Below the pieces are notes generated by a model. It did not search any database and was not told the DNA's origin. It saw only the letters and a list, made by a program, of their open reading frames with translations. From Aureimonas ureilytica DSM 18598 = NBRC 106430 (GTDB lineage Bacteria > Pseudomonadota > Alphaproteobacteria > Rhizobiales > Rhizobiaceae), in assembly GCF_000382705.1 (NCBI RefSeq), contig NZ_ARQE01000004.1, positions 156,197 to 220,196 on the forward strand: 64,000 nt of DNA, written 5' to 3'. Below, piece by piece: positions 1 through 64,000 of this stretch. How positions within the stretch are numbered: position 1 is the stretch's first letter; every line of letters begins with the position of its first letter. The position numbers and the translations under genes were made by a program.

Positions 1-1
1 G

Positions 2-373
2 GATCGCGCCGACCGCGCCCAGCCGCCGACGGTGCGAGCGCTGTTCGCCGATGTCCGGCAGAACTATTTCCGCCTCTACTTCCACTACATGTACTTCAAC
101 GTCGCGCGCATCTTCTACCTGCAGGCGGACGTGATCTTCCCCTATCTGGTTCTGGCACCGACCATCGCGGCGGGCGCGATCACGCTCGGCGTCATGAACC
201 AGATCCTCAACGCCTTCGAGCAGGTGCGCAGCTCGTTCCAGTATCTGGTGACGAGCTGGACCACGATCGTGGAGCTTCTGTCCATCTTCAAGCGCCTGCG
301 CGCCTTCGAGGGGATGATCGGGACGGACACGCCCGTCCCCGCCTACGGCGCGGCCCTTCCCGCCGCCGAGTGA
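2..373 (+). CDS. SbmA/BacA-family inner-membrane peptide transporter (C-terminal fragment)
   Basis: The frame is open from the left edge and ends in TGA at 371-373, so only the last ~123 residues are visible. The segment [20 protein letters not shown] followed by [19 protein letters not shown] is characteristic of the SbmA/BacA family, proton-driven homodimeric importers of peptides and related compounds in the inner membrane. At least one hydrophobic helix ([20 protein letters not shown]) is visible. In rhizobia BacA matters for host-peptide tolerance and for very-long-chain fatty acid modification of lipid A; which subgroup this one belongs to cannot be judged from the C-terminus. It converges on the next gene with only 18 bases between the stops. 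Family assignment is from motif recognition. Confidence 0.8.
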
Positions 374-391
374 GGACGGCGGGCCGGCCGG

Positions 392-2053
392 TCACATCGT
401 CCCGTAGACCGGCCCTTCGCCGCCCTGCGGCGGAACCCAGGTGATGTTGCCGTTCGGGTCCTTGATGTCGCAGGTCTTGCAGTGGACGCAGTTCTGCGCG
501 TTGATCACGTAGCGCGGATCGGCCGGGTTGCTCTCGTCCCACTCGTAGACCGCCGCCGGGCAATAGCGCTGCGACAGGCCGGCATAGCGATCGTGCTCCG
601 AGCTTTTCTGAAGCGCCATGTCCTTCACCTTGAGATGAACCGGCTGGTCCTCCTCGTGATTGGTGTTGGACAGGAAGACCGAGGAGGTCTTGTCGAAGGT
701 GAGGACGCCGTCGGGCTTGGGATAGACGATCGGCTTGTGCTGGTCGGCCGGCTCGGTCGACTCGGCGTCGGTCTTGCCGTGCGGCATCGTGCCGAAGAAG
801 GAGAAGCCGACGAGTTGGTTCATCCACATGTCGAGCGCGCCGAGCGCGACGCCGACACCCGTGCCGAAGCGCGACCAGAGCGGCTTCACGTTGCGCACGG
901 CGTAGAGGTCCTGCCCGATCGGCGAGGCGCGCCAGCCGCTCTCATAGGTCTTCAGGAGATCGGCCGAGCGCCCTTCGGCGATCGCCGCCGCCGCCGCTTC
1001 GGCGGCCTGCATCCCTGAAGAAATCGCATTGTGAACGCCCTTGATGCGCGGCACGTTGACGAAGCCGGCCGAGCAGCCGATGAGCGCGCCACCCGGGAAG
1101 ACAAGCTTCGGCACCGACTGGTAGCCGCCTTCCGTGATCGCCCGCGCGCCATAGGTCAGACGCTTGCCGCCTTCCAGAAGCTCCGCGATGTCGGGATGCG
1201 TCTTGAAGCGCTGGAACTCCTCGAACGGGTTCAGATAGGGGTTCTTGTAGTTCAGGTGCGTGACGAAGCCGACATAGACCTGATTGTTTTCGAGATGGTA
1301 CAGGAACGAGCCGCCGCCGGTGGCGAGATCCAGCGGCCAGCCGAACGAATGCTGGATCAGGCCGGGCTTGGCCTTGGCCGGGTCGATCTGCCAGAGCTCC
1401 TTGATGCCGATGCCGAATTTCTGCGGCTCGCGGTTCACGTCGAGCCCATGATGGCGAATGAGCTGCTTGGCGAGCGAGCCGCGCACGCCCTCTCCGATCA
1501 GCACGTATTTGCCCATGAGAGCCATGCCGCGCTGGAAGTTCGGGCCGGGCTCGCCGGAGCGCTCGATTCCCATGTCGCCGGTGGCGACGCCGATCACGCG
1601 GTCTTCCCCGTCGGTCAGCAGCTCGGTCGCGGCAAAGCCCGGATAGATCTCGACGCCGAGCGCTTCGGCCTTTTGCGCCAGCCATTTGCAGACGAGGCCG
1701 AGCGAGACGACGAAATTGCCGTGATTGCTCATGAGCTTCGGCATGAAGGCGTTGGGCAGGCGCACGCCGCCATGCGAGCCGTAGATATAGAAGCGGTCTT
1801 CCGTCACCGGCTGGCGGATCGGGGTTTCCTCGCCGCGCCATTCGGGCAGGAGCTTGTCCAGCGAGGACGGATCGAGCACGCAGCCCGACAGGATATGCGC
1901 ACCGACCTCCGCGCCCTTTTCGAGAACGACCACCGAGAGATCGGGATTGACCTGCTTCAACCGGATCGCGGCCGACAGGCCGGCCGGGCCGGCGCCCACG
2001 ATCACCACGTCGAACTCCATGGATTCCCGCTCCGGGATCGCCTCGCTCGCCAC
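392..2053 (-). CDS. Electron transfer flavoprotein-ubiquinone oxidoreductase (ETF-QO)
   Basis: 553 residues, the usual ETF-QO length. It oxidises reduced electron transfer flavoprotein and passes electrons to membrane ubiquinone, linking fatty-acid and amino-acid dehydrogenases to the respiratory chain. An FAD-binding VGAGPAG motif lies near residues 19-25. The C-terminal ferredoxin-like domain has the four cluster ligands C498 (RYCPAAVYEW), C522, C525 and C528 (NCVHCKTC), as expected for one [4Fe-4S] cluster. The chosen start is GTG at 2053, preceded by GGAGGA with 7-base spacing. An ATG 11 codons downstream (2020) has GGAG at 9 bases and is the alternative. The gene is transcribed divergently from the uracil-DNA glycosylase-like gene. 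Confidence 0.96.
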   Translation of the reverse strand: MASEAIPERESMEFDVVIVGAGPAGLSAAIRLKQVNPDLSVVVLEKGAEVGAHILSGCVLDPSSLDKLLPEWRGEETPIRQPVTEDRFYIYGSHGGVRLPNAFMPKLMSNHGNFVVSLGLVCKWLAQKAEALGVEIYPGFAATELLTDGEDRVIGVATGDMGIERSGEPGPNFQRGMALMGKYVLIGEGVRGSLAKQLIRHHGLDVNREPQKFGIGIKELWQIDPAKAKPGLIQHSFGWPLDLATGGGSFLYHLENNQVYVGFVTHLNYKNPYLNPFEEFQRFKTHPDIAELLEGGKRLTYGARAITEGGYQSVPKLVFPGGALIGCSAGFVNVPRIKGVHNAISSGMQAAEAAAAAIAEGRSADLLKTYESGWRASPIGQDLYAVRNVKPLWSRFGTGVGVALGALDMWMNQLVGFSFFGTMPHGKTDAESTEPADQHKPIVYPKPDGVLTFDKTSSVFLSNTNHEEDQPVHLKVKDMALQKSSEHDRYAGLSQRYCPAAVYEWDESNPADPRYVINAQNCVHCKTCDIKDPNGNITWVPPQGGEGPVYGTM

Positions 2054-2209
2054 TGGTGTTTCCTCCGCGCTGATTTCTTTTCTCGAACGCTTCTAACGGA
2101 ATCTTCATGCCGATGTCTTCCCGTTGAAACGGGCTGAACGGGTTTGTGACGCTTTTCCCCCGCCCGCGGGCGGTTCCCGCGCGCAAGCCGATCCGATAAG
2201 ACGAGACGC

Positions 2210-3112
2210 ATGACGAGGGCGGAGCCAGAAGCGGACGAACGGATGGGCGAGGCGCTGGACGCCTTGCTCGGCTGGTATGCGCGCGCCGGGGTGTCCACCT
2301 TCGCGTCGGACCGCCCGCGCGACCGCTTCGCCGAAACCGAGGCCGAGACCGAGCGCCGCCGTCTGGCACGACCGGCCTCCGCCGCGCAGGGCGTGGCGCC
2401 GGGCGCCGGGCCTCAGCCGCAAGGCAGCGCCGCCCTTCCCGAACGCCGCGCGGCGGCCCCGCCGCCACGCCCGCGCGCCCCTTCGATCGCGCTGCGCTCC
2501 GACGAAGCCCTGGCGAGCGAAGCGCGCGAGGCGGCGGCGAAAGCCACGAATCTCGCCGAGCTTCAAGCGCTGCTCGCCGATTTCACCGGCTGCGGCCTCA
2601 AGGCCACCGCCAAGAACCTCGTCTTCGGCAATGGCGCGGAAACCGCCGAGATCATGTTCGTCGGCGAAGCGCCGGGGCGCGACGAGGATCTGGCGGGCGA
2701 GCCCTTCGTCGGGCGCTCGGGCCGGCTCCTCGACCGGATGCTCGCCGCGATCGCCATCAAGCGCGAGGATGTGCGTGTCACCAACACGGTGCCCTGGCGC
2801 CCGCCCGGCAACCGCACGCCGACGCCGGCCGAGACCGAAACCTGCCTGCCCTTCACGCTGCGCCATATCGAGCTGGTCAATCCGCGCTTTCTGATCTGCC
2901 TCGGCTCGCCCTCCACCAAGGCCCTTCTGCGCTCCGAGGAAGGGATCATGCGGCTGCGCGGTCGCTGGGCGAGCGTGACGCTGCCGAACGGCGTCGCGGT
3001 GCCGACCATGGCCATGCTCCATCCGGCCTATCTCCTGCGCCAGCCGAGCCAGAAGCGCCTCGCCTGGCGCGACCTTCTCAGCCTTCGCCAGAAGCTCGAC
3101 ACGAAGGAATGA
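2210..3112 (+). CDS. Family 4-like uracil-DNA glycosylase, two Fe-S cysteines missing
   Basis: 300 residues. The C-terminal ~190 match the family 4 UDG fold: motif GEAPGRDED (152-160), FVGRSG (166-171), PPGNRTPTP (198-206) and HPAYLLRQP (271-279). Such enzymes excise uracil from DNA as the first step of base-excision repair. Family 4 enzymes normally hold a [4Fe-4S] cluster with four cysteines. Here only C128 and C212 are retained, while the first position is F125 and the third is W196 (TVPWRPPGNR instead of the usual KCRPPGNR), so a cluster probably does not form. The first ~90 residues are Ala/Pro/Arg-rich and look disordered. Related alphaproteobacterial proteins, as I recall them, share this cysteine loss. 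Activity on uracil is inferred, not shown. Confidence 0.85.
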   Translation: MTRAEPEADERMGEALDALLGWYARAGVSTFASDRPRDRFAETEAETERRRLARPASAAQGVAPGAGPQPQGSAALPERRAAAPPPRPRAPSIALRSDEALASEAREAAAKATNLAELQALLADFTGCGLKATAKNLVFGNGAETAEIMFVGEAPGRDEDLAGEPFVGRSGRLLDRMLAAIAIKREDVRVTNTVPWRPPGNRTPTPAETETCLPFTLRHIELVNPRFLICLGSPSTKALLRSEEGIMRLRGRWASVTLPNGVAVPTMAMLHPAYLLRQPSQKRLAWRDLLSLRQKLDTKE

Positions 3113-3228
3113 TCGGCGTTTCGCCGCGCTGTCGGCAAGCCGACACGCTGCGTCGTTAATCAGGGTGCGCTGCAGCGAGGAACGCGCTAGGTGATGCGTC
3201 ACCACGCTGCCCAACCGGACGATGCCCC

Positions 3229-4479
3229 ATGCGCGCCGACCTCCTGCCGATCGTCTCGCTGCTTCTTTCCACCTTCTTTCTCATGGCGGGCGCCGGTCTT
3301 CAGGGCATTCTCCTGCCGGTGCGCGCCTCGATCGAGGGCTGGAGCCCCTACGAGATCGGCCTGATGGGCACGGGCTATGCCGTGTTCTTCACGCTGGGCT
3401 GCGTCGTCATGCCGGCGATCGTGCGCTCGGCCGGGCATGTGCGCACCTTCTCCTCGCTCGCCGCGCTGCTCGCCATCTCGGTTCTCCTGAACGGGCTGAT
3501 CATCCATCCCGTGGCCTGGATTCTGGCGCGCGGCCTCGCCGGCTTCGCGCTGGCGGGCGCCTACATGGTGATCGAAAGCTGGCTGAACGAGCGCGTCACC
3601 AACGAGACGCGCGGGCGCATCTTCTCGATCTACATGGTGATCTCCATGGCGGCGATGATCGGGGGGCAGTTCGCCATGCCGATCGCAAGGCCGGAACTCG
3701 CCGCCGGCTTCATGATCTGCGCCATTCTCTATGCGCTCGCGGTGATCCCGACCGCCCTGTCGCGCGCCGAAAGCCCCAAGCCGCTGACGCAGGTGAAGCT
3801 CGACCTCGGCACGATCTATCGCAACTCGCCGGCCGCCGTGATGGGCGTCTTCGCCTCCGGCATCCTGTCGGGCGCCTGGACCAACATGGCCCCCGTGCTC
3901 GGCCAGAAGATCGGGCTCTCCACCGCCGAGATCTCGACGCTGCTCGTCTCCACCATGGCGGGCGGCGCGGTGCTGCAGGTGCCGCTCGGCCGCTTGTCGG
4001 ACCGGATCGACCGGCGCGCGGTGATGGTGCTGGCCGGCCTCATCGGCCTCGGCGCCTCCACCTTCGCGCTCACCTTCTGGTCGGGCAACGTCCTGACGCT
4101 CTTCGCCATCGCCTTCGTGATGGGCGGCGTGATCTATCCCGCCTATTCGCTCGCCGTCGCCCATGCCAACGACTTCGCCGACGCGGCCGATTTCGTGAAG
4201 ATCTCCGGCGGGCTCCTGATCCTCTACGGCTTCGGCACGATGGGCGGTCCGATGCTCGCGGCCTGGCTGATGGAGCGCGGCGGGCCGAGCGGCATCTTCT
4301 TGGCGACAGGCGGCGCGCATGTGGCGCTGGCCGGCTATGCCGCCTTCCGCATGGCGCGTCGGCAGGCGCTGCCGGCCGAGGAGCGGGAGGACTTCAAGTC
4401 CGTGCCCTTCGCGCGGACGCAGACCCCCGCCTCCTTCGAACTCGACCCGCGCGCCGAGGGCAACGCCCCGGGCGCGTGA
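3229..4479 (+). CDS. Major facilitator superfamily transporter
   Basis: 416 residues with about 12 hydrophobic segments, as in MFS permeases. The first helix is LLPIVSLLLSTFFLMAGAGL and the second half begins near AAVMGVFASGIL. A motif-A-like loop GRLSDRIDRRAVM lies between helices 8 and 9 (roughly residues 249-261), in the second half rather than the first. The sequence resembles the YcaD-like group of uncharacterised sugar- or drug-type transporters, but no substrate can be named. The start ATG at 3229 gives an N-terminus leading straight into helix 1. No strong Shine-Dalgarno is visible. The gene converges on the EamA transporter gene with 10 bases between stops. Confidence 0.85.
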   Translation: MRADLLPIVSLLLSTFFLMAGAGLQGILLPVRASIEGWSPYEIGLMGTGYAVFFTLGCVVMPAIVRSAGHVRTFSSLAALLAISVLLNGLIIHPVAWILARGLAGFALAGAYMVIESWLNERVTNETRGRIFSIYMVISMAAMIGGQFAMPIARPELAAGFMICAILYALAVIPTALSRAESPKPLTQVKLDLGTIYRNSPAAVMGVFASGILSGAWTNMAPVLGQKIGLSTAEISTLLVSTMAGGAVLQVPLGRLSDRIDRRAVMVLAGLIGLGASTFALTFWSGNVLTLFAIAFVMGGVIYPAYSLAVAHANDFADAADFVKISGGLLILYGFGTMGGPMLAAWLMERGGPSGIFLATGGAHVALAGYAAFRMARRQALPAEEREDFKSVPFARTQTPASFELDPRAEGNAPGA

Positions 4480-4489
4480 GCCGCCCTCC

Positions 4490-5446
4490 TCATCCCTGCG
4501 GCGAGGACACGCGGCGCGCCTTGCGCCGCTCGATGCCGAGCCGGTGCTCGCGATAGATGATGAAGATGCCCGAGCCGATCACGATGCAGGCGCCGACCAG
4601 CGTCGTGCTCTGGATTTCCTCGCCGAAGAACTGGACGCCGATGGCGATGGCGAACAGCATCGAGGTGTATTCGAAGGGCGCGATCGTGGACGTGTCGGCA
4701 TAGCGATAGCAGCCGGTCAGGAGAAGCTGCCCGACGCCCCCGCACAGACCCGCCACGACCAGCGCCACGAGCTGCGCCGGGCTCGGCCAGACCCAGCCGA
4801 ACAGGATGGTGGACAGGGCGACGAGGCTGGAGGTCAGCGAGAAATAGACCACGATCGTCGGCGTGCGTTCCTTGCGCACCAGACGCCGCACCTGGATCAT
4901 CGCGATCGCCGCGAAGCCCGCCCCGCCGAGCGAGGCGAGCATTCCATAGGCCCGGTCGGGGTCGGCCGCCTCGGCTCCCAGCGTGAAGTTCGGCACGGCG
5001 ACAACGAGAATGCCGCACAGGCCGATTAGCACCGCCGCCCAGCGATAGGCGCGCACCGTTTCCTTCAGGAAGAGCGCGGCGAAGATCACCGTCAGGAGAG
5101 GCGTCGCGTAGGAGATCGCGATCCATTCGGGATAGGGCAGACGCGACAGGGCGAAGAAGCCGAGCCCCATGGACGAGACGCCGATGATGCCGCGCAGGAA
5201 ATGGCCGCCGATATCGTCGGTTCTGAGCGCGGTTCGGATTTCGCCGAGATAGGCGAGATAGATCGCGACCGGCACCAGGGCGAAGAAGGATCGGAAGAAG
5301 ACGAGCTGCCCCGCCGGGATCTCCTCTCCGAGCGTCTTCAGGGAGGTCTGCATCGCCACGAAGACGACCACCGAGAAGACCTTGAGCCCGATCCCGAGCA
5401 TCGGCTGGGGGGACGGAACGAGGGAGGTTGCGCTCATCGGACTCAT
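4490..5446 (-). CDS. EamA/DMT-family transporter
   Basis: 318 residues from ATG at 5446 (a second ATG is three codons downstream). Two EamA repeats of five helices each are visible: the first around residues 15-145 and the second around 160-300, ending in a basic C-terminal tail (REHRLGIERRKARR). DMT proteins of this kind export or exchange small metabolites in the inner membrane; the substrate is unknown. The frame stays open well upstream of 5446, but that extension is Arg/Pro-rich and overlaps the pepN region, so it is not regarded as coding. The palindrome at 5605-5621 lies 160 bases upstream and could be an operator for this gene or for pepN. Confidence 0.85.
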   Translation of the reverse strand: MSPMSATSLVPSPQPMLGIGLKVFSVVVFVAMQTSLKTLGEEIPAGQLVFFRSFFALVPVAIYLAYLGEIRTALRTDDIGGHFLRGIIGVSSMGLGFFALSRLPYPEWIAISYATPLLTVIFAALFLKETVRAYRWAAVLIGLCGILVVAVPNFTLGAEAADPDRAYGMLASLGGAGFAAIAMIQVRRLVRKERTPTIVVYFSLTSSLVALSTILFGWVWPSPAQLVALVVAGLCGGVGQLLLTGCYRYADTSTIAPFEYTSMLFAIAIGVQFFGEEIQSTTLVGACIVIGSGIFIIYREHRLGIERRKARRVSSPQG

Positions 5447-5889
5447 GCTTCGGCTGGCCTTGCGGCCGGAAGCCGTCAGGCGATGCGCGCGCCGGCCCGA
5501 GCCGGAACGGTCCGGGCGGCGGCTGGGAGATGGCGAGACCCGTTCGGCAACCCGGCCCCAAGGCCCGCCTTTGCCTTTCCTCCGCGCGCGTGCGCCGGGT
5601 CGATCGATGCGTATCGCATCGGCCTGCCGGCTTCGACACGGGAAGGCGCTTGCGCGGCGAGATGCGTCCCGCCGGCCCTTGTGCAGCCGAGTTGTCAAAC
5701 CGTCTCTGAAAAGGTGATAGGTAAGTCGCCCCCATGCGTCGACCCTAGAAGCGCACGGGTTCGGGAAACTTCCATTCGCGGCGGACATATCGCGTGAACG
5801 CGGGCCGCGCCCGGCGCCCCGCTGGCAAAGCGACGGGTTCGGCGCTATCCCCGGAGCCACCCTGGCTTTTTCGGAAGGCGACCCTCTCC
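5447..5889. other. Intergenic region between divergent EamA transporter and pepN
   Basis: About 440 bases without a credible gene. It contains the 17-base palindrome CGATGCG-TAT-CGCATCG (5605-5621). A weak plus-strand promoter candidate reads TTGTCA (5692-5697), 17 bases, TGATAG (5715-5720). A small inverted repeat GGAAACTTCC lies near 5763. The remainder is GC-rich and featureless to my eye. Confidence 0.5.
5605..5621. promoter_or_regulatory. Perfect 7-bp inverted repeat, operator candidate
   Basis: CGATGCG and CGCATCG arms are separated by TAT. The size and symmetry suit a dimeric regulator of the GntR, TetR or LacI kind. It lies between divergent genes; the regulator itself is not identifiable in the window. 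Confidence 0.4.
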
Positions 5890-8538
5890 ATGCTGCGAAC
5901 CGACGACGGACAGACCATTCGCCTCGAGGATTATCGACCGACCGATTTCGCCGTTCATCACGTCGACATGCTCGTCCGCCTTCGGGACGGCGCGGCAGAG
6001 ATCCGGGCCGATATCCGCCTGGAGCGGCGCGAGGGCGTGGCCATGAGCGCCCCGCTCGTTCTCGACGGCGACGAACTGGTGCTGACCGGCCTTTGGCTCG
6101 ACGGCGAGCCGGTCGCACCCGAGCGCTTCGACGCGACGCCCGAGCGGCTCGTGCTGCGCGACCTGCCCGCGCGCGGTCCCTTCGGCCTGCGGATCGAGAC
6201 GCGCCTGTCGCCCGAGACCAACACGCAGCTCATGGGTCTCTACCGCTCGGACGGCGTCTGGTGCACCCAATGCGAGGCGGAGGGCTTTCGCCGCATCACC
6301 TATTTCCTCGACCGGCCGGACGTGCTCGCCACCTATCGCGTGCGCCTCGAGGCGGACCGCGCGAGCGCGCCGATCCTTCTCGCCAACGGCAACCCGCTGG
6401 AATCCGGCGATCTGGGAGAGGGGCGGCACTTCGCCGTCTGGGACGACCCGCATCCCAAGCCCTCCTATCTCTTCGCGCTGGTGGCCGGCGATCTCGATGC
6501 GCTGCACGATCGCTTCACGACCGCGAGCGGGCGCGACGTGGCGCTCGCCATCTATACGGAAAAGGGTCTCAGCGGACGCGCGGCCTATGCGATGGACGCG
6601 CTGAAGCGCTCCATGATCTGGGACGAGCGGCGCTTCGGGCGCGAATACGATCTCGACGTCTTCAACATCGTCGCGATCTCCGCCTTCAACATGGGGGCGA
6701 TGGAGAACAAGGGTCTCAACGTCTTCAACCACAAATACGTGCTGCTCGACCCCGACACGGCGACGGATGGCGACTATGCGGGCGTCGAAACCGTGATCGC
6801 GCACGAATATTTCCACAACTGGACGGGCAATCGCATCACCTGCCGCGACTGGTTCCAGCTCTGCCTGAAAGAAGGGCTGACGGTCTATCGCGACCAGGAA
6901 TTCTCGGCCGACGAGCGCTCGCGCCCGGTCAAGCGCATCAGCTCGGTCCACGGCTTGAAGGCGCAGCAGTTCCCCGAGGATCAGGGGCCGCTCCAGCATC
7001 CCGTGCGCCCGACGCGCTACCGCGAGATCAACAACTTCTACACGGCGACCGTCTACGAGAAGGGCGCAGAGCTCGTGCGCATGATCGAGACGATCCTCGG
7101 CGCGGCGCGCTTTCGCGCCGGAATGGACCTTTATTTCGAGCGCCATGACGGCGACGCCGCGACGATCGAGGATTTCCTCCGCTGCTTCGAGGAAGCCGGC
7201 GGGATCGATCTCTGGCAATTCTCGCGCTGGTATCACCAGGCGGGCACGCCGGTTCTGACCGTGAGCGAGCGCTTCGCGAACGGGCAGCTGACGCTCCGTC
7301 TGGAACAGGACCTGCCCAAGGGCGCGGCGGGCACGGGAACCGAACCCTTCCACATGCCGATCCGCTTCGGGCTGGTCGATGCGCAAGGCCATGATCTCGC
7401 GCTGGAGCCCGTGGCGGGCGATGCGGAGGTCGAGGGCGACGTCATCCACCTGACCGAAAGAAGCGCCGAGATCGTCTTCGATACGGGCGAGACGCGACCG
7501 CTCGTCTCGATCCTGCGCGACTTCTCCGCCCCCGTCACGCTGCGTCACGACCAGCGGCGGGAAGACCGGCTGGCGCTGGCGCGGCTCGATCCGAACCCGT
7601 TCGGCCGCTGGCGCGCCCTCACCGATCTCGTCGGCGAGATGCTGCGCGAGGCGGCGCTGGCCGAAGGCGCGGGCCGCGCCGTGCGATACGACGAGGCGGT
7701 GCTCGACGCTCTTTGCCGCTCGGCGGGCGACGCGGCGCTCGAGCCCGCCTTGCGGGCCCTCATGGTCACGCTGCCAGGCGAAGCGGAGATCGCCCGTCTC
7801 GTCGGCAGCGAGATCGACCCGGAGGCGATCCACCGCGCCCGGCGCGGCGCCTTGCGGGCGCTGAACGCGGCCGGCGGCGCCGGCTTCCAGGCGCTGCGGA
7901 GCACACTGGCCGAGCCGGCCGGCGCCTTCAGCCCGGATGCGGCGAGCGCCGGACGGCGCGCCTTGCGCGCCGCGCTTCTGCCCGTCGTCGCCTCCGGCCT
8001 CGCCTCGCCCGCTCCCCTGCTCGGCGAGTTCGAAGCAGCCGGCAACATGACCGACCGGCTCGCCGCGATCACGGCGCTCGTTCACGTCTTCCCGGCGAGC
8101 GCGGAGGCGCAAGCCGCGCTCGCCGCCTTTTTCGGGCGGTTCGAGACGGACGCGCTGGTGCTCGACAAATGGTTCACGCTGCAGGCGACCGCCCCGACCG
8201 ACGACATCGTGGAAGCCGTGGAGCGGCTGCGCGCCCATCCCAAGTTCGATCTCGGCAATCCGAACCGCGCCCGCGCGCTGATCGGCGGCTTTGCCACGGG
8301 CAATCAGCGCGGCTTCAACCGCGCCGACGGCGCCGGCTATCGCTGGGTGGCCGAGCGGCTCGCCGAACTCGACCGCCTGAACCCGCAGACGGCGGCGCGC
8401 CTTGCCACCGCCTTCCGCTCCTGGCGCTCCTTCGACGCGCCGCGCCGCGCTGTGGCGGAAGCGGCCTTGCGGGAACTTGCCGGGCGCAAGGACCTGTCGC
8501 GCGACCTGTCCGACATCCTGACGCGCACGCTTGAATGA
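5890..8538 (+). CDS. pepN: Aminopeptidase N (M1 family, PepN type)
   Basis: 882 residues, close to the ~870 of E. coli PepN. This zinc metallopeptidase removes N-terminal residues from peptides in the cytoplasm. The exopeptidase motif GAMEN (FNMGAMENKGLN) and the zinc site HEYFHNW with the downstream Glu in LKEGLTVYRDQEF are present. The C-terminal half is the all-helical PepN domain. The frame is open 32 codons further upstream, but ATG 5890 (MLRTDDGQTIRLEDYRPTDF) fits the family N-terminus and has GGAAGG-like pairing about 11 bases upstream. The stop is followed by a hairpin at 8584-8620 that may end transcription. Confidence 0.96.
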   Translation: MLRTDDGQTIRLEDYRPTDFAVHHVDMLVRLRDGAAEIRADIRLERREGVAMSAPLVLDGDELVLTGLWLDGEPVAPERFDATPERLVLRDLPARGPFGLRIETRLSPETNTQLMGLYRSDGVWCTQCEAEGFRRITYFLDRPDVLATYRVRLEADRASAPILLANGNPLESGDLGEGRHFAVWDDPHPKPSYLFALVAGDLDALHDRFTTASGRDVALAIYTEKGLSGRAAYAMDALKRSMIWDERRFGREYDLDVFNIVAISAFNMGAMENKGLNVFNHKYVLLDPDTATDGDYAGVETVIAHEYFHNWTGNRITCRDWFQLCLKEGLTVYRDQEFSADERSRPVKRISSVHGLKAQQFPEDQGPLQHPVRPTRYREINNFYTATVYEKGAELVRMIETILGAARFRAGMDLYFERHDGDAATIEDFLRCFEEAGGIDLWQFSRWYHQAGTPVLTVSERFANGQLTLRLEQDLPKGAAGTGTEPFHMPIRFGLVDAQGHDLALEPVAGDAEVEGDVIHLTERSAEIVFDTGETRPLVSILRDFSAPVTLRHDQRREDRLALARLDPNPFGRWRALTDLVGEMLREAALAEGAGRAVRYDEAVLDALCRSAGDAALEPALRALMVTLPGEAEIARLVGSEIDPEAIHRARRGALRALNAAGGAGFQALRSTLAEPAGAFSPDAASAGRRALRAALLPVVASGLASPAPLLGEFEAAGNMTDRLAAITALVHVFPASAEAQAALAAFFGRFETDALVLDKWFTLQATAPTDDIVEAVERLRAHPKFDLGNPNRARALIGGFATGNQRGFNRADGAGYRWVAERLAELDRLNPQTAARLATAFRSWRSFDAPRRAVAEAALRELAGRKDLSRDLSDILTRTLE

Positions 8539-8583
8539 GCGCTCAGCGACGGGAAAAATTCACCCGTTCCCCTTGACTTCTCG

Positions 8584-8620
8584 CGAAGCGCGGAACCCCT
8601 CGAAAGGGCCCCGCGCTTCG
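8584..8620 (+). terminator. Candidate terminator of pepN
   Basis: A 10-bp stem (CGAAGCGCGG with CCGCGCTTCG) encloses an inner 4-bp stem capped by CGAA. The 3' side continues ATAATTT, only moderately U-rich. It is bracketed by two copies of TTCACCCGTTC (8559-8569 and 8626-8636). Confidence 0.45.
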
Positions 8621-8832
8621 ATAATTTCACCCGTTCACGTTTTGTTAAGGCTGTTGAGGGAAAAGCGGGCGTAACCCCTGTAAGCGAGGCGCAACAGCAA
8701 GATTTGAGGCTTGCTCCCAGCCTGCGCTTCGCTCTCCCGCGCGCTGGACAAGCGAGTCGCGCTCTGTTTGATTGAACCCCGATTCGGGCTGGCGGAGCCG
8801 GGATCAAGGTCGACGGACGAGGGGTCGGTTGG

Positions 8833-11175
<2,343 letters not shown>

Positions 11176-11233
11176 TCCCGCCTAGAGTCCCAGGCGCTTC
11201 GCTGGCGAGGCCGGGGCTTCGCTGGGGGGAAGT

Positions 11234-14203
11234 CTAGCCTCGCGGCAGACGCTCGTCGCCCGCGCCCTCGAACGGAAGCAGGGCGGCGAAGGACGCGCGC
11301 ACGCGCTCGGCGAGATCGAGGATATGCGGCTCGATGCCCGCCTGATCGGCGAGGTCGAGCGATCTGGCGAGCCGGTCGGCAAGGCCCGGCGGCAGGTCCG
11401 CCACGCGAAAGGCCGTGCCCGGCCCCAGCCGGTGCAGATGAACGACGCGGGTGAGATCGGTCATCGCGGCGGGCAGCGCCTCGACGCCCGGCAGATCGGG
11501 ATGGCGGCGGGCAAGTTCCGCCAGGACCCGTTCCGTGCTGCGCCCGATGAAGGACAGCGGCACCGCGCCCGACAGGATCGCCCATTGGGCAATGAATTCG
11601 AGATCGGTGAGCCCGCCCACCAGCCGCTTGAGGTCGAGAGCTCCCCGCGCCGGCTTCTGCACTTCCAGCCGGGCGCGCATGTCGGCGATGTCGTAGCCGA
11701 GCAGCGGGTCGCTCGCGTGGCTCTCGATCGCTGCGCGGATCGCCTCGCCGATCTCATGGGTCAAGGCGGCATCGCCCGCGAGCGAGCGCGAGCGCGTCAG
11801 GGCCATGCGCTCCCAGGTCCAGGCCTCGCGCTGGTATTTGCGGAAGGCGTCGATATGGGTGGCGAGCGGTCCCTTGTTGCCGGACGGGCGAAGGCGGAAA
11901 TCCACCTCGTAGAGAACGCCGTCGGCCATGGGCGCGGTGAGCGCGGCGATGAGGCGCTGGGTCAGCCGCGTATAATAGGTCGAGACCGGAAGCGGCCGGT
12001 CGCCGTCCGAGGTCTCGGCCTCCGGGTCGTGGTCGTAGAGCAGCATGAGATCGACATCGGAACTCGCCGTCATCTCGCCGCTACCGAGCCGGCCGAGGCC
12101 GAGCACCACGAGCCGGCCGCCCGGCACGCGCCCGTGCGCGCGGCGGAACTCGGCTTCGACGCCCTCGACCAGCGCTTCCAGAACCGCGTCGGCGAGCGCC
12201 GTGAAGGCGCCGCCCGCCGCCTCGCCCTCGATCGCGCCGGCCAGAAGCCGGATGCCGACCAGGAAGCGCTGCTCGGAAGCGAAGATGCGGAGCCGGGCTA
12301 GACGCTCCTCGAAGAACTGCGCGTCGCGCAGGAACAGCGCAAGGCGTTCGCGCAGCAGCGCCCGGGTTGGGATTTCGCGGTAGAAGGCCGGATCGAGCAG
12401 CGCGTCGAACACGTGCGGACGCAGCGAGATCGTGTCGGCCAGTCGCGGCGCGGACGAGATCGCCAGCGCCAGAAGCTCCAGAAGGCGCGGGTTGGAGGCG
12501 ATCAGCGAAAAGAACTGAAGGCCGGACGGTAGGCCGAACAGGAAGCGGTCGAAACCGGCGAGCGCGGCGTCCGGGTCCCGCCCCCGCGCGAAGGCCTCCA
12601 GAAGCGAGGGCAGGACGCGCACGAGCTGATCGCGCGCCGCTTCCGAGCGCGTCGCCCGGTAGCGCCCGCCGGCCCAGCCATGCACGATGCGCCCGATATC
12701 GCCGGTTCGGCGATAGCCGACACGCTCGAGCCAGGCGAGCGCGCCGGGGTCTTCGGCATCCGACAGGAGCGCGATCGCGCCCTCGTCGCTGCGCACCGGC
12801 GCGTGCTCGGCAAAGAGCGCCGAAAACCGCGCCTCGACGGTTTCGAGCCGCGCGATCAAGGCCGCCGAAAATTCTGCCAGCGTCTCGAAATTGCACAGGC
12901 GCGCGACGCGCAGGAGATCGCCCTCGGTCTCGGGCAGCGTGTGCGTCTGCTCGTCCGCCACCATCTGCACGGCGTGCTCGACCCGGCGCAGGAACCAGTA
13001 GGCCTGTGTCATCTCCTCGGCCGCCGCCGGCTCGATCCAGCCTTCGCGCGCGAGCTGGGCGAGGGCGTCGTCGGTGCGGCGCAGGCGCAGCGCCGGATTG
13101 CGGCCGCCGGCGATGAGCTGCTGGGCCTGCGCGAAGAACTCGATCTCGCGGATGCCGCCGCGCCCGAGCTTCACGTTCTGCCCGGCGACCATGATGCTCT
13201 CGAAACCGCGATGCCGGTCGATCCGCATCTTCATCGCGTGGATGTCGCCGATCGCGACGAAGTCGAGATAGCGGCGCCAGACGAAGGGGGTGATGTCGCG
13301 CAGGAAGGCGGTCGACGCCTCCTCGTCTCCGGCGATCGGGCGCGCCTTGATCATGGCGGCGCGCTCCCAGTCCCGCCCCGAGCTCTCGTAATAGACGAGC
13401 GCGGTCGGCACGGGCACGGCGAGCGGCATGGCGGACGGATCGGGACGCAGGCGCAGGTCGGTGCGAAAGACGTAGCCGTCCCTGGAGCGCTCGCCGATCA
13501 TCTTCACGAGGCGCCGGGCGAGGCGCGAATACATCTCGACGCTTTCGGGCGGATCGAGCACGGCCTCGGCTTCCGGCTCGAACAGGACCACGAGGTCGAT
13601 ATCGCTGGAATAGTTCAGCTCCTCGCCGCCGAGCTTGCCCATGCCGAGAACGAAGAGGCCCGAGCCCCGCTCGGGATGGGCAAGATCGGGAAGCCGCAAC
13701 TGCCCGCGGCGATGGAGATCGAGAAGCGCAAAGCGCAAGGCGCGCTTCACCGCGCCCTCCGCCACGCCGGACAGATGGCGCGTCGTGACGTCGGGCGGGG
13801 CGGCGCCGAAGAGATCGCGCAGCGCGATCAGGAGGCTCGCCTCGTTCTTCGAAAGGCGCAGCTCCGTCATGAGCGAGGCCTCGCTCGCGCCTTCGGGCAC
13901 CGGCGCTCCCAGCGCCGCGATCAGCGCCTCGACGCGCGCGCCGGCCTCCTCCTCGAACAAGCGGTCGAGCCATTGGGGCGCGCGCAGCGCGAGGCCTTCG
14001 AGATGGGGCGAAAGCGACAGGGCCGCGCCGAGCCGCTGCTGCTCGGGGCCGTCCAGCGCGGCCCAGGCGGCGAGGCGGTCGAGGTCCTGCGCTGTTGCGG
14101 CAGCGGCGAGATCGGCGAGGCAAGAACGCGCCTTCTCCGGCGAAAGCGGCACCAGGGGAAGCGCCCCTCCGATACGCAGCGCGTCCCTGCCTTCAAGTGT
14201 CAT
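11234..14203 (-). CDS. glnE: Bifunctional glutamine synthetase adenylyltransferase/deadenylyltransferase
   Basis: 989 residues, as expected for GlnE. It adds AMP to and removes AMP from glutamine synthetase in response to PII, setting ammonium assimilation. Two nucleotidyltransferase domains are recognisable: LGMGKLGGEELNYSSDIDLV in the N-terminal (deadenylylating) half and GLGRLGSGEMTASSDVDLML in the C-terminal (adenylylating) half, each with the G-x-L-G-x-x-E and D-x-D signature. The start ATG at 14203 overlaps the stop of the upstream histidine kinase by 11 bases, so the two are probably co-transcribed and translationally coupled. It converges on the PleC-like kinase gene. Confidence 0.97.
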   Translation of the reverse strand: MTLEGRDALRIGGALPLVPLSPEKARSCLADLAAAATAQDLDRLAAWAALDGPEQQRLGAALSLSPHLEGLALRAPQWLDRLFEEEAGARVEALIAALGAPVPEGASEASLMTELRLSKNEASLLIALRDLFGAAPPDVTTRHLSGVAEGAVKRALRFALLDLHRRGQLRLPDLAHPERGSGLFVLGMGKLGGEELNYSSDIDLVVLFEPEAEAVLDPPESVEMYSRLARRLVKMIGERSRDGYVFRTDLRLRPDPSAMPLAVPVPTALVYYESSGRDWERAAMIKARPIAGDEEASTAFLRDITPFVWRRYLDFVAIGDIHAMKMRIDRHRGFESIMVAGQNVKLGRGGIREIEFFAQAQQLIAGGRNPALRLRRTDDALAQLAREGWIEPAAAEEMTQAYWFLRRVEHAVQMVADEQTHTLPETEGDLLRVARLCNFETLAEFSAALIARLETVEARFSALFAEHAPVRSDEGAIALLSDAEDPGALAWLERVGYRRTGDIGRIVHGWAGGRYRATRSEAARDQLVRVLPSLLEAFARGRDPDAALAGFDRFLFGLPSGLQFFSLIASNPRLLELLALAISSAPRLADTISLRPHVFDALLDPAFYREIPTRALLRERLALFLRDAQFFEERLARLRIFASEQRFLVGIRLLAGAIEGEAAGGAFTALADAVLEALVEGVEAEFRRAHGRVPGGRLVVLGLGRLGSGEMTASSDVDLMLLYDHDPEAETSDGDRPLPVSTYYTRLTQRLIAALTAPMADGVLYEVDFRLRPSGNKGPLATHIDAFRKYQREAWTWERMALTRSRSLAGDAALTHEIGEAIRAAIESHASDPLLGYDIADMRARLEVQKPARGALDLKRLVGGLTDLEFIAQWAILSGAVPLSFIGRSTERVLAELARRHPDLPGVEALPAAMTDLTRVVHLHRLGPGTAFRVADLPPGLADRLARSLDLADQAGIEPHILDLAERVRASFAALLPFEGAGDERLPRG

Positions 14204-15620
14204 CGCTCGCCTTGCCTCCCTCGGCCGGAATCGTGAGTGTCACGATAAGGCCGGGGGCGGCGTCGTCCAGAGTCATTCGTCCGTCATGGATGGAGGCGAT
14301 CGCCTGCACCAGGGACAGGCCGAGGCCGGAGCCGGGCTTGGTGCGGCTTTCGTCCAGCCGGTAGAAGCGCTCCAGCACCCGCTCGCGCTTGTCGGCGGCG
14401 ATGCCTGGGCCGTTGTCCGCGACGGACAACGAGAAGCCGCGCTCCTCGGGCGCGAGCCGCACGCGGATGCGCAAGGGCCCTTCCGTCGGCACGCCGTATT
14501 TCAGGGCGTTGTCGATGAGATTGGACAGGCCTTGCGCGATCAGCTCGCGGCTGACCTCGGCCGTCAAGCTCTCGGGCGCCTCCACCTCCAGCGTGCCGCC
14601 TGCATCCTCGGCCGAGGGCTCGTAAAGCTCGGTGACGTCCCGCACGATCGCCGCGACATCGACCTCGGTCTTCAGGGCCGGATGCGAGCCCGCCTCGACG
14701 CGGCTGATCATGAGGAGCGCGTCGAAGGTGCGGATCATCCCGTCGGCTTCCGCCATCACGCCTTCCAGCGCGCCGCGCAGCTCTGCGGGTGTCGCGTCCT
14801 CGCGCTCGCGCAGCGCCGCCTCGATGCGGTTGCGCAGCCGCGTCAGCGGCGTCTTGAGATCGTGCGCGATGTTGTCGGAGACCTGTCGCAGCCCTTCCTG
14901 CAGAAGCGAGATGCGGGCGAGAAGCACGTTGAGGTTTTCCGACAGGCGATCGAACTCGTCGCCCGTGCCGGCCACCGGCAGGCGCTCGTCGAGATCGCCG
15001 CCCATGATGCGCGCGGTGGCGAGCGACATGTTGTTGAGGCGGTGCAGCGCCGTGCGCCCGACCAGGAACCAGGCGATCAGCGCGCCGACGCTCATCAGGC
15101 AGAGCGCCAGGATCAGGGCGTTGCGCACGACGAGACGAATGCGGTCGAGCTCGGTCTGATCGCGCCCGACGAGAATGCGCAGCCCGTTCGGCAGCTGGAT
15201 CACCTGCGCGATCGCCGTGTGGTAGCGATCGCCCGCGTCCTCGGTGAAGCGCGCGTAGCGGAAGGCCCGGCCGACGAAGCCGGGATCGTCGAGCACGCCC
15301 GCTTCCAGGCTCTCGACATTGCCGGCGAGAATGCGCCCCGTCGCGTCCGTCATGAGATAGAGCGAGGCGCCGGGCTGGCGCGAGCGCCGGTCGATGCTGC
15401 GCACGAGGCCGACGATCCCGGTGTTCTGATAGACGCGCCCGAGATCGGCGATCTCCTCGTTGATCGTCTCGCGGTTCTGGGTCTGGAGGATCGAGGCGGC
15501 CGATCCCGTGACATAGAAGAGAAGGATCGCCGCGAAGACGGCGAAGAGGCAGAGATAGATCGCCGACAGGCGAAAGGCCGTGACCCGCCAGAGGTCCCGG
15601 ATGCGATTGAACCTTTGCAT
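14193..15620 (-). CDS. OmpR-partner sensor histidine kinase
   Basis: 475 residues from ATG 15620 (MQRFNRIRDLWR). There are two transmembrane helices (about 16-38 and 170-190) with a sensor domain between, a HAMP domain (ARIMGGDLDERLPV), a HisKA box with H253 in NIAHDLKTPLTRLRNRIE and a HATPase domain (NLIDNALKYG, DNGPGI, GSGLGLSLV). It pairs with the response regulator 28 bases upstream and is linked to glnE by overlap. The trio downstream of degP is conserved in rhizobia. A role in envelope or redox stress is plausible from the degP neighbour but is inference. The open frame extends 32 codons upstream of the chosen start into a Cys/Arg-rich stretch that is not convincing. Confidence 0.9.
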   Translation of the reverse strand: MQRFNRIRDLWRVTAFRLSAIYLCLFAVFAAILLFYVTGSAASILQTQNRETINEEIADLGRVYQNTGIVGLVRSIDRRSRQPGASLYLMTDATGRILAGNVESLEAGVLDDPGFVGRAFRYARFTEDAGDRYHTAIAQVIQLPNGLRILVGRDQTELDRIRLVVRNALILALCLMSVGALIAWFLVGRTALHRLNNMSLATARIMGGDLDERLPVAGTGDEFDRLSENLNVLLARISLLQEGLRQVSDNIAHDLKTPLTRLRNRIEAALREREDATPAELRGALEGVMAEADGMIRTFDALLMISRVEAGSHPALKTEVDVAAIVRDVTELYEPSAEDAGGTLEVEAPESLTAEVSRELIAQGLSNLIDNALKYGVPTEGPLRIRVRLAPEERGFSLSVADNGPGIAADKRERVLERFYRLDESRTKPGSGLGLSLVQAIASIHDGRMTLDDAAPGLIVTLTIPAEGGKASDDT

Positions 15621-15648
15621 GATCGAGCGGGGCGCGCCGAAAGGGCGA

Positions 15649-16365
15649 TCACCCCTGCCCCGCGCGCAGGATGTAGCCCGAGCCGCGCACCGTATGCAGC
15701 AGCGGCTCGCCGACATCGCGCTCGATCTTGGAGCGCAGGCGCGAGATATGGACGTCGATCACGTTGGTCTGGGGGTCGAAATGGTAGTCCCAGACGTTTT
15801 CGAGCAGCATGGTGCGCGTCACCACCTGACCGGCATTCTTCATGAGATATTCGAGAAGGCGGAACTCGCGCGGCTGGAGCACCACGGTCTTGCCGCCGCG
15901 CTTGACCTCGTGGGACAGGCGATCGAGTTCGAGATCGCCGACCCGGTAGACCGTCTCGATCTCCTTGGTGGCGCGGCGCCGACCCAGAACCTCGACGCGG
16001 GCGAGCAGCTCGGAAAAGGCGTAGGGCTTGGCGAGATAATCGTCGCCGCCCGCGCGCAGGCCGGTGACGCGGTCGTCCACCTGGCCAAGCGCCGACAGGA
16101 TCAGCGCCGGCGTCATGTCGCCCTTTTCGCGAAGCGCCGAGATGACCGACAACCCGTCGCGCTGCGGCAGCATCCGATCCACGACGAGAACGTCGTAGTT
16201 CTGGCTTTCCGCCATGTGGAGGCCGGTCTCGCCGTCGGCCGCGTGATCGGGCACATGGCCCGATTCGCGAAACGCCTTCTGGAGATAGGCGGCGGCTTCC
16301 TTGTCGTCTTCGATCAGGAGGATACGCATGGTGTCGGATGTAGGCGAAACCGCTTGCAGCGTCAT
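15649..16365 (-). CDS. OmpR/PhoB-family response regulator
   Basis: 238 residues if started at 16365. It has a receiver domain with acidic pocket IEDD, phospho-acceptor Asp in VVDRMLPQ and Lys in AKPY, then a winged-helix DNA-binding domain (LQPREFRLLEYLMKN, HISRLRSKIE, TVRGSGYIL). It is the partner of the adjacent kinase. Two starts compete: ATG 16365 has a perfect GGAGG (16372-16376) six bases upstream, whereas ATG 16329 gives the conventional MRILLIEDD N-terminus but no ribosome-binding site. The former is preferred on sequence evidence. A terminator for degP lies just upstream at 16409-16431, so this gene probably has its own promoter or is reached by readthrough. Confidence 0.93.
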   Translation of the reverse strand: MTLQAVSPTSDTMRILLIEDDKEAAAYLQKAFRESGHVPDHAADGETGLHMAESQNYDVLVVDRMLPQRDGLSVISALREKGDMTPALILSALGQVDDRVTGLRAGGDDYLAKPYAFSELLARVEVLGRRRATKEIETVYRVGDLELDRLSHEVKRGGKTVVLQPREFRLLEYLMKNAGQVVTRTMLLENVWDYHFDPQTNVIDVHISRLRSKIERDVGEPLLHTVRGSGYILRAGQG

Positions 16366-16371
16366 CTGTCC

Positions 16372-16376
16372 CCTCC
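16372..16376 (-). promoter_or_regulatory. Ribosome-binding site deciding the response regulator start
   Basis: GGAGG on the minus strand, six bases before ATG 16365. The conventional start 36 bases downstream lacks any comparable site. Confidence 0.6.
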
Positions 16377-16408
16377 GTCGGGATCGGGCGATTTCATCGA
16401 AAAAGAAA

Positions 16409-16431
16409 CGGCGCCCCACGGTGGAGCGCCG
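16409..16431 (-). terminator. Intrinsic terminator downstream of degP
   Basis: On the minus strand a CGGCGC/GCGCCG stem with a nested CCA/TGG pairing is followed by TTTCTTTTTC. It lies 45 bases after the degP stop and before the response regulator. A second perfect hairpin between (16447-16466) has no U-tract. Confidence 0.7.
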
Positions 16432-16475
16432 CCGGGACGCGTGGAAGGGGAGGCCTTGGCCTCCCCTCCGCGAGC

Positions 16476-17996
16476 TCAGCTGCCGGAGATCGGCAGGGCG
16501 ACGAAGCGGTTCTGGTCGCCGTTGCGCAGCTGGAAGAGCGCCGCCTTGCGACCGCTCGTGGAGGCGCTCTTGATCGCGGCCTCGACTTCGCGCTGCGACT
16601 TCACCTGCGTGCCGTTCACCGCCACGATCGTGTCGCCGGCCGATACGCCGCGCGTGGCGGCTTCGGAGTCCGGGTCCACGTCGGTCACGACCACGCCCTG
16701 CCCATCGTCCGAGGGGGTCAGCGTCAGGCCATAACCGCGCAGCGAGGACGGGTTCACCGGCACGTTGCTGTTCGAGCCCTGGTTGGAGGCTTCGTCGAGC
16801 GAGGCGAGATTGCCGAGCTGGACCTTGATCTGCTGGGCGGCGTTGTCGCGCCAGACCGTCACGTCGATCGACGCGCCGGGCTTGAACTCGGCCACCTTGC
16901 GGGCCAGCTCGCGCGGGCTGGACACGGTGTCGCCGTTGACTGCCGTGATCACGTCGCCGGTGCGGATGCCGGCCTTGGTGGCGGGCGTCTCGTTGTCGGG
17001 CAGCGTGACGATGGCGCCGTTGGTGCTGCCAAGGCCGAGCGCCTCGGCGATGTCCTTGGTCACCGGCGCGATCTGGACGCCGAGCCAGCCGCGCTGGACA
17101 TTGCCGCTTTCGCGAAGCGACTGGATCACCGACTGAGCCGAGGACGCAGGGATCGCGAAGCCGATGCCGACCGAGCCGCCCGAGGGCGAGAAGATCGCCG
17201 TGTTGATGCCGATCACCTGGCCCTGCATGTTGAAGGCCGGGCCGCCCGAATTGCCCCGGTTCACCGGCGCGTCGATCTGGATGAAGTCGTCATAGGGACC
17301 GGCGCCGATGTCGCGGCCGCGCGCCGAGACGATGCCCGACGTCACCGAGCCGCCGAGGCCGAACGGATTGCCGACAGCCACGACCCAGTCGCCGACGCGC
17401 ACCTTGGAATCGTCGGCCCAGTTCACATAGGTGAACTTGGTGTTGGGCGCGTCGACCTTCAGCAGCGCCAGATCGGTGCGCTTGTCGGCGCCCACGAGCT
17501 TGGCCTGATACTCGGTCCCGTCGTTCATGACGACCGTGTAGGTCGTGCCGCCCTCGACGACGTGGTTGTTGGTGACGACATAGCCGTCATCGGAGATGAA
17601 GAAGCCGGAGCCCTGGGCCATGCCCTCGCGCGGCGCCCGGCGCGGGGTGCGCTGGCCCGGTGTGGCCGGGCCGTTCGGGTTGCCGAACTCGAAGAAGCGG
17701 CGCAGCGGATGGCCTTCCGGCAGGTTCTCGAAAGGCGAGCCCTGGAGATTGCTGTCGCGGTCCGAGGCGTCGACGATCTTTTCCTTGACGCGGACGGAGA
17801 CGACGGCGGGCGACACTTTCTCGACCACGTCGGCAAAGCCCGTATTCTGCGCGGTCGGGGCGACCTGCACGGCCTGCGCATAGGACGGATTGACCGTCGT
17901 CATCACGCCGCCGCTGAACGCCAGGCCAGCCACGCCCGCCGCCAGAGCCGCGGCGGTCAGGCGGCGCTTGGTCTTGTTGGTGATCGAGTTCGTCAT
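16476..17996 (-). CDS. degP: Periplasmic serine endoprotease DegP/Do
   Basis: 506 residues. An N-terminal signal peptide (basic start, hydrophobic ALAAGVAGLAFSGG, AQA near residue 42) directs it to the periplasm. The trypsin-like domain has the catalytic triad H145 (TNNHVV), D175 (TDLALLK) and S250 (GNSGGPAF). Two PDZ domains follow (about 290-385 and 410-500). It degrades or holds misfolded envelope proteins. Start ATG 17996 follows GAGGG at 6 bases. It lies between the ccm operon and a two-component pair, an arrangement recalled from rhizobia, where the equivalent gene is degP1. It ends with a clear terminator, suggesting separate regulation from the two-component pair. Confidence 0.97.
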   Translation of the reverse strand: MTNSITNKTKRRLTAAALAAGVAGLAFSGGVMTTVNPSYAQAVQVAPTAQNTGFADVVEKVSPAVVSVRVKEKIVDASDRDSNLQGSPFENLPEGHPLRRFFEFGNPNGPATPGQRTPRRAPREGMAQGSGFFISDDGYVVTNNHVVEGGTTYTVVMNDGTEYQAKLVGADKRTDLALLKVDAPNTKFTYVNWADDSKVRVGDWVVAVGNPFGLGGSVTSGIVSARGRDIGAGPYDDFIQIDAPVNRGNSGGPAFNMQGQVIGINTAIFSPSGGSVGIGFAIPASSAQSVIQSLRESGNVQRGWLGVQIAPVTKDIAEALGLGSTNGAIVTLPDNETPATKAGIRTGDVITAVNGDTVSSPRELARKVAEFKPGASIDVTVWRDNAAQQIKVQLGNLASLDEASNQGSNSNVPVNPSSLRGYGLTLTPSDDGQGVVVTDVDPDSEAATRGVSAGDTIVAVNGTQVKSQREVEAAIKSASTSGRKAALFQLRNGDQNRFVALPISGS

Positions 17997-18086
17997 GGAT
18001 ACCCTCGTTGGTTCCGGTCTGGCGCGGCGGGAAGCCCGTCGTGTCTGTGGTTGGGAACCTAGAGGATCGAAGATTACGGCAAGTTT

Positions 18087-18605
18087 TCAGCCACGTGAAA
18101 GCTTCGTAAGGTCGCCGGCCCCCTCGTCGCGCTCCAGCCGTTCGAGCACGGCGGCCACCGCCTTCTCTTCGTCCGCCGACAGGGGCGCGGGCGCGGCACC
18201 CGCCGGGCGACGGCGCGAGATCACGAGATAGGTGCCGCCTGCCAGGAGAAGCGCGACCGGCATTCCCCAGAGGAGCAGCGTCTGCGGCTCGAAGCGCGGG
18301 CGCAGAAGCACGAACTGCCCGTATCGCGCGACGAGATAATCGAGCACCTCTCCATCGCTGTCGCCCGCCTGGATGCGCTGGCGGACGAGGACCCGCAGGT
18401 CCTTTGCGAGATCGGCGTCGGAATCGTCGATCGACTGGTTCTGGCAGACCATGCAGCGCAGTTCGGACGACAGGGCGCGCGCGCGCTTTTCCATCGCGGG
18501 ATCGGGCAGCATCTCGCTCGGCTGCACCGCGCCGGCCGGGACGGCGGCGAGGAGGCACAGGCCGGCGAGAGCGGCTCGCCCGACGGAGAGGGCTCGTATC
18601 GCCAT
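18087..18605 (-). CDS. ccmH: Cytochrome c-type biogenesis protein CcmH (CycL)
   Basis: 172 residues from ATG 18605, four bases after the ccmF stop. A signal sequence (residues 1-26) is followed by the redox motif [10 protein letters not shown] with C51 and C54, the thiol pair that keeps apocytochrome c heme-binding cysteines reduced for heme attachment in the periplasm. One transmembrane helix ([20 protein letters not shown]) and an acidic cytoplasmic tail end the protein. It is the last gene of the ccmI-E-F-H operon. The frame is open 28 codons upstream within ccmF, which is a shadow. Confidence 0.95.
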
Positions 18606-18609
18606 CGGC

Positions 18610-20586
18610 TCAGGCCTCCACGGCCCGGGCGCGGCGCGAACGGGCCGGGGCGCCGACACGCAGCCGCCGATCGGCCAGCGACACGACACCGCCGAAGGCC
18701 ATGGCCACGGCGCCCAGCCAGATCAGCGTGACGAGCGGCTTGTACCAGATACGCACCACGGTGGCCCCACCATTGGCCGCGGCGTCGCCGAGCGAGATGT
18801 AGATCTGGCTGAACCAGTGCGTATGGATGCCCGCTTCCGTGGTGGGCATCTGCCGGGCCGGATAAAGGCGCTTGGAGGATTCGAGCGGCGTTTCGCTCGC
18901 GCCCCGGATCAGAGTGAAGCGGCCGACCTCCTCCTGGTAGTTCGGCCCCTGGCGGGGCGCGATCCCGTCGAAGCGGATCTGCACGCCACCGGCCTCGATG
19001 CGATCGTCCGGCGCCATGGTGGTGATCGTTTCCGTCGAGAAGGCGCCGACCGAGACGATGCCGAGCAGCGTCACCCCCACGCCGAAATGGGCGATCGCCG
19101 TGCCGAAGGCCGAGCGCGGCAGGCCGCGCAACCGTCGCCATGCGAGGGCGGGGCCGGCCTTCGGCAGGCCGGCACGGGCCGCCAGATCACAAAGGCTGCC
19201 GACCAGAAGCCAGACGGCAAGGCCGAAGCCGAAGGCGGCGAGAATGCGTGTCCCCTCTGTGAGGGCGAGGACGACGACGATCGTCAGGAAGGCCGCGCCG
19301 ACGGCGGCGTAGAGGCGCTGCGCGGCGGCCAGGAGATCGCCCCGTTTCCAGGCAAGAAGCGGGCCGAAGGGAACCGCGAAGAGCAGCGGCACCATGAGCG
19401 GGCCGAAGGTCGCGTTGAAGAAAGGCGCGCCGACCGAGATCTTGGTGCCGGTGACGGTTTCGAGCGCCAGGGGATAGAGCGTGCCGGTCAGCACCGTCGC
19501 CATGGCGGTGGTGAGGAACAGATTGTTGAAGACGAGCGCCCCTTCCCGCGAGATGGGCGCGAAGAGACCGCCGCTCTCCAGTTCGCTCGAGCGCCAGGCG
19601 AAGAGCGCCAGCGAACCGCCGATGAAGACGCAGAGAATGGCGAGAATGAAGACGCCGCGCTCCGGGTCCACCGCGAAGGCGTGAACCGAGGTGAGGACGC
19701 CCGAGCGCACGAGGAACGTGCCGAGGAGCGAGAGCGAGAAGGTGAGGATGGCGAGAAGCACCGTCCAGACCTTCAGCGCCGAGCGCTTTTCCATGACGAG
19801 CGCGGAGTGAAGCAGCGCCGTGCCCGACAGCCAGGGCATGAAAGAGGCGTTCTCCACCGGGTCCCAGAACCACCAGCCGCCCCAGCCGAGTTCGTAATAG
19901 GCCCAGTAGGAGCCCATCGCGATGCCGCCCGTCAGGAACACCCAGGCGATCAGCGTCCAGGGCCGCACCCAGCGCGCCCAGGCGGCATCGATGCGCCCGT
20001 CGATCAGCGCCGCGACGGCGAAGGAGAAGGCGATCGAGAAGCCGACATAGCCGAGATACAGAAGCGGCGGATGGATCGCGAGGCCGATGTCCTGAAGGAT
20101 CGGATTGAGATCCTGCCCTTCCAGGGGCGCCGGCACGACGCGCGTGAACGGGTTGGAGGTAAGGAGGATGAACAGGAGGAAGGCGACCAGAATCCAGGCC
20201 TGGACGGACAGGACATTGGCCTTGAGGCTCGCCGGCAGGTCCATGCCGAACGAGGCCACCAGCGCCCCGAACAGGGCGAGGATCAGGACCCAGAGCAGCA
20301 TCGAGCCTTCGTGGTTCCCCCAGACGCCGGTGACCTTGTAGAGCATGGGCTTCAGCGAATGGCTGTTCTCCACGACGTTCGCGACGGAGAAATCCGACGT
20401 CACATAGGCCGCCGTCAGCGCGCCGAAGGCGAAGGCGAGAAGCGCGAAGCAGCCGAGCGACGTGATCGTGCCGGTTTCCATCAGCCTCGTGTCGCCCAGC
20501 CGGCTGCCGAGAACCGGCAGAACGGATTGAACGAGGGCAAGGCCCAGCGCCAGGACCAGCGCGAAATGGCCGAGTTCGACGATCAC
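18610..20586 (-). CDS. ccmF: Cytochrome c heme lyase subunit CcmF (CycK)
   Basis: 658 residues with many transmembrane helices, as expected for CcmF. The tryptophan-rich signature [18 protein letters not shown], which contacts heme presented by CcmE, is intact, and conserved periplasmic histidines are expected. CcmF with CcmH and CcmI attaches heme covalently to apocytochromes c. It overlaps the ccmE stop by four bases (ATGA type), consistent with translational coupling. Confidence 0.97.
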
Positions 20587-21095
20587 AGGCCCGCTCCCCC
20601 TGCCGCCGAAGCGGGCGTCGAAGCGCCGGGTTCGGGCATGGCGGCCTCGCGCGCCACCACCGTTCCGTCCTTCCAGAGACCGCGCGCCTTCATGTCGTCC
20701 ACGACTTCCTTGGGCATGTAGGTCTCGTCGTGCTTGGCCAGAACGGTGTCCGCGACGAAGACGCGATCGGGCCCGATCGTGCCTTCGGCGACGACGCCCT
20801 GCCCTTCGCGGAAGAGATCGGGCAGAAGTCCGGCATAGCGCACGGCGACGCTTTCCACCGTGTCCGTCACGCGGAACCGCACCGCCTGCCCCGTGCCCCG
20901 CTCCACCGAGCCGCTTTCCACAAGGCCGCCCAGGCGGATGCGCTGGCCTTCGACAGGCGGATGGGACGCCAGATCGGTCGGCGAATTGAAGAAGGCGACG
21001 CTATCAGACAGGGCCGTCAGCACGAGCGCGAAGGCCGCGCCGACGACGAAGAGAATGGCGAAGATAGAGGAAAGGCGCTTCTGCTTGCGGGTCAT
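20583..21095 (-). CDS. ccmE: Cytochrome c maturation heme chaperone CcmE (CycJ)
   Basis: 170 residues. An N-terminal membrane anchor (about 10-30) precedes a periplasmic beta-barrel. The covalent heme-binding histidine H122 and Y126 sit in the hallmark motif HDETYMP. It accepts heme from CcmC and hands it to CcmF. It overlaps both neighbours by four bases. The ccmABCD transport genes are not in this window, as is usual when the locus is split in rhizobia. Confidence 0.97.
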   Translation of the reverse strand: MTRKQKRLSSIFAILFVVGAAFALVLTALSDSVAFFNSPTDLASHPPVEGQRIRLGGLVESGSVERGTGQAVRFRVTDTVESVAVRYAGLLPDLFREGQGVVAEGTIGPDRVFVADTVLAKHDETYMPKEVVDDMKARGLWKDGTVVAREAAMPEPGASTPASAAGGAGL

Positions 21096-22264
21096 GGCGT
21101 CGCGGCGTCCCCTCTCAGGCTGAGGCCGAGCGACTGCGCAAAGGCCAGGATGTTCTTACCCTCGGCCGTCTCGGGTGAGAAGGTGCCGAGCGCCTGGCGT
21201 CCTGCCGCAGCCGCCTCGTCGCGGCGGCCAAGAACGACATAGGATCGCATCAGGCGCCGCCATCCCTCCGCGTCCTCGGGCGCGGCCTGCAGCTTGCCCG
21301 CGAGCTGCGACACCATGCCTTCGATCATCGCGCGGCGATTGTCTGCGCTGAGCGCCTCGGCCGCCGCCACATCAGTGGTGCTCGGCCCCGGTGCCTCGAG
21401 CGTGAGGGAAGCGATGGCGGGCGCGGGCGCGCCGCCGAGTTGCGCCTGCGCATCGGCGAGCGCGGAGCGCGCCAGCCCCAGCCAGGGCGCATCGGGCGGC
21501 GAGGAGGCGACGAGCGCGCTCCAGGCGTCGCGGGCCTCCGCATAGCGCCCCGCCTGCGACAGATCGAGCGCCAGATAGAAGCGCGCGGCATAGGAGTTCG
21601 CGTCGAGCGCGAGGGCGGATCGAAACGCCTGCCGCGCCTCGTCCGTGATCTGTCCATGCGCCTGCTGCACCAGGGCCTCGCCGAGGCCGACCCGCATGTC
21701 GGCCGTCGGCGGCGTCAGGCGAAGCGCGTTGCGATAGGCGGTGACGGCCTTGTCGGGCTCGCCCATGCGCAAATAGACGGGCGCGACGACGCTCCAGCCG
21801 GTGCCATCGTCCGGCTTTTCCGCCAAACGACGCTCGACCGCCGCGAGCATGTTGCCGATCTCCCCGGTGGGTGCCGGTTCGCTTTCGCGGCTCGCCAAGG
21901 GCATGTCGCCGAGTTCGGGCGACCCGGCGCGGTCATAGAAGAGAAAGGTCGCGGCCGGCAGGAGAAGCGCCACGAAGAGACCGGCCACGATCGCGGCGCG
22001 CCCCTGCCCGTTCAACGTGGCCGCTTGCGAGGCGCTTTCCGCCCTCAGGAGGCGGCGCGCGATCTCGGCGCGGGCGGTCGCCGCGTCCGGCTCGCCGATG
22101 GCGCCGCGCGCGCGGTCGGTCTCGAGCTCGGCGAGCTGTGCGCGATAGACCTCGGCGTCATGGCGCGAGCGCGGCTCGACGGAGGCGGGTTTGCCGCGCA
22201 GAAGTGGGCGGACGGTCGCGATCGTCGCGACGAGCGTCATGAGGGCGGCGGCAAGCCAGAACAA
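21092..22264 (-). CDS. ccmI: Cytochrome c biogenesis protein CcmI (CycH), TTG start
   Basis: 390 residues. Two membrane helices (about 1-20 and 98-116) frame a cytoplasmic loop with the conserved HDAEVYRAQLAELETDRARG segment. A periplasmic TPR domain follows (YLRMGEPDKAVTAYRNALRL and later repeats) that presents apocytochrome c. The only start that keeps helix 1 is TTG at 22264, because an in-frame TGA lies two codons upstream. An internal ATG at codon 9 would cut the helix. It heads the ccmI-E-F-H operon. Confidence 0.93.
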   Translation of the reverse strand: MFWLAAALMTLVATIATVRPLLRGKPASVEPRSRHDAEVYRAQLAELETDRARGAIGEPDAATARAEIARRLLRAESASQAATLNGQGRAAIVAGLFVALLLPAATFLFYDRAGSPELGDMPLASRESEPAPTGEIGNMLAAVERRLAEKPDDGTGWSVVAPVYLRMGEPDKAVTAYRNALRLTPPTADMRVGLGEALVQQAHGQITDEARQAFRSALALDANSYAARFYLALDLSQAGRYAEARDAWSALVASSPPDAPWLGLARSALADAQAQLGGAPAPAIASLTLEAPGPSTTDVAAAEALSADNRRAMIEGMVSQLAGKLQAAPEDAEGWRRLMRSYVVLGRRDEAAAAGRQALGTFSPETAEGKNILAFAQSLGLSLRGDAATP

Positions 22265-22376
22265 ACGTCATCATCCCGTGAGCGGTCGCCGCGAAAACCG
22301 GCGGCCGGCAAAGCGAGAGAAGGTCTATCAAGGGCAAGCGCGCCTGCCTATTCACATCCTTAGAAAGAATGTCGCG

Positions 22377-22784
22377 TCAGCCGACCGGCGTCCAGGTGTC
22401 GGCGCCTGTCCGGCAGGCGGTGCCCACCTGCCGCGTCGTCGCGTTGCCGCGCGTGACGACATGCGTGTAGCCCCGGCAATCCTGCGAGCCGATGCGATAA
22501 AGCTGCGTCGGCGTCACCTCGCCGCGATAGGCGCCGGCCGACCAGGGAACGGCCTGGCCCACCGAGCCGAACTGCAGCGCCTGATACTGGGCGAGAAGCG
22601 CGCCCTGCTCGGCGCGCCCCGACAGCGCGACATCGCCGCTTTTGGGCAGGCTGGGCCGCAGCGCGAGCGCGCTCGCCGGCAGGGCCGGCGCGGGAGCAGC
22701 AGTCAGCGACGCGCCGGACGATAGACATCCACCGAGCGCGAGCATGGAGACGAGGGCTGCAAAGGTCTGAAACGCACGACGCAT
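22377..22784 (-). CDS. Small outer-membrane lipoprotein, RT0821/Lpp0805 surface-antigen type
   Basis: 135 residues. A signal peptide ends in the lipobox LALGGC (lipidated C20), followed by an Ala/Pro-rich linker and a small C-terminal domain containing YRIGSQDCRGYTHVV and TACRTGADTW. This resembles the 17-kDa-antigen-like RT0821/Lpp0805 family, whose function is unknown. It is flanked by feuQ and ccmI on the same strand, with 112 bases before ccmI. Lipoprotein character is clear; family name is by recall of motif pattern. Confidence 0.75.
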   Translation of the reverse strand: MRRAFQTFAALVSMLALGGCLSSGASLTAAPAPALPASALALRPSLPKSGDVALSGRAEQGALLAQYQALQFGSVGQAVPWSAGAYRGEVTPTQLYRIGSQDCRGYTHVVTRGNATTRQVGTACRTGADTWTPVG

Positions 22785-22831
22785 GGGCCAGCCTGATACC
22801 GACCGGGGCGAGCCCCGATTTCACCAACAGT

Positions 22832-24235
22832 TCAGGAAATCGGCGCATCCGGGGAGCGAGGCAAGATCAGTTCGGCTTTCAGTCCCCCGAATTCGGAGCG
22901 CTCCAGCCGAAAATCGCCCCGGTATTGCAAAACGGTCTCAGCGACGATGGACAGACCGAGCCCGCTGCCGGGCACCGTTTCGTCGAACCGCTTGCCGCGC
23001 TTCGTCGCCTCGGCCATCTCCTGAGGCTGGAGGCCCGGCCCGTCGTCGGAGACCGCGACCGAGAACCGCGAGCCGTCCGGCACCACCAGCGAGAGCACGA
23101 TCCGGCTGCGCCCGTATTTCGCGGCGTTCTCCAGAAGATTGCCGAGCATCTCCTCCAGATCCTGCTGCTCGCCGGCGAACACGGCCCGCTCCGCGCCAGG
23201 CGCGATCTGCGTGTCCACGCGAAAACCCGGATTGAGCTTGGAGACGACCCGCACCAACCGCTCCACCACGGGCTTGACCGGCGTGCGGGCGATCACGCTC
23301 TCGCCGCCCGCCGCGATCCGAGCGCGGTCGAGATAGTGCTGCACATGAGTGCGCATCCGCTCGCCCTGGTCGCGGAGAACGCGGCCCTTCTCTCCGCCGA
23401 TCGCGCCGGCTTCGTTCAGGATCACGGCGACCGGCGTCTTCAGCGCATGGGCGAGATTGCCGACCTGCGTCCGCGCGCGCTCCACGATGCGCCGATTGCT
23501 GTCGATCAGCGCGTTCATCTCGCTCGCCAGCGGCTGGATTTCGGACGGGAAGCGCCCTTCCAGCCGCTCCTTCTCGCCCGTCCGCACGGCGGCGAGCGAG
23601 CGCTGGACGACGGAAAGCGGGCGCAGCCCATAGAGGATCGCGAGCGCGTTGATCACCGTCGAGCCCAAGCCGAACAGGCCGAGATAGAGCGTCAGCGACC
23701 GGTTGAACGCGGCGATGTCGGCATCCAGCGTGCTGGCATTGCCCATGACGCGGAACCGCGCGGCATGGTTGTCGCTGTCGAGCACGACCTCCGCTTCCTC
23801 GACATAGAGCGTTTCGCCGTCGAGCCCTGGCACGCGGTAGTCGCGCCGATACTGCATGTCGAACGGCGCTTGCGCTTCCGGCACGTCGGCGATGCGCGCG
23901 CGCCCGAGCGAGAAGGAGGACAAGCGGCCCGTCGTGTTGGCGCTCGCGGGCAGCACCTCCCAGTACCAGCCCGACAAGGGCTGCGAATAGGCGAGATCGC
24001 CGAGATCGGGCACGCCGCGCAGGATGCCGTCCTTGTCGACGGTCACGGCGTTGATGAGGTTGAAGAGCTGCGCCCGCACCACGGCTTCGAAGCCGGATTG
24101 GGCGGTGCGCTCGTAGAGCGAGGAGATGAGGCCCCCCACCACGAGAAAGGCCGCGATCGCCCAGAGGCTCGACATGCCGACGACGCGCGCGGCGAGACTC
24201 CCGAAGAGGCGCTGCGTCCGCGACGCACCGCTCAA
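22832..24235 (-). CDS. feuQ: FeuQ/PhoQ-like sensor histidine kinase
   Basis: 467 residues from TTG 24235, preceded by GGAG at 9 bases; an ATG at codon 21 is less likely because it falls at the edge of helix 1. Two transmembrane helices (about 22-40 and 186-206) flank a periplasmic sensor domain of ~145 residues. HisKA-type sequence NLAHALKTPVAVILNEAG and ATPase motifs NLLENAAKYG, DDGPGL and GSGLGLSIV follow. The H-A-L-K box and order after the FeuP-type regulator match the FeuPQ/PhoPQ family. In Sinorhizobium FeuPQ controls osmoadaptation through cyclic glucan export. The stimulus here is unknown. Confidence 0.85.
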   Translation of the reverse strand: MSGASRTQRLFGSLAARVVGMSSLWAIAAFLVVGGLISSLYERTAQSGFEAVVRAQLFNLINAVTVDKDGILRGVPDLGDLAYSQPLSGWYWEVLPASANTTGRLSSFSLGRARIADVPEAQAPFDMQYRRDYRVPGLDGETLYVEEAEVVLDSDNHAARFRVMGNASTLDADIAAFNRSLTLYLGLFGLGSTVINALAILYGLRPLSVVQRSLAAVRTGEKERLEGRFPSEIQPLASEMNALIDSNRRIVERARTQVGNLAHALKTPVAVILNEAGAIGGEKGRVLRDQGERMRTHVQHYLDRARIAAGGESVIARTPVKPVVERLVRVVSKLNPGFRVDTQIAPGAERAVFAGEQQDLEEMLGNLLENAAKYGRSRIVLSLVVPDGSRFSVAVSDDGPGLQPQEMAEATKRGKRFDETVPGSGLGLSIVAETVLQYRGDFRLERSEFGGLKAELILPRSPDAPIS

Positions 24236-24262
24236 GGACGCGCGCTCCGGCCCGGCAAGGCG

Positions 24263-24925
24263 TCACGCATCCCGGTTCATCCGGTAGCCGAGCCCGCGAA
24301 CCGTCTCGATCAGGTCGAGGCCGATCTTGCGGCGAAGACGCCCGACAAAGACCTCGATCGTATTGGAATCGCGGTCGAAATCCTGGTCGTACATGTGCTC
24401 GGTGAGTTCGCTGCGCGAAACGATCTCGCCCTGATGGTGCATGAGATAGGCCAGCAGTCGATACTCGTGCGAGGTCAGTTTCAGCGGCGTTCCGTCCACC
24501 GTCGCGCGCGAGGATTTGGTGTCCAGGCGCAAGGGGCCGCAGTGGATTTCGGACGAGGCATGGCCCGCCGCGCGGCGGATCAGGGCGCGAAGGCGCGCCA
24601 GCACCTCCTCCATGTGGAAGGGCTTGGCGACATAATCGTCGGCGCCCGCGTCGATGCCCGCCACCTTGTCGCTCCAGCGGTCGCGCGCCGTCAGCAGAAG
24701 AACCGGCATGGTGCGCCCGTCGCGCCGCCAGCGCTCCAGAACGCTGATGCCGTCCATCTTCGGCAGGCCGACATCCAGGATCACCGCGTCGTAAGGCTCG
24801 GTGTCGCCGAGGAAATGGCCGTCCTCGCCATCCGCGGCGCTGTCCACCACGTAGCCGGCCGCGCGAAGGGCCTCGCCGAGCTGACGGCTGAGTTGGGCGT
24901 CGTCCTCGACGATCAGGATGCGCAT
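24263..24925 (-). CDS. feuP: FeuP/PhoP-like response regulator
   Basis: 220 residues. The receiver domain has VEDD, phospho-acceptor D51 (ILDVGLPKMDG) and AKPFHMEE. The winged-helix domain contains LTSHEYRLLAYLMHH, HMYDQDFDRDSNTIEVFVGRLRRKIG and RGLGYRM, strongly PhoP/FeuP-like. Start ATG 24925. It lies 27 bases upstream of its kinase gene and 37 bases downstream of a small exported protein gene. Confidence 0.9.
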   Translation of the reverse strand: MRILIVEDDAQLSRQLGEALRAAGYVVDSAADGEDGHFLGDTEPYDAVILDVGLPKMDGISVLERWRRDGRTMPVLLLTARDRWSDKVAGIDAGADDYVAKPFHMEEVLARLRALIRRAAGHASSEIHCGPLRLDTKSSRATVDGTPLKLTSHEYRLLAYLMHHQGEIVSRSELTEHMYDQDFDRDSNTIEVFVGRLRRKIGLDLIETVRGLGYRMNRDA

Positions 24926-24962
24926 CTTGTCTCCGGTCGGCGGTTTCGATTCGCGAAGGGGC

Positions 24963-25292
24963 TTACTGGGGAATCGTGATCGTCTGACGGCGGGGCCGGC
25001 TGCCGTCCCGCGCCGGCACGAGGACGGTGACGACGCAGACCGTGCGCCCGCCCTGTTCGGCCATCTGGACGGACAGGACCTGTCCGCCCGTCTGCGCGGC
25101 GGCTTCGGCGGCGGCGGCCGAGCAGCCGCCCTGCGCGACGAGGCGCGGCGTCTCGGCCGGCTCCGGCGCGCTGTTTGCGAGCGCCGACACCGTGCCCACG
25201 CCCGGCGCGGACCAGCTGGCCAAGGCCGGCGCGGCGGCCGTCCACAGCCAGAAGCCGGCAAGAAGAGGGAAAGCGAGGGTGCGGCGGTTCAT
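24963..25292 (-). CDS. Small exported protein upstream of feuP, FeuN-like candidate
   Basis: 109 residues from ATG 25292. A typical signal peptide (MNRRTLAFPLLAGFWLW, cleavage near ALA-SW at 26) leaves a ~84-residue periplasmic protein. C57 and C86 could form a disulfide. The conserved-looking C-terminal part runs VLSVQMAEQGGRTVCVVTVL then RPRRQTITIPQ. In Sinorhizobium meliloti a small periplasmic protein, FeuN, encoded directly before feuP, inhibits FeuPQ signalling. Position, size and export fit, but homology cannot be verified by eye. A PepSY-type domain is the other possibility. Confidence 0.65.
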   Translation of the reverse strand: MNRRTLAFPLLAGFWLWTAAAPALASWSAPGVGTVSALANSAPEPAETPRLVAQGGCSAAAAEAAAQTGGQVLSVQMAEQGGRTVCVVTVLVPARDGSRPRRQTITIPQ

Positions 25293-25338
25293 CGGACGTC
25301 CCGTTTTCTGTCCCCCTTCTTCTAGGCCTCGGCCGCTG

Positions 25339-25366
25339 AATGTCGAATGAATGGGCGGCAAATGTC
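25339..25366 (-). promoter_or_regulatory. Two GACATT repeats upstream of the feu operon
   Basis: GACATT on the minus strand at 25339-25344 and 25361-25366, spaced 22 bases start to start, about two helical turns. They lie 47-74 bases before the first gene of the feu operon. An OmpR-type regulator such as FeuP could bind; this is only a suggestion. Confidence 0.3.
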
Positions 25367-25369
25367 GCC

Positions 25370-25576
25370 TCAGCGAATCTCCGCCTCGGCCTGAAAGCGC
25401 CCGAGAATGGCGACCACGGCGCCGACCGCCGAAGCGCCCGCCGCCAGCGCGCCGGCCAGCTGATCCTGCGCGCCGCCGTCCAGCTGATAGCCGAACAAGG
25501 CGGCGAGACTGGCGCCGAGCGCCACCAGCGCGCCCCAAACGGTCTTCGACTTCCACCATTCCTTGGTCTGATCCAT
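25370..25576 (-). CDS. Small holin-like membrane protein at the end of the GTA operon
   Basis: 68 residues from ATG 25576, with a strong AAAGGAG six bases upstream. The sequence begins MDQTKEWWKSKTVWGALVAL, then an amphipathic region and a second hydrophobic Ala/Gly-rich helix (AGALAAGASAVGAVVAILG), with a charged end. The K-x-W-W/Y-x-S-K-T-x-W-G start followed by two helices is common in tiny phage membrane proteins thought to be holins. It sits 38 bases after the large GTA tail gene on the same strand, so it may take part in release of GTA particles. No endolysin lies next to it. Confidence 0.7.
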   Translation of the reverse strand: MDQTKEWWKSKTVWGALVALGASLAALFGYQLDGGAQDQLAGALAAGASAVGAVVAILGRFQAEAEIR

Positions 25577-25614
25577 GGGTCTCTCCTTTGTGAAGCGAGC
25601 GAGGGGGAAAAGCG

Positions 25615-28600
25615 TCAGGCGGGCAGCGTCAGGCCCAGCCGGGCGGGCGCACCCACCCCGACGCTGGCGCTCATCTGCACGACCGAAACAGTCAAACGCC
25701 GCCCGCCATCCGCCAGAAGCGGACGCCAGAGCGAGGCCTCCACATCGAGGCGCGGCGTGCTTGCAAGGAGGTCGAGCGAGGCTCCGGCCGCCGACCGGAG
25801 CGTGACGCGATAGGTCTCGTTCTCCTCCCAAAGCGGCGGGTCCGCTTCGTCCCAGCCATCCAGCACCGCGCGGCTGCGCCGCCGCCAGGTGAGATGCAGC
25901 GTGCCGTCATCGCCGACGCGGCCCGCGAGATGCGCGGGCGAAAGCGGACGCAGCGCACGGCGCCCGAGCGCCGCCGCCTGCCGATCCGCCGCGGCATCGT
26001 CGAGCCCGCGCCCGGCCGGCACGGCCAGCCATTGCCGCTCCGCGCCAAGGCCCGCGACGGTTTCGGGCACGGACAGGCAGGCCGCGTCCAGAAGCACGAA
26101 GGCCGCGCCCGCCGGATGGCCCTCACCCATCGCGTCGCCCGTGCCGCCGAGCGCGCGCACCAGCCGCCCCAGCCGGAAGCGTCCGGGCGCGACCTCCTCC
26201 GCATCGCGAAACTGCAGGACCTCCCACGCCCCGCTGGGGGCACGGACCGCCGCGCGATTGGCGCCCGCGAGCAGCGCCGCGTCGGTCACCGAGGACAGAG
26301 CGCCCCAGGCGAGATCGACCTCCAGGCGGTTGGCGCGGTCGATCACCCCTTCCCGCCCCGGCGCGAGCGGCTGGCGCAGGAAGCCGAGCGTCGCCGGCCG
26401 CGTCACCCGCCCGAAGCTCTGGAACCCTGTGCCGGTCGGCGAAGCGAGAAGGTCCAGCGGCACGAAGGGCCGCGCGGCGGCCGCCACCACGGCGCCGCCC
26501 CCGCCCCCGCCATCTAGGGTCGGCAGGTCCATCCAGAACACGACCGGCCGCGACGCCTGAACCGGCAGCGCGGGCGCGGGCGGCGCTGCCGATGCGGGCG
26601 AGGCGACCCGCGAGGCCGCCCGGCGCACCCGGCGCGCCTCCACCCGGCGCGTCGCCCCATCCTCGATCCGCTCGATCCGCCAGACGCCGGCCTCGCCCGC
26701 CACCCGGACGCAATCGCCCGGCGAAAGCGCAAGCTCGCTCGGTGAAACGGCAAAGCTTGCCGTCTCCCGCTCGCCGGTCTCGCGGTCGAGAAGCTCGGCG
26801 GCGAAGCGCCGTGCCTGCCCTTCCGCGAGGATCACCGGCAGTTCGACGCTGGTCTGCCGGGGCCGATCCGCCTCACCGAGCGCGGCGTCCGCGACGCCCG
26901 TCTGATAGGCGCGCGCCGGATCGCTGAAGCCGACCAGCACCTCCTCCACCCGGTCCACCGGCTCGCTGCGGCGAATCTCGAAACGCGGCGCCTCGTCGGC
27001 ATCCGCGAGCGCGTCCAGCAGGATGGGGTCGCCGCGCCGGGCGAGCGAGCGGAAGCAGAGCCTGCCGCCTTCCGTGCGCACCTCGGTTCCCGTGAGCCGC
27101 AGGAGGTCTTCGAGTTCGGCGCGCGCCGAGCCCGGTCCCGAAACGAGGAAGCCGCCGAGATCGGCGTCGACCTCGTCGACCCGCCCGGCCTCGAAACCAT
27201 GATCGGCGAGCAGCCGCGCGACCAGCGCGTCCAGCGGCGCGCGCCCGAGCCGCCCGGTCAGCCAATGCCCGCGCTCCCAGTTCGCGCCGTCGGCCCAGAC
27301 ATCCGCGCGGTCGGGAAAGGCCGGGGCGGGCCGCGCGTCCCAGCACCAGAGATGGATCGCCTCCGGCGGCACCATCCGCCCGCCATAGAGGGGCGAGACC
27401 GGATTGTCAGCCTCGCGAAAATGCGGCGATGCGGGGTCCCAATGCCGCAGATGCGCTTCCAGAAAGCGCCGCTGCGCCAGATCGTCCCGCTCGCCCGTCG
27501 AGAAATAGGGCCAGTGGCTTTCGGAGGATTTGGGGTCGAAGAAGACATTGGGCTGGTTGGCGCCCTTGTCGATCGCCGGGCAGCCGAGTTCGGTGAGCCA
27601 GATCGGCTTGGAGCGGGGCACCCAGTCGGTCGGCTCAGCGCGTTCCACCCCGCCGCGCCGCTCGACATGCGGGTTCTCCCACCAGCTCTTCAGATCCTTC
27701 GGCCGGAAGGTCCAGGCCTTGCCGAGCCCGTCCGTGATGGGCGCGCGCGCGCCTGTGCGCCGCGCCGCCTCATCAGGATAATACCAGTCGAAATATTCGC
27801 CCGAGGAGAGGCCGGCCCGCAGGGCGTCGCGATCATAGGGCGAGGCCATCTCCCCCGCCTCCCCCTCGTCGCGCCAGTCGGCGAGCGGCAGGTAATTGTC
27901 GATCCCGACCGCGCCGATATCGGGCGAGGCCCAGAGCGGATCGAGATGGAAGAAGACGTCGCCCGAACCGTCGGCCGGATGATAGCCGAAATACTCGCTC
28001 CAATCGGCGGCATAGGTGACGAGCGCCCCGGGCAGGAGCGCCTTCACGTCCCGCGCCAGCGCCACCAGCGCGTCCACGAAGGGGAAGCGCCCCGTCTCGT
28101 CGCGCAGAACCGTCAGCCCGCGCATTTCCGAGCCGATCACGAAGGCATCAACCCCGCCGGACAGCTTGGCGAGATGCGCGGCATGAAGGATCATGCGGCG
28201 ATAGGACCATTCAGTCGCGCCAGCATAGACGACCGCTCCGTTCTCGATGCGAAAGTCGGCGAGCGTGGCGGAGCCGACGAAGCGGGCGATGTGGGCCCGT
28301 GCCTCGTCCGTCCGGTCGGCCGACCCGGCGCGTCCCGGCACTACATCCAAGGTCATGCGCCCGCGCCAGGGATAGGGCGCCTGTTCCGCGCCGCCATGGG
28401 GGTCGGGCAAGCCGTTGCCGGCGGGCACGTCCATCATCAGGAACGGGTAGAAGGTCACGCCGAGCCCGCGCGCACGCAGCGCCGCGATGGCCCGCAGGAC
28501 GCCCGCGTCGGACGGCGTGCCGCCATAGGCCGGCGCCCCGTCGATCCGGCTGACGAGATGAGCCTCGTCCCGCCCGACATCGCCCGCGCGCCAGGGGATG

Positions 28601-29493
28601 GTCTCGTCGCGGGTTCGCACTTCGATGCCCGGCCGAACGCTCGCTCGGCCGACGCGCAGGTCGTCCGCGAACCAGCTCACCACGAGCGCCGCGCGCTCCA
28701 GACGCGGGCAGAGCGCCGTCAGTTCCTCCAGCGACGCGTCGAAATCGCTCGCGCCATGCAGCATGTTGCGGTTGAGCAGCCGGTCCTCGCCCGGCCCGAC
28801 GCGCTCGCGCACCACGCTCGGGTCGAGCCCGTGTTCCGTCGCGCCGGGAATGATCGTGACCGCCCGAAGCCCCGCTTCCAGTTCGCCGACGGGCCGGATC
28901 ACCTCGCAGCTGATCCGGGGAATGCGGTTGCCCCAGCGCTCCAGCGGCAAATGCTCGAACACGAGATAGGCGAGCCCGCGATAGGCCGGCGCGTTGCCCC
29001 GCCCCTGCCGCGCCTCGATCAGCGGGTCGGGCTCTTGGCTCTCGCCGCCCTTGTGCAACCGAACGGTGACGAGCGACAGGTCAAGCTCCTCGCCATCGGC
29101 CCAGATGCGGCGAACATGGGCGATCGGCCCCTCGCACAAGCCGATCGCGACATGGCCGAAATAGCTGTAGCTCGTCGTCTCGCCGCCGCCGCGCGTGCCC
29201 TTGCCGCCCGAGCGCTCCGTGGTCGCGACTTCCTCGAAGCGCGTCGTCCAGATCACCTGACCGGCGATCCGCGCCGTGCCGTAAAGGCGCGCGACGCCGC
29301 CCCCCTCGTCCGCTTCCATGATGCGGCGGCCGGCGAGACGCGGCCCTTCGCGCTTCGCCTTGCCCCCGAACAGGGTGTTGTCGACGAGCGAGCCGCCGAG
29401 CGCGCCGAGCGCCCGCCCCGCCATCATGCCGAACGGGCCGCCGACGAGCCCGCCGAGCGCCCCGCCCGCCGCCTGAAGAAGGATCGTCGCCAT
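25615..29493 (-). CDS. GTA g15-like large tail-tip protein with glycoside hydrolase-like TIM barrel
   Basis: 1292 residues, the expected size of RcGTA g15. The start is a glycine-rich membrane-like stretch (LLQAAGGALGGLVGGPFGMM). A central region (about 430-740) has TIM-barrel features such as FVIGSEMRGLTVLRDETG, TYAADWSEYFGYHP, GIDNYLPLADWRDE and PIWLTELGCPAIDKGANQPN. The rest is a phage tail (Phage-tail_3-like) domain. In RcGTA this protein forms the megatron at the tail tip, contacting the recipient envelope and channelling DNA. It starts three bases after the peptidase gene stop. The frame is intact over 3.9 kb. Confidence 0.95.
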   Translation of the reverse strand: MATILLQAAGGALGGLVGGPFGMMAGRALGALGGSLVDNTLFGGKAKREGPRLAGRRIMEADEGGGVARLYGTARIAGQVIWTTRFEEVATTERSGGKGTRGGGETTSYSYFGHVAIGLCEGPIAHVRRIWADGEELDLSLVTVRLHKGGESQEPDPLIEARQGRGNAPAYRGLAYLVFEHLPLERWGNRIPRISCEVIRPVGELEAGLRAVTIIPGATEHGLDPSVVRERVGPGEDRLLNRNMLHGASDFDASLEELTALCPRLERAALVVSWFADDLRVGRASVRPGIEVRTRDETIPWRAGDVGRDEAHLVSRIDGAPAYGGTPSDAGVLRAIAALRARGLGVTFYPFLMMDVPAGNGLPDPHGGAEQAPYPWRGRMTLDVVPGRAGSADRTDEARAHIARFVGSATLADFRIENGAVVYAGATEWSYRRMILHAAHLAKLSGGVDAFVIGSEMRGLTVLRDETGRFPFVDALVALARDVKALLPGALVTYAADWSEYFGYHPADGSGDVFFHLDPLWASPDIGAVGIDNYLPLADWRDEGEAGEMASPYDRDALRAGLSSGEYFDWYYPDEAARRTGARAPITDGLGKAWTFRPKDLKSWWENPHVERRGGVERAEPTDWVPRSKPIWLTELGCPAIDKGANQPNVFFDPKSSESHWPYFSTGERDDLAQRRFLEAHLRHWDPASPHFREADNPVSPLYGGRMVPPEAIHLWCWDARPAPAFPDRADVWADGANWERGHWLTGRLGRAPLDALVARLLADHGFEAGRVDEVDADLGGFLVSGPGSARAELEDLLRLTGTEVRTEGGRLCFRSLARRGDPILLDALADADEAPRFEIRRSEPVDRVEEVLVGFSDPARAYQTGVADAALGEADRPRQTSVELPVILAEGQARRFAAELLDRETGERETASFAVSPSELALSPGDCVRVAGEAGVWRIERIEDGATRRVEARRVRRAASRVASPASAAPPAPALPVQASRPVVFWMDLPTLDGGGGGGAVVAAAARPFVPLDLLASPTGTGFQSFGRVTRPATLGFLRQPLAPGREGVIDRANRLEVDLAWGALSSVTDAALLAGANRAAVRAPSGAWEVLQFRDAEEVAPGRFRLGRLVRALGGTGDAMGEGHPAGAAFVLLDAACLSVPETVAGLGAERQWLAVPAGRGLDDAAADRQAAALGRRALRPLSPAHLAGRVGDDGTLHLTWRRRSRAVLDGWDEADPPLWEENETYRVTLRSAAGASLDLLASTPRLDVEASLWRPLLADGGRRLTVSVVQMSASVGVGAPARLGLTLPA

Positions 29494-29496
29494 GGG

Positions 29497-29934
29497 TCAG
29501 CTCCGGTCGATGAATTGAAAACAGCCGGCGATGCGCCGCGCCCAGCCGGGCGTCAGCAGCGAGGAGACGACCGCCGCGCCCTCATAGGCGTGGATCAGCC
29601 GCAGCCTTTCGCCTTCGGCCTCGTCGAGAAGGCCGCAATGCTTGGCCGGCCGCCCCTCGCGCCAGCGAAACAGGACGAGATCGCCCGGCCGCGCGTCTCC
29701 TCGCTCGACTTCGCGAAACAGGCGCCGCGCGGCCTCCAGCATCGGATCGCCCTCGCCCGTCTCGGCCCAGTCGGCGCTGTAGGGGCCGGGGTGCTCGGGC
29801 TCCGTGCCATAGACCTCCCGCCAGACGCCGCGAACGAGGCCGAGGCAGTCGCAGCCGACGCCCGCCCGGCTTCCCTGGTGGCGATAGGGCGTGCCGAGAA
29901 AGCCGCGCGCCGCCCGAAGCACACGCCCGCGCAT
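29497..29934 (-). CDS. GTA g14-like NlpC/P60 cell-wall peptidase
   Basis: 145 residues from ATG 29934, overlapping the g13 stop in ATGA. NlpC/P60 catalytic residues are visible: C30 in GCDCLGLVRGVW, H99 in AKHCGLLD and a further polar residue near H115. It is expected to cut peptidoglycan of the recipient during GTA attachment. An open frame extends far upstream but is a shadow of g13. Confidence 0.92.
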   Translation of the reverse strand: MRGRVLRAARGFLGTPYRHQGSRAGVGCDCLGLVRGVWREVYGTEPEHPGPYSADWAETGEGDPMLEAARRLFREVERGDARPGDLVLFRWREGRPAKHCGLLDEAEGERLRLIHAYEGAAVVSSLLTPGWARRIAGCFQFIDRS

Positions 29935-30821
29935 CAGGGCACCACCGGCGAGCCGTCGTGCCGCCCGTCGCTCTTGGCGACCCCGAGCGCCGCGTCGGCA
30001 CCCGGCAGATGCGGAAAGCCGCGAAAGTTCACGCCGTTGCCGAACCGGTCCCGGCAGGTCGAAAAGGCGCGGTCGCAGCCCGCCACGAGCGCGACCCGCT
30101 CGCCCACGGTCGGCAGGCGCGCGGGCGGCCGATGCGGAAAGAGCCTGACCGCACCCGGCGCCGCTCCCTCGACGAGGCCCCGCAGCGGCACCGGCTCCGC
30201 GCCCTCGCCGAGCATCAACCGCCCTTGCGCGAACAAGCCTTCCTCGTCCCGCGAGAAGGCCAGCACCGGGCGCACGGTGATCTCGTCGTCCGCCGCGTCG
30301 AGGACCTCCGCAGACCGCGTCCAGCGCGCCAGATCGACCTTGCATCTGGCATCGCCGAGGACGGCGTCGCAGCGGCGGCGGTAGGTGCGCCCGCGCGGCC
30401 GGTCGAGCCGGGCGGCGAGCCCGCGCAGCTCGGCGCGAAAGCTGCCCGCCCCCCGCGTCACCTCGCCGAGATCGGCGACCTCCATCAGGACGTGGTGGCC
30501 CGGCTCGCGCCAATCGACGCGAAAGCTCTCGATGCTGGCGCCGTCGAACAGGCCGCGCTCCACGTCGCTCTCGCGGATCGCCTCGTCGCTGAAGCCGCCA
30601 TCCACCGCCTCGGTGCCGGCGCCGAGCCCCCGCGCCGCCTCGCCCTCGCCGGCGGTCCAGCCGGTGCGGGCGCGAAACAGCGTCCCGGCAAAGCGCAGGT
30701 CCTCGTCATGGTCGGTGAAGCCGAAGACCACGCCGTCGCGCCGCGTCAGCCGCCAGGCGCTCGCCAGCGTCGTCGCCGGCTGGTTCAGTCTCTCCCGAAA
30801 CGCGGCGGACAGGGTCTTCAT
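29934..30821 (-). CDS. GTA g13-like baseplate protein (DUF2163)
   Basis: 295 residues. The start MKTLSAAFRERLNQPATTLA and the segments WRLTRRDGVVFGFTDHDEDL and TYRRRCDAVLGDARCKVDL are those of DUF2163 / phage baseplate hub proteins. The C-terminal part contains CDRAFSTCRDRFGNGVNFRG, with cysteines that in RcGTA g13 belong to an iron-sulfur-binding module. It overlaps g12 and g14 by four bases each, so the three are translationally coupled. Confidence 0.93.
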   Translation of the reverse strand: MKTLSAAFRERLNQPATTLASAWRLTRRDGVVFGFTDHDEDLRFAGTLFRARTGWTAGEGEAARGLGAGTEAVDGGFSDEAIRESDVERGLFDGASIESFRVDWREPGHHVLMEVADLGEVTRGAGSFRAELRGLAARLDRPRGRTYRRRCDAVLGDARCKVDLARWTRSAEVLDAADDEITVRPVLAFSRDEEGLFAQGRLMLGEGAEPVPLRGLVEGAAPGAVRLFPHRPPARLPTVGERVALVAGCDRAFSTCRDRFGNGVNFRGFPHLPGADAALGVAKSDGRHDGSPVVP

Positions 30822-31444
30822 GGCCGGATCTCCACGAGCGGAATGGTCGGGATGTCGCCGGCTTCGAAGGCGGCGACGTTGAGCGCGAGATGGTCGATGT
30901 CGAAGCGCACCGGCACGTCGAACTCGAAGCCGGCGGTGATCCGGCTGCCCGGCGGCGGCGGGCTGGCGAAGGTGACGAGACCGCTTGTCGCCTCGACGCT
31001 GGCATTCGCCGCCACACCGTCCACGGCAAGGCGCACCGTGCCGGAGACCGGCTTGCGGATCGGCCTGACATAGGCGTCCTCGCCCGCGCCGTAGCGCTTC
31101 GCGAGCTGGAAGCTCCGCGTCTCGCCGTCGCCCGTGCCGAGCAACTGATCGAGCGCCGTCGCCGCCTGTCCCCAGCGCGCCGAGGCGGCGTCGAACGGGT
31201 CGCGGAAGCGGAAGCCGACGAGCCGCCCGCGCCGCGCCTCGAAGAAGTCGAGGACGCGGATCAGGTCGGCGAGGCTCTTGACGCCCGAGCCGGCATCGTA
31301 GCGCCGCCAGGAATGGCGCGTGCGCTGGTTGCGGTTCTCGTAGCCGGTGGACAGGCGCACGATGTCGGTGCGCCGCTCCGGCCCGCCCGACGTGCCGAAG
31401 GCGACCGAAAGCGGAAACCGCTCCTCGCTGAAGGAGGCCACCAT
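30818..31444 (-). CDS. GTA g12-like distal tail protein (DUF2460)
   Basis: 208 residues. EERFPLSVAFGTSGGPERRT near the N-terminus and DLIRVLDFFEARRGRLVGFR, FRDPFDA in the middle are typical of DUF2460 tail proteins, which form the distal tail ring that joins tube to baseplate. Start ATG 31444 lies one base from the upstream stop. It overlaps g13 by four bases. Confidence 0.93.
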   Translation of the reverse strand: MVASFSEERFPLSVAFGTSGGPERRTDIVRLSTGYENRNQRTRHSWRRYDAGSGVKSLADLIRVLDFFEARRGRLVGFRFRDPFDAASARWGQAATALDQLLGTGDGETRSFQLAKRYGAGEDAYVRPIRKPVSGTVRLAVDGVAANASVEATSGLVTFASPPPPGSRITAGFEFDVPVRFDIDHLALNVAAFEAGDIPTIPLVEIRP

Positions 31445-31445
31445 C

Positions 31446-32033
31446 TCAGAGCCCCCTTTGGCCGCGCAGCGCGGCGCGCGCGAGCATGGCCTGGATCTGC
31501 GTTTCGGCGCGGCGGAAGCTCGGCGCGTCCGGCGTCGAGACGTTGAAGGTGACGTTCGCGCCGCCGCGCCGCCCGCCCTCCACGGCGACGCCGAGCGAGC
31601 CGTCCGCCCCGCGCTTCAGGGGCATGATCGCCTCCGCCCCCGCCTCGCCCATCAGGCCGACCTGACCGCCCGCAGGAAAGAAGCTCGGCGCGCGCACGAC
31701 GCCCCCCTTGGCGAAGGGAACGACGCTCGGCCCCGGTTGGGCACTTGCCCCCGGCGCGCCGCCGCCAAGGCCTGACAGGAGCGAGCCGACCGCCCCGCCC
31801 GCGAGTTGGGAGAGCGGCTTCAAGGCCGCGTCGAGCGCGATCGCCGACAAGCGGCTGCCGAGGCCGCGCAAGACGGTGTCGAGCGAGCGCCCGCCGCCGA
31901 CCGCGCCTTTCAGCGCCGCGCTCATCGCCGCGCCGAACCGGTCGGCGCGCGAGGACAGGTCGGAAAGGGCACGCTCGAAGCCGCTGGTATCGGCCTCCAC
32001 GGCAATGCGCATCGTGTCCACGGACGGGTCCAT
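31446..32033 (-). CDS. GTA g11-like tail tape measure protein
   Basis: 195 residues, short like RcGTA g11 (~219), implying a short tail. The start MDPSVDTMRIAVEADTSGFE and the C-terminal FAKGGVV, VGLMGEAGAEAIMPLKRG are tape-measure hallmarks. The centre is Gly/Ala/Leu-rich and helical. It sets tail length and is ejected with DNA. The stop is one base from g12. Confidence 0.9.
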   Translation of the reverse strand: MDPSVDTMRIAVEADTSGFERALSDLSSRADRFGAAMSAALKGAVGGGRSLDTVLRGLGSRLSAIALDAALKPLSQLAGGAVGSLLSGLGGGAPGASAQPGPSVVPFAKGGVVRAPSFFPAGGQVGLMGEAGAEAIMPLKRGADGSLGVAVEGGRRGGANVTFNVSTPDAPSFRRAETQIQAMLARAALRGQRGL

Positions 32034-32034
32034 G

Positions 32035-32262
32035 TCACCTCCGGTCGGGATAGAGTTGCAGAAGGGCGTCGAGCCGCTCGCGGGTCGGCGCGGCCGAGCG
32101 CCGGCCCAAGGGGCGAGCCAGCGCCGCCAGCTCGCGCGGGCTCAAGGCCCAGAAGTCGCGGGGGGACAGGCGAAACGTGCCGAAGCAGAGCGCCATCGCC
32201 TCGTCCCAGGGAAAGGCCGCCGCGCCGCCCGGCTCGCTCGGGTCCGGCGCGGCGGCGCTCAA
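32035..32262 (-). CDS. GTA g10.1-like tail assembly chaperone, TTG start overlapping g10 stop
   Basis: 75 residues if started at TTG 32262, which shares bases with the g10 stop as TTGA. The core FPWDEAMALCFGTFRLSPRD then FWALSPRELAAL is characteristic of small tail assembly chaperone proteins (DUF2376 type) found next to g10 in GTAs. There is no ATG in frame before this motif, so a coupled TTG start is the simplest reading. The gene is shorter than most automated callers accept. Confidence 0.82.
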   Translation of the reverse strand: MSAAAPDPSEPGGAAAFPWDEAMALCFGTFRLSPRDFWALSPRELAALARPLGRRSAAPTRERLDALLQLYPDRR

Positions 32263-32594
32263 GGGCGGGCGGTGGCGGCCTCCTCCACGCCGAAGGCCGC
32301 TTCCAGAAGCGCGGTCGCGAGCGCCGCCGCGCCTGCCGCGCCCCGCTCGAAGCGCATGGCGGCGACCTCCTCGTCGCTCACCGCCTCGCCGGCGCCGCGC
32401 AGGCCCGCGCCGATGACGCGCACGAGATCGCGCGCAGCGAGGCGTCCCGAGCCGAAGCGCGCGGCGAGCGCCGAGATGTCGTCGAGCGCGAAAGCCTCCT
32501 CCAGTTCGGCCAGCGCGCCGAGCGTCAGGCACAGGCGCCGCTCGCGCCCGTCGATGGTGGCGGCCACCTCGCCGCGTCGTCGGTTCGCCGCCAT
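32259..32594 (-). CDS. GTA g10-like tail assembly protein
   Basis: 111 residues. VAATIDGRERRLCLTLGALA followed by ELEEAFALDDISALAARF is the conserved core of GTA gp10 family proteins, thought to chaperone tail tube or tape measure assembly. It overlaps the g9 stop by ATGA and the following gene by TTGA. The C-terminus is Ala-rich. Confidence 0.9.
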   Translation of the reverse strand: MAANRRRGEVAATIDGRERRLCLTLGALAELEEAFALDDISALAARFGSGRLAARDLVRVIGAGLRGAGEAVSDEEVAAMRFERGAAGAAALATALLEAAFGVEEAATARP

Positions 32595-33007
32595 CAGATC
32601 GCCTCGAAGCTGAGCGCGCCGGCCGATTCCAGCGTCAGCTCGAAGGCGATCTCGCCATTGTGCTCGCCGGAATATTCGAGCGCCGTCACCTGGAACGGGC
32701 CGCTCACGCGTCCGAAATCCGGGATCACCGCCTGAAACGGCGCGATGCGCCCTTCGAAGAACAGCTGGCGCACCGCCATGTCGGAAGCCGCGTCCTTGAA
32801 GATGCCCGCGCCCGACAGGGCGGCGCGCTGCACGCCGGCCCCGCCCAGAAGCTCGCGCCAGCGTCCGGCGCTGTCGCTGTCGGTCACGTCCACCGTCTCG
32901 GCATTGAACGAGATGCGGCGCGAGCGAAGCCCCGCCACGGTCTGGAATGTCCCATCATTCTCCGCGTCGAGCTTGAGGAGAAAGTCCTTGCCCTTTTGCG
33001 CGCCCAT
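32594..33007 (-). CDS. GTA g9-like major tail tube protein
   Basis: 137 residues: MGAQKGKDFLLKLDAENDGT, TVAGLRSRRISFNAETVDVT and DSDSAGRWRELLGGAGVQ are typical of TP901-1-like major tail proteins. It polymerises into the tail tube around the tape measure protein. It starts 27 bases after a strong terminator-like hairpin (33034-33057) separating it from g8, and overlaps g10 by four bases. Confidence 0.95.
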   Translation of the reverse strand: MGAQKGKDFLLKLDAENDGTFQTVAGLRSRRISFNAETVDVTDSDSAGRWRELLGGAGVQRAALSGAGIFKDAASDMAVRQLFFEGRIAPFQAVIPDFGRVSGPFQVTALEYSGEHNGEIAFELTLESAGALSFEAI

Positions 33008-33033
33008 GCCCGCCTCCGTGTCGTGAAACGAAA

Positions 33034-33057
33034 AAGGGCGGCCCGAGGGCCGCCCTT
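33034..33057 (-). terminator. Strong intrinsic terminator-like hairpin inside the GTA operon, between g8 and g9
   Basis: On the minus strand AAGGGCGGCC pairs with GGCCGCCCTT around a small loop, followed by TTTTTCGTTT. It begins 27 bases after the g8 stop and leaves only 26 bases before the g9 start, too little for a separate promoter. Partial termination or 3'-end protection is therefore likely. Confidence 0.75.
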
Positions 33058-33083
33058 GTGATCCGTGGAAGTATGAGGTCGTC

Positions 33084-33497
33084 CTACGACGCCAGCGGCT
33101 CCGTCACCGCGCGAAAGCGCAGGATGCCGTGATAGGCGGGCGAGTCCGGCGCCTGCCGCGCCTCGGCGAACTGAAGCCGCAGGTTCACCAGCCGATGGGT
33201 TTCCAGCGGCAAGGTCGCGTCGTTCAGCCGCTCGGCGATCTTGTCCATGATCTCGTAGGTTTCCTGCTTCGAGCCGCCCTTGGCCCAGACATGCAGGGTG
33301 AGAATATGCTCCGCGCCGTCTTCCGTGCCGGTGGACCAGTCGATGACCGCCGTGCGGCCGAGCGTCAGATAGGGAAAGCTCGCGCGCTCGGGCACATGGT
33401 CGAAGATCTTCGGCCCGCCCAGGAGCTTGGTCAGGCCCGCGTCGGCCGTCAGCGCGCCAACGATCGTCGTCTGCAATTCCGCTGAAGGATGCGACAT
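33084..33497 (-). CDS. GTA g8-like tail terminator protein (DUF3168)
   Basis: 137 residues from ATG 33497 (MSHPSAELQTTIVGALTADA); a GTG ten codons upstream is possible but lacks support. FDHVPERASFPYLTLGRTAV, LTLHVWAKGGSKQETYEIMD and RLQFAEARQAPDSPAYHGIL are DUF3168 features. Such proteins cap the tail tube at the head side. Its stop is followed by a strong hairpin. Confidence 0.93.
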   Translation of the reverse strand: MSHPSAELQTTIVGALTADAGLTKLLGGPKIFDHVPERASFPYLTLGRTAVIDWSTGTEDGAEHILTLHVWAKGGSKQETYEIMDKIAERLNDATLPLETHRLVNLRLQFAEARQAPDSPAYHGILRFRAVTEPLAS

Positions 33498-33558
33498 GCT
33501 GCGAAACCTTTCGATGCCTGCGTTCACGTCGGATACATTCGATAATATGCCGTGACCG

Positions 33559-33738
33559 CTAACCGCGCCATTGCGGATTCATTAAAATTGAGTGAGGTTC
33601 GCCCGCCGATGGCCGCGCATCGCGGGACACGGCCGCCTCCCGCTCGTCCATCTGCCGTTCCACCTCGCGCCGGACCCGCTCGCGCAGCGCGCGGCGCAGC
33701 GCCTCGACCGGCAGGCGGAAGGCCCCAAGCGCGATCAC
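33559..33738 (-). CDS. Small protein between g7 and g8, GTG start coupled to the g7 stop (unrecognised)
   Basis: 59 residues. GTG at 33738 overlaps the g7 stop as GTGA, and GAGGAGGAG within the end of g7 ends two bases before it. The protein reads MIALGAFRLPVEALRRALRE then a charged helix RVRREVERQMDEREAAV, and ends SILMNPQWRG. The helical, strongly charged centre could form a coiled coil. It fills an otherwise unexplained 240-base gap in a tightly packed operon. I do not recognise a family, and RcGTA has no named gene at this position. Function unknown; a head-tail joining or assembly role is only a guess. Confidence 0.5.
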   Translation of the reverse strand: MIALGAFRLPVEALRRALRERVRREVERQMDEREAAVSRDARPSAGEPHSILMNPQWRG

Positions 33739-34067
33739 GTCTCCTCCTCGCACCGGCAGACGAGCCAGCGCCCCGTCTCGTCCGGGTCGTGAAGGCTGCG
33801 GATCAGAAGTCGCCGCGCCCCCAGCCGAAACGCCATGCCGCGCGACAGGCCGTCGCGCGCCCGCAAGGTGACGCGATGCGTCAGCACGCCGATGCGCTGG
33901 CCGAGTTCCTCCTCCACCTTGCCGGTCAGCGGCTCGACGCGCACCGAGGTTTCGCCGACCTCCAGCCAGCGCTCCCGCGCGCCGCCCATCGCGTCCGGCA
34001 GGGGCTCGTTGCGCTCGATCAGCGCCCGCTTGGTCAGGAGGCCGGGGTCCAGAAACACGGGCACCAT
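33735..34067 (-). CDS. GTA g7-like head-tail adaptor
   Basis: 110 residues: MVPVFLDPGLLTKRALIERN, RWLEVGETSVRVEPLTGKV and RSLHDPDETGRWLVCRCEE match the phage head closure/adaptor family. It forms a ring between connector and tail. It starts one base from the g6 stop and overlaps the following 59-codon frame through GTGA. Confidence 0.9.
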   Translation of the reverse strand: MVPVFLDPGLLTKRALIERNEPLPDAMGGARERWLEVGETSVRVEPLTGKVEEELGQRIGVLTHRVTLRARDGLSRGMAFRLGARRLLIRSLHDPDETGRWLVCRCEEET

Positions 34068-34068
34068 G

Positions 34069-34629
34069 TCAGAGCCTCGGCGTGCGAAACGGCGCGATCA
34101 GCGCGCGGGCGAGCGGTGGCATGAAGGCCGGCTGCAGCGCGAGGGAAACCGCGCCGCGTGTCTCGAAGGCCGCGCCCGCCAGCCTGACGATCGCGAGCTT
34201 CAGCGCTTCGGGCACGTCGTCCGGCGCCTCTCCTGCCCGCAATTCCAGCTCGACGCCGTTCGACGCTCGGGCGGCGAGCCCCGCCGGCAGATGCAGCCAC
34301 GCGCCGAAGGGCTGGGGATCGAGCCGGAAGCTCGCGGGCTCCAGCGGCACCGCCGCGCCCACCTCGTCATAGCCGATCGCCTCGGCGACATCCCGCAAGG
34401 GCCGACGATGCAGCGCCAACCGGTCCCGCGCGGGGTCCGCCTCGAAGGACAGGCGCAGGCGGCGCTCGGTCAGGACGAGGCCGGTCTGCGCTTCCACCGC
34501 CTCGCGCGCGGCACTGATGCAGCGCGCGACGATCGCGTCCTCGTCGTCCCGCTCCAGCCGCAGAAAGCGCTTCACCTCGCCGAGCGACACCGGCTCCTCG
34601 CCGCTCTTGTCCCATTCGATCCAGATCAT
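34069..34629 (-). CDS. GTA g6-like head-tail connector protein
   Basis: 186 residues. PVSLGEVKRFLRLERDDEDA followed by IVARCISAAREAVEAQTGLV is the signature of gp6-like head-tail connectors (DNA packaging adaptor ring below the portal). The gene begins 31 bases after a terminator-like hairpin that separates it from the capsid gene. Confidence 0.93.
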   Translation of the reverse strand: MIWIEWDKSGEEPVSLGEVKRFLRLERDDEDAIVARCISAAREAVEAQTGLVLTERRLRLSFEADPARDRLALHRRPLRDVAEAIGYDEVGAAVPLEPASFRLDPQPFGAWLHLPAGLAARASNGVELELRAGEAPDDVPEALKLAIVRLAGAAFETRGAVSLALQPAFMPPLARALIAPFRTPRL

Positions 34630-34659
34630 GTCCGCTCGCCTTCCCCTCGAAACAAAGAA

Positions 34660-34681
34660 GGCCGGGCGTCGCCGCCCGGCC
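34660..34681 (-). terminator. Terminator-like hairpin inside the GTA operon, after the capsid gene
   Basis: On the minus strand GGCCGGGCG pairs with CGCCCGGCC (9 bp, loop GCGA), followed by TTCTTTGTTTC. It lies 23 bases after the g5 stop and 30 bases before the g6 start. There is no space for a new promoter. Confidence 0.7.
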
Positions 34682-34704
34682 CGGTTGCTCCTCGCGCGTT
34701 TCGA

Positions 34705-35955
34705 TCAGGCGGCGAACCTGAGGTATTTCGCGGCGTCGAAATCCTGGATGCCGCCGCCGACGCGCTTCGTCGTGTAGAAGAGGACGTAGGGCTTGGCGGA
34801 ATACGGATCGCGCAAGACCCGCACGCCCTGCCGGTCCACCACGAGGTAGAAGCGCGAGAAGTCGCCGAAGGCGATGGCGCTCGCGCCGTTCGCGATGTCC
34901 GGCATGGCTTCCGCCTCCACCACCGCGAAGCCCATGAGGCTCGCCTTGGCGCCGGCCGCCGCCGGCGGCTGCCAGAGATAGTTGCCCTCCGCGTCCTTCA
35001 GCTTGCGCACCGCGCTCTGCGTGCGCCGGTTCATCACGAAGGCGGCGTTCTGCCGGTAGCCGGCCTTCAGCGCATAGACGAGGTCGATCAGCGCGTCGGA
35101 CCCGCCCGAGGCCGCGAAGCCGCCGTTCACGCCGGTCGAGACCGTGCCGACCTTGCCCCAGGCCCATTGCGCCTCGGGCACCGTGTCATAGGCCATGAAG
35201 CCCTTGGGCTTGGCGACGCCGTCGCCCGTCACGAAGGCGACGCCTTCCTGCGCGGCGAAGGCCTGTTCCACCTCCTCGCCGATCCAGGCGTCGATATCCA
35301 CGGCCGCGTCGTCGAGCAGCGAATTGGTCGCCGCCGGCATGGCGTAGAGTTCCATGGTCGGGAACACGAGCTCGCCGAGCTGCGGCTGCGCCGTCTGGGG
35401 CCGCGCGTCGGTTTCGCCGACCCAGCCCGTCTGCGCACCGCTGAGCGCGAAGGGCTTCTTCAGAACGGCGGAGGACACGGTGCGCAGCCCGCTGATGGCG
35501 CGGATCGGCGAGACATTGGCGAGGCGTCGGCCGATCTCGGCCTCGGTTTCGGGCGGCACGAGGAAGCCGCCGTCCGCCCCGACCAGCCCCGACATCGCCT
35601 TTTCCTCGAGCCGGCGCATCCGCCCCTCGTCGCCGGCCCGCACATAGGCCTCGAAGGCCGAGCGGTGCTCGCTCGGCAGGTTCGGCGCGCCCTCGCCGCC
35701 GCCGACCGGCGGGCGCAGATTGCGCAGGACGAGGCGTTCCATGCGCTTTTCGTGCTCGTCCATCGCCTTGGACAGGCGGTCGACCTTCTCGTCCGTCACC
35801 GGATCGGCGCTCATGCGCCGCTCGATCTGGTCGAGGCGCTCGTCGTTCGCCTCGCGAAAGGCCTCGAAGGCGCGCATCAGCTCGTCCAGCGCGTCCGGCC
35901 CTTCCGCGCCGGCACCGGCCTTGGTCTCGATCGCGCCGCTCGTCATCGTCTGCAT
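34705..35955 (-). CDS. GTA g5-like major capsid protein (HK97 fold)
   Basis: 416 residues from ATG 35955, with GAAGGAG five bases upstream. The N-terminal ~110 residues form a charged coiled-coil scaffold region (LDQIERRMSADPVTDEKVDR) that is expected to be cut off by the prohead protease. The mature domain has LEEKAMSGLVGADGGFLVPP, FPTMELYAMPAATNSLLDDA, EEVEQAFAAQEGVAFVTGDG and the HK97 end KPYVLFYTTKRVGG. It builds the particle shell. The start overlaps the protease gene by 13 bases. Confidence 0.96.
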   Translation of the reverse strand: MQTMTSGAIETKAGAGAEGPDALDELMRAFEAFREANDERLDQIERRMSADPVTDEKVDRLSKAMDEHEKRMERLVLRNLRPPVGGGEGAPNLPSEHRSAFEAYVRAGDEGRMRRLEEKAMSGLVGADGGFLVPPETEAEIGRRLANVSPIRAISGLRTVSSAVLKKPFALSGAQTGWVGETDARPQTAQPQLGELVFPTMELYAMPAATNSLLDDAAVDIDAWIGEEVEQAFAAQEGVAFVTGDGVAKPKGFMAYDTVPEAQWAWGKVGTVSTGVNGGFAASGGSDALIDLVYALKAGYRQNAAFVMNRRTQSAVRKLKDAEGNYLWQPPAAAGAKASLMGFAVVEAEAMPDIANGASAIAFGDFSRFYLVVDRQGVRVLRDPYSAKPYVLFYTTKRVGGGIQDFDAAKYLRFAA

Positions 35956-36494
35956 GGGATCTCCTTCGGGGAGTTGGAACAGGTGGCCTCCGCGATCCGC
36001 CGGGCGGCGCTCGCGAAACGGGACAAGAGATCGCCGCGCGCTTCGCGCACCCGCGCCGCTTCCTGCATGGGGAAGGTCACGATGGAGATCTCCAGAAGGT
36101 CGATATCGAGAAGCAGCCGCCGGGCTGCGCCGCGCAGCGGCCGGCTGGCCCGCGTGCGAAAGCCGATGGAGAGGCCGTCCAGCGCCTGCGCGCGCAGGAG
36201 CGCGAAGGCCTCGCGCCCTTGCGCCGTGTCGAGCGCGAGCCGCCCCTCGGCCAGAAGCCCGCGCTCGTCCTCGACGAGGCGCGTCCACACGCCGATCGGC
36301 CGCGAGGGGTCGTGCTGCCAGAGCATCCGCACGCCCGCCGCGCCGCGCTCGCGCAAGGCCCGTGCGAAGGCGCCTGGCCGGATGCGGTCGCCCGAGAGAT
36401 CGGTGCGGTCGAAAAGGCTCGCATAGCCCGACACGAAGCCCGCCGGCGGCTCGCGCGCGCCGGGGGCGCGACCGACTGCGGGAACGCTCCTCAT
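35943..36494 (-). CDS. GTA g4-like prohead protease
   Basis: 183 residues from ATG 36494, overlapping the g3.5 stop by ATGA. HK97-type serine protease features are visible: SGYASLFDRTDLSGDRIRPG, the His in LWQHDPSRPIG, the Ser in ALDGLSIGFR and the strand DLLEISIVTFPM. It matures the capsid scaffold. The C-terminus overlaps the capsid start. Confidence 0.93.
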   Translation of the reverse strand: MRSVPAVGRAPGAREPPAGFVSGYASLFDRTDLSGDRIRPGAFARALRERGAAGVRMLWQHDPSRPIGVWTRLVEDERGLLAEGRLALDTAQGREAFALLRAQALDGLSIGFRTRASRPLRGAARRLLLDIDLLEISIVTFPMQEAARVREARGDLLSRFASAARRIAEATCSNSPKEIPCRR

Positions 36495-36838
36495 GCGCCG
36501 CCTCCGCGCCGCCCGGCCGCCAGCGCCAGCCCGTCGGCGAAGCGCTGGAGCACGCCGAGCGCCCACCAGGCGCAGAGGCTGGCGCTGGCCGAGCCGATCA
36601 GTGCCAGCTCCGCCGCGCCGATCCGCTCCGTGAAGCCGAGCTGGTCGCCGAGCGCCAGGCCGGACGGCCCGCCGAAGACGAGGCCCGTCACAGCTCCGGC
36701 CAGAAAGCGCACCGCCGCCTCGCGCCGGCCGGCCGGCAGGAGATAGGCGATCGAGATCACCGATCCGCCGACCGCGCCGGCGAGTTTCGCGCCCCAGAGC
36801 GCGAGCGGCGAAACGACCTCGCCCGTGATCGTGTCCAT
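36491..36838 (-). CDS. GTA g3.5-like small membrane protein
   Basis: 115 residues with about three hydrophobic segments (LALWGAKLAGAVGGSVISIA, VRFLAGAVTGLVFGG, ALIGSASASLCAWWALGVLQ) and a positively charged C-terminus. It occupies the place of g3.5 between portal and protease and overlaps the protease start. Proteins here in rhizobial GTAs are uncharacterised. A membrane-attached role in assembly is inference. Confidence 0.8.
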   Translation of the reverse strand: MDTITGEVVSPLALWGAKLAGAVGGSVISIAYLLPAGRREAAVRFLAGAVTGLVFGGPSGLALGDQLGFTERIGAAELALIGSASASLCAWWALGVLQRFADGLALAAGRRGGGA

Positions 36839-36856
36839 GGCAGAACTCCCCTTGTG

Positions 36857-38059
36857 TCAGGTTCCGCGCCGGCGCGGCCCGTAGCCGACCGCCTCGCGCT
36901 TTTCGTCCTCGTCGAGGAAGCTCGCGGCCCCGAGCCGCGCCCAGAGTGCCTCGCGCTCGGCCGAGAGCCCCTCGATCCGGTCGGCGTCGAAGCCGAGCCG
37001 CAAGCGCCGGCCGGGTTCGAACCCCTCGGCCAGCCAGTCGCCGAGCGCGCCGAGAAGCCGCGCCAGAAGCGGCAGGACGGTGAGCCGGTAGAGCGCCCGG
37101 TTCGCCTCGGCGAGGTTGGCGTAGGTGGCGTCGCCGGGAATGCCGAGCAGCATGGGCGGCACGCCGAAGGCGGTGGCGATGTCGCGCGCCGCTCCGTTGC
37201 GCGCCTCGATGAAATCCATGTCGCGCGGGCTCAGCGCCATGGACTTCCAGTCCAACCCGCCCTCCAGGAGCATCGGACGCCCGGCCCGCGCCGCGCCCGC
37301 ATAGCCGCTTTCGAGTTCCGCCTTCAGCCGGTCGAACTGGTCGGCCGAGAGATTGCCGCCGTCGCCGGCCTGATAGACGAGGGCGCCGGAAGGCCGGGCC
37401 GAGTTGTCGAGAAGCGCCTTGTTCCAGCGCGTCGCCGCATTGTGCAGGTCGAGCGCGGTCTGCGCGGCTTGAAGCGGCGCGAACCCCTCGCCCTCGCCGA
37501 GCGGATGAAACAAGCGGATCGCCAGAACCGGCGCCATGCCCTCGTCGGCTTCGAGAGGCAGTCGTCGCACCGCCGAGCCCGCGCGATATTCCACCGCCTG
37601 CGGCCAGCCGTCGGCGGCGCAGATCACCCGAACCCGGTCCGGCCGCAGCGCGTGAAGCTGGCGCGGCTGGCCGCCGAGCGACACCGCTTCCACATGGGCC
37701 GTGCCCGAAAGGAGAAGATAGCCGCAAAGCCCTTCCAGAAAGCCCGGCCCGTCCTGTGCCGGGTTCGGCCGGCGCAGAAGGTCGAGGATCGGATGCGTCT
37801 CGACCTCCCGATTGCCTTCGTAGAGAAGCGGCGGCACGGCGCTCGCGGTTTCGGCGATCAGCCGCACGCAGCGGTAGACGACCGGGTTCTGCTGGAAGCC
37901 GGCCCGCGACAGCGCTGGGTAGGAGCGCTCGCTCCAGAAGGCCGCGTCCGGCGAGCCGCCCCCGAAGACGAGCGATCCGCCCGTGGATTTGCGTTCGGGC
38001 ACGCGCGCGCCCTCGCCGCCGAGGCGCGCGAGCGCCCGCAGCCGTGAAGCCAGTCCCAT
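36857..38059 (-). CDS. GTA g3-like portal protein (HK97 type)
   Basis: 400 residues. FQQNPVVYRCVRLIAETASA then VPPLLYEGN, LLRRPNPAQDGPGFLEGLCG, NAATRWNKALLDNSARPSGA and ARDIATAFGVPPMLLGIPGD are standard portal motifs. The portal forms the ring through which DNA enters the head. Start ATG 38059 has CGGAGA upstream. A 76-base gap to TerL contains a weak hairpin (38088-38109). Confidence 0.96.
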   Translation of the reverse strand: MGLASRLRALARLGGEGARVPERKSTGGSLVFGGGSPDAAFWSERSYPALSRAGFQQNPVVYRCVRLIAETASAVPPLLYEGNREVETHPILDLLRRPNPAQDGPGFLEGLCGYLLLSGTAHVEAVSLGGQPRQLHALRPDRVRVICAADGWPQAVEYRAGSAVRRLPLEADEGMAPVLAIRLFHPLGEGEGFAPLQAAQTALDLHNAATRWNKALLDNSARPSGALVYQAGDGGNLSADQFDRLKAELESGYAGAARAGRPMLLEGGLDWKSMALSPRDMDFIEARNGAARDIATAFGVPPMLLGIPGDATYANLAEANRALYRLTVLPLLARLLGALGDWLAEGFEPGRRLRLGFDADRIEGLSAEREALWARLGAASFLDEDEKREAVGYGPRRRGT

Positions 38060-38087
38060 GGATGTCTCCGATCGTGTGAAGGTGAAA

Positions 38088-38109
38088 ACCCGCTTGGCCG
38101 CGCGCGGGT
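38088..38109 (-). terminator. Weak terminator-like hairpin between TerL and portal genes
   Basis: On the minus strand ACCCGC and GCGGGT (6 bp, 10-base loop) are followed by TTTCACCTT. It is weaker than the two other intra-operon hairpins and could be chance. Confidence 0.3.
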
Positions 38110-38135
38110 CGGCGCTCAGGCGGAGGAGCAGACTC

Positions 38136-39440
38136 TCAGAGCGAGCGGATGCGCGGGGCGGCCTGCGCCTGCGTCAGCGCGGTCACGGCCCAGACGAGCG
38201 CGTCCAGCCGGTCGGGCGAACGCCCGTTCGACAGGCCGTCCGGCCCGAAGTCGCACATCTCGTCTTCCAGCTCGGCGAAGCTGCCAGCATGGCGCACGCG
38301 CCCTTGCTCGTAGAGCGTCGCGACCGGCTCGGCGCGCAGCCACTTGCCGCGCGTCGCCCGCACGGTGGAGACGGGCAGATGCGGCGCGACCGTGCGGATC
38401 ACGGTTTCCACCATGTCGCCGCCCTGGTTCACCTCGGCGACGATCCGGTCGGCCTCGACCTCCGAAAACAGCGCCACGGCCCGCGCCGCCCAGTCCACCG
38501 GCTTCAGGCCGCGCCGGCTGCGATCGGCCAGCACATAGACGATCCCGTCCTCGCCCATCCCGGCGGCGACGAGCCCGCAGGCGTCGGAGCGCTGCGTGGC
38601 CGTGGCCGGCGGGTCCACCGCCACCACGACGCGCCGCAAGGGCGGCGCGGCGCGCACCCGGCTGCGGTCGATCGCGGCGCGCGAAAACAGCGCGTCCTCG
38701 CGCCCGTCCACCAGTTCGCCGTCGAGTTCCTGCCGCCCGAGCCGCGAGCCGCCATAGCGCGCCTCCATCGCCGCGAGGAAACCCGGCGCGAGATGCGCCG
38801 CGTTTTCCCGCGTTCGCATATGCGTCACGCGCGTTCCGGGCTCGGCCATCAGGCGTTTCAGAAGCGGCACGGCGCGCGGCGTCGTGGTCAGCGCCATGCG
38901 CGGGCTCGTGCCCAGCCGCAGCGCCAGTTGCAGATTGTCGAAACAGGCATCGGCATGGGTCCATTTGGCGAGTTCGTCGCCCCAGGCCGCGTCGAACTGG
39001 TAGCCGCGCAGGGCGTCCGGGTCCTCCGAAGAGAAGATTTGCGCCACCGCCCCGTTGGCGAAGACGAGCCGCCGCCGCGTCGCTTCGAAGACGGGCCGCG
39101 TTTCGTAGTGAAGCGCGCGCAACCCGCTCTCGCCCTCGATCATCACTTCGCGCGCGTCGCCGAGCGTTTCCGCGACAAGCGCGATGCGCCCGTGAACCCG
39201 GCCCGCCAGCGGCGCGCGGCCGAGCGCCAGCGCCCGCACCCATTCCGCCCCGGCCCGCGTCTTGCCCGACCCGCGCCCGCCGATCAGAAGCCATTGCCGC
39301 CAGTCGCCCTCGGGGGGCAGCTGCGCGGGGCGCGCGCATTGCGCCCAGTCCGGCATGGCGCGCAGGAGAACCCGTTTCGGCTGCCGGCCGATCTCCGCCT
39401 CCACCTCGCGCCAGAAACCCGCCTCGCCCGCCTCGCTCAA
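38136..39440 (-). CDS. GTA g2-like terminase large subunit, TTG start
   Basis: 434 residues. The ATPase has Walker A GGRGSGKT (54-61) and Walker B-like FDAAWGDELAKW. The nuclease half has VVVAVDPPATATQRSDACG, VAEVNQGGDMVETVIR and NGRSPDRLDALVWA, with acidic residues expected at the RNase H-like site. It powers headful packaging of host DNA. The start TTG 39440 overlaps the g1 stop as TTGA. No ATG exists before the conserved region. A longer open frame on the same strand is a shadow with Arg-rich translation. Confidence 0.95.
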   Translation of the reverse strand: MSEAGEAGFWREVEAEIGRQPKRVLLRAMPDWAQCARPAQLPPEGDWRQWLLIGGRGSGKTRAGAEWVRALALGRAPLAGRVHGRIALVAETLGDAREVMIEGESGLRALHYETRPVFEATRRRLVFANGAVAQIFSSEDPDALRGYQFDAAWGDELAKWTHADACFDNLQLALRLGTSPRMALTTTPRAVPLLKRLMAEPGTRVTHMRTRENAAHLAPGFLAAMEARYGGSRLGRQELDGELVDGREDALFSRAAIDRSRVRAAPPLRRVVVAVDPPATATQRSDACGLVAAGMGEDGIVYVLADRSRRGLKPVDWAARAVALFSEVEADRIVAEVNQGGDMVETVIRTVAPHLPVSTVRATRGKWLRAEPVATLYEQGRVRHAGSFAELEDEMCDFGPDGLSNGRSPDRLDALVWAVTALTQAQAAPRIRSL

Positions 39441-39811
39441 GCGCCGGGCTCCGGCGAGGCCGCGTCCCCAAACAAGCCCCCGCCACCCGGCCGCCGCGCG
39501 TCCAGGGCGCGCAACCGCTTCAGCATCTCGTCCCGCAGCCGCTCGGTTTCGGCGTCATCGCCGTCCTCGGCGGCGCGGTGGCCGAGCGCCTCGATCTCCC
39601 GCAGTTCCAGAAGCTTTTCCAGGCTGCGCGTTAGATGGCCGATCGCCTCGATCCGCGCCTTCGCGTCCACCCCTCGCGCCGCCGCGCCGCCCTCCTCCTC
39701 GCTCGACCGTCCGCGCGCCGGGCGGCCCTTTTCGAGGCGCGCCAGTTCCTGCGTCAGGGCGCGCAGAAGCCGGTCCGAAAGCAGCGTCTTGGGTCGCGCC
39801 CGCTTCGCCAT
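39437..39811 (-). CDS. GTA g1-like terminase small subunit
   Basis: 124 residues from ATG 39811, with GGGGGA six bases upstream. MAKRARPKTLLSDRLLRALT, then helical AIGHLTRSLEKLLELREIEA and a Gly/Pro-rich tail. It occupies the g1 position directly before TerL; g1 of RcGTA has been identified as TerS. The charged helices fit oligomerisation. It is the first gene of the GTA operon and lies behind a hairpin-containing leader. Confidence 0.82.
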   Translation of the reverse strand: MAKRARPKTLLSDRLLRALTQELARLEKGRPARGRSSEEEGGAAARGVDAKARIEAIGHLTRSLEKLLELREIEALGHRAAEDGDDAETERLRDEMLKRLRALDARRPGGGGLFGDAASPEPGA

Positions 39812-39829
39812 GTCCGTCCCCCAAAGCAA

Positions 39830-39861
39830 AAGGCGGCCGTTCCCTTCGGAACCACCGCCTT
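39830..39861 (-). terminator. Terminator- or attenuator-like hairpin in the leader of the GTA operon
   Basis: AAGGCGG pairs with CCGCCTT and an inner GTTCC with GGAAC around a GAAG loop. On the minus strand the stem is followed by TTGCTTT. It sits 18 bases before the g1 start and downstream of the candidate promoter at 39889-39917. It could end the upstream YcgN-type gene, attenuate the GTA transcript, or both. Confidence 0.65.
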
Positions 39862-39888
39862 CGAACCCACTCTCTCGATTGTGTCTGA

Positions 39889-39917
39889 AACCTATCCGAC
39901 CACCGTCACGCAGTCAA
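39889..39917 (-). promoter_or_regulatory. Candidate promoter of the GTA operon
   Basis: On the minus strand TTGACT (39912-39917), a 17-base spacer and TAGGTT (39889-39894). The -35 is near-perfect and the -10 is weak, as expected of a promoter that needs an activator. An A-rich stretch lies just upstream, overlapping the stop of the YcgN-type gene. Predicted start near 39882 gives a ~70-base leader. Confidence 0.5.
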
Positions 39918-39928
39918 GGACTATTTTC

Positions 39929-40420
39929 CTATTTCGCAATCGTCCGCTCGGCCGGAACATAGCCGTCGCCCGGATCGTCGCCCGGCCAGCTCGCCAGGTG
40001 ATCCTCGTAATCCTCCGGCTTCAGCCCTTCCTCGCTCACCGTCTGGCCCTGCACCGAGATGCCCGCGAGATGGACGGTTTCCGGATCGCCCGAAATCAGA
40101 GGATGCCACCAGCGCAGGTCGCGCCCTTCGGCCACCAGCCGATAGCCGCAGCTCGGCGGCAGCCAGGGGATGGAGCGCACCGTCGCGGGGTCGAGCGCGA
40201 CGCAGTCCGGCACGCTCTCGAACCGGTCGACATAGTTGGAGCAGCGGCAGCTCTCGCCGTCCAGGAGCTTGCAGGCGAGATGGGTCCAGATGATCTCGCC
40301 GGTGTCCCAGTCTTCCAGCTTGTTGAGGCAGCAGCGCCCGCAGCCGTCGCAGAGCGATTCCCACTCCGCCGACGTCATCTCCTCCAGCGTCTTGCGCTTC
40401 CAGAAGGGTATGTTGCTCAA
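39929..40420 (-). CDS. YcgN/UPF0260-family Cys-cluster protein, TTG start
   Basis: 163 residues from TTG 40420, with AGGTG five bases upstream ([20 protein letters not shown]). Cysteine motif [14 protein letters not shown], then [15 protein letters not shown] and [10 protein letters not shown] define UPF0260, a subgroup of the YkgJ zinc/iron-chelating cysteine cluster proteins. [10 protein letters not shown] and WWHPLISGD complete it. Function is unknown. The frame is open 87 codons upstream across the promoter of the penicillin-binding protein gene, but that part lacks family features. Transcribed divergently from the PBP gene. Confidence 0.9.
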
Positions 40421-40523
40421 AGACCGCACCTGACGATTTGCTTCATGAATTCCACTTTCGGCCTTGTTCCGCCACGCAATCTCCACACCTCTTCCCCCAC
40501 GAAGGAGAGCGGCGGCGCGGACA

Positions 40524-40558
40524 GGTTCGATTGTCTCGCGAACCGCTTCCTGTAGAAT
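40524..40558 (+). promoter_or_regulatory. Candidate promoter and overlapping inverted repeat before the PBP gene
   Basis: TTGTCT (40531-40536), 16 bases, TAGAAT (40553-40558). The inverted repeat GGTTCG-N9-CGAACC (40524-40544) overlaps the -35 box and could be an operator. Confidence 0.45.
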
Positions 40559-40601
40559 GGGCCGACGGGCCATGAAAACCCGCCGGAGGATGGTGTAGAC
40601 C

Positions 40602-42776
40602 GTGCCTGAACAGATCCCGCGCAAGCCCGGCAGACGCAAGCTTCCCTTCGGCCTGATCGAGATCGACGCCTGGCTGGACACCAGCTTGTGGCGGTTTTTT
40701 CATGGCCTTGCCAGCTTTTGGGAAAGCGTGTCGATCTTTTCGCGCCGCTTTCGCGTGCGCGGCGCCAATCGCGTCGCCGTCGAGCTGTGCTGCGAGGCGC
40801 TGACGCTCGGCCTCGCCGGTTTCGTGGTGCTCGCCGCCCTCGCCCAGCCGGCCATGAAGATGACCCGCCACGGCCTGCCGCAGCAGGCCGACTTCTCCGT
40901 CCAGTTTCTCGACCGGCACGGCAACGAGATCGGGCGGCGCGGCATTCTGAAGGCCAACGCGGTTCCGATCGACGAGATGCCCGATCATTTCGTGAAAGCG
41001 GTTCTGGCGACGGAAGACCGCCGCTTCTTCGAGCATTGGGGCATCGACTTTCTGGGCCTCGCCCGCGCGCTCGGCGAGAACGCGCGCGCCGGCGGCGTCG
41101 TCCAGGGCGGCTCGACGCTGACGCAGCAGCTCGCCAAGAACGTCTTCCTGTCCAACGAGCGCTCGCTGGAGCGCAAGATCAACGAGGCCTTCCTCTCGCT
41201 CTGGCTCGAAGCCAATCTGACCAAGCGCGAGATTCTCGGCATGTATCTCGACCGCGCCTATATGGGCGGCGGCACCAACGGCGCGGCGGCGGCGGCCGAG
41301 TTCTATTTCGGCAAGAACATCCGCGACGTGAATCTCGCCGAAGCGGCGATGCTGGCGGGCCTCTTCAAGGCGCCGACGCAATACGCCCCGCACAACAATC
41401 TTCCCGCCGCCCGCGCCCGCGCCAATGTCGTGCTCGGCGCCATGGTGGATGCCGGCTTCATGACCGAGGGCCAGGTCGTCGCCGCGCGCCGCCATCCGGC
41501 CACCGCCGTCGACCGCGCCTCCGTCATGCAGTCGCCGGACTATTTCCTCGACTACGCCTTCGACGAGATCCAGCGCATCGCCGCCGATTTCCCGCAGCGC
41601 ACCTTCGTCGCGCGCACCACGATCGATGTCGGCCTGCAAAAGCTCGCCGACGAAAGCGTCGACTTCCACCTGCGCCAATACGGCAAGACCTATGGCGTGG
41701 AGGAAGGCGCCATGGCCGTGATCGACGACGAAGGCGGCATCGTCGCGCTGGTGGGCGGCCGGGACTACGGCCTGTCGCAGTTCAACCGCGCCACGCGCGC
41801 GCTCCGCCAGCCGGGCTCGTCCTTCAAGGCCTATGTCTATGCGGCCGCGATGGAGAACGGCCACAAGCCGACCGACTTCATCGTGGACGGGCCGGTGCGC
41901 GTCGGCAACTGGATGCCGCAGAACTACGGCAATTCCTTCGCCGGCCGCATCCAGATCCAGGACGCGATGGCCCGCTCGCTGAACACGGTCGCCGTCAAGC
42001 TCAGCCAGGAAACCGGGCCGGGCAAGGTCGCGGCGCTCGCCAAGTCCTTCGGCGTCGAGACGCCGCTGCGCGGCGACAAGACCATCGCGCTCGGCACCAA
42101 CGAGGTGACCGTTCTGGATCAGGCGACCGGCTATTCGGTGTTTCCGGCGGGCGGCCTATCCTCGCAGCGCCATTCGATCGAGCAGATCGCGATGGCCGAC
42201 GGCACGGTCCTGTGGGACGCGCGTCGCAACCTGCCGCCGCGCCACCGCGTCCTGTCGGAGCAGGCGACCAAGAGCATGAACGAGATGTTCGTGCGCATTC
42301 CCGAGATCGGCACGGCCCGCCGCGCCCGCCTGCCCATGACGCGCGCCGCCGGCAAGACGGGCACCACGCAGGGCTATCGCGACGCCTGGTTCGTCGGCTT
42401 CACCGGCAATTTCACCGCCGCCGTCTGGTACGGCAATGACAGTTTCAAGCCGACCAACAAGCTGACCGGCGGCGGCCTGCCGGCCATGACATGGCAGCGT
42501 TTCATGGAAGCGGCGCATCAGGGCATCGAGCTTCGTCCGATCCCCTATATCGACAATCCGATTCCCGCGCCGGGCTCGGTGGAGGTGGCGAAAGCCGAGA
42601 ACGAGGGCGATCTGCCGCGCATCACGCGCCCCAGCCTCGTCAACAACGCCGCGCAGAAGGTGCTGAGCGATCTGGAGCACATGCTGCGCTCGGCCCCGCC
42701 CGTGCCGCCCGAAAAGCTCGCCTCCGCCACCGGGGCGTCGCCCATTCCGCCCGCGCGGCCCGTCGCCAACCCGTGA
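40602..42776 (+). CDS. Class A penicillin-binding protein (PBP1a/1c-like transglycosylase-transpeptidase)
   Basis: 724 residues from GTG 40602, with GGAGGA upstream. One membrane anchor (about 68-86) is followed by a GT51 transglycosylase domain ([28 protein letters not shown]) and a transpeptidase domain with SxxK in PGSSFKAYV, SxN in RSLNTVA and KTG in [20 protein letters not shown]. It polymerises and cross-links peptidoglycan in the periplasm. The C-terminal tail is Pro/Ala-rich. It stands alone, divergent from the YcgN-type gene. Confidence 0.95.
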
Positions 42777-42831
42777 CCTCCTTCGAGCAAGGCTCTGGCG
42801 CGTCGGCGCGCGCCGGGCGATAGAGGCCGCG

Positions 42832-43419
42832 ATGCGCTTTCTGTTCCTGACCCTTCTGTCCCTCGCCATCGCGCTCGGTCTCGGCACCTATTCGGCGGCC
42901 TGGATGATCGACCATTTCGAGGGCACCGAAACCGTCGTGGTCGGCCCCTGGCACGCCGACCGCACCGCCGGCTCGCCGGCCGCCGACCCCTATGCCAAGG
43001 CGCGGCAGGCCCGCAGCGGCAACCTGACGCTGGGTCTGGGCGAAGGCGTCGCCTTTCGCGCGCGCGTCGATTCGCAAGGCGCCGAACTGCGCCGCGAATG
43101 CTCCTACCGCCTGGAGGGCGCCTATCCGCCCGCCCGCGTCGCGACGCTCGCCGCCTATGATTTCGAGGGCCGCCTGATCGAGGCCGGCAACGAGCGCCCC
43201 GACCATCTCGTGTCGCTCAACTGGATGCGCGAGGACGACAATTCGGCCGTGATCGCCGTCGGCCCGGTGGCGCGGCCGGGCAACTGGCTGGCGACGGTGG
43301 GCGATGGCGGCTACATCCTCGCCCTCACCTTCTACGACACGCCGGTCAGCACCGACAGCGGCGCCGCGCCGATCGCCATGCCCCATATCGTGAAGACGGA
43401 TTGCCAAGCGAATGGGTAA
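42832..43419 (+). CDS. DUF1214-domain membrane-anchored protein
   Basis: 195 residues: one N-terminal helix (LFLTLLSLAIALGLGTYSAA), then an exported domain with QARSGNLTLGLGEGVAFRAR, RRECSYRLEGAYPPARVATL and the DUF1214-like end YILALTFYDTPVS. It overlaps the next gene by eight bases. In many bacteria DUF1254 and DUF1214 occur in one polypeptide; here they are separate adjacent genes. Function unknown. Confidence 0.8.
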   Translation: MRFLFLTLLSLAIALGLGTYSAAWMIDHFEGTETVVVGPWHADRTAGSPAADPYAKARQARSGNLTLGLGEGVAFRARVDSQGAELRRECSYRLEGAYPPARVATLAAYDFEGRLIEAGNERPDHLVSLNWMREDDNSAVIAVGPVARPGNWLATVGDGGYILALTFYDTPVSTDSGAAPIAMPHIVKTDCQANG

Positions 43420-44005
43420 GCTTCTTCTGGCGATCCTGATCGGTCTCGTGGGCGCCGGGATCGTCCATATCGCGATCATCCTCTCCCTTCCCGGTCAGGC
43501 CGAGAACGATGCCTGGAGCCGTCTGTCGCGCCTCGGGCCCGTGCTCCAGACGGTGCGGATCGGCTTCGAGGAACCCGCGCCCGAAGGCCATGTCGCCTCG
43601 CCGGCCGGCTTCGTCTTCGTGGACCCCGCCTTTATCGACGTCGCCTGTCGCTTCTCGGTGGAGGACGGTCCGGTGCGGCTCTTCTCGGACGAGAAGACGC
43701 GCTTCTGGACGGCGTCGATCTACGGGCGCAACGGCGACAATCTCTATTCGATCAGCGAGCGCGTGGCGCTGGACGGTCGGCTCGACCTTCTGGTCGGCAC
43801 CGCCGAGCAGCTCGATCTCGCGCGCGTCGAAGGCTCGTCCAACGACATCCCGACCGTGCCCGTCGCGATCACCGGCGACGAGGGCTACCTCACCGTGCGG
43901 GTGCTCGTCGCGTCCGAAAGCGCCCGGCCCTTCGCCGATCGCTTCGCGCGTTCCGTGACCTGCCGCCCCGCGACACCCGAGGAAGCCGGCACCCCGGCGT
44001 CCTGA
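43412..44005 (+). CDS. DUF1254-domain membrane-anchored protein
   Basis: 197 residues: N-terminal helix (LLLAILIGLVGAGIVHIAII), then DUF1254-like GFVFVDPAFIDVACRFSVED, KTRFWTASIYGRNGDNLYSI and a C-terminal domain. Start ATG 43412 lies inside the end of the DUF1214 gene, so they form a coupled pair, probably acting together at the outer face of the inner membrane. Function unknown. Confidence 0.8.
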   Translation: MGKLLLAILIGLVGAGIVHIAIILSLPGQAENDAWSRLSRLGPVLQTVRIGFEEPAPEGHVASPAGFVFVDPAFIDVACRFSVEDGPVRLFSDEKTRFWTASIYGRNGDNLYSISERVALDGRLDLLVGTAEQLDLARVEGSSNDIPTVPVAITGDEGYLTVRVLVASESARPFADRFARSVTCRPATPEEAGTPAS

Positions 44006-44059
44006 CGCCTCGCTCGCGATCGGACCGCTCGTCCTCCCGCGCCGGCTCGGCCGGTCGCG

Positions 44060-44260
44060 TCAGGCGCTTTGTTCGTCCTGCACGAGGGCGACGGCGCGCA
44101 GCGCCATGCAGCGCTCTTCCATCGTCATCGACCTGTGGTCGGACAGGCGCTCGCGGCGGATGCAGGGCAGGATGACGATATTGCCGCCCTCCGGTCCTCG
44201 CCAGGGCCGCGTGGCCAGATAGGGCCTCGGCGGCGGGACGAGCTGATGAACCTCTGCCAT
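44060..44260 (-). CDS. Small hypothetical protein
   Basis: 66 residues from ATG 44258-44260, with AGGGGA about six bases upstream. MAEVHQLVPPPRPYLATRPW at the N-terminus, GGNIVILPCIRRERLSDHRS in the middle and a helical end. No transmembrane segment. It stands alone between convergent and divergent neighbours. I do not recognise it; a good ribosome-binding site and a non-repetitive sequence support it being real. Confidence 0.5.
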   Translation of the reverse strand: MAEVHQLVPPPRPYLATRPWRGPEGGNIVILPCIRRERLSDHRSMTMEERCMALRAVALVQDEQSA

Positions 44261-44571
44261 GTGTTTCCCCTTCCCGGTTGCGGCTGGGCGACCACTCCTT
44301 CCAACGACGCCCCGCCCGTTTCGACGAGGTCACCGGCCCCGCTGGCTCGCTCTGCGAGCCGGCCGTTCCGAGACCCGATCTATGGTCCGCCGATGGGGAA
44401 ACAACCCGACTTGCGGCGGCATGTGATCCGAGGCTGACGCGGGCCTTGCAGCCCTTTCGCAACGCGCCTCGAACAGGGACGATTACACATTTGCAAGGTT
44501 AACAGGTTGCTAAGAAATTTGCTCTAATCCTGGCGGTTGCATGGCCGCCACACTGTAGCTTCTGGAGCACC
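44261..44571. other. Intergenic region with strong promoter before the DUF2336 gene
   Basis: About 310 bases. The last 80 are unusually AT-rich for this window and hold the promoter and CtrA-like site at 44499-44528. The rest shows nothing recognisable. Confidence 0.5.
44499..44528 (+). promoter_or_regulatory. Near-consensus sigma-70-type promoter overlapping a CtrA-like site
   Basis: TTAACA (44499-44504), 18 bases, TCTAAT (44523-44528): five of six matches in both boxes. The sequence TTAA-CAGGTTG-CTAA (44499-44513) matches the CtrA consensus TTAA-N7-TTAA at seven of eight bases and covers the -35 box. Confidence 0.6.
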
Positions 44572-45738
44572 ATGAAGGACGCAGCACCGCGTATCTTCCG
44601 ATCCCTCGAACGTCAGTTCGGACTCGGGGAATTCGACACCGTCGTGGCCGCCGCCGTCGCGACCTTCGGCTCCCTGCGCAATCCGAGCGCGGCGCAGGTG
44701 GAGGATCTCAGCCGTCTCGTGGTGCCGCTCTGGCAGCGCACGCGGGATGAGACCAAGCGCAACGTGGCCGCCTCGCTGTCCCATGCGCGGCGGGTGCCCC
44801 GCTCGCTGGTGGAGCTTCTCCTAGAGAGCCCGGTCGAAGTCTCCGCGCCCTTCCTGGTGTCGAGCCCGGCCCTGACGGACCACGATCTCGCCCGGCTGGC
44901 GCTGTCCGCCGACGAGCGCGTGGCGCGCCTCGTGCGCAATCGCGACGCGCGCGGCACGCAGCCCCCGGCGGCCCCGACCGCGCCATCGATCGCGCCCTCG
45001 ACCGAACCCGTCGCGGCAGCCCCCGCCGAGCCGGCCGCTCTTCCCACCGAGCGCTCCCGCCCCGAAGCCGCCGCGCCCGGCGACACGGCGAAACGCCCCG
45101 CGACGGAGACGCCCGCCGAGGCGGAGGCTGCGAGCCAAACCCGCTCCGGCCCGCCCGAGATCGAGACGCCCTCGCTCGCGGCGGATTTCCTGTCCGAGAC
45201 GCCCTTCAACGCCCGCGCCCCCTCGCCCGGCCGCCGCCTGCCCCCACGCAATGCCGACGAGGCGCGCGAGCTTCTGCGCCGGCTGGCGACCGCCGGGCGC
45301 GGCCAGCCCAAGCGCGAGCCGGCCGGCCTGCCCGAGCTGATGAACGCCGCCTTCGCGCGCGAGGACGTCCTGTTCTACGAGACGCTCAGCGAGATCTTCG
45401 CCTTCGACCCGGCGACCCTGTCGCGGCTGATCGAGGAGCCCTCCGGCGAGACGCTGGCCGTCGCCCTGCGCGCCTTGAAGGCGAGTTCTGCCGATGCCTT
45501 GAGCATCCTGATGCTGATGAAGCCGGCGGTCGGCCTCGACGTCGCGACCTTCGATTCCATGGCGCGTTTCTACGCCGCCCTGAAGCCGGAAGACTGCCGC
45601 GCGGTGATCGACGCGGCGCGCGCCAGTGCCCGCCACATGCCGCTCACCTCGCCGGAAGCCTTTGGGTCGAACGAAGCCACAAGGCGCGATTTCGGCCGCC
45701 GCTCCCAGCGCCCCGCCGCGCGCGAAGCCAAGGGCTGA
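44572..45738 (+). CDS. DUF2336-domain protein
   Basis: 388 residues. The N-terminal ~120 residues are helical HEAT-like repeats (VVPLWQRTRDETKRNVAASL, LVELLLESPVEVSAPFLVSS) typical of DUF2336. An Ala/Pro-rich linker (about 125-215) precedes a second helical part ending RRDFGRRSQRPAAREAKG. DUF2336 proteins are restricted to alphaproteobacteria and mostly unstudied. The promoter carries a CtrA-like site, which would tie it to the cell cycle or motility regulon. Start ATG 44572 follows GGAG at 5 bases. Confidence 0.85.
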   Translation: MKDAAPRIFRSLERQFGLGEFDTVVAAAVATFGSLRNPSAAQVEDLSRLVVPLWQRTRDETKRNVAASLSHARRVPRSLVELLLESPVEVSAPFLVSSPALTDHDLARLALSADERVARLVRNRDARGTQPPAAPTAPSIAPSTEPVAAAPAEPAALPTERSRPEAAAPGDTAKRPATETPAEAEAASQTRSGPPEIETPSLAADFLSETPFNARAPSPGRRLPPRNADEARELLRRLATAGRGQPKREPAGLPELMNAAFAREDVLFYETLSEIFAFDPATLSRLIEEPSGETLAVALRALKASSADALSILMLMKPAVGLDVATFDSMARFYAALKPEDCRAVIDAARASARHMPLTSPEAFGSNEATRRDFGRRSQRPAAREAKG

Positions 45739-46084
45739 GTGCCCCTCCGAAACGGGATTTGTCCCAAGGGGAAGTCCCACATTCTCTTCGAGCGCTGACG
45801 GGCGCGGAGCCCCTTGGGCGGACGTCTCGAAGGAAAGGAAACGGTGCGTGCGGCACGTCCGCGCCACCAGCGCTGGTCAGACCCGGCGCACCAAGCGGCC
45901 TCGCGCGCCGCACCGCCCGTAATGCTCTTGCGCGATCACGGCCGCCGTCACGACGTCCCCAGCTAAACGAGCCTGCAGCCGGGCACGCGCTTCTCTCGCG
46001 GCATCTCTTGTGAACCGGCGGGGGCGGATCGCTCAGCCGAGAAGGCAGACCTGCCCCCTCGGCACCGATCGCTCGCCCCTCCGG
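45739..46084. other. Intergenic region between convergent genes
   Basis: About 345 bases between the stops of the DUF2336 and DUF1491 genes. A CTTCGAG / CTCGAAG inverted repeat with a ~30-base centre is present near 45786-45830. No U-tract terminator, gene or RNA was recognised. Confidence 0.4.
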
Positions 46085-46432
46085 TTAGGGGGTGCCGCTC
46101 TCGTCCGTCACGAGGGTCAGATAGGTCTCGGGGGTCTCGGTCTCGATCTCGACCACCCAGAAATCCGGGTCGAAGCGCGCTTCGCGCGCCAGGCGCTTGG
46201 CGAGCTCCGCCTCGTCGCGTGCGGCTTCACGCAGGAACGCGCGACCGCCGCCTTCGAGCGCGAGCGTCTGGGGCGCCGGGCCGAAGAGCTGAAGCCCCCC
46301 TGCCCGATCCCGCGCCACGACGAACACCGCCCCGGCCGCCTCCGCGCCGCGCCGCTCCACCGCCGCAAAACCGCCTTCGGAAAAGACGCGGCGCACGAGC
46401 GCCGCGACGAAGATCTCGCTGGTGAGCCGCAT
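46085..46432 (-). CDS. DUF1491 family protein
   Basis: 115 residues from ATG 46432: MRLTSEIFVAALVRRVFSEG, AVFVVARDRAGGLQLFGPAP and RFDPDFWVVEIETETPETYL are typical of DUF1491, a small alphaproteobacterial family of unknown function. It is the last gene of the operon with the peptidoglycan-binding protein and the DivJ-like kinase (10 bases gap). Confidence 0.88.
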   Translation of the reverse strand: MRLTSEIFVAALVRRVFSEGGFAAVERRGAEAAGAVFVVARDRAGGLQLFGPAPQTLALEGGGRAFLREAARDEAELAKRLAREARFDPDFWVVEIETETPETYLTLVTDESGTP

Positions 46433-46442
46433 CCGCTCGCCG

Positions 46443-47294
46443 TTATCGCATGGCCGAGGCGCCGGTCTCGTTGAGGCGCGCGAGCACCTCCTGCGAGGGC
46501 TCGCCATTCACGTCGAGACTTTCCAGCGCCTGGAAGGTGCGGATGGCTGCGCGCGTGCGCTCGCCGAGAATGCCGTCGGCCTTCAGGTCCGCCACCCGCG
46601 CTTCGGCGAGCTTGGCCTGAATCTGGCGCACGAGTTCGCTCGAGCCGTCAGAGCCGATGCCGCCGGTGGACCCGAGGTCCACATTGCCCCCGCCCGCCAG
46701 CTGCGCGATCGGATCGTCGGCGAGCGAGGCCGGCGGGTTGGCCGCCTGCCGCAGCTGCGACAGAAGCAGCGGCGTCGCCATGCCGTCCACCTTCAGCCCG
46801 CGGGCGGACTGGAAGTCGCGGATCGCCATGTCGGTCGCCTGACCGGCGCGCCCGTCGATCTCGGCCGTGTAATAGCCTTGCCTGGACAGGAGCTGCTGGG
46901 CTTCCTTCACGAGCGGAAAGGGCACGATGCGCGGGTCGTTGGCGATCACCGGCTCGGCCACCGCCGCGCGCGACACCGGGATGGGCGCGGCCTGGGCCGG
47001 GCTCGTCAGCTGCGCGGAGGCAAGGCGCGTCGTGTCGGCGCCGCGCGTCACGAGCATGGGATGCGCGTGGCGTCCGGCCTGCCGGTTGAGCGCGTTGTCG
47101 GCCACGATTCCGGCCAGCGTCGAGAACAAGGCGAGGCTGCCGAACAGGACGGGACGGGCGGCGACGATCCGCGCCCCGGCGAGAAGCGCGAGGGCTCCGG
47201 CGCGGCCTGCCGCCGCGCCCAGACCGTCGGACCGTTCAGGCCGAGCGGCGGGTCGGGAAGACTTGCGAGGAGAGACTGGCTTTTTGGCGGGCAT
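46443..47294 (-). CDS. Peptidoglycan-binding-domain protein
   Basis: 283 residues. A basic N-terminus and one membrane helix (VLFGSLALFSTLAGIVADNA) anchor a periplasmic region with two PG_binding_1 repeats: LVKEAQQLLSRQGYYTAEID-GRAG with IRDFQSARGL, and LVRQIQAKLAEARVADLKAD with GILGERTRAAIRTFQ. It probably docks to the cell wall. The start lies 59 bases inside the kinase gene, so the two are coupled, suggesting a link between this kinase and cell wall or polarity. Confidence 0.88.
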   Translation of the reverse strand: MPAKKPVSPRKSSRPAARPERSDGLGAAAGRAGALALLAGARIVAARPVLFGSLALFSTLAGIVADNALNRQAGRHAHPMLVTRGADTTRLASAQLTSPAQAAPIPVSRAAVAEPVIANDPRIVPFPLVKEAQQLLSRQGYYTAEIDGRAGQATDMAIRDFQSARGLKVDGMATPLLLSQLRQAANPPASLADDPIAQLAGGGNVDLGSTGGIGSDGSSELVRQIQAKLAEARVADLKADGILGERTRAAIRTFQALESLDVNGEPSQEVLARLNETGASAMR

Positions 47295-48969
47295 GGGTCA
47301 GGGCAACGACATTTTCGGGAGGGGTTTCGCCGAAGCGCGGGCGCTCGGCACAATCGGTGGGGATGCGCACCGTGACGGTGGTGCCGCGTCCCTCTTGGCT
47401 CTCGATCTCCATGGTTCCGTGGTGAAGTTCGGCAAAGCCCCGCACGAGCGACAGGCCGAGGCCGGTTCCCTCGTAGCGACGGCTGGGGCCCTGCGACAGC
47501 TGGACGAAGGGCCGTCCGAGGCGGGCGATGTCGGCCTCGGCGATGCCGATTCCGGTATCCGACACTGCGAGCACGAGTTCGTCCTTCTCGACCCGCGCGC
47601 TGAGGCACACCGTGCCCGCATCCGTGAACTTCACGGCATTGGCGAGGAGATTGACGAGTATCTGTCGGCAGACGCGCCGGTCGGCGGTCACGCATTCGGC
47701 CGGCTCGCCGGTGCGGACCACGAGCCGCAGCCCCTTGCGATCCGCCTCGCCGCCGATCATCTCGGCCGCCGCGCGCGCCACGTGAGCCACGGAAAAGCTT
47801 TCCATGGCCAGATCGTAGCGACCCGCCTCGATCTTGGACATGTCGAGAAGGCCGTTGACGATGTCGAGGAGATGTTGCCCGGAGCGATGGATCAGGCCGA
47901 CATATTCCTTCTGACGCGGGTCGGAGAAGGGGCCGAACGTCTCGCGGTCGAGCAGTTCCGAAAAGCCGATGATGGCGTTGAGGGGCGTGCGCAGCTCGTG
48001 CGAGATCGTCGCGAGAAAGGCGCTTTGGGCGCGCGTCGCGGAGGTCTCGCCCTCCTCGGCGCCGGCCGGCTCATTCTCGCCTTCGGGCAGATGCGCTTCG
48101 ACCTGCAGGAGCTCGCCCTCGGCCGAGCGGCACGGAACGAGGCGCACGGGCGTCGCGCGGAAGGAGCCCGGCTCCTCGCCACGCAGGCGCAGCGAAAGCT
48201 CGCTCTCGCCCCGCCCGTGGCGCATGGCGTCGAGCACCTTCAGGAAGGCCACCCGGTCGAGAAGATGAAGCCGCTGGCTAAAGGCCGAGCCCGCGCCCGC
48301 GCCGCCAAGAACGCGGCCTTCCGCGTCGAGAAGCACGATCGAGGCGGTGCGATCCTCTTCGGTCTCCCGTGCCGGGCGCACGGCGAGGCGATGCAGGACG
48401 AAACCGGCATAGGCGGTGATCAGCGGCAGCGCGAGCGTGGTGCCGGCAAAGCCCTGGTCGCTCGGTCCGAGCCCGTGCAGCGACAGGAAGCCGACGAGAC
48501 CGGCGCCGAGAAACACCGCCGGCAGCATGAGCCGGAACAGGAGGCGCTGGCCCGCGAGCCGCGCTTCCACCGGGCCGATCGCCAGCAGCGTCAGCGGCCA
48601 GAAACTGTCGATCTCGACCGAAAGAACCGCCAGGAGCGCCGCGAGAAGCGTGTAGAGACCGGCCGCCGCAAGGTCCGTCTCGCCACTCGCGGCCACGGCC
48701 ACGGCCGACAGAAGCGCGCCGAAGCCGAGCACGGCGACGGAGGCGATCGCCGGCGTGCCGAAGCCGGCCATGCCGAGCGCGGGAGCGGCCAGGGCGCAGA
48801 CGAGACCCGCGAGCACCAGGGCGCCGCAGATCGAGGCGAGCCGGCGCTTGGCCGCACGGCTGGAAGCGGGAGGGTCGATCATCGCCTGGCAGCGGTCGGC
48901 CCATGCCTTGCCCGCGCGGCGAAGGACGCCTGCATGTCCCTCGGTGTGCGCGTTGTCCAATGGAATCAT
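47236..48969 (-). CDS. Multi-pass membrane histidine kinase, DivJ/PleC family (DivJ candidate)
   Basis: 577 residues from ATG 48969. About six transmembrane helices lie within residues 40-175, then a PAS-like segment (about 190-260), HisKA (ATISHELRTPLNAIIGFSEL) and HATPase (NLLANAVKFT, SDTGIGIAEA, GTGLGLSLV) domains. The H-box plus LDRETFGPFSDPRQKEYVGL is that of the DivJ/PleC group acting on DivK. Multi-pass N-terminal architecture and the downstream peptidoglycan-binding gene point to DivJ. A perfect CtrA box lies 174 bases upstream. Kinase certain; DivJ identity inferred. Confidence 0.87.
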   Translation of the reverse strand: MIPLDNAHTEGHAGVLRRAGKAWADRCQAMIDPPASSRAAKRRLASICGALVLAGLVCALAAPALGMAGFGTPAIASVAVLGFGALLSAVAVAASGETDLAAAGLYTLLAALLAVLSVEIDSFWPLTLLAIGPVEARLAGQRLLFRLMLPAVFLGAGLVGFLSLHGLGPSDQGFAGTTLALPLITAYAGFVLHRLAVRPARETEEDRTASIVLLDAEGRVLGGAGAGSAFSQRLHLLDRVAFLKVLDAMRHGRGESELSLRLRGEEPGSFRATPVRLVPCRSAEGELLQVEAHLPEGENEPAGAEEGETSATRAQSAFLATISHELRTPLNAIIGFSELLDRETFGPFSDPRQKEYVGLIHRSGQHLLDIVNGLLDMSKIEAGRYDLAMESFSVAHVARAAAEMIGGEADRKGLRLVVRTGEPAECVTADRRVCRQILVNLLANAVKFTDAGTVCLSARVEKDELVLAVSDTGIGIAEADIARLGRPFVQLSQGPSRRYEGTGLGLSLVRGFAELHHGTMEIESQEGRGTTVTVRIPTDCAERPRFGETPPENVVALTHARQKASLSSQVFPTRRSA

Positions 48970-49052
48970 TATCGATCCACGTCTCTGGTCGGGGCATCCG
49001 GCGTCGTCATGACGCCACCGTACCGTCATTCAAGATGGGACCGATCTTGGCT

Positions 49053-49066
49053 CTTAACCTTTTAAG
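49053..49066. promoter_or_regulatory. Palindrome CTTAA-N4-TTAAG
   Basis: Perfect 5-bp arms with a CCTT spacer, 84 bases upstream of the DivJ-like start. It may be a regulator site or part of a promoter. Confidence 0.3.
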
Positions 49067-49142
49067 GAAGGCATAAACGGCGCGCCGGGATCGCGCGAAG
49101 GTGACATCGGAGCCTCATCCCCGGCGCGATCTCGCGCCATGG

Positions 49143-49157
49143 TTAACCGTCGATTAA
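49143..49157. promoter_or_regulatory. Perfect CtrA binding box
   Basis: TTAA-CCGTCGA-TTAA matches TTAA-N7-TTAA, the consensus of the cell-cycle regulator CtrA. TTAA is rare in this GC-rich window (about half a dozen occurrences noticed), so a chance double occurrence at exactly seven bases is unlikely. Confidence 0.7.
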
Positions 49158-49326
49158 CGACGGATTTTCCGATGCTTAGCCGCTTGCCCTCTGTGGCGAG
49201 AACGCCAATTCAGCCCTGTTTTTCCGTGACTTGCGCCTGCGACCCCTCGCAATTCGACGCGAATTGAAGGCAAATTGGACGCGACGCGATCATCAACCGG
49301 AACCGGGTCCCACGGGTCTTTCCACC

Positions 49327-50145
49327 ATGCGCTTCCTCATCAAGCTCGCTCTTCTCGTCGGCCTGGTGGCGCTGTTCCTGCCGGGACGGCCCAAGGACGG
49401 CGCGCCGGGCGATCCGGGCCTGTCGCCGGTCGTGCTTCTCTACGGCGTGCAGCAGGCCTTCACCGATCTCGGCGGCTTCTGCGACCGCTCGCCGGCGGCC
49501 TGCGCCACGGCGCGCGACGCGGCGAGCTTCGTGGGCGAGCGCATCGCCGAGGGCGCGGCGATCGGCTATGCGATGGTGCGCGACAAGATCGCGCCTCACG
49601 CGGGTGAGCCGGCGCGCGCGGTCGAGGACCCCTACCCCGCCCCTCGCTCCTACAGCCCGCCCGCGCCCGGACGCGACGGCGGCAACGGGGGCGACATCGT
49701 GACCGGCGCCCTTTCGCCCGGCAACGCCGCCGGCGGTCCCGCGCAGACCCGCGCGGCTCTCTCGGCCTCGCCGCAGGTCGAGCGCCCGGCTTCGGCGCGC
49801 CCGGCAGCCGGCGAGCCGGCCGGCTCCACGCCCGCCACCGAGTTCCGCCCGCCGCAGCCCTATCGCCAGCCGATCTCGCCGGGTTCGACGCCCGCCGCCA
49901 AGGCCGCGCCGGCCAAGCCCGCCCCTCAGTCGGCCAAGGCGCACGCGAAGGAAGCAACGCCCGCCAGGGAGCCGGCTCGCACCGCCGCGATCGCGCCGCC
50001 GCAGCTCGACCATGTGCCGGGCAGCCCCAAGCCGTTCCGTATGCCCGCCATGGCCGGCGGCGCGCGCGAGGCCCTGCATCCGATGCCGCTCGAGATCATT
50101 CCCCCTGAGCGCGCGCCCGTGCCGCGTTTCGCGCCCCGCGCCTGA
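49327..50145 (+). CDS. DUF5330 family exported/membrane protein
   Basis: 272 residues from ATG 49327. An N-terminal helix (FLIKLALLVGLVALFLPG) is followed by the DUF5330 core with VVLLYGVQQAFTDLGGFCDR, SPAACATARDAASFVGERIA. The remaining ~170 residues are Pro/Ala-rich and probably disordered, ending PFRMPAMAGG and RAPVPRFAPRA. Function unknown. It is divergent from the DivJ-like kinase with a CtrA box between. Confidence 0.82.
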   Translation: MRFLIKLALLVGLVALFLPGRPKDGAPGDPGLSPVVLLYGVQQAFTDLGGFCDRSPAACATARDAASFVGERIAEGAAIGYAMVRDKIAPHAGEPARAVEDPYPAPRSYSPPAPGRDGGNGGDIVTGALSPGNAAGGPAQTRAALSASPQVERPASARPAAGEPAGSTPATEFRPPQPYRQPISPGSTPAAKAAPAKPAPQSAKAHAKEATPAREPARTAAIAPPQLDHVPGSPKPFRMPAMAGGAREALHPMPLEIIPPERAPVPRFAPRA

Positions 50146-50210
50146 CAAGCGCCCCCGCTCTCCATATATGGGGGCAAACAGGCGGGCGCGGCGCGAAGGG
50201 AATCGGCAGC

Positions 50211-50639
50211 ATGAGAACGATCGACGACATCCGGACGGACTTCGAGCTTCTGGACGATTGGGAAGATCGCTATCGCTACGTGATCGAACTCGGGCGCGAG
50301 CTGCCGCCCATGCCCGAGGAAGACCGCAACGAGCACACCAAGGTCCCGGGCTGCGTCAGTCAGGTCTGGCTGACCAGCCAGAGCGACGGGGCGAGCCCGC
50401 CGCATCTGACCTTCCGGGGCGAATCGGACGCCCATATCGTGCGCGGCCTCGTCGCCATCGCGCTCGCGCTTTATTCCGGCCGCAGCGCGCCCGAGATTCT
50501 CGAAACCGAAGCCGAGACGATCTTCAAGAACCTTGGCCTGAAGGAGCACCTGACGCCGCAGCGCTCCAACGGCCTTCGCTCCATGGTGGCCCGCATCCAG
50601 AGCGACGCGAAGGCCGCGATGGACGCGGCCGCCGCCTGA
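50211..50639 (+). CDS. sufE: Cysteine desulfuration protein SufE
   Basis: 142 residues. DDWEDRYRYVIELGRELPPM, then the active-site C48 in KVPGCVSQVWL, and ALALYSGRSAPEILE are SufE hallmarks. It accepts sulfur from the SufS desulfurase for Fe-S cluster assembly in the cytoplasm. The suf operon itself is elsewhere, as usual in alphaproteobacteria. Converges on the DUF6456 gene with no gap. Confidence 0.95.
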   Translation: MRTIDDIRTDFELLDDWEDRYRYVIELGRELPPMPEEDRNEHTKVPGCVSQVWLTSQSDGASPPHLTFRGESDAHIVRGLVAIALALYSGRSAPEILETEAETIFKNLGLKEHLTPQRSNGLRSMVARIQSDAKAAMDAAAA

Positions 50640-51122
50640 TCAGGGCGCGCCCGCCTCGCCCGCCTTCCAGCCGCGCAGCGTGCCGCGCCCCTCACCCGCC
50701 CGGTGAACCAGCCCGTAATGACGGGCGAGCGCGCCGAGCCCGGCCTTGAGCAGGAGTTTGGCCGAGCGCACCGGCCATTGCCGCTCGCGCTCCACCTGTT
50801 CCGTGCCCTTCAGGAAGCAGCAGACATCCACGAGAATGCCGGAGAGTTCCGGCCCGACGGCGTCGAGCGCGGCGCCGACGCGCTGGCGCGAATCGAGCGC
50901 CGCATCGCCGAGATCGGAGCCCGCCGCGCGGCTTCCCCCGCCACCCGGCGGCCGGTCCCAGCGCTGCGTGACGCTCGGCATCAGGGCGCCCCGCGTCCAG
51001 TCCCGCCGCAACCGCTCGCCCGCTTCCGCCTCGGGCGCGGACAACCAGGGCGTGCCGTCCGGCCCGCGCCTTGTCGCCAGACGCGCCAGGGGCGATTCGT
51101 CGCTGATGGTTCGAGACGTCAT
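50640..51122 (-). CDS. DUF6456 domain protein (putative DNA-binding)
   Basis: 160 residues from ATG 51122. SPLARLATRRGPDGTPWLSA, EAEAGERLRRDWTRGALMP and VGPELSGILVDVCCFLKGTE with AKLLLKAGLGALARHYGL are DUF6456 features. The domain is found at the C-terminus of helix-turn-helix proteins in alphaproteobacteria. Its stop abuts sufE. It lies 8 bases downstream of the DnaA-domain gene and is probably co-transcribed with it. Confidence 0.82.
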   Translation of the reverse strand: MTSRTISDESPLARLATRRGPDGTPWLSAPEAEAGERLRRDWTRGALMPSVTQRWDRPPGGGGSRAAGSDLGDAALDSRQRVGAALDAVGPELSGILVDVCCFLKGTEQVERERQWPVRSAKLLLKAGLGALARHYGLVHRAGEGRGTLRGWKAGEAGAP

Positions 51123-51130
51123 GAGCCGAG

Positions 51131-51529
51131 TTACTCCTTGTCTTCGTTGGGAACGGTGAGGCGGCGGCAGGCGCGCGCCAGCGATTCCATGCGCGTGAGC
51201 AGCCGGTCGAAATCGGCGTCGTCGCGCTGGTTCTCGATCCGCTGCAAGGCGTAGCCGACGCTGGAGCGATCCCGCCCGAAGCCCTCGGCCACGAGAAGCG
51301 GGGGAAGCTGAAAGGCGACATGGGCCAGATAGATGGCCGTGTGGCGGGCATGGGCGATGTCGGCCCGCGCGCGCCGCGCCGACAGGATGTCCTCGGCCGG
51401 AATGCCGAGAAAGGCCGCGACGATCTCGGCCGCCACATGGCACTGCAACCGGCGCTGAACCGGCGAGACGGGCAGGAAGCAGGGATGCGACCGGGCCCCC
51501 TGATTCGGCCGATGGCGGTGGATGGACAT
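51131..51529 (-). CDS. DnaA domain IV-like helix-turn-helix protein
   Basis: 132 residues from ATG 51529, with GAGGAG four bases upstream. Residues 32-100 match the DnaA DNA-binding domain: VAAEIVAAFLGIPAEDILSA, ADIAHARHTAIYLAHV and FGRDRSSVGYALQRIE. The AAA+ ATPase part of DnaA is absent. The base-contacting motif normally GRDHTTV is GRDRSSV (85-91), so DnaA-box recognition may be altered. It may compete with or fine-tune DnaA. Upstream lie an SOS box and DnaA-box-like sequences. Confidence 0.85.
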   Translation of the reverse strand: MSIHRHRPNQGARSHPCFLPVSPVQRRLQCHVAAEIVAAFLGIPAEDILSARRARADIAHARHTAIYLAHVAFQLPPLLVAEGFGRDRSSVGYALQRIENQRDDADFDRLLTRMESLARACRRLTVPNEDKE

Positions 51530-51753
51530 GAGGCTCCTCGCTGCAGACACAGGGCGACAGGCTACGGCCGATCCGTCGTTGTAGGATTATTTTCTTATCT
51601 GTTCTCTTTTTGTTCTAGCATCAAACCCCTGCGCTCCAAGGGTTTCGGCCGGACTTTTCCACAAGCGCGACGCGAAATTCCGGCCAACTTATCCCCGCGT
51701 CCGCCACTGGCCGCACCCTGAAGGCCGTTTCCGCTTCAGGGAGTGTCCCCGCC
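51530..51753. promoter_or_regulatory. AT-rich intergenic region with SOS box and DnaA-box-like sequences
   Basis: An AT-rich tract (about 51578-51618) contains GTTC-N7-GTTC at 51601-51615. DnaA-box-like 9-mers follow: TTTTCCACA (51655-51663, 8/9 to TTATCCACA) and TTATCCCCG (51689-51697, 7/9). It separates the DnaA-domain gene from a divergent hypothetical gene. Confidence 0.55.
51601..51615. promoter_or_regulatory. LexA-type SOS box (GTTC-N7-GTTC)
   Basis: GTTC-TCTTTTT-GTTC matches the alphaproteobacterial LexA direct-repeat consensus exactly. It lies 72 bases upstream of the DnaA-domain start and 139 upstream of the divergent gene. Confidence 0.6.
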
Positions 51754-52230
51754 ATGTCGTCCGTCCCCTTCGCCAGCGCGATCGATCGCTTCGAGGCGCG
51801 CCTGCGCCAGTCCGCCGAGATGTTCGCGGCCCGCAGCCTCGGCCCTGGGGCATCCTCGGACAGCGCGGCGCTCGGCTTTGCCCGCCGCTACGGCTTTCTG
51901 GAGGGCGAGCCGACGAGCCTTGCCACCCTCGGGGCCGCGACGCGCCGCGCGCTCAAAGCAAGGCTGGAGGAGGAGAACCGGCGACTTGCCCGCGCCGCGC
52001 GCCGCAATGCGCCGGGCTACGATCTCGGCCGCCACATCGCCCTGCGCCGCGCCCTGAACGCGCTCGCGCCGGACGAAAGTCAGATCGCCGCCCCGCCGGT
52101 GCCGACGGCCGACAAGCCCCTGTCGGGCCGCGAGTTGAACACGTGCTTTCGCCGTCACGGCCCGCGCGCGGCGCCGCCGGAGCGCAAGAGCGTCAGTCCG
52201 GCTCGGCGCCCGATGGCCCGAGCCGGCTGA
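51754..52230 (+). CDS. Conserved hypothetical protein, helical
   Basis: 158 residues from ATG 51754. ASAIDRFEARLRQSAEMFAA and ATRRALKARLEEENRRLARA, then NAPGYDLGRHIALRRALNAL are helical and charged. The Arg-rich C-terminus overlaps the end of the ModE-like gene on the other strand by 38 bases. I recognise no named domain. The sequence is too varied to be a shadow, and no better frame exists here. It could be under the same SOS box as its neighbour. Confidence 0.6.
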   Translation: MSSVPFASAIDRFEARLRQSAEMFAARSLGPGASSDSAALGFARRYGFLEGEPTSLATLGAATRRALKARLEEENRRLARAARRNAPGYDLGRHIALRRALNALAPDESQIAAPPVPTADKPLSGRELNTCFRRHGPRAAPPERKSVSPARRPMARAG

Positions 52231-52594
52231 GAAGCGCTTCGAGGTCGGCGGCGATGGCGCGGTCGCTCGCCGCCTGCATCTGCCGATAGCGCGCGACGAC
52301 CTCGTCTCCGAACGCGGTCAGCCGCGCCCCGCCATGGCCCGCCCCGCCCCGGTGCATCTCGACCAGCGGGGCGTCGAACGTGGCGTTCAACTCTTCCACC
52401 AGTGTCCAGGCGCGCTTGTAGCTCATGCCCATGCGCCGCCCGGCCGCCGCGATCGAGCCGGTCGCGCCGATCCCTTCCAGGAGATCGACCCGGCCGGGAC
52501 CGAGCACCTGCTTGTCGCCGAACACGAAGCGCAGGCGCGTGACGTGAGACGCCAGGCGCGGGGAAGCTGCGGGAGAGTTCGCGTCGTCGTCCAT
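52193..52594 (-). CDS. ModE-like winged-helix regulator (N-terminal domain only)
   Basis: 133 residues. RVDLLEGIGATGSIAAAGRR followed by MGMSYKRAWTLVEELNATF is the LysR/ModE-type winged helix. GGAGHGGARLTAFGDEVVARY is the conserved ModE wing. The molybdate-binding TOBE domains of full ModE are absent, as in many alphaproteobacterial forms. It may control molybdenum-related genes; a PaoABC-type molybdoenzyme is encoded 4 kb away but no direct link is visible. Confidence 0.87.
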   Translation of the reverse strand: MDDDANSPAASPRLASHVTRLRFVFGDKQVLGPGRVDLLEGIGATGSIAAAGRRMGMSYKRAWTLVEELNATFDAPLVEMHRGGAGHGGARLTAFGDEVVARYRQMQAASDRAIAADLEALLSRLGPSGAEPD

Positions 52595-52665
52595 CGGGGT
52601 CTCGCGTTCCGTCGCCCTTTGTAGCGAGCGGGGCGGCGGATCGCGAGAGCCCCTTGCATCCTGCG

Positions 52666-53349
52666 TCAGTCGTTGTGGACGCGGTAATGCAGCTTCACGA
52701 TGCCCCGCTCCCCCGGCTCGCAGGACAGAAGCTCCAGCTTGCGCGAGCCGCGCCAGTCCGGCCGGATGTCGAACAGGCTCGGCGCGTCCGGCCGCCCGTC
52801 CGTCAGCGGCAGGACGAACTGCACGATCTCGTCGACCAGCCCCGCATTCAGCACCGACCCGTTGACCCCGCCCCCGCCTTCCAGAAGCAGGCGCCTGATG
52901 CCGAGATCGCGGGCAAGCGTATCCATGACATCAGTGAAATCGATCTCGTCCCGGCCGCCGAAAATGTAGGACACGCCGCGCTTGCGCAGAAAGGCGAGGT
53001 AATCGTCCGGAACGCCATCACCGAGAATGGCGACGAAATGCTCGCCGTCGATGTTGTCGCGCTTCCAGTTCAGCTTGCCGGAGCGATCCACCGCGATGGC
53101 GAACTTGCCGGCATCGGGCTGCGCGTACCAGTTCGTGCGCTCGATCGGCCCGGTGGCGAGCCCGCGCTCCCATTCGCCGCCCGCGTCGAAATCCTCCTCC
53201 ATCGTCACGCGGCCGACCAGCCAGGCCTCGCCCTTCAGCTCCTCATGGGCCGATTCGAAAATGTCGGAAGGCGCGTCGATCGCCCATCCGTCCGTCAGCA
53301 CGCGGCCGTCGACGGAGGTCATCATGAGGCAGAGAATATGAGGCTTCAC
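52666..53349 (-). CDS. RibD C-terminal/dihydrofolate reductase-like oxidoreductase
   Basis: 227 residues from GTG 53349 (MKPHILCLMMTSVDGRVLTD); a TTG two codons upstream is possible. The fold of the RibD C-terminal domain is indicated by TSVDGR, GRVTMEED and RLLLEGGGGVNGSVLNAGLV with DEIVQFVLPL. These NADPH-dependent proteins resemble pyrimidine reductases, but stand-alone forms have unknown substrates. It lies downstream of the alcohol dehydrogenase gene, behind a terminator. Confidence 0.85.
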   Translation of the reverse strand: MKPHILCLMMTSVDGRVLTDGWAIDAPSDIFESAHEELKGEAWLVGRVTMEEDFDAGGEWERGLATGPIERTNWYAQPDAGKFAIAVDRSGKLNWKRDNIDGEHFVAILGDGVPDDYLAFLRKRGVSYIFGGRDEIDFTDVMDTLARDLGIRRLLLEGGGGVNGSVLNAGLVDEIVQFVLPLTDGRPDAPSLFDIRPDWRGSRKLELLSCEPGERGIVKLHYRVHND

Positions 53350-53385
53350 AGGCAATCGCTTTCGTCAGGGAGAAGAGAAAACGAA

Positions 53386-53409
53386 AACGCCGGCCCGAAG
53401 GCCGGCGTT
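53386..53409 (-). terminator. Intrinsic terminator of the alcohol dehydrogenase gene
   Basis: AACGCCGGCC pairs perfectly with GGCCGGCGTT around a four-base loop, followed on the minus strand by TTCGTTTTC. It lies 25 bases after the gene stop. Confidence 0.85.
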
Positions 53410-53434
53410 CCGGATGTCGACGACAGGAGGCGCG

Positions 53435-54502
53435 TCAGGCCGCCTGCCTGGTCTCGGCGAGCGAGGCCATGTCGATCACGAAGCGATAGTGGACATCGCC
53501 CTTCACCGTGCGATCGAAGGCTTCGTTGATCTCGGCGATCTTGATCGTCTCGATATCGCAGGAAATCCCGTGCTCGGCGCAGAAGTCGAGCATTTCCTGC
53601 GTTTCGGCGATGCCGCCGATCAAGGAGCCGATCACCGACTTGCGGCCGAGGATCAGATTGACGCCGCTCACCGGCGGGTCGAGCGGGCCGATCACGCCGA
53701 CGATGATATGCGTGCCGTCGCGCTTCAGCGTCGAAATATAGGGATTGAGGTCGTGCGGCACGGGCACCGTGTCGAGGATGAAGTCGAACGAGCCGGCCAC
53801 GGCCTGCATCTGCGCCTCGTCGGTGGAAAGCACGACATTGGTGCAGCCGAGTTCGCGCGCTTCGGCTTCCTTGGCGGGCGAGCGGGTGAACAGCGTCACC
53901 TCCGCGCCCATGGCGACGCCGAACTTGATCCCCATGTGGCCGAGACCGCCGAGGCCGACCACGGCGAGCTTGTGGCCCTTGGCGAGACCCACATGCTTCA
54001 GCGGCGAATAGGTCGTGATGCCCGCGCACAGAAGCGGCGCGGCAGCGGCGAGATCGAGAGTCTCGGGCATGCGCAGAACGAACTTGTCGCGAACGATGAT
54101 CTGGTCGCTATAGCCGCCATAGGTCGTCTGGCCGTCGCGGCGGTCCTTGTCGGCATAGGTCTGCGTCATGCCGTTTTCGCAGTATTGCTCCAGCCCGTCC
54201 GCGCAGGACGAGCAATCCTGGCAGGAATCGACCATGCAGCCGACGCCGACCTTGTCGCCCACCTTGTAGCCGGTGACGGCCGAGCCGACCTCGGCGACGC
54301 GGCCGACGATCTCGTGGCCGGGAACCAGCGGATAGCTCGCCCAACCCCAGTCGTTGCGAGCCTGATGGATGTCGGAATGGCAGACGCCGCAATGGGTGAT
54401 CTCGATGCGGACGTCGTCCTCGCGAAGGTCGCGTCGCTCGAAGCTCCAGGGCTTCATCGGAGCGCCGGCTTCCGTGCAGGCAAAACCGTAGCTGGGTGTC
54501 AT
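53435..54502 (-). CDS. NAD(P)-dependent zinc alcohol dehydrogenase (YahK/cinnamyl-ADH type)
   Basis: 355 residues. Catalytic zinc site THCGVCHSD and PGHEIVG, structural zinc cysteines in GCMVDSCQDCSSCADGLEQY, and the Rossmann motif VVGLGGLGHMG are present. The family reduces a wide range of aldehydes using NADPH. The C-terminus HYRFVIDMASL is typical. It may detoxify aldehydes; the specific substrate is unknown. Divergent from rbsK; ends with a strong terminator. Confidence 0.93.
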   Translation of the reverse strand: MTPSYGFACTEAGAPMKPWSFERRDLREDDVRIEITHCGVCHSDIHQARNDWGWASYPLVPGHEIVGRVAEVGSAVTGYKVGDKVGVGCMVDSCQDCSSCADGLEQYCENGMTQTYADKDRRDGQTTYGGYSDQIIVRDKFVLRMPETLDLAAAAPLLCAGITTYSPLKHVGLAKGHKLAVVGLGGLGHMGIKFGVAMGAEVTLFTRSPAKEAEARELGCTNVVLSTDEAQMQAVAGSFDFILDTVPVPHDLNPYISTLKRDGTHIIVGVIGPLDPPVSGVNLILGRKSVIGSLIGGIAETQEMLDFCAEHGISCDIETIKIAEINEAFDRTVKGDVHYRFVIDMASLAETRQAA

Positions 54503-54703
54503 GGTGCAATTCCTTCTGGCGCACCGATTCGGAAAAACCGGTCGCGCGCGAGATATATGCCAGGGCCTCGCAACGGCCAGGGAAAAACAAAAGCCTGGCT
54601 GATTGTCGCCTGCCTTCCCTTCGGCCCGGCACGTCGCCCCGCTTGTGGCCGGAATCGTTGTTGTCTAGGGATCGGAGCACCAAGGCTTGGGAGAGTTTCG
54701 CCT

Positions 54704-55630
54704 ATGATCGTCGTCTTCGGCTCGTTGAACGTGGATCTCGTCTGCCGGGTCGAGACCATTCCCAAGCCCGGCGAAACCGTGCTCGCCCCGCGCTACGAGC
54801 GCATGCCCGGCGGCAAGGGCGCCAACCAGGCGACCGCCGCCGCGCGCGCGGGCGCGCGCACGCTCTTTGCCGGCGCGGTCGGGCGCGACGCCTTCGGCGA
54901 AGAAGAGGCCGCGATCCTGGAGCGCGAGGGGATCGACGTGTCCACGCTCGCCCGCGTCGAGGAAGCGACGGGCTGCGCCTTCATCACGGTGGCCGCCGAT
55001 GGCGAGAACGCCATCACGGTGGCGAGCGGCGCCAACCGGCTGGCCGATGCCGCGAGCCTCGCCTCGGTCTGGGCCCAAGAGCCCTCCGCGCTCCTCCTGC
55101 AGATGGAACTGCCCTTCGAGGAAACCCTGCGGGCGGCGCGCGAGGCGCGCGACCATGGGGTGCGCGTCGTTCTCAACCTCGCCCCCGTGCCGGTGGGCGT
55201 CGATTCGGCCTCGCTGCGGGCGCTCTTCGCGGCGAGCGACATTCTGATCGTCAACGAGCACGAGCTCGCCGAATCGGCCGCGATCCTGTCCGTCACGGGC
55301 GGGGATGCCGACGCGCTCGCCAACGCCTTGGCGAGCGAGGCGGGCATTACCGTTCTCGCGACGCTCGGCGGCGACGGCGCGCTGATCGCGACCGGCCAGG
55401 GCATGAGCGAGCGGTTCCGCGCGCCGGCCATCGAGCCGGTGGACACGACCGGCGCGGGCGACACGCTCTGCGGCGTTCTGGCCGCCGGTCTCGGTGCCGG
55501 CCTGACCCTGTCCGATGCCACGCAACGCGCGGTCGCCGCCGCTTCGCTCGCCTGCCTGTCCTTCGGCGCGCGCAGCGCCATGCCGAAGGCCGAGGCGATC
55601 GACGCGTTCCTCACCGGGGGGCAGGCTTGA
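54704..55630 (+). CDS. rbsK: Ribokinase
   Basis: 308 residues from ATG 54704 with GGGAGA about ten bases upstream. PfkB-family features: FGSLNVDLV, MPGGKGANQATAAARAGA and the anion-hole/catalytic DTTGAGDTLCGVLAAGLG. The substrate-binding N-terminus and NLAPVP, VNEHELAE favour ribokinase, which phosphorylates D-ribose at O5. The stop overlaps the start of the KDG kinase gene (TGATG), so the two are coupled. No ribose transporter is visible in the window. Confidence 0.9.
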   Translation: MIVVFGSLNVDLVCRVETIPKPGETVLAPRYERMPGGKGANQATAAARAGARTLFAGAVGRDAFGEEEAAILEREGIDVSTLARVEEATGCAFITVAADGENAITVASGANRLADAASLASVWAQEPSALLLQMELPFEETLRAAREARDHGVRVVLNLAPVPVGVDSASLRALFAASDILIVNEHELAESAAILSVTGGDADALANALASEAGITVLATLGGDGALIATGQGMSERFRAPAIEPVDTTGAGDTLCGVLAAGLGAGLTLSDATQRAVAAASLACLSFGARSAMPKAEAIDAFLTGGQA

Positions 55631-56598
55631 TGGCCGCTTCCCCCAAGCCGCGCATCGCCTTTCTCGGCGAGTGCATGGTCGAACTCTATCACCGCCCCGG
55701 CGACGAAGCGGGCGTCATGCGGCGCACGGTCGGCGGCGACACGCTGAACGCCGCCGTCTATTGCCGCCGCGCGCTGGGCGACACCGGCGCGGCCGAGGTT
55801 CATTACGTGACCCGCGTGGGTGACGACGCCTTCGGCCTCGAAATCCCCGGCTTCATCGAGGCCGAAGACGTCCGCACGGATCATGTCGAGATCGCCAAGG
55901 GCGAGACGACCGGGCTCTATGCCATCTCGCGGGACGACGAGGGCGAGCGCTCCTTTTCCTATTGGCGCTCGGCCTCGGCCGCGCGTCGCCTCTTCACCGA
56001 TGGCCGCGACGAGGCGCTGGAAGCCGAACTCGAGAGTTTCGACGGGCTGGTCTATTCCGGCATCTCGCTCGCCATCCTGTCGCCCGAAGGACGCGAACGG
56101 CTTCTGGCGCTCGCCGAGCGCATGAAGGCGGCGGGGCGCATCGTCGCCTTCGACGGCAATTATCGCCCTCGGCTCTGGGCCTCGAAGGAAGAGGCGGCGG
56201 AGACCATCGCGCGCGCCCATGCCCGCGCCAGCCTGAGCCTGCCGGGCCTCGACGACGAGCAGGTTCTCTATGCCGACGCCGATGCGCAAGGCGCCGTGCA
56301 ACGGCTGCTCAAGCTCGGCGCGACCAGCGCCATCGTGAAATCGGGCGGCGACCCGGCGCTTCTCGGCGACGCCTCGGGCCTTCGCGAAGTGGCAGGCGTC
56401 AAGGCACCGCGCATCGTCGACACGACGTCGGCCGGCGACAGTTTCAACGGTGCGGCGCTCGCCGCCCTCGTCAGCGGCGCCAGCCTGGAAGAGGCCGCGC
56501 GGGCGGGCCATCGCATGGCAAGCGCCGTGATCGGCGAATATGGCGCGATCGTTCCGCGCGAGGCGACATGGTGGGCGCAAGGCCCGCGAGAAAGCTGA
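55630..56598 (+). CDS. kdgK: 2-keto-3-deoxygluconate kinase (PfkB family)
   Basis: 322 residues. FLGECMVELYHRP, VGGDTLNAAVYCRRALG, FDGNYRPRLW and the PfkB signature DTTSAGDSFNGAALAAL match KdgK, which makes 2-keto-3-deoxy-6-phosphogluconate for the Entner-Doudoroff route. The start overlaps the rbsK stop by one base. Transcription ends at a strong bidirectional hairpin. Confidence 0.9.
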   Translation: MAASPKPRIAFLGECMVELYHRPGDEAGVMRRTVGGDTLNAAVYCRRALGDTGAAEVHYVTRVGDDAFGLEIPGFIEAEDVRTDHVEIAKGETTGLYAISRDDEGERSFSYWRSASAARRLFTDGRDEALEAELESFDGLVYSGISLAILSPEGRERLLALAERMKAAGRIVAFDGNYRPRLWASKEEAAETIARAHARASLSLPGLDDEQVLYADADAQGAVQRLLKLGATSAIVKSGGDPALLGDASGLREVAGVKAPRIVDTTSAGDSFNGAALAALVSGASLEEAARAGHRMASAVIGEYGAIVPREATWWAQGPRES

Positions 56599-56620
56599 GA
56601 AGCGAAAGCTGACAACAGAA

Positions 56621-56644
56621 AGGCGCCGGATCGCTCCGGCGCCT
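56621..56644. terminator. Bidirectional terminator between kdgK and paoC
   Basis: AGGCGCCGGA pairs with TCCGGCGCCT around TCGC, followed by TTTTTCG on the plus strand. On the minus strand the stem is followed by TTCTGTTGT. It serves two convergent genes. Confidence 0.85.
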
Positions 56645-56668
56645 TTTTCGATTCCATCGCCCGGCCGA

Positions 56669-58915
56669 TCACTCGGCGGCGATGCGATGCCCGTTCGCCG
56701 GGAGACCCGCGAGGATCTTGTCCAGCGTCATCGGATAGTCGCGCACACGCACGCCGCAGGCATTGTAGACCGCGTTCGTCACCGCAGCGCCGACGCCGCA
56801 GATCGCGAGTTCCCCGATGCCCTTGCCGGCCAGCGGGCTCGCCGCATGGTCGCGCTCCGGCAGGAGCACCACTTCGAGCTGCGGAATGTCGGCATTCACG
56901 GGCACGTGATATTCGGCCAGATCGTGGTTCACGAGGAGGCCGCTGCGCACGTCCACGACCAGCTCTTCGGTCAGCGCCGAGCCGATGCCGAAGATCTGGC
57001 CGCCATAGCACTGCGAGGTCGCCGTCTTCTCGTTGAGAATGCGCCCCGCCGTGCCGACGGTGAGCATCCGCCGCACCCGCACTTCGCCGGTGACGGCGTT
57101 GACCCCGACCTCGCAGAAATGCGCGCCATAGCTCGCCTGATGGGTGTTCTGAGAGGTCTTTCCCGGCTTGAAATTGCCGGTCATCACGATCGGACCGTCG
57201 GAGAGAACCTGCGACAGCGGCGTCTGGCGGTTGCCTGATATGACCGTCCCGTCCTTCAGCGTCATGTCCTCGGCCTTGACGCCGAGCTTCTTGGCGAGCG
57301 CCTCGACGATGCCCTCGCAGGCCGTGTAGACGGCCGAGCCCGAGGAGTTCGCGCCCCAGGAGCCGCCGGAGCCCGGCGCCTGCGGCAGCCGCGAATCGCC
57401 GAGCATGACCTCGACCTGCTCATGCGGCAGGCCCAGCATCTCGGCGGCGATCTGCTGAAGGATTGTGTAGGTGCCGGTGCCGATATCGGTCATGTCGGTT
57501 TCGACCGTGGCTCGCCCGCTGCCGAGCAGCGTAACGCGGGCCGAGGCCTGCTGCAGCATGTTCTTGCGCGAGGCGGCGGCCATGCCCATGCCGATCAGCC
57601 ACTCGCCCTCGCGCCGCGTGCCGGGCTTGGAGCGGCGCTCCTTCCAGCCGAAGCGGCGGGCGCCCTCCTCCATGCAGTCCACCAGCATGCGCGAGGAGAA
57701 GGGCAGCCCGTCCTGCGGATCGACCTCCGGCTCGTTGCGCTTGCGGAATTCGATCGGATCGAGCCCCAGCTGTTCGGCCATCTCGTCCATGGCGTTTTCG
57801 AGCGCCAGCATGCCGACCGCCTCGCCCGGCGCGCGCATTGAGGAGGACAGAAGCAGGTTGAGGTTCACCTTTCGGTGCGTCACCTGCCGGTTCTCGCCGG
57901 CATAGAGGAACACGGTCGAGATGCCCGCCGGCTCGAAGAACTCGTCGCCGCGCGAATTGCTGGTGATCGTGTCATGGGCGATCGCCTGGATGCGGCCGGA
58001 CTTGTCGGTGCCGAGCCGCACGCGCTGGATCGTGTCAGAGCGGCGCGAGGTCGCCTGATAGACCTGCTGGCGCGTTAGCATGACCTTGACCGGCCGCCCC
58101 AGCTTGCGCGACGCCATGGACGCGAAGACGCTTTCCGGGCCGATGCCGAGCTTGCCGCCGAAGCCGCCGCCGATATAGCGGTTCACCATGTGAACCTTGG
58201 ACGGCGAAATGCCGAGCGCCTTGGCGAGCTGGCTCACATTGGTCGAAACCAGCTGGTAGCAGCCGTAAAGCGTCAGCTCGCCGTCCTTCCAGTCCGCGAT
58301 GGCCGAATGGGGCTCCATGGCGGAATGGCTCTGGCTCGGCGTCGTGTAGGTCACGTCGAACTGAACGTCGGCCGCAGCGAAGGCCTTGTCGAAATCGCCG
58401 CGCTTCACGGTCGAGGGCATGGCGCCCGAGCCCTTCGGCGGCTCGTAGGCCTTGTTCTGCTCGGCCTGGAGGTCGAACACGCCCTCCTCCGCCTCGTATT
58501 CGATCACCACGAGGCGCGCCGCGTCGCGGGCGATCTCGAAGCTCGTCGCGACGACCAAGCAGATCGGCTGGCCGTAATGGACCACCTCGCCCTTGATCGC
58601 GGCGGGCATGTTGTCGTTCGGGTCGGCCGAGGCACGCGGCCCGTCCGCCTCGTAGATCACGTCGAGCACGCCCGCCTTGGCGAGCGCGGCCATCGTGTCG
58701 ACGCGCTTGATGCGCGCAGCGCCCGTGCCGGCCGTGACGACGAAGCCATAGGCGACATTGCCGCCATGCATGTTCTCGTAGGCGTAGCGCGCTTGGCCCG
58801 AGACTTTCAGCGGGCCTTCGAATCGGTCGATGCCCTTGCCGATGACGTTCTGCACGCCCGCGTCGAGCCGCGTCTCGCCGACCGGCTCGTTCATCTTGAG
58901 GTCGAACGTGTCCAT
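56669..58915 (-). CDS. paoC: Aldehyde oxidoreductase molybdenum-binding subunit (PaoC/XdhA-like)
   Basis: 748 residues. The xanthine oxidase-family large subunit is shown by PHSAIADW, NRYIGGGFGGKLGIGPESVF, RAPGEAVGMLALENAMDEMA, and the catalytic Glu in GKGIGELAICGVGAAVTNAV. It carries the molybdopterin cytosine dinucleotide cofactor and oxidises aldehydes or related substrates. Last gene of the operon; the start overlaps paoB by ATGA. No PaoD/XdhC-type insertion chaperone lies in the window. Confidence 0.93.
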   Translation of the reverse strand: MDTFDLKMNEPVGETRLDAGVQNVIGKGIDRFEGPLKVSGQARYAYENMHGGNVAYGFVVTAGTGAARIKRVDTMAALAKAGVLDVIYEADGPRASADPNDNMPAAIKGEVVHYGQPICLVVATSFEIARDAARLVVIEYEAEEGVFDLQAEQNKAYEPPKGSGAMPSTVKRGDFDKAFAAADVQFDVTYTTPSQSHSAMEPHSAIADWKDGELTLYGCYQLVSTNVSQLAKALGISPSKVHMVNRYIGGGFGGKLGIGPESVFASMASRKLGRPVKVMLTRQQVYQATSRRSDTIQRVRLGTDKSGRIQAIAHDTITSNSRGDEFFEPAGISTVFLYAGENRQVTHRKVNLNLLLSSSMRAPGEAVGMLALENAMDEMAEQLGLDPIEFRKRNEPEVDPQDGLPFSSRMLVDCMEEGARRFGWKERRSKPGTRREGEWLIGMGMAAASRKNMLQQASARVTLLGSGRATVETDMTDIGTGTYTILQQIAAEMLGLPHEQVEVMLGDSRLPQAPGSGGSWGANSSGSAVYTACEGIVEALAKKLGVKAEDMTLKDGTVISGNRQTPLSQVLSDGPIVMTGNFKPGKTSQNTHQASYGAHFCEVGVNAVTGEVRVRRMLTVGTAGRILNEKTATSQCYGGQIFGIGSALTEELVVDVRSGLLVNHDLAEYHVPVNADIPQLEVVLLPERDHAASPLAGKGIGELAICGVGAAVTNAVYNACGVRVRDYPMTLDKILAGLPANGHRIAAE

Positions 58916-59898
58916 CAGTTCTCTCCCCGCGTCGCGTCGTGCAGAACGGCCGGCAGCGTGCGGCGCGTCAGTTCGAGCTTGAAGTCGTTGTCGCCGAAGC
59001 CCTTGGCGTCCTTCAGAAGAAGATCGGCCGCTTCGGCAAAGAGGGCGTCGCTCGGCGCCTGCCCTTTCAGGGCCGCTTCCACCGCCGGATCGCGCCAGGG
59101 CACCGTGCCGAGACCGCCGAAGGCGAGCCTGGCCTCGGCGATGCGCCCCCCGTCCATCCGCACGATCGCGGCGACGGAGACGAGCGCGAAGGCGTAGGAC
59201 GCGCGGTCGCGCACCTTGCGATAGAGATGCACGCCCTCGACGGGCTTGGGCAGGCGCACGGCCGTGATGAGTTCGCCGGGCTCCAGCGAGGTCTCGATCT
59301 GGGGCGTCGCGCCCGGCAGGCGGTGAAGCTCGGCGATCGGGATTTCGCGGGTCGAGCCGTCGCTTTTCAGCGTTTCCACGACGGCGTCGAGCGCGCGCAT
59401 GGCAACCGCCATGTCGGACGGATGGGTCGCGATGCAGCTTTCCGACGTGCCGAGAACGGCGAGAATGCGATTGAAACCCTCGCGCCCGTCGCAGCCCGAG
59501 CCCGGCTCGCGCTTGTTGCAGCGGGCCGTCGTCTCGTAGAAATAGCCGCAGCGCGTGCGCTGAAGGAGATTGCCCCCCGTCGTCGCCTTGTTGCGCAGCT
59601 GGCCCGAAGCGCCGGCCAGAAGCGCGCGGGAAAGAACCTCGTAGTCGCGCCGCACCCGCTCGTCGGCGGCCAGATCGCTGTTGGTGACGAGCGCGCCGAT
59701 GCGCAGGCCTCCGCCCACCTCCTCGATCGACTTCAGCGACAGGCGCGTGATGTCGACGAGCTTGTCCGGCACTTCCACCTGAAGCTTCATCAGGTCGAGA
59801 AGATTGGTGCCGCCGGCGATGAACTTGGCGCTCGCCTCGGAGGCGACATGGGCGGCCTCGCTCGGGCTCGCGGCGCGGACATAATCGAACTGTCTCAT
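58915..59898 (-). CDS. paoB: Aldehyde oxidoreductase FAD-binding subunit with extra [4Fe-4S] motif (PaoB-like)
   Basis: 327 residues from ATG 59898. [19 protein letters not shown] and [15 protein letters not shown] are FAD-site motifs of the CO dehydrogenase flavoprotein fold. The additional cysteines in [21 protein letters not shown] define the PaoB subgroup, which binds an extra [4Fe-4S] cluster. It transfers electrons from molybdenum via Fe-S to FAD. It overlaps paoA by four bases and paoC by one codon. Confidence 0.93.
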
Positions 59899-60398
59899 GC
59901 CGAGGCCTTTCCGCTCGCCGTGCGGATGGCGTCGACGATGTTGGGATAGGCCGAACAGCGGCAGATATTGCCGCTCATGCGCTCGGAAATCTCGGCGTCG
60001 CTGAGATCGACCTTGCCGTCCAGCGCCTCCGTAACGTGGCTCGGCCAGTTCTCCTTGGCCTCGCCGAGCATCCCGACGGCGGAGACGATCTGGCCCGGCG
60101 TGCAATAGCCGCACTGGTAGCCGTCGTGATGAAGAAAGCTTTCCTGCATCGGATGCAGGTGGCCCGGCGCGCCCAGCCCCTCGATCGTGGTGATTTCGTC
60201 GCCCTCGTGCATGACGGCGAGCGTCAGGCAGGAATTGATGCGCCGGCCGTTCACGAGAATGGTGCAGGCGCCGCACTGGCCGTGGTCGCAGCCCTTCTTG
60301 CTTCCCGTCAGCCCAAGATGCTCACGCAGGGCGTCGAGCAGCGAGGTCCGGGGGTCGAGGTCCAACTCGTGGTCGGCTCCATTGACGTTCAGTCGCAT
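59895..60398 (-). CDS. paoA: Aldehyde oxidoreductase 2Fe-2S subunit (PaoA-like)
   Basis: 167 residues from ATG 60398, preceded by AAGGAG eleven bases upstream; a TTG 13 codons earlier has no ribosome-binding site. The plant-type 2Fe-2S site [22 protein letters not shown] and the second cluster site [11 protein letters not shown] ... [10 protein letters not shown] are complete. Unlike E. coli PaoA there is no twin-arginine signal, so this enzyme is predicted to be cytoplasmic. First gene of the operon. Confidence 0.92.
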
Positions 60399-60566
60399 GA
60401 CCGATGCCGCTCCTTGTAACGTTTCCAGATTGGACAACGCAGCTAGAGCGGGATGGGTGCATGGACATTCGCGCGCAGCCCTTTTGCGCCGCGTGTTCGG
60501 TAGCCGGGAAGCGATGGGGCGAAGGAGCGTGGCGCGAAAGCGCAGCCCCCGGCCAGCCTTTGTCGG

Positions 60567-61715
60567 TCAGCCTTCCTCGACCTCCGGCGCCTTGCGCCCG
60601 GGCGGCAGGGCGAGGCGGCCGCCGGTCATCGGCTCCGGCGCGCCGGTCGTGGTTGGATAGCTGATCGGCAGGCCGCGCAGCGAGCGCACCGCGAGATAGG
60701 CGAAGCACTCGGCCTCCACCGTGTCGCCGCGCAGACCGAGCGCGTCGGCATTCTCGACCTCGACCCGCGCGCGTTTGGCGATCTCGCGCATCAGGACCGG
60801 GTTGCGCCGCCCGCCGCCGCCCACCACCAGCCGGGTCGGACGGTGCGGCAGGAGGTCGAGCCCGCGCCCCACCATGCCGGCCGTCACGGCCGTCAGCAGC
60901 GCCGCGCCGTCCTCGGTGGACAGGCCCTCCGCCATGCCGGCCGAGAAGTCGTTGCGGTCGAGGGATTTGGGATAGGGCCGCGAGCAATAGGGGTTGGCGA
61001 GAATGCTTTCCAGCCGCGCCTCGTCCACATGCCCCTTGGCGGCGAACTGGCCGTCGCGGTCCATGTCCGCGCCCATCCGCCGGTCCATCCAGTCGTTGAG
61101 CGGGGCGTTGGCGGGGCCGGTGTCGAAGGCCTGCATCGTGCCGTCGGCGGCGACCCAGGTGACGTTGGCGACGCCCCCGAGATTGAGGAAGGCCGTGTCC
61201 TCGCCCGCCCCGATGCGGCGCAGAAGCGCGCGGTGATAAAGCGGCGCGAGCGGCGCGCCCTGCCCGCCCGCCGCCACATCGGCCGAGCGGAAATCATAGA
61301 CCACGGGAATGCCGAGCCGTTCGGCCATCAGCCGGCCGTCGCCGAGCTGGCGCGTTGCGCCCCGGCGTTCGGGCGTGCGCGCCCGGTGCAGCACGGTCTG
61401 CCCATGGAAGCCGATCACGCCGACATCCTCGGCCGAGACGCCCTCGTCCTCCATCATGGCGGCGATGGCATCGGCCTGGGCGATGGTGAGCGCCCGCTCG
61501 GCTTCCGCGAAGATCTCGGGCTCGGGCCCTTCGAAGCCCCATTCGGCGGCCTCGGCCAAGGTTTCCTTGAGAAGAGGACGGATGTCGCGGCGATAGGGGG
61601 CGAGCAGGGTCGGGCCGAATTCCTCGATCCGCTCGCCATCCGTGCGCAGCATGGCAATGTCGACATTGCCGTCCAACACCGTTCCGGTCATCAGACCGAT
61701 CGCCCAGATTGCCAT
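60567..61715 (-). CDS. anmK: Anhydro-N-acetylmuramic acid kinase
   Basis: 382 residues from ATG 61715. [44 protein letters not shown] and [15 protein letters not shown] are AnmK motifs. It opens and phosphorylates anhydroMurNAc during peptidoglycan recycling in the cytoplasm. The open frame continues 49 codons upstream but lacks family features. Same strand as the DUF2793 gene 110 bases away. Confidence 0.93.
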
Positions 61716-61825
61716 GCGTGCTTTCCCGAATCGAAGCGAGAGTTTGCCCTTGGCTATCGCATGGGAGCGTTCGTGCCAAACTGACCATGGGTTCCAACCC
61801 GCGTCCGGTCGGTCCGCCGCTGAGG

Positions 61826-62677
61826 TCAGCCGACCGGCGCGCGGTCCGTGACCCGGCGCCAACGCGCCCCGTCGCTGAAGGCCAGAACCGCGCCGCCCGC
61901 CTCGTCGGAGACATAGACGATCTGCCCCGCGCCCCCTGCCGCATCAGGCAGATCGGCGCGCGCATAGGCGCCCACGCGAACCGGCCCGCCGACATCGAGC
62001 GCGCAGATCGGCGCCTCTCTGCGCCCGATGCCGACGCGGCCCGAGCCGGCCGAAACGCGCAAGGCGTCGCGAAAGCTGCCGCCATCGGCCGAAACGCGGA
62101 TCGAGAGATCGTCATGGCCGGTGAGCCCGATCTCGGCCCGGCCCGACCAGTTGGACTGGAACAGGACGGAGGCCGTGCGGCCGGGCGCGGCCTTGTTGAT
62201 CACCTTGCGCGCGTCGCCGCTGCCGGGCGTGCGCGCGTCATGGGTCAGAAGCTCGGCATCGGCCGCGACCGTCAGCTTGTTGTATGCGGAAGGCTCGGCG
62301 TTCACTCCGAACTGGTCGACCTGGCGGGGCCGGAACGGGCGATCCGTCCAGGCCGCGCCGTCGAACAGGAGAAAGGCGCCGGTGTCCGCGACATAGGCGA
62401 TCTGCCCCGCGACGGGCGCAATCTCGACGAAGCCGCCATCCTCGAAGAGCGCCAGCGCGCCGGTCGTCATCGAGGACCAGCGCGCGCCGGACGCGCCCGC
62501 CGGCAGGATGAACAGCGCGCCTTCGGCGGCGCTCGCCGGTTCGACGCCAAGGCTGGCCGAGACCACCGCCGTCTGCACCAGCGCGTCGAGCCGGCGCATG
62601 GCGTCGTTGACGGTGAGGTGCTTCTGCGCCTGCTGCGGCAGGACGAAGGGCAGATCGAGACGAGGCGAGCGGGACAT
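61826..62677 (-). CDS. DUF2793 domain protein (phage/GTA tail or spike-like)
   Basis: 283 residues. The start [20 protein letters not shown], then MRRLDALVQ and EGALFILP ... [20 protein letters not shown] and FDGAAW is the DUF2793 signature. The C-terminal ~110 residues repeat beta-rich elements ([20 protein letters not shown]). DUF2793 proteins occur in alphaproteobacterial phage and GTA-related loci; as I recall, RcGTA head spike GhsA carries this domain. A role as a GTA spike is therefore possible. Three 11-bp tandem repeats lie upstream. It stands outside the structural cluster by 22 kb. Confidence 0.82.
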
Positions 62678-62738
62678 GGGCGGCGCTTTCCGTGCGGTTT
62701 CGGGAAGGCCGAAGCTTACGGGCAGGCGCGAGCCCTGC

Positions 62739-62771
62739 GGAAAGATCGCGGACAGATCGTGGAAAGATCGG
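62739..62771 (-). repeat. Three tandem 11-bp repeats upstream of the DUF2793 gene
   Basis: Three copies of GGAMAGATCGN exactly 11 bases apart (62739-62749, 62750-62760, 62761-62771). One helical turn spacing suggests side-by-side binding of a regulator 62-94 bases upstream of the DUF2793 start. Confidence 0.6.
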
Positions 62772-62780
62772 CGCGCTTCC

Positions 62781-63740
62781 TCAGGGGTTCGGCCGGTCTA
62801 CGATCTGCACCGCGTCGGGCGCGCCGGACGTCGCGGCCGCGCCGGAGGCCGTCGTCGCGACGCTCAGCTTCTGCTCGCGCAGGAAGATGAAGACCCCGGA
62901 CGCCGTGATGACGGCCGCGCCGAGAAGCAGGCTGATCCGCGGCGTTTCCCCGAACAGCACCACGCCGAACAGGATCGCCCAGACGATCAGCGTGTATTGA
63001 TAGGGCACGACCACCGAGGCCGGCGCGATCAGGAGCGAGCGATTGACGCAGGCATGGGCCACCATCGACACGATGCCGAGAAGGCCGAGGAAACCGAGAT
63101 CGAAGCCGCTGGGCTGAACCCAGCCGATCGGCGCGAGAACGGCACCGGCGATCAAGGCCGCCGTCGTCTGCCACGCGATCAGCGTCGCCTCGCCGCTCTT
63201 GGCGAGAATGCGCGTCGAGATCATCAGGAGCGCGTAGCAGAAGCTGCCGGCCACCGCGATCATCGCCGGCCAGCCGGCGCTGGCGAGATCGGGACCGAGC
63301 GCGACGAGAACGCCGGCGAAACCGCAGAGAACCGCACTCCAGCGCACCCAGCCGACCCGCTCCTTCAGGATCACCGCGGAGAGCGCCGTCACGTAGATCG
63401 GCCCAGCCAGATAGAAGGTCATGACATTGGCGAGCGGCAGATAGCTCAGCGCCCAGTAGAAGAAGCCGACCTCCAGCGTCGAGCCCGCCGCGCGCAGGAT
63501 CTGAAGCCCCGGTCGCGCGGGTCGCAGCACCCGCCCCCAGCCTTCGCGATGCACGAAGGGCGCGACGACGATCAGGGCGGCGATGCTGCGCAGAAGCAGG
63601 ATCTGCCCGACCGTGTAGGTGCCGACCAGCCATTTGCCCATCGCGTCGTTCACCGAGAACAGGAAGACGCCGAGCATCATGAATCCGACGCCGAGAAGCG
63701 TGCTGGGCGAAGTCTTCGAAAGGGGCGACGAGGAGTTCAT
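62781..63740 (-). CDS. EamA/DMT-family transporter (RhaT-like)
   Basis: 319 residues from ATG 63740 (MNSSSPLSKTSPSTLLGVGF). Ten hydrophobic helices in two EamA repeats: VGFMMLGVFLFSVNDAMGKW and LANVMTFYLAGPIYVTALSA in the first, VVPYQYTLIVWAILFGVVLF in the second. A short C-terminal tail is cytoplasmic. Substrate unknown. It stops 10 bases before the triple repeats of the DUF2793 gene. Confidence 0.88.
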   Translation of the reverse strand: MNSSSPLSKTSPSTLLGVGFMMLGVFLFSVNDAMGKWLVGTYTVGQILLLRSIAALIVVAPFVHREGWGRVLRPARPGLQILRAAGSTLEVGFFYWALSYLPLANVMTFYLAGPIYVTALSAVILKERVGWVRWSAVLCGFAGVLVALGPDLASAGWPAMIAVAGSFCYALLMISTRILAKSGEATLIAWQTTAALIAGAVLAPIGWVQPSGFDLGFLGLLGIVSMVAHACVNRSLLIAPASVVVPYQYTLIVWAILFGVVLFGETPRISLLLGAAVITASGVFIFLREQKLSVATTASGAAATSGAPDAVQIVDRPNP

Positions 63741-63880
63741 GGGACAGTTTCCGGGGGCCGGCGCTCCGAAAGCGCGCACAACCAGCGCCTATACCGATGA
63801 TCATCGCCCTCCAAGCGAAATTGCCGCCGCGAGGCGCCTGATTTCCTTGGGGGTCGCATCGTCCGCGTGGTCGCCCGAAG

Positions 63881-64000
63881 TCAGGCCGGCGATCCCGCGC
63901 GAAAGGCGCGGCTGAGATAGCGCGAGCCCGCGTGGCCGAAGCGCCAGGGCTGCTCGACGCCCTTGGTGATGCCGATGCGCGGCCCCGTCGCCAGCGCGAG
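63881..64000 (-). CDS. DNA-3-methyladenine glycosylase (C-terminal fragment)
   Basis: Read on the minus strand from the right edge, 39 codons then TGA. The translation LALATGPRIGITKGVEQPWR and FGHAGSRYLSR is the end of Mpg/AAG-type 3-methyladenine glycosylases (typical GPRIGIS...PWRF...G..Y.S). These enzymes excise alkylated purines. The N-terminal part lies outside the window. Confidence 0.75.
   Translation of the reverse strand, partial: LALATGPRIGITKGVEQPWRFGHAGSRYLSRAFRAGSPA

Follow-up and report, generated by a model that had tools for sequence, protein, structure and literature searches.

A probable type I gene transfer agent locus in an Aureimonas-like host and the apparent exchange of its particle genes in sister species

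Does the minus-strand cluster at positions 25370-39811 of the 64,000-nucleotide window (the whole stretch of DNA that was analysed) encode a gene transfer agent (GTA), or is it a decaying prophage? Type I GTAs are described, in the part of PMC9662315 consulted, as having caudoviricete structural proteins, as endogenized (often over several loci) and vertically inherited, and as packaging mostly random host DNA into a head too small for the GTA genome and delivering that DNA. Open frames are present for every gene of the cluster, namely 17 GTA genes and an 18th:

39437..39811, minus strand: g1 (small-terminase position), from position and conservation
38136..39440, minus strand: g2, large terminase, PF03237/PF17289 (Terminase_6N/6C), TTG start at 39440
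36857..38059, minus strand: g3, portal, PF04860 (Phage_portal)
36491..36838, minus strand: g3.5, DUF6107, PF19602
35943..36494, minus strand: g4, prohead protease, PF04586 (Peptidase_S78)
34705..35955, minus strand: g5, major capsid, PF05065 (Phage_capsid) and RcGTA capsid structures
34069..34629, minus strand: g6, head-tail connector, PF05135 (gp6 connector)
33735..34067, minus strand: g7, head completion, PF05521
33084..33497, minus strand: g8, tail terminator/completion, PF11367 (tail completion gp17)
32594..33007, minus strand: g9, tail tube, PF06199
32259..32594, minus strand: g10, tail assembly chaperone (GTA-gp10), PF11836
32035..32262, minus strand: g10.1, tail assembly chaperone, PF09550, TTG start at 32262
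31446..32033, minus strand: g11, short tape measure of 195 aa, tape-measure families in PHROGs
30818..31444, minus strand: g12, distal tail, DUF2460
29934..30821, minus strand: g13, baseplate hub, PF09931/PF09356
29497..29934, minus strand: g14, NlpC/P60 tail peptidase, Pfam
25615..29493, minus strand: g15, megatron tail protein, GTA_TIM (E 2e-133) and Rcc01698_C
25370..25576, minus strand: holin-like 18th gene, phrog_34682, E 7.8e-10

All 18 of these genes are open, which bears out the preliminary description in its statement that the cluster is free of frameshifts; its 17 frames in RcGTA order are likewise intact, but the count is 18, the holin-like gene being separate. Judged from sequence, the gene set is placed as of the RcGTA g1-g15 type, and its order is that of RcGTA. 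The likeness to this agent (Rhodobacter capsulatus, Rhodogtaviriformidae) lies in the GTA_TIM, GTA-gp10 and Rcc01698_C families and in the capsid, which matches the RcGTA capsid structures 6TB9/6TBA (Rcc01687) at E 7e-93 and is the one point of homology to RcGTA itself, the other genes being linked via families. Pfam families could be assigned to 15 of the 17 structural genes, the exceptions being g11 and g1, for which neither Pfam nor PHROGs gave a family match; a profile search for Terminase_4 (PF05119) also gave none. RcGTA homologues in the cluster number six or more, g2 and g5 among them (the capsid directly, the rest through families), as asked by the screen rule given in the consulted part of PMC9662315. 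Gene order over the genes found was the same in all of the best 80 capsid-bearing loci, excluding a chance arrangement, and 64 of these loci hold all 15 genes tested (g2-g15, with g3.5 excluded). A further frame, orfx (33559-33738, overlapping the g7 stop), was rejected as a gene, having no homologue in the 80 loci (E 1e-3) and no family, and the endolysin profile PF05838 (GH108) found no match here but was silent in all control genomes as well and is thus uninformative.

Every siphovirus structural class is represented, as in a self-replicating temperate phage, active or lately active. Such a phage is nevertheless extremely improbable: the gene calls for the cluster and its surroundings show no replication, integrase or repressor gene, gene order is constant in relatives, the tree is host-like (below), and the tape measure is short, at 195 aa, where that of the related prophage-like cluster of G010 (named by eye) has 716 aa. 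The absence of such genes had been noted previously, and for integrase it holds for the tyrosine type (PF00589), of which none lies beside the cluster or on the whole of contig C4, with 14 elsewhere in the genome. Host genes flank the cluster on both sides.

The dN/dS check across related genomes proposed earlier revealed purifying selection on all 18 genes, with NG86 values of 0.046-0.42 against G013 and 0.11-0.42 against G020 (dS 0.36-1.16) and of 0.02-0.13 for the host control genes pbp, 24263 and ykgJ; the holin-like gene lies at 0.10-0.14. Terminase, portal and capsid belong to the more tightly constrained members of the set (0.09-0.17), as expected if DNA packaging matters, which argues against particles made for some other use (e.g. 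kin killing or DNA release); we consider such a use unlikely, although transfer cannot be read from sequence and sister species retain the control region together with a different capsid type (below). The GTA tree (g2, g3, g5, g15) has 11 of 18 splits in common with the host tree (pbp, ykgJ), compared with a mean of 0.4 and a maximum of 4 in 500 label shuffles, and recovers 10 of the 12 well-supported (>=0.95) host splits. This agreement indicates vertical inheritance and co-diversification with the host; linkage could contribute to the match, since both host markers adjoin the cluster. The trees were built without G012, whose cluster is broken, and the selection, promoter and tree work without G015 (cluster at a contig end) and G019 (fragmented). 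The carbon content of g14 and g15 is below that of the single prophage homologue in 12/12 RcGTA-type loci, that of g12 and g13 is not.

Comparison with relatives, together with folding and terminator scans, identified the following control elements in and ahead of the cluster:

39889..39931, minus strand: cluster promoter, from comparison with relatives
39917-39929, minus strand: promoter upstream element GGAAAATAGTCCT, from comparison with relatives
39912-39917, minus strand: promoter -35, TTGACT, from comparison with relatives
39889-39894, minus strand: promoter -10, TAGGTT, from comparison with relatives
39828..39862, minus strand: intrinsic terminator of the leader (hairpin, then a T-rich tail), ahead of g1 and past the promoter, from folding
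34659..34682, minus strand: terminator-like hairpin in the g5-g6 gap, from the terminator scan
33034..33057, minus strand: strong terminator in the g8-g9 gap, from the terminator scan

The dedicated upstream promoter postulated in the preliminary description is confirmed as a conserved pattern ahead of g1, present in all 14 RcGTA-type congener loci for which sequence ahead of this gene is available (a count leaving out G019, and G015, whose stretch stops short). In the wider set it lies no more than 2.5 kb upstream of g2 in 64 of 68 sufficiently long loci; this set shares some genomes with the congener set. The upstream comparison took in 24 of 25 stretches (L010 was left out), and a generic sigma-70 scan of the window did not detect this promoter. 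Its 17-base spacer between -35 and -10 holds an imperfect palindrome, a candidate GafZ site. In the leader, a 59-base stretch folds at -28.3 kcal/mol (z -3.63). The g8-g9 terminator is kept in 12 of the 13 RcGTA-type loci scanned (the exception is G010; G012, with its broken cluster, is not among the 13), whereas the same scan found the g5-g6 hairpin in none of 12 other such loci. A 13-base element of the cluster promoter recurs once in the 64 kb, ahead of gafY, its pattern having been built from these two sites after both had been spotted.

Further genes of a GTA system lie elsewhere in the window:

51583..51595, minus strand: copy of the 13-base element, AGAAAATAATCCT, upstream of gafY, from pattern match
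51131..51529, minus strand: gafY-type activator (DnaA C-terminal domain), PF08299
50640..51134, minus strand: gafZ-type activator/antiterminator (DUF6456), PF20057
50211..50639, plus strand: sufE, named by eye from the translation
61826..62677, minus strand: tail-fibre gene, DUF2793 match

The split activator gafY/gafZ is intact, 11 kb upstream of the cluster, and adjoins sufE. DUF6456 is present in 21/21 congeners and g15 in 16/21, the two being 18-22 kb apart in the 13 of 16 genomes that have both on one contig, and DUF2793 occurs in 16/16 genomes with g15 as against 1/5 without. Both gafYZ and the fibre gene, although inside the window, were missed in the preliminary description. A tRNA-Arg call inside gafZ was taken as chance, being found in 0/7 other gafZ-holding loci.

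In R. capsulatus the GTA fibre gene is dispersed; here it is 22 kb upstream of the cluster, the activator consists of two genes only 11 kb off, the holin-like gene lies directly 3' of g15 and a leader terminator precedes g1, all in distinction to RcGTA. The DUF2793 fibre itself is common to RcGTA, according to part of PMC10883770. For the Caulobacter crescentus agent (CcGTA), the consulted part of PMC11150451 describes a GafZ palindrome between -35 and -10 and antitermination; the two-gene activator, the position of the palindrome and the terminators are alike here, and antitermination may be proposed by analogy. In contrast, the -35 and palindrome sequences are unlike those of CcGTA, the palindrome here is imperfect, the terminator precedes the first gene rather than following it as in Caulobacter (PMC11150451, same part), and there is a holin-like gene, of which none was found in Caulobacter in the parts of PMC13236601 and PMC9632790 consulted. 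The activator locus also resembles the split gafA loci of Hyphomicrobiales, in which, as far as the part of PMC9638019 consulted goes, a DnaA-like gene is followed by the gafA C-terminal part and then by sufE, a conserved gafZ neighbour; linkage to the structural cluster and an exchanged cluster, seen here, are not reported in that part.

These elements suggest a mechanism in which, on starvation, GafY (DnaA-like) and GafZ (DUF6456) would switch on the cluster promoter, GafZ loading at the spacer palindrome and carrying RNA polymerase past the leader and g8-g9 terminators; g2 and g3 would then fill g5 capsids, which bear short-tape-measure tails, with fragments of host DNA, and cell lysis would release the particles. 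For one sister clade the proposal is that a podovirus-type set took the place of the particle genes here.

Broken frames in sister strains, named earlier as evidence against a functional agent, do occur: of 13 further RcGTA-type congener loci retrieved in full, two are broken, G016 with an in-frame TAG in g15 and G012 with g3.5-g12 replaced by 4.9 kb, read by eye as repressor and Mu-like pieces. Taken with the absence of g15 from 5/21 congeners (G001, G002, G003, G005 and G006), such breakage shows the system to be dispensable. Its being kept by selection, as had been proposed, agrees with the low dN/dS here, but these relatives speak against it as a general rule. Could the cluster then be a defective prophage in slow decay, making no particles? 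The two broken congeners and the five that lack the entire cluster would fit, as would close relatives that stand in IMG/VR as ~15 kb viral records, but 18/18 intact genes with dN/dS well under 1, co-diversification with the host, conservation of the promoter and g8-g9 terminator, linked regulators and tail fibre, and host genes on both sides with no tyrosine integrase on the contig make this improbable. Selection, co-diversification, host flanks, the lack of a tyrosine integrase, the promoter, gafYZ and the tail fibre instead argue with high confidence for an intact alphaproteobacterial type I (RcGTA-like) GTA locus in an Aureimonas-like host, its structural proteins caudoviricete-derived and its parts endogenized over three loci (cluster, gafYZ, DUF2793) with host flanks. 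Of the earlier choice of a functional GTA over a decaying prophage, the GTA locus and the lack of decay thus stand; the agent is ordinary in kind and probably working, and its particle probably carries DNA of the host from cell to cell.

All five g15-less congeners, which form one clade within the genus, carry at the GTA site an unrelated Mx8-like (podovirus-type) packaging, capsid and lysis cluster of ~17 kb behind the same core promoter, with no tyrosine integrase nearby. Its proteins are caudoviricete and its chromosomal site is fixed (G001 shows one flank only, owing to a contig end). In G001, G002 and G003 its head genes are under strong purifying selection at host-like dS, a result that for G005 stands at high dS and does not include G006, whose cluster is largely deleted internally and has no capsid gene. 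Portal and capsid resemble those of the Myxococcus phages Mx8 (a podovirus) and Mx9, Rhizobium phage RHph_I3_18 and others at ~26-32 percent (10 and 11 records); unlike the Mx8-type phage records, the chromosomal clusters consist of structural and lysis genes with the GTA core promoter and without a nearby tyrosine integrase. Six of nine replacing-cluster genes in G001-G003, and three of nine in G005, are lower in carbon content than both prophage homologues (G008, G372). From neither cluster type did a clear GTA-type signature in carbon content emerge.

The replacing clusters are nearer one another than to prophages, and the host and TerL trees disagree on the branching order of G005 and G006 at weakly supported nodes. 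Separate recent infections were judged unlikely, as, of the 31 capsid relatives that exact peptide patterns brought up in a viral collection, 30 are at most 53 percent identical over the matched part, against 85-100 percent within the clade (4/5 species, G006 lacking the gene). An origin of the promoter from the replacing phage was also rejected: the ectopic relatives of this phage in G008, G020 and G372 are without the pattern. We read the locus as one where one domesticated particle may have been exchanged in place for another. The further proposal that the Mx8-like module, swapped in behind the GTA core promoter near the retained gafYZ and kept by selection, is a second, independently exapted GTA with inherited regulation appears to us evenly poised between true and false. 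By definition a GTA cannot carry its own cluster; 9 of 10 related phage records measure 39-54 kb, and a head of that (Mx8) size could hold the ~17 kb cluster, in which case this feature may fail.

On its own the window cluster is a further example of a known GTA type; what is new is the apparent exchange at the locus. The particle part seems to be less stable there than the control part (promoter core, gafYZ and site), so that the host would own a switch, made up of gafYZ, core promoter and terminator, that persists while the particle behind it changes. If true, selection would favour having some controlled DNA-carrying particle and not one frozen prophage, which bears on why bacteria keep GTAs, and two unrelated particles under one switch in sister species make this directly testable. 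The replaced type would escape GTA screens that rely on homology to RcGTA, and the exception among the 31 viral-collection capsids, from IMGVR_UViG_2663763019_000001, is 100 percent identical, that record being a replacing cluster filed as a virus.

The cluster comprises 17 minus-strand genes that run from 39811 to 25370 in the RcGTA order g1-g15, including g3.5 and g10.1, together with an eighteenth, holin-like gene on the same strand within this span. Every frame is open. The ordered, intact frames of the preliminary description stand; its total of 17 requires amendment to 18. Pfam identifies 15 of the 17, the exceptions being g11, which matches tape-measure families in PHROGs, and g1, which is without a family match and was assigned by position. 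A search with the capsid matched the solved structure of its RcGTA counterpart (E 7e-93), and its best matches among named genomes lie in Aureimonas (90 percent, A. ureilytica) and in other Aurantimonadaceae. Host genes adjoin the cluster, i.e. a two-component pair on one side and, on the other, a gene of the CxxCxxCC (YkgJ) type along with one for a penicillin-binding protein (pbp, named by eye). The reported absence of an integrase is borne out for the tyrosine type by a search for PF00589, which found none on the contig; two further HK97 capsids on other contigs indicate that phage-like elements are present elsewhere in the genome. By its sequence, the window holds an intact and probably functional type I gene transfer agent (GTA) locus, and the genes that control it lie in the same stretch. 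The IMG/VR viral collection contains many RcGTA-type clusters as records of approximately 15 kb, and two among the best 80 of 598 (L192-L271) carry capsids 93 percent identical to that of the window.

Two components overlooked in the preliminary description also lie within the window:

50640-51529, overlapping DUF6456 (gafZ-type) and DnaA-C (gafY-type) genes, adjoining sufE
61826-62677, DUF2793 gene, by family match

The former presents the same split gafA arrangement as that described for Hyphomicrobiales in PMC9638019, and PMC10883770 terms DUF2793 a tail fibre in RcGTA particles. DUF6456 is found in 21/21 congeners, g15 in 16 and DUF2793 in 17; of the 16 genomes with g15, 13 have gafZ on the same contig, at a distance of 18-22 kb. 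DUF2793 accompanies g15 in 16/16 genomes and occurs, as a partial match, in one of the five lacking it (Fisher p 0.0008), although these five form one clade and the test therefore approaches a single event. A tRNA-Arg called inside gafZ (ARAGORN, 50879-50951) is absent from 7/7 other gafZ loci and is probably a chance match.

A promoter block, first noticed by reading downstream of the ykgJ stop, was sought as TTGAC..CGT.ACGG.{5,9}TAG with up to two substitutions, and was present in all 14 RcGTA-type congener loci that extend upstream of g1. Of the best 80 capsid-bearing loci, 68 had enough sequence (7 were too short and 5 without a g2 match; some derive from the surveyed genomes), and 64 of these 68 have the pattern no more than 2.5 kb upstream of g2. 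A null for the pattern, made by shuffling two-base blocks, gave 112 matches in 44.4 million bases (approximately 11 for the whole set). When 24 loci were aligned, 19 columns showed no variation, of which 13 are letters of a pattern by which loci were picked (one substitution was allowed, and the bases after it had to pass a loose filter) and so are invariant partly by construction; this does not apply to A18, A60, T73 and G74. Between promoter and g1 is a hairpin (the stretch folds at -28 kcal/mol, z -3.6), and a strong terminator separates g8 from g9 in 12/13 loci (window copy 33034-33057); the scan that gave the latter demands perfect stems and leaves the leader hairpin of the window unlisted. 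This terminator divides the operon into a head/connector half and a tail half. The layout resembles that of Caulobacter, where, according to PMC11150451, GafZ recognises a palindromic site located between -35 and -10 and enables polymerase to read through terminators; by this likeness, GafZ may act similarly at the window promoter. A 13-base element, [AG]GAAAATAnTC[CA]T, has exactly two matches in the window, namely the sites from which the pattern was built, in the cluster promoter (39917-39929) and upstream of gafY (51583-51595). It precedes gafY in four of five loci examined, including the window (exception G010), and is present in 12/14 aligned RcGTA-type congener promoters (exceptions G010, G012), making it a candidate site for a common regulator.

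The proposed comparison of dN/dS across related genomes gave purifying values for all 18 genes (NG86, 0.05-0.42 against the two nearest congeners). Host control genes gave 0.02-0.13, so that selection on many of the structural genes, although clear, is weaker than on these controls; higher single-gene values arose in other pairs (g1 0.74 and g6 0.55 in G014-G011, g10.1 0.53 in G016-G007). Trees of the cluster (g2, g3, g5, g15) and host (pbp, ykgJ) over 21 loci have 11/18 splits in common, against a mean of 0.4 and maximum of 4 on label shuffling, and the cluster tree recovers 10 of the 12 host splits supported at 0.95 or above, although these host genes adjoin the cluster, which somewhat weakens the test. 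Two congeners provide counter-evidence to selection and descent, of the kind that the preliminary description had named as refuting: in G016 (L114) a single in-frame TAG, whether genuine or an error of sequencing, interrupts a g15 that is open elsewhere, and in G012 (L119, 6162-11061) 4.9 kb replaces g3.5-g12. The latter carries repressor-like and Mu-type gene pieces, recognised by eye only, and this cluster was apparently broken by another phage.

In the five congeners without g15 (G001, G002, G003, G005, G006) a different, Mx8-like podovirus-type cluster adjoins ykgJ/pbp, spanning approximately 17-19 kb (G002, G005):

L123 9997-19901 continuing in L124 1-6676, replacing cluster in G002

It encodes small terminase-like (by position), TerL, portal, scaffold-like (by position) and capsid proteins, then a tail protein, GNAT acetyltransferase, virion structural protein and fibre-region genes, ending with an endolysin, a holin-like gene (named by similarity to that of the window, its PHROG having no assigned function) and a solitary GTA g8 homologue, present in 4/4 readable genomes (the G001 contig stops ahead of the lysis genes and g8). 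Two-component genes form the far flank in G002, G003 and G006, and follow approximately 6.6 kb of other genes in G005. No PF00589 integrase was found within 138 kb, or to the contig end where shorter. The five genomes form one clade in the host tree (support 1.00), beside the RcGTA-type carriers G008 and G010 (0.88); the outgroups are also RcGTA-type, but were drawn from loci found by RcGTA-type capsid, so that RcGTA is likely, short of proof, to be the older state at the locus.

If the replacing particle works, the locus would constitute, within the genus, a stable switch behind which the particle can be exchanged. The promoter pattern is present in all five replaced loci, and among G001, G002 and G003 dN/dS is 0.007-0.114 for TerL, portal and capsid, at dS (0.18-0.40) similar to that of pbp (0.28-0.39). 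Against a working GTA, G006 has lost everything from the end of TerL to the fibre region bar a portal piece, and its promoter match requires two substitutions; the 13-base element is missing from replaced promoters, so regulation is not identical; and an Mx8-size head, if present, would conflict with the rule by which a GTA particle is too small for its own genome. TerL places G005 and G006 differently from the host tree, at weakly supported nodes, and the G005 genes have GC3 of 0.60-0.67 in surroundings that are also AT-richer (region GC 0.56). In G001/G002/G003 the higher dS (0.70-1.42) of p283, p88, p249 and p84, taken as the fibre region, suggests exchange by recombination.

Replacing-type capsids occur in 15/394 family genomes (E 1e-20 or better), including G001, G002 and G008, and the nearest phages (Mx8, Mx9, RHph_I3_18 and others) are 26-32 percent identical. 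Related clusters in G008 (integrase approximately 5 kb from TerL) and G372 (integrase approximately 4 kb past the holin-like gene, and genes read by eye as repressor and replication functions) are prophage-like, and the promoter pattern is absent at both and at a distant copy in G020. The open-licence library searched yielded no report joining gene transfer agents to Aureimonas and, among the matches listed, none recognisable by title or abstract start as concerning a podovirus-type GTA or in-place GTA exchange. PMC9662315 recognises at least three GTA clades and has 'podovir' solely within a reference title; PMC6821227 lacks the words Aureimonas and Aurantimonad. G010 carries a second g15-type cluster (45 percent; C1 2.764-2.800 Mb, L121/L122) in which the tape measure, named by eye, is 716 aa long and g15 is followed directly by a DUF2793 gene; this is a prophage-like relative of the GTA.
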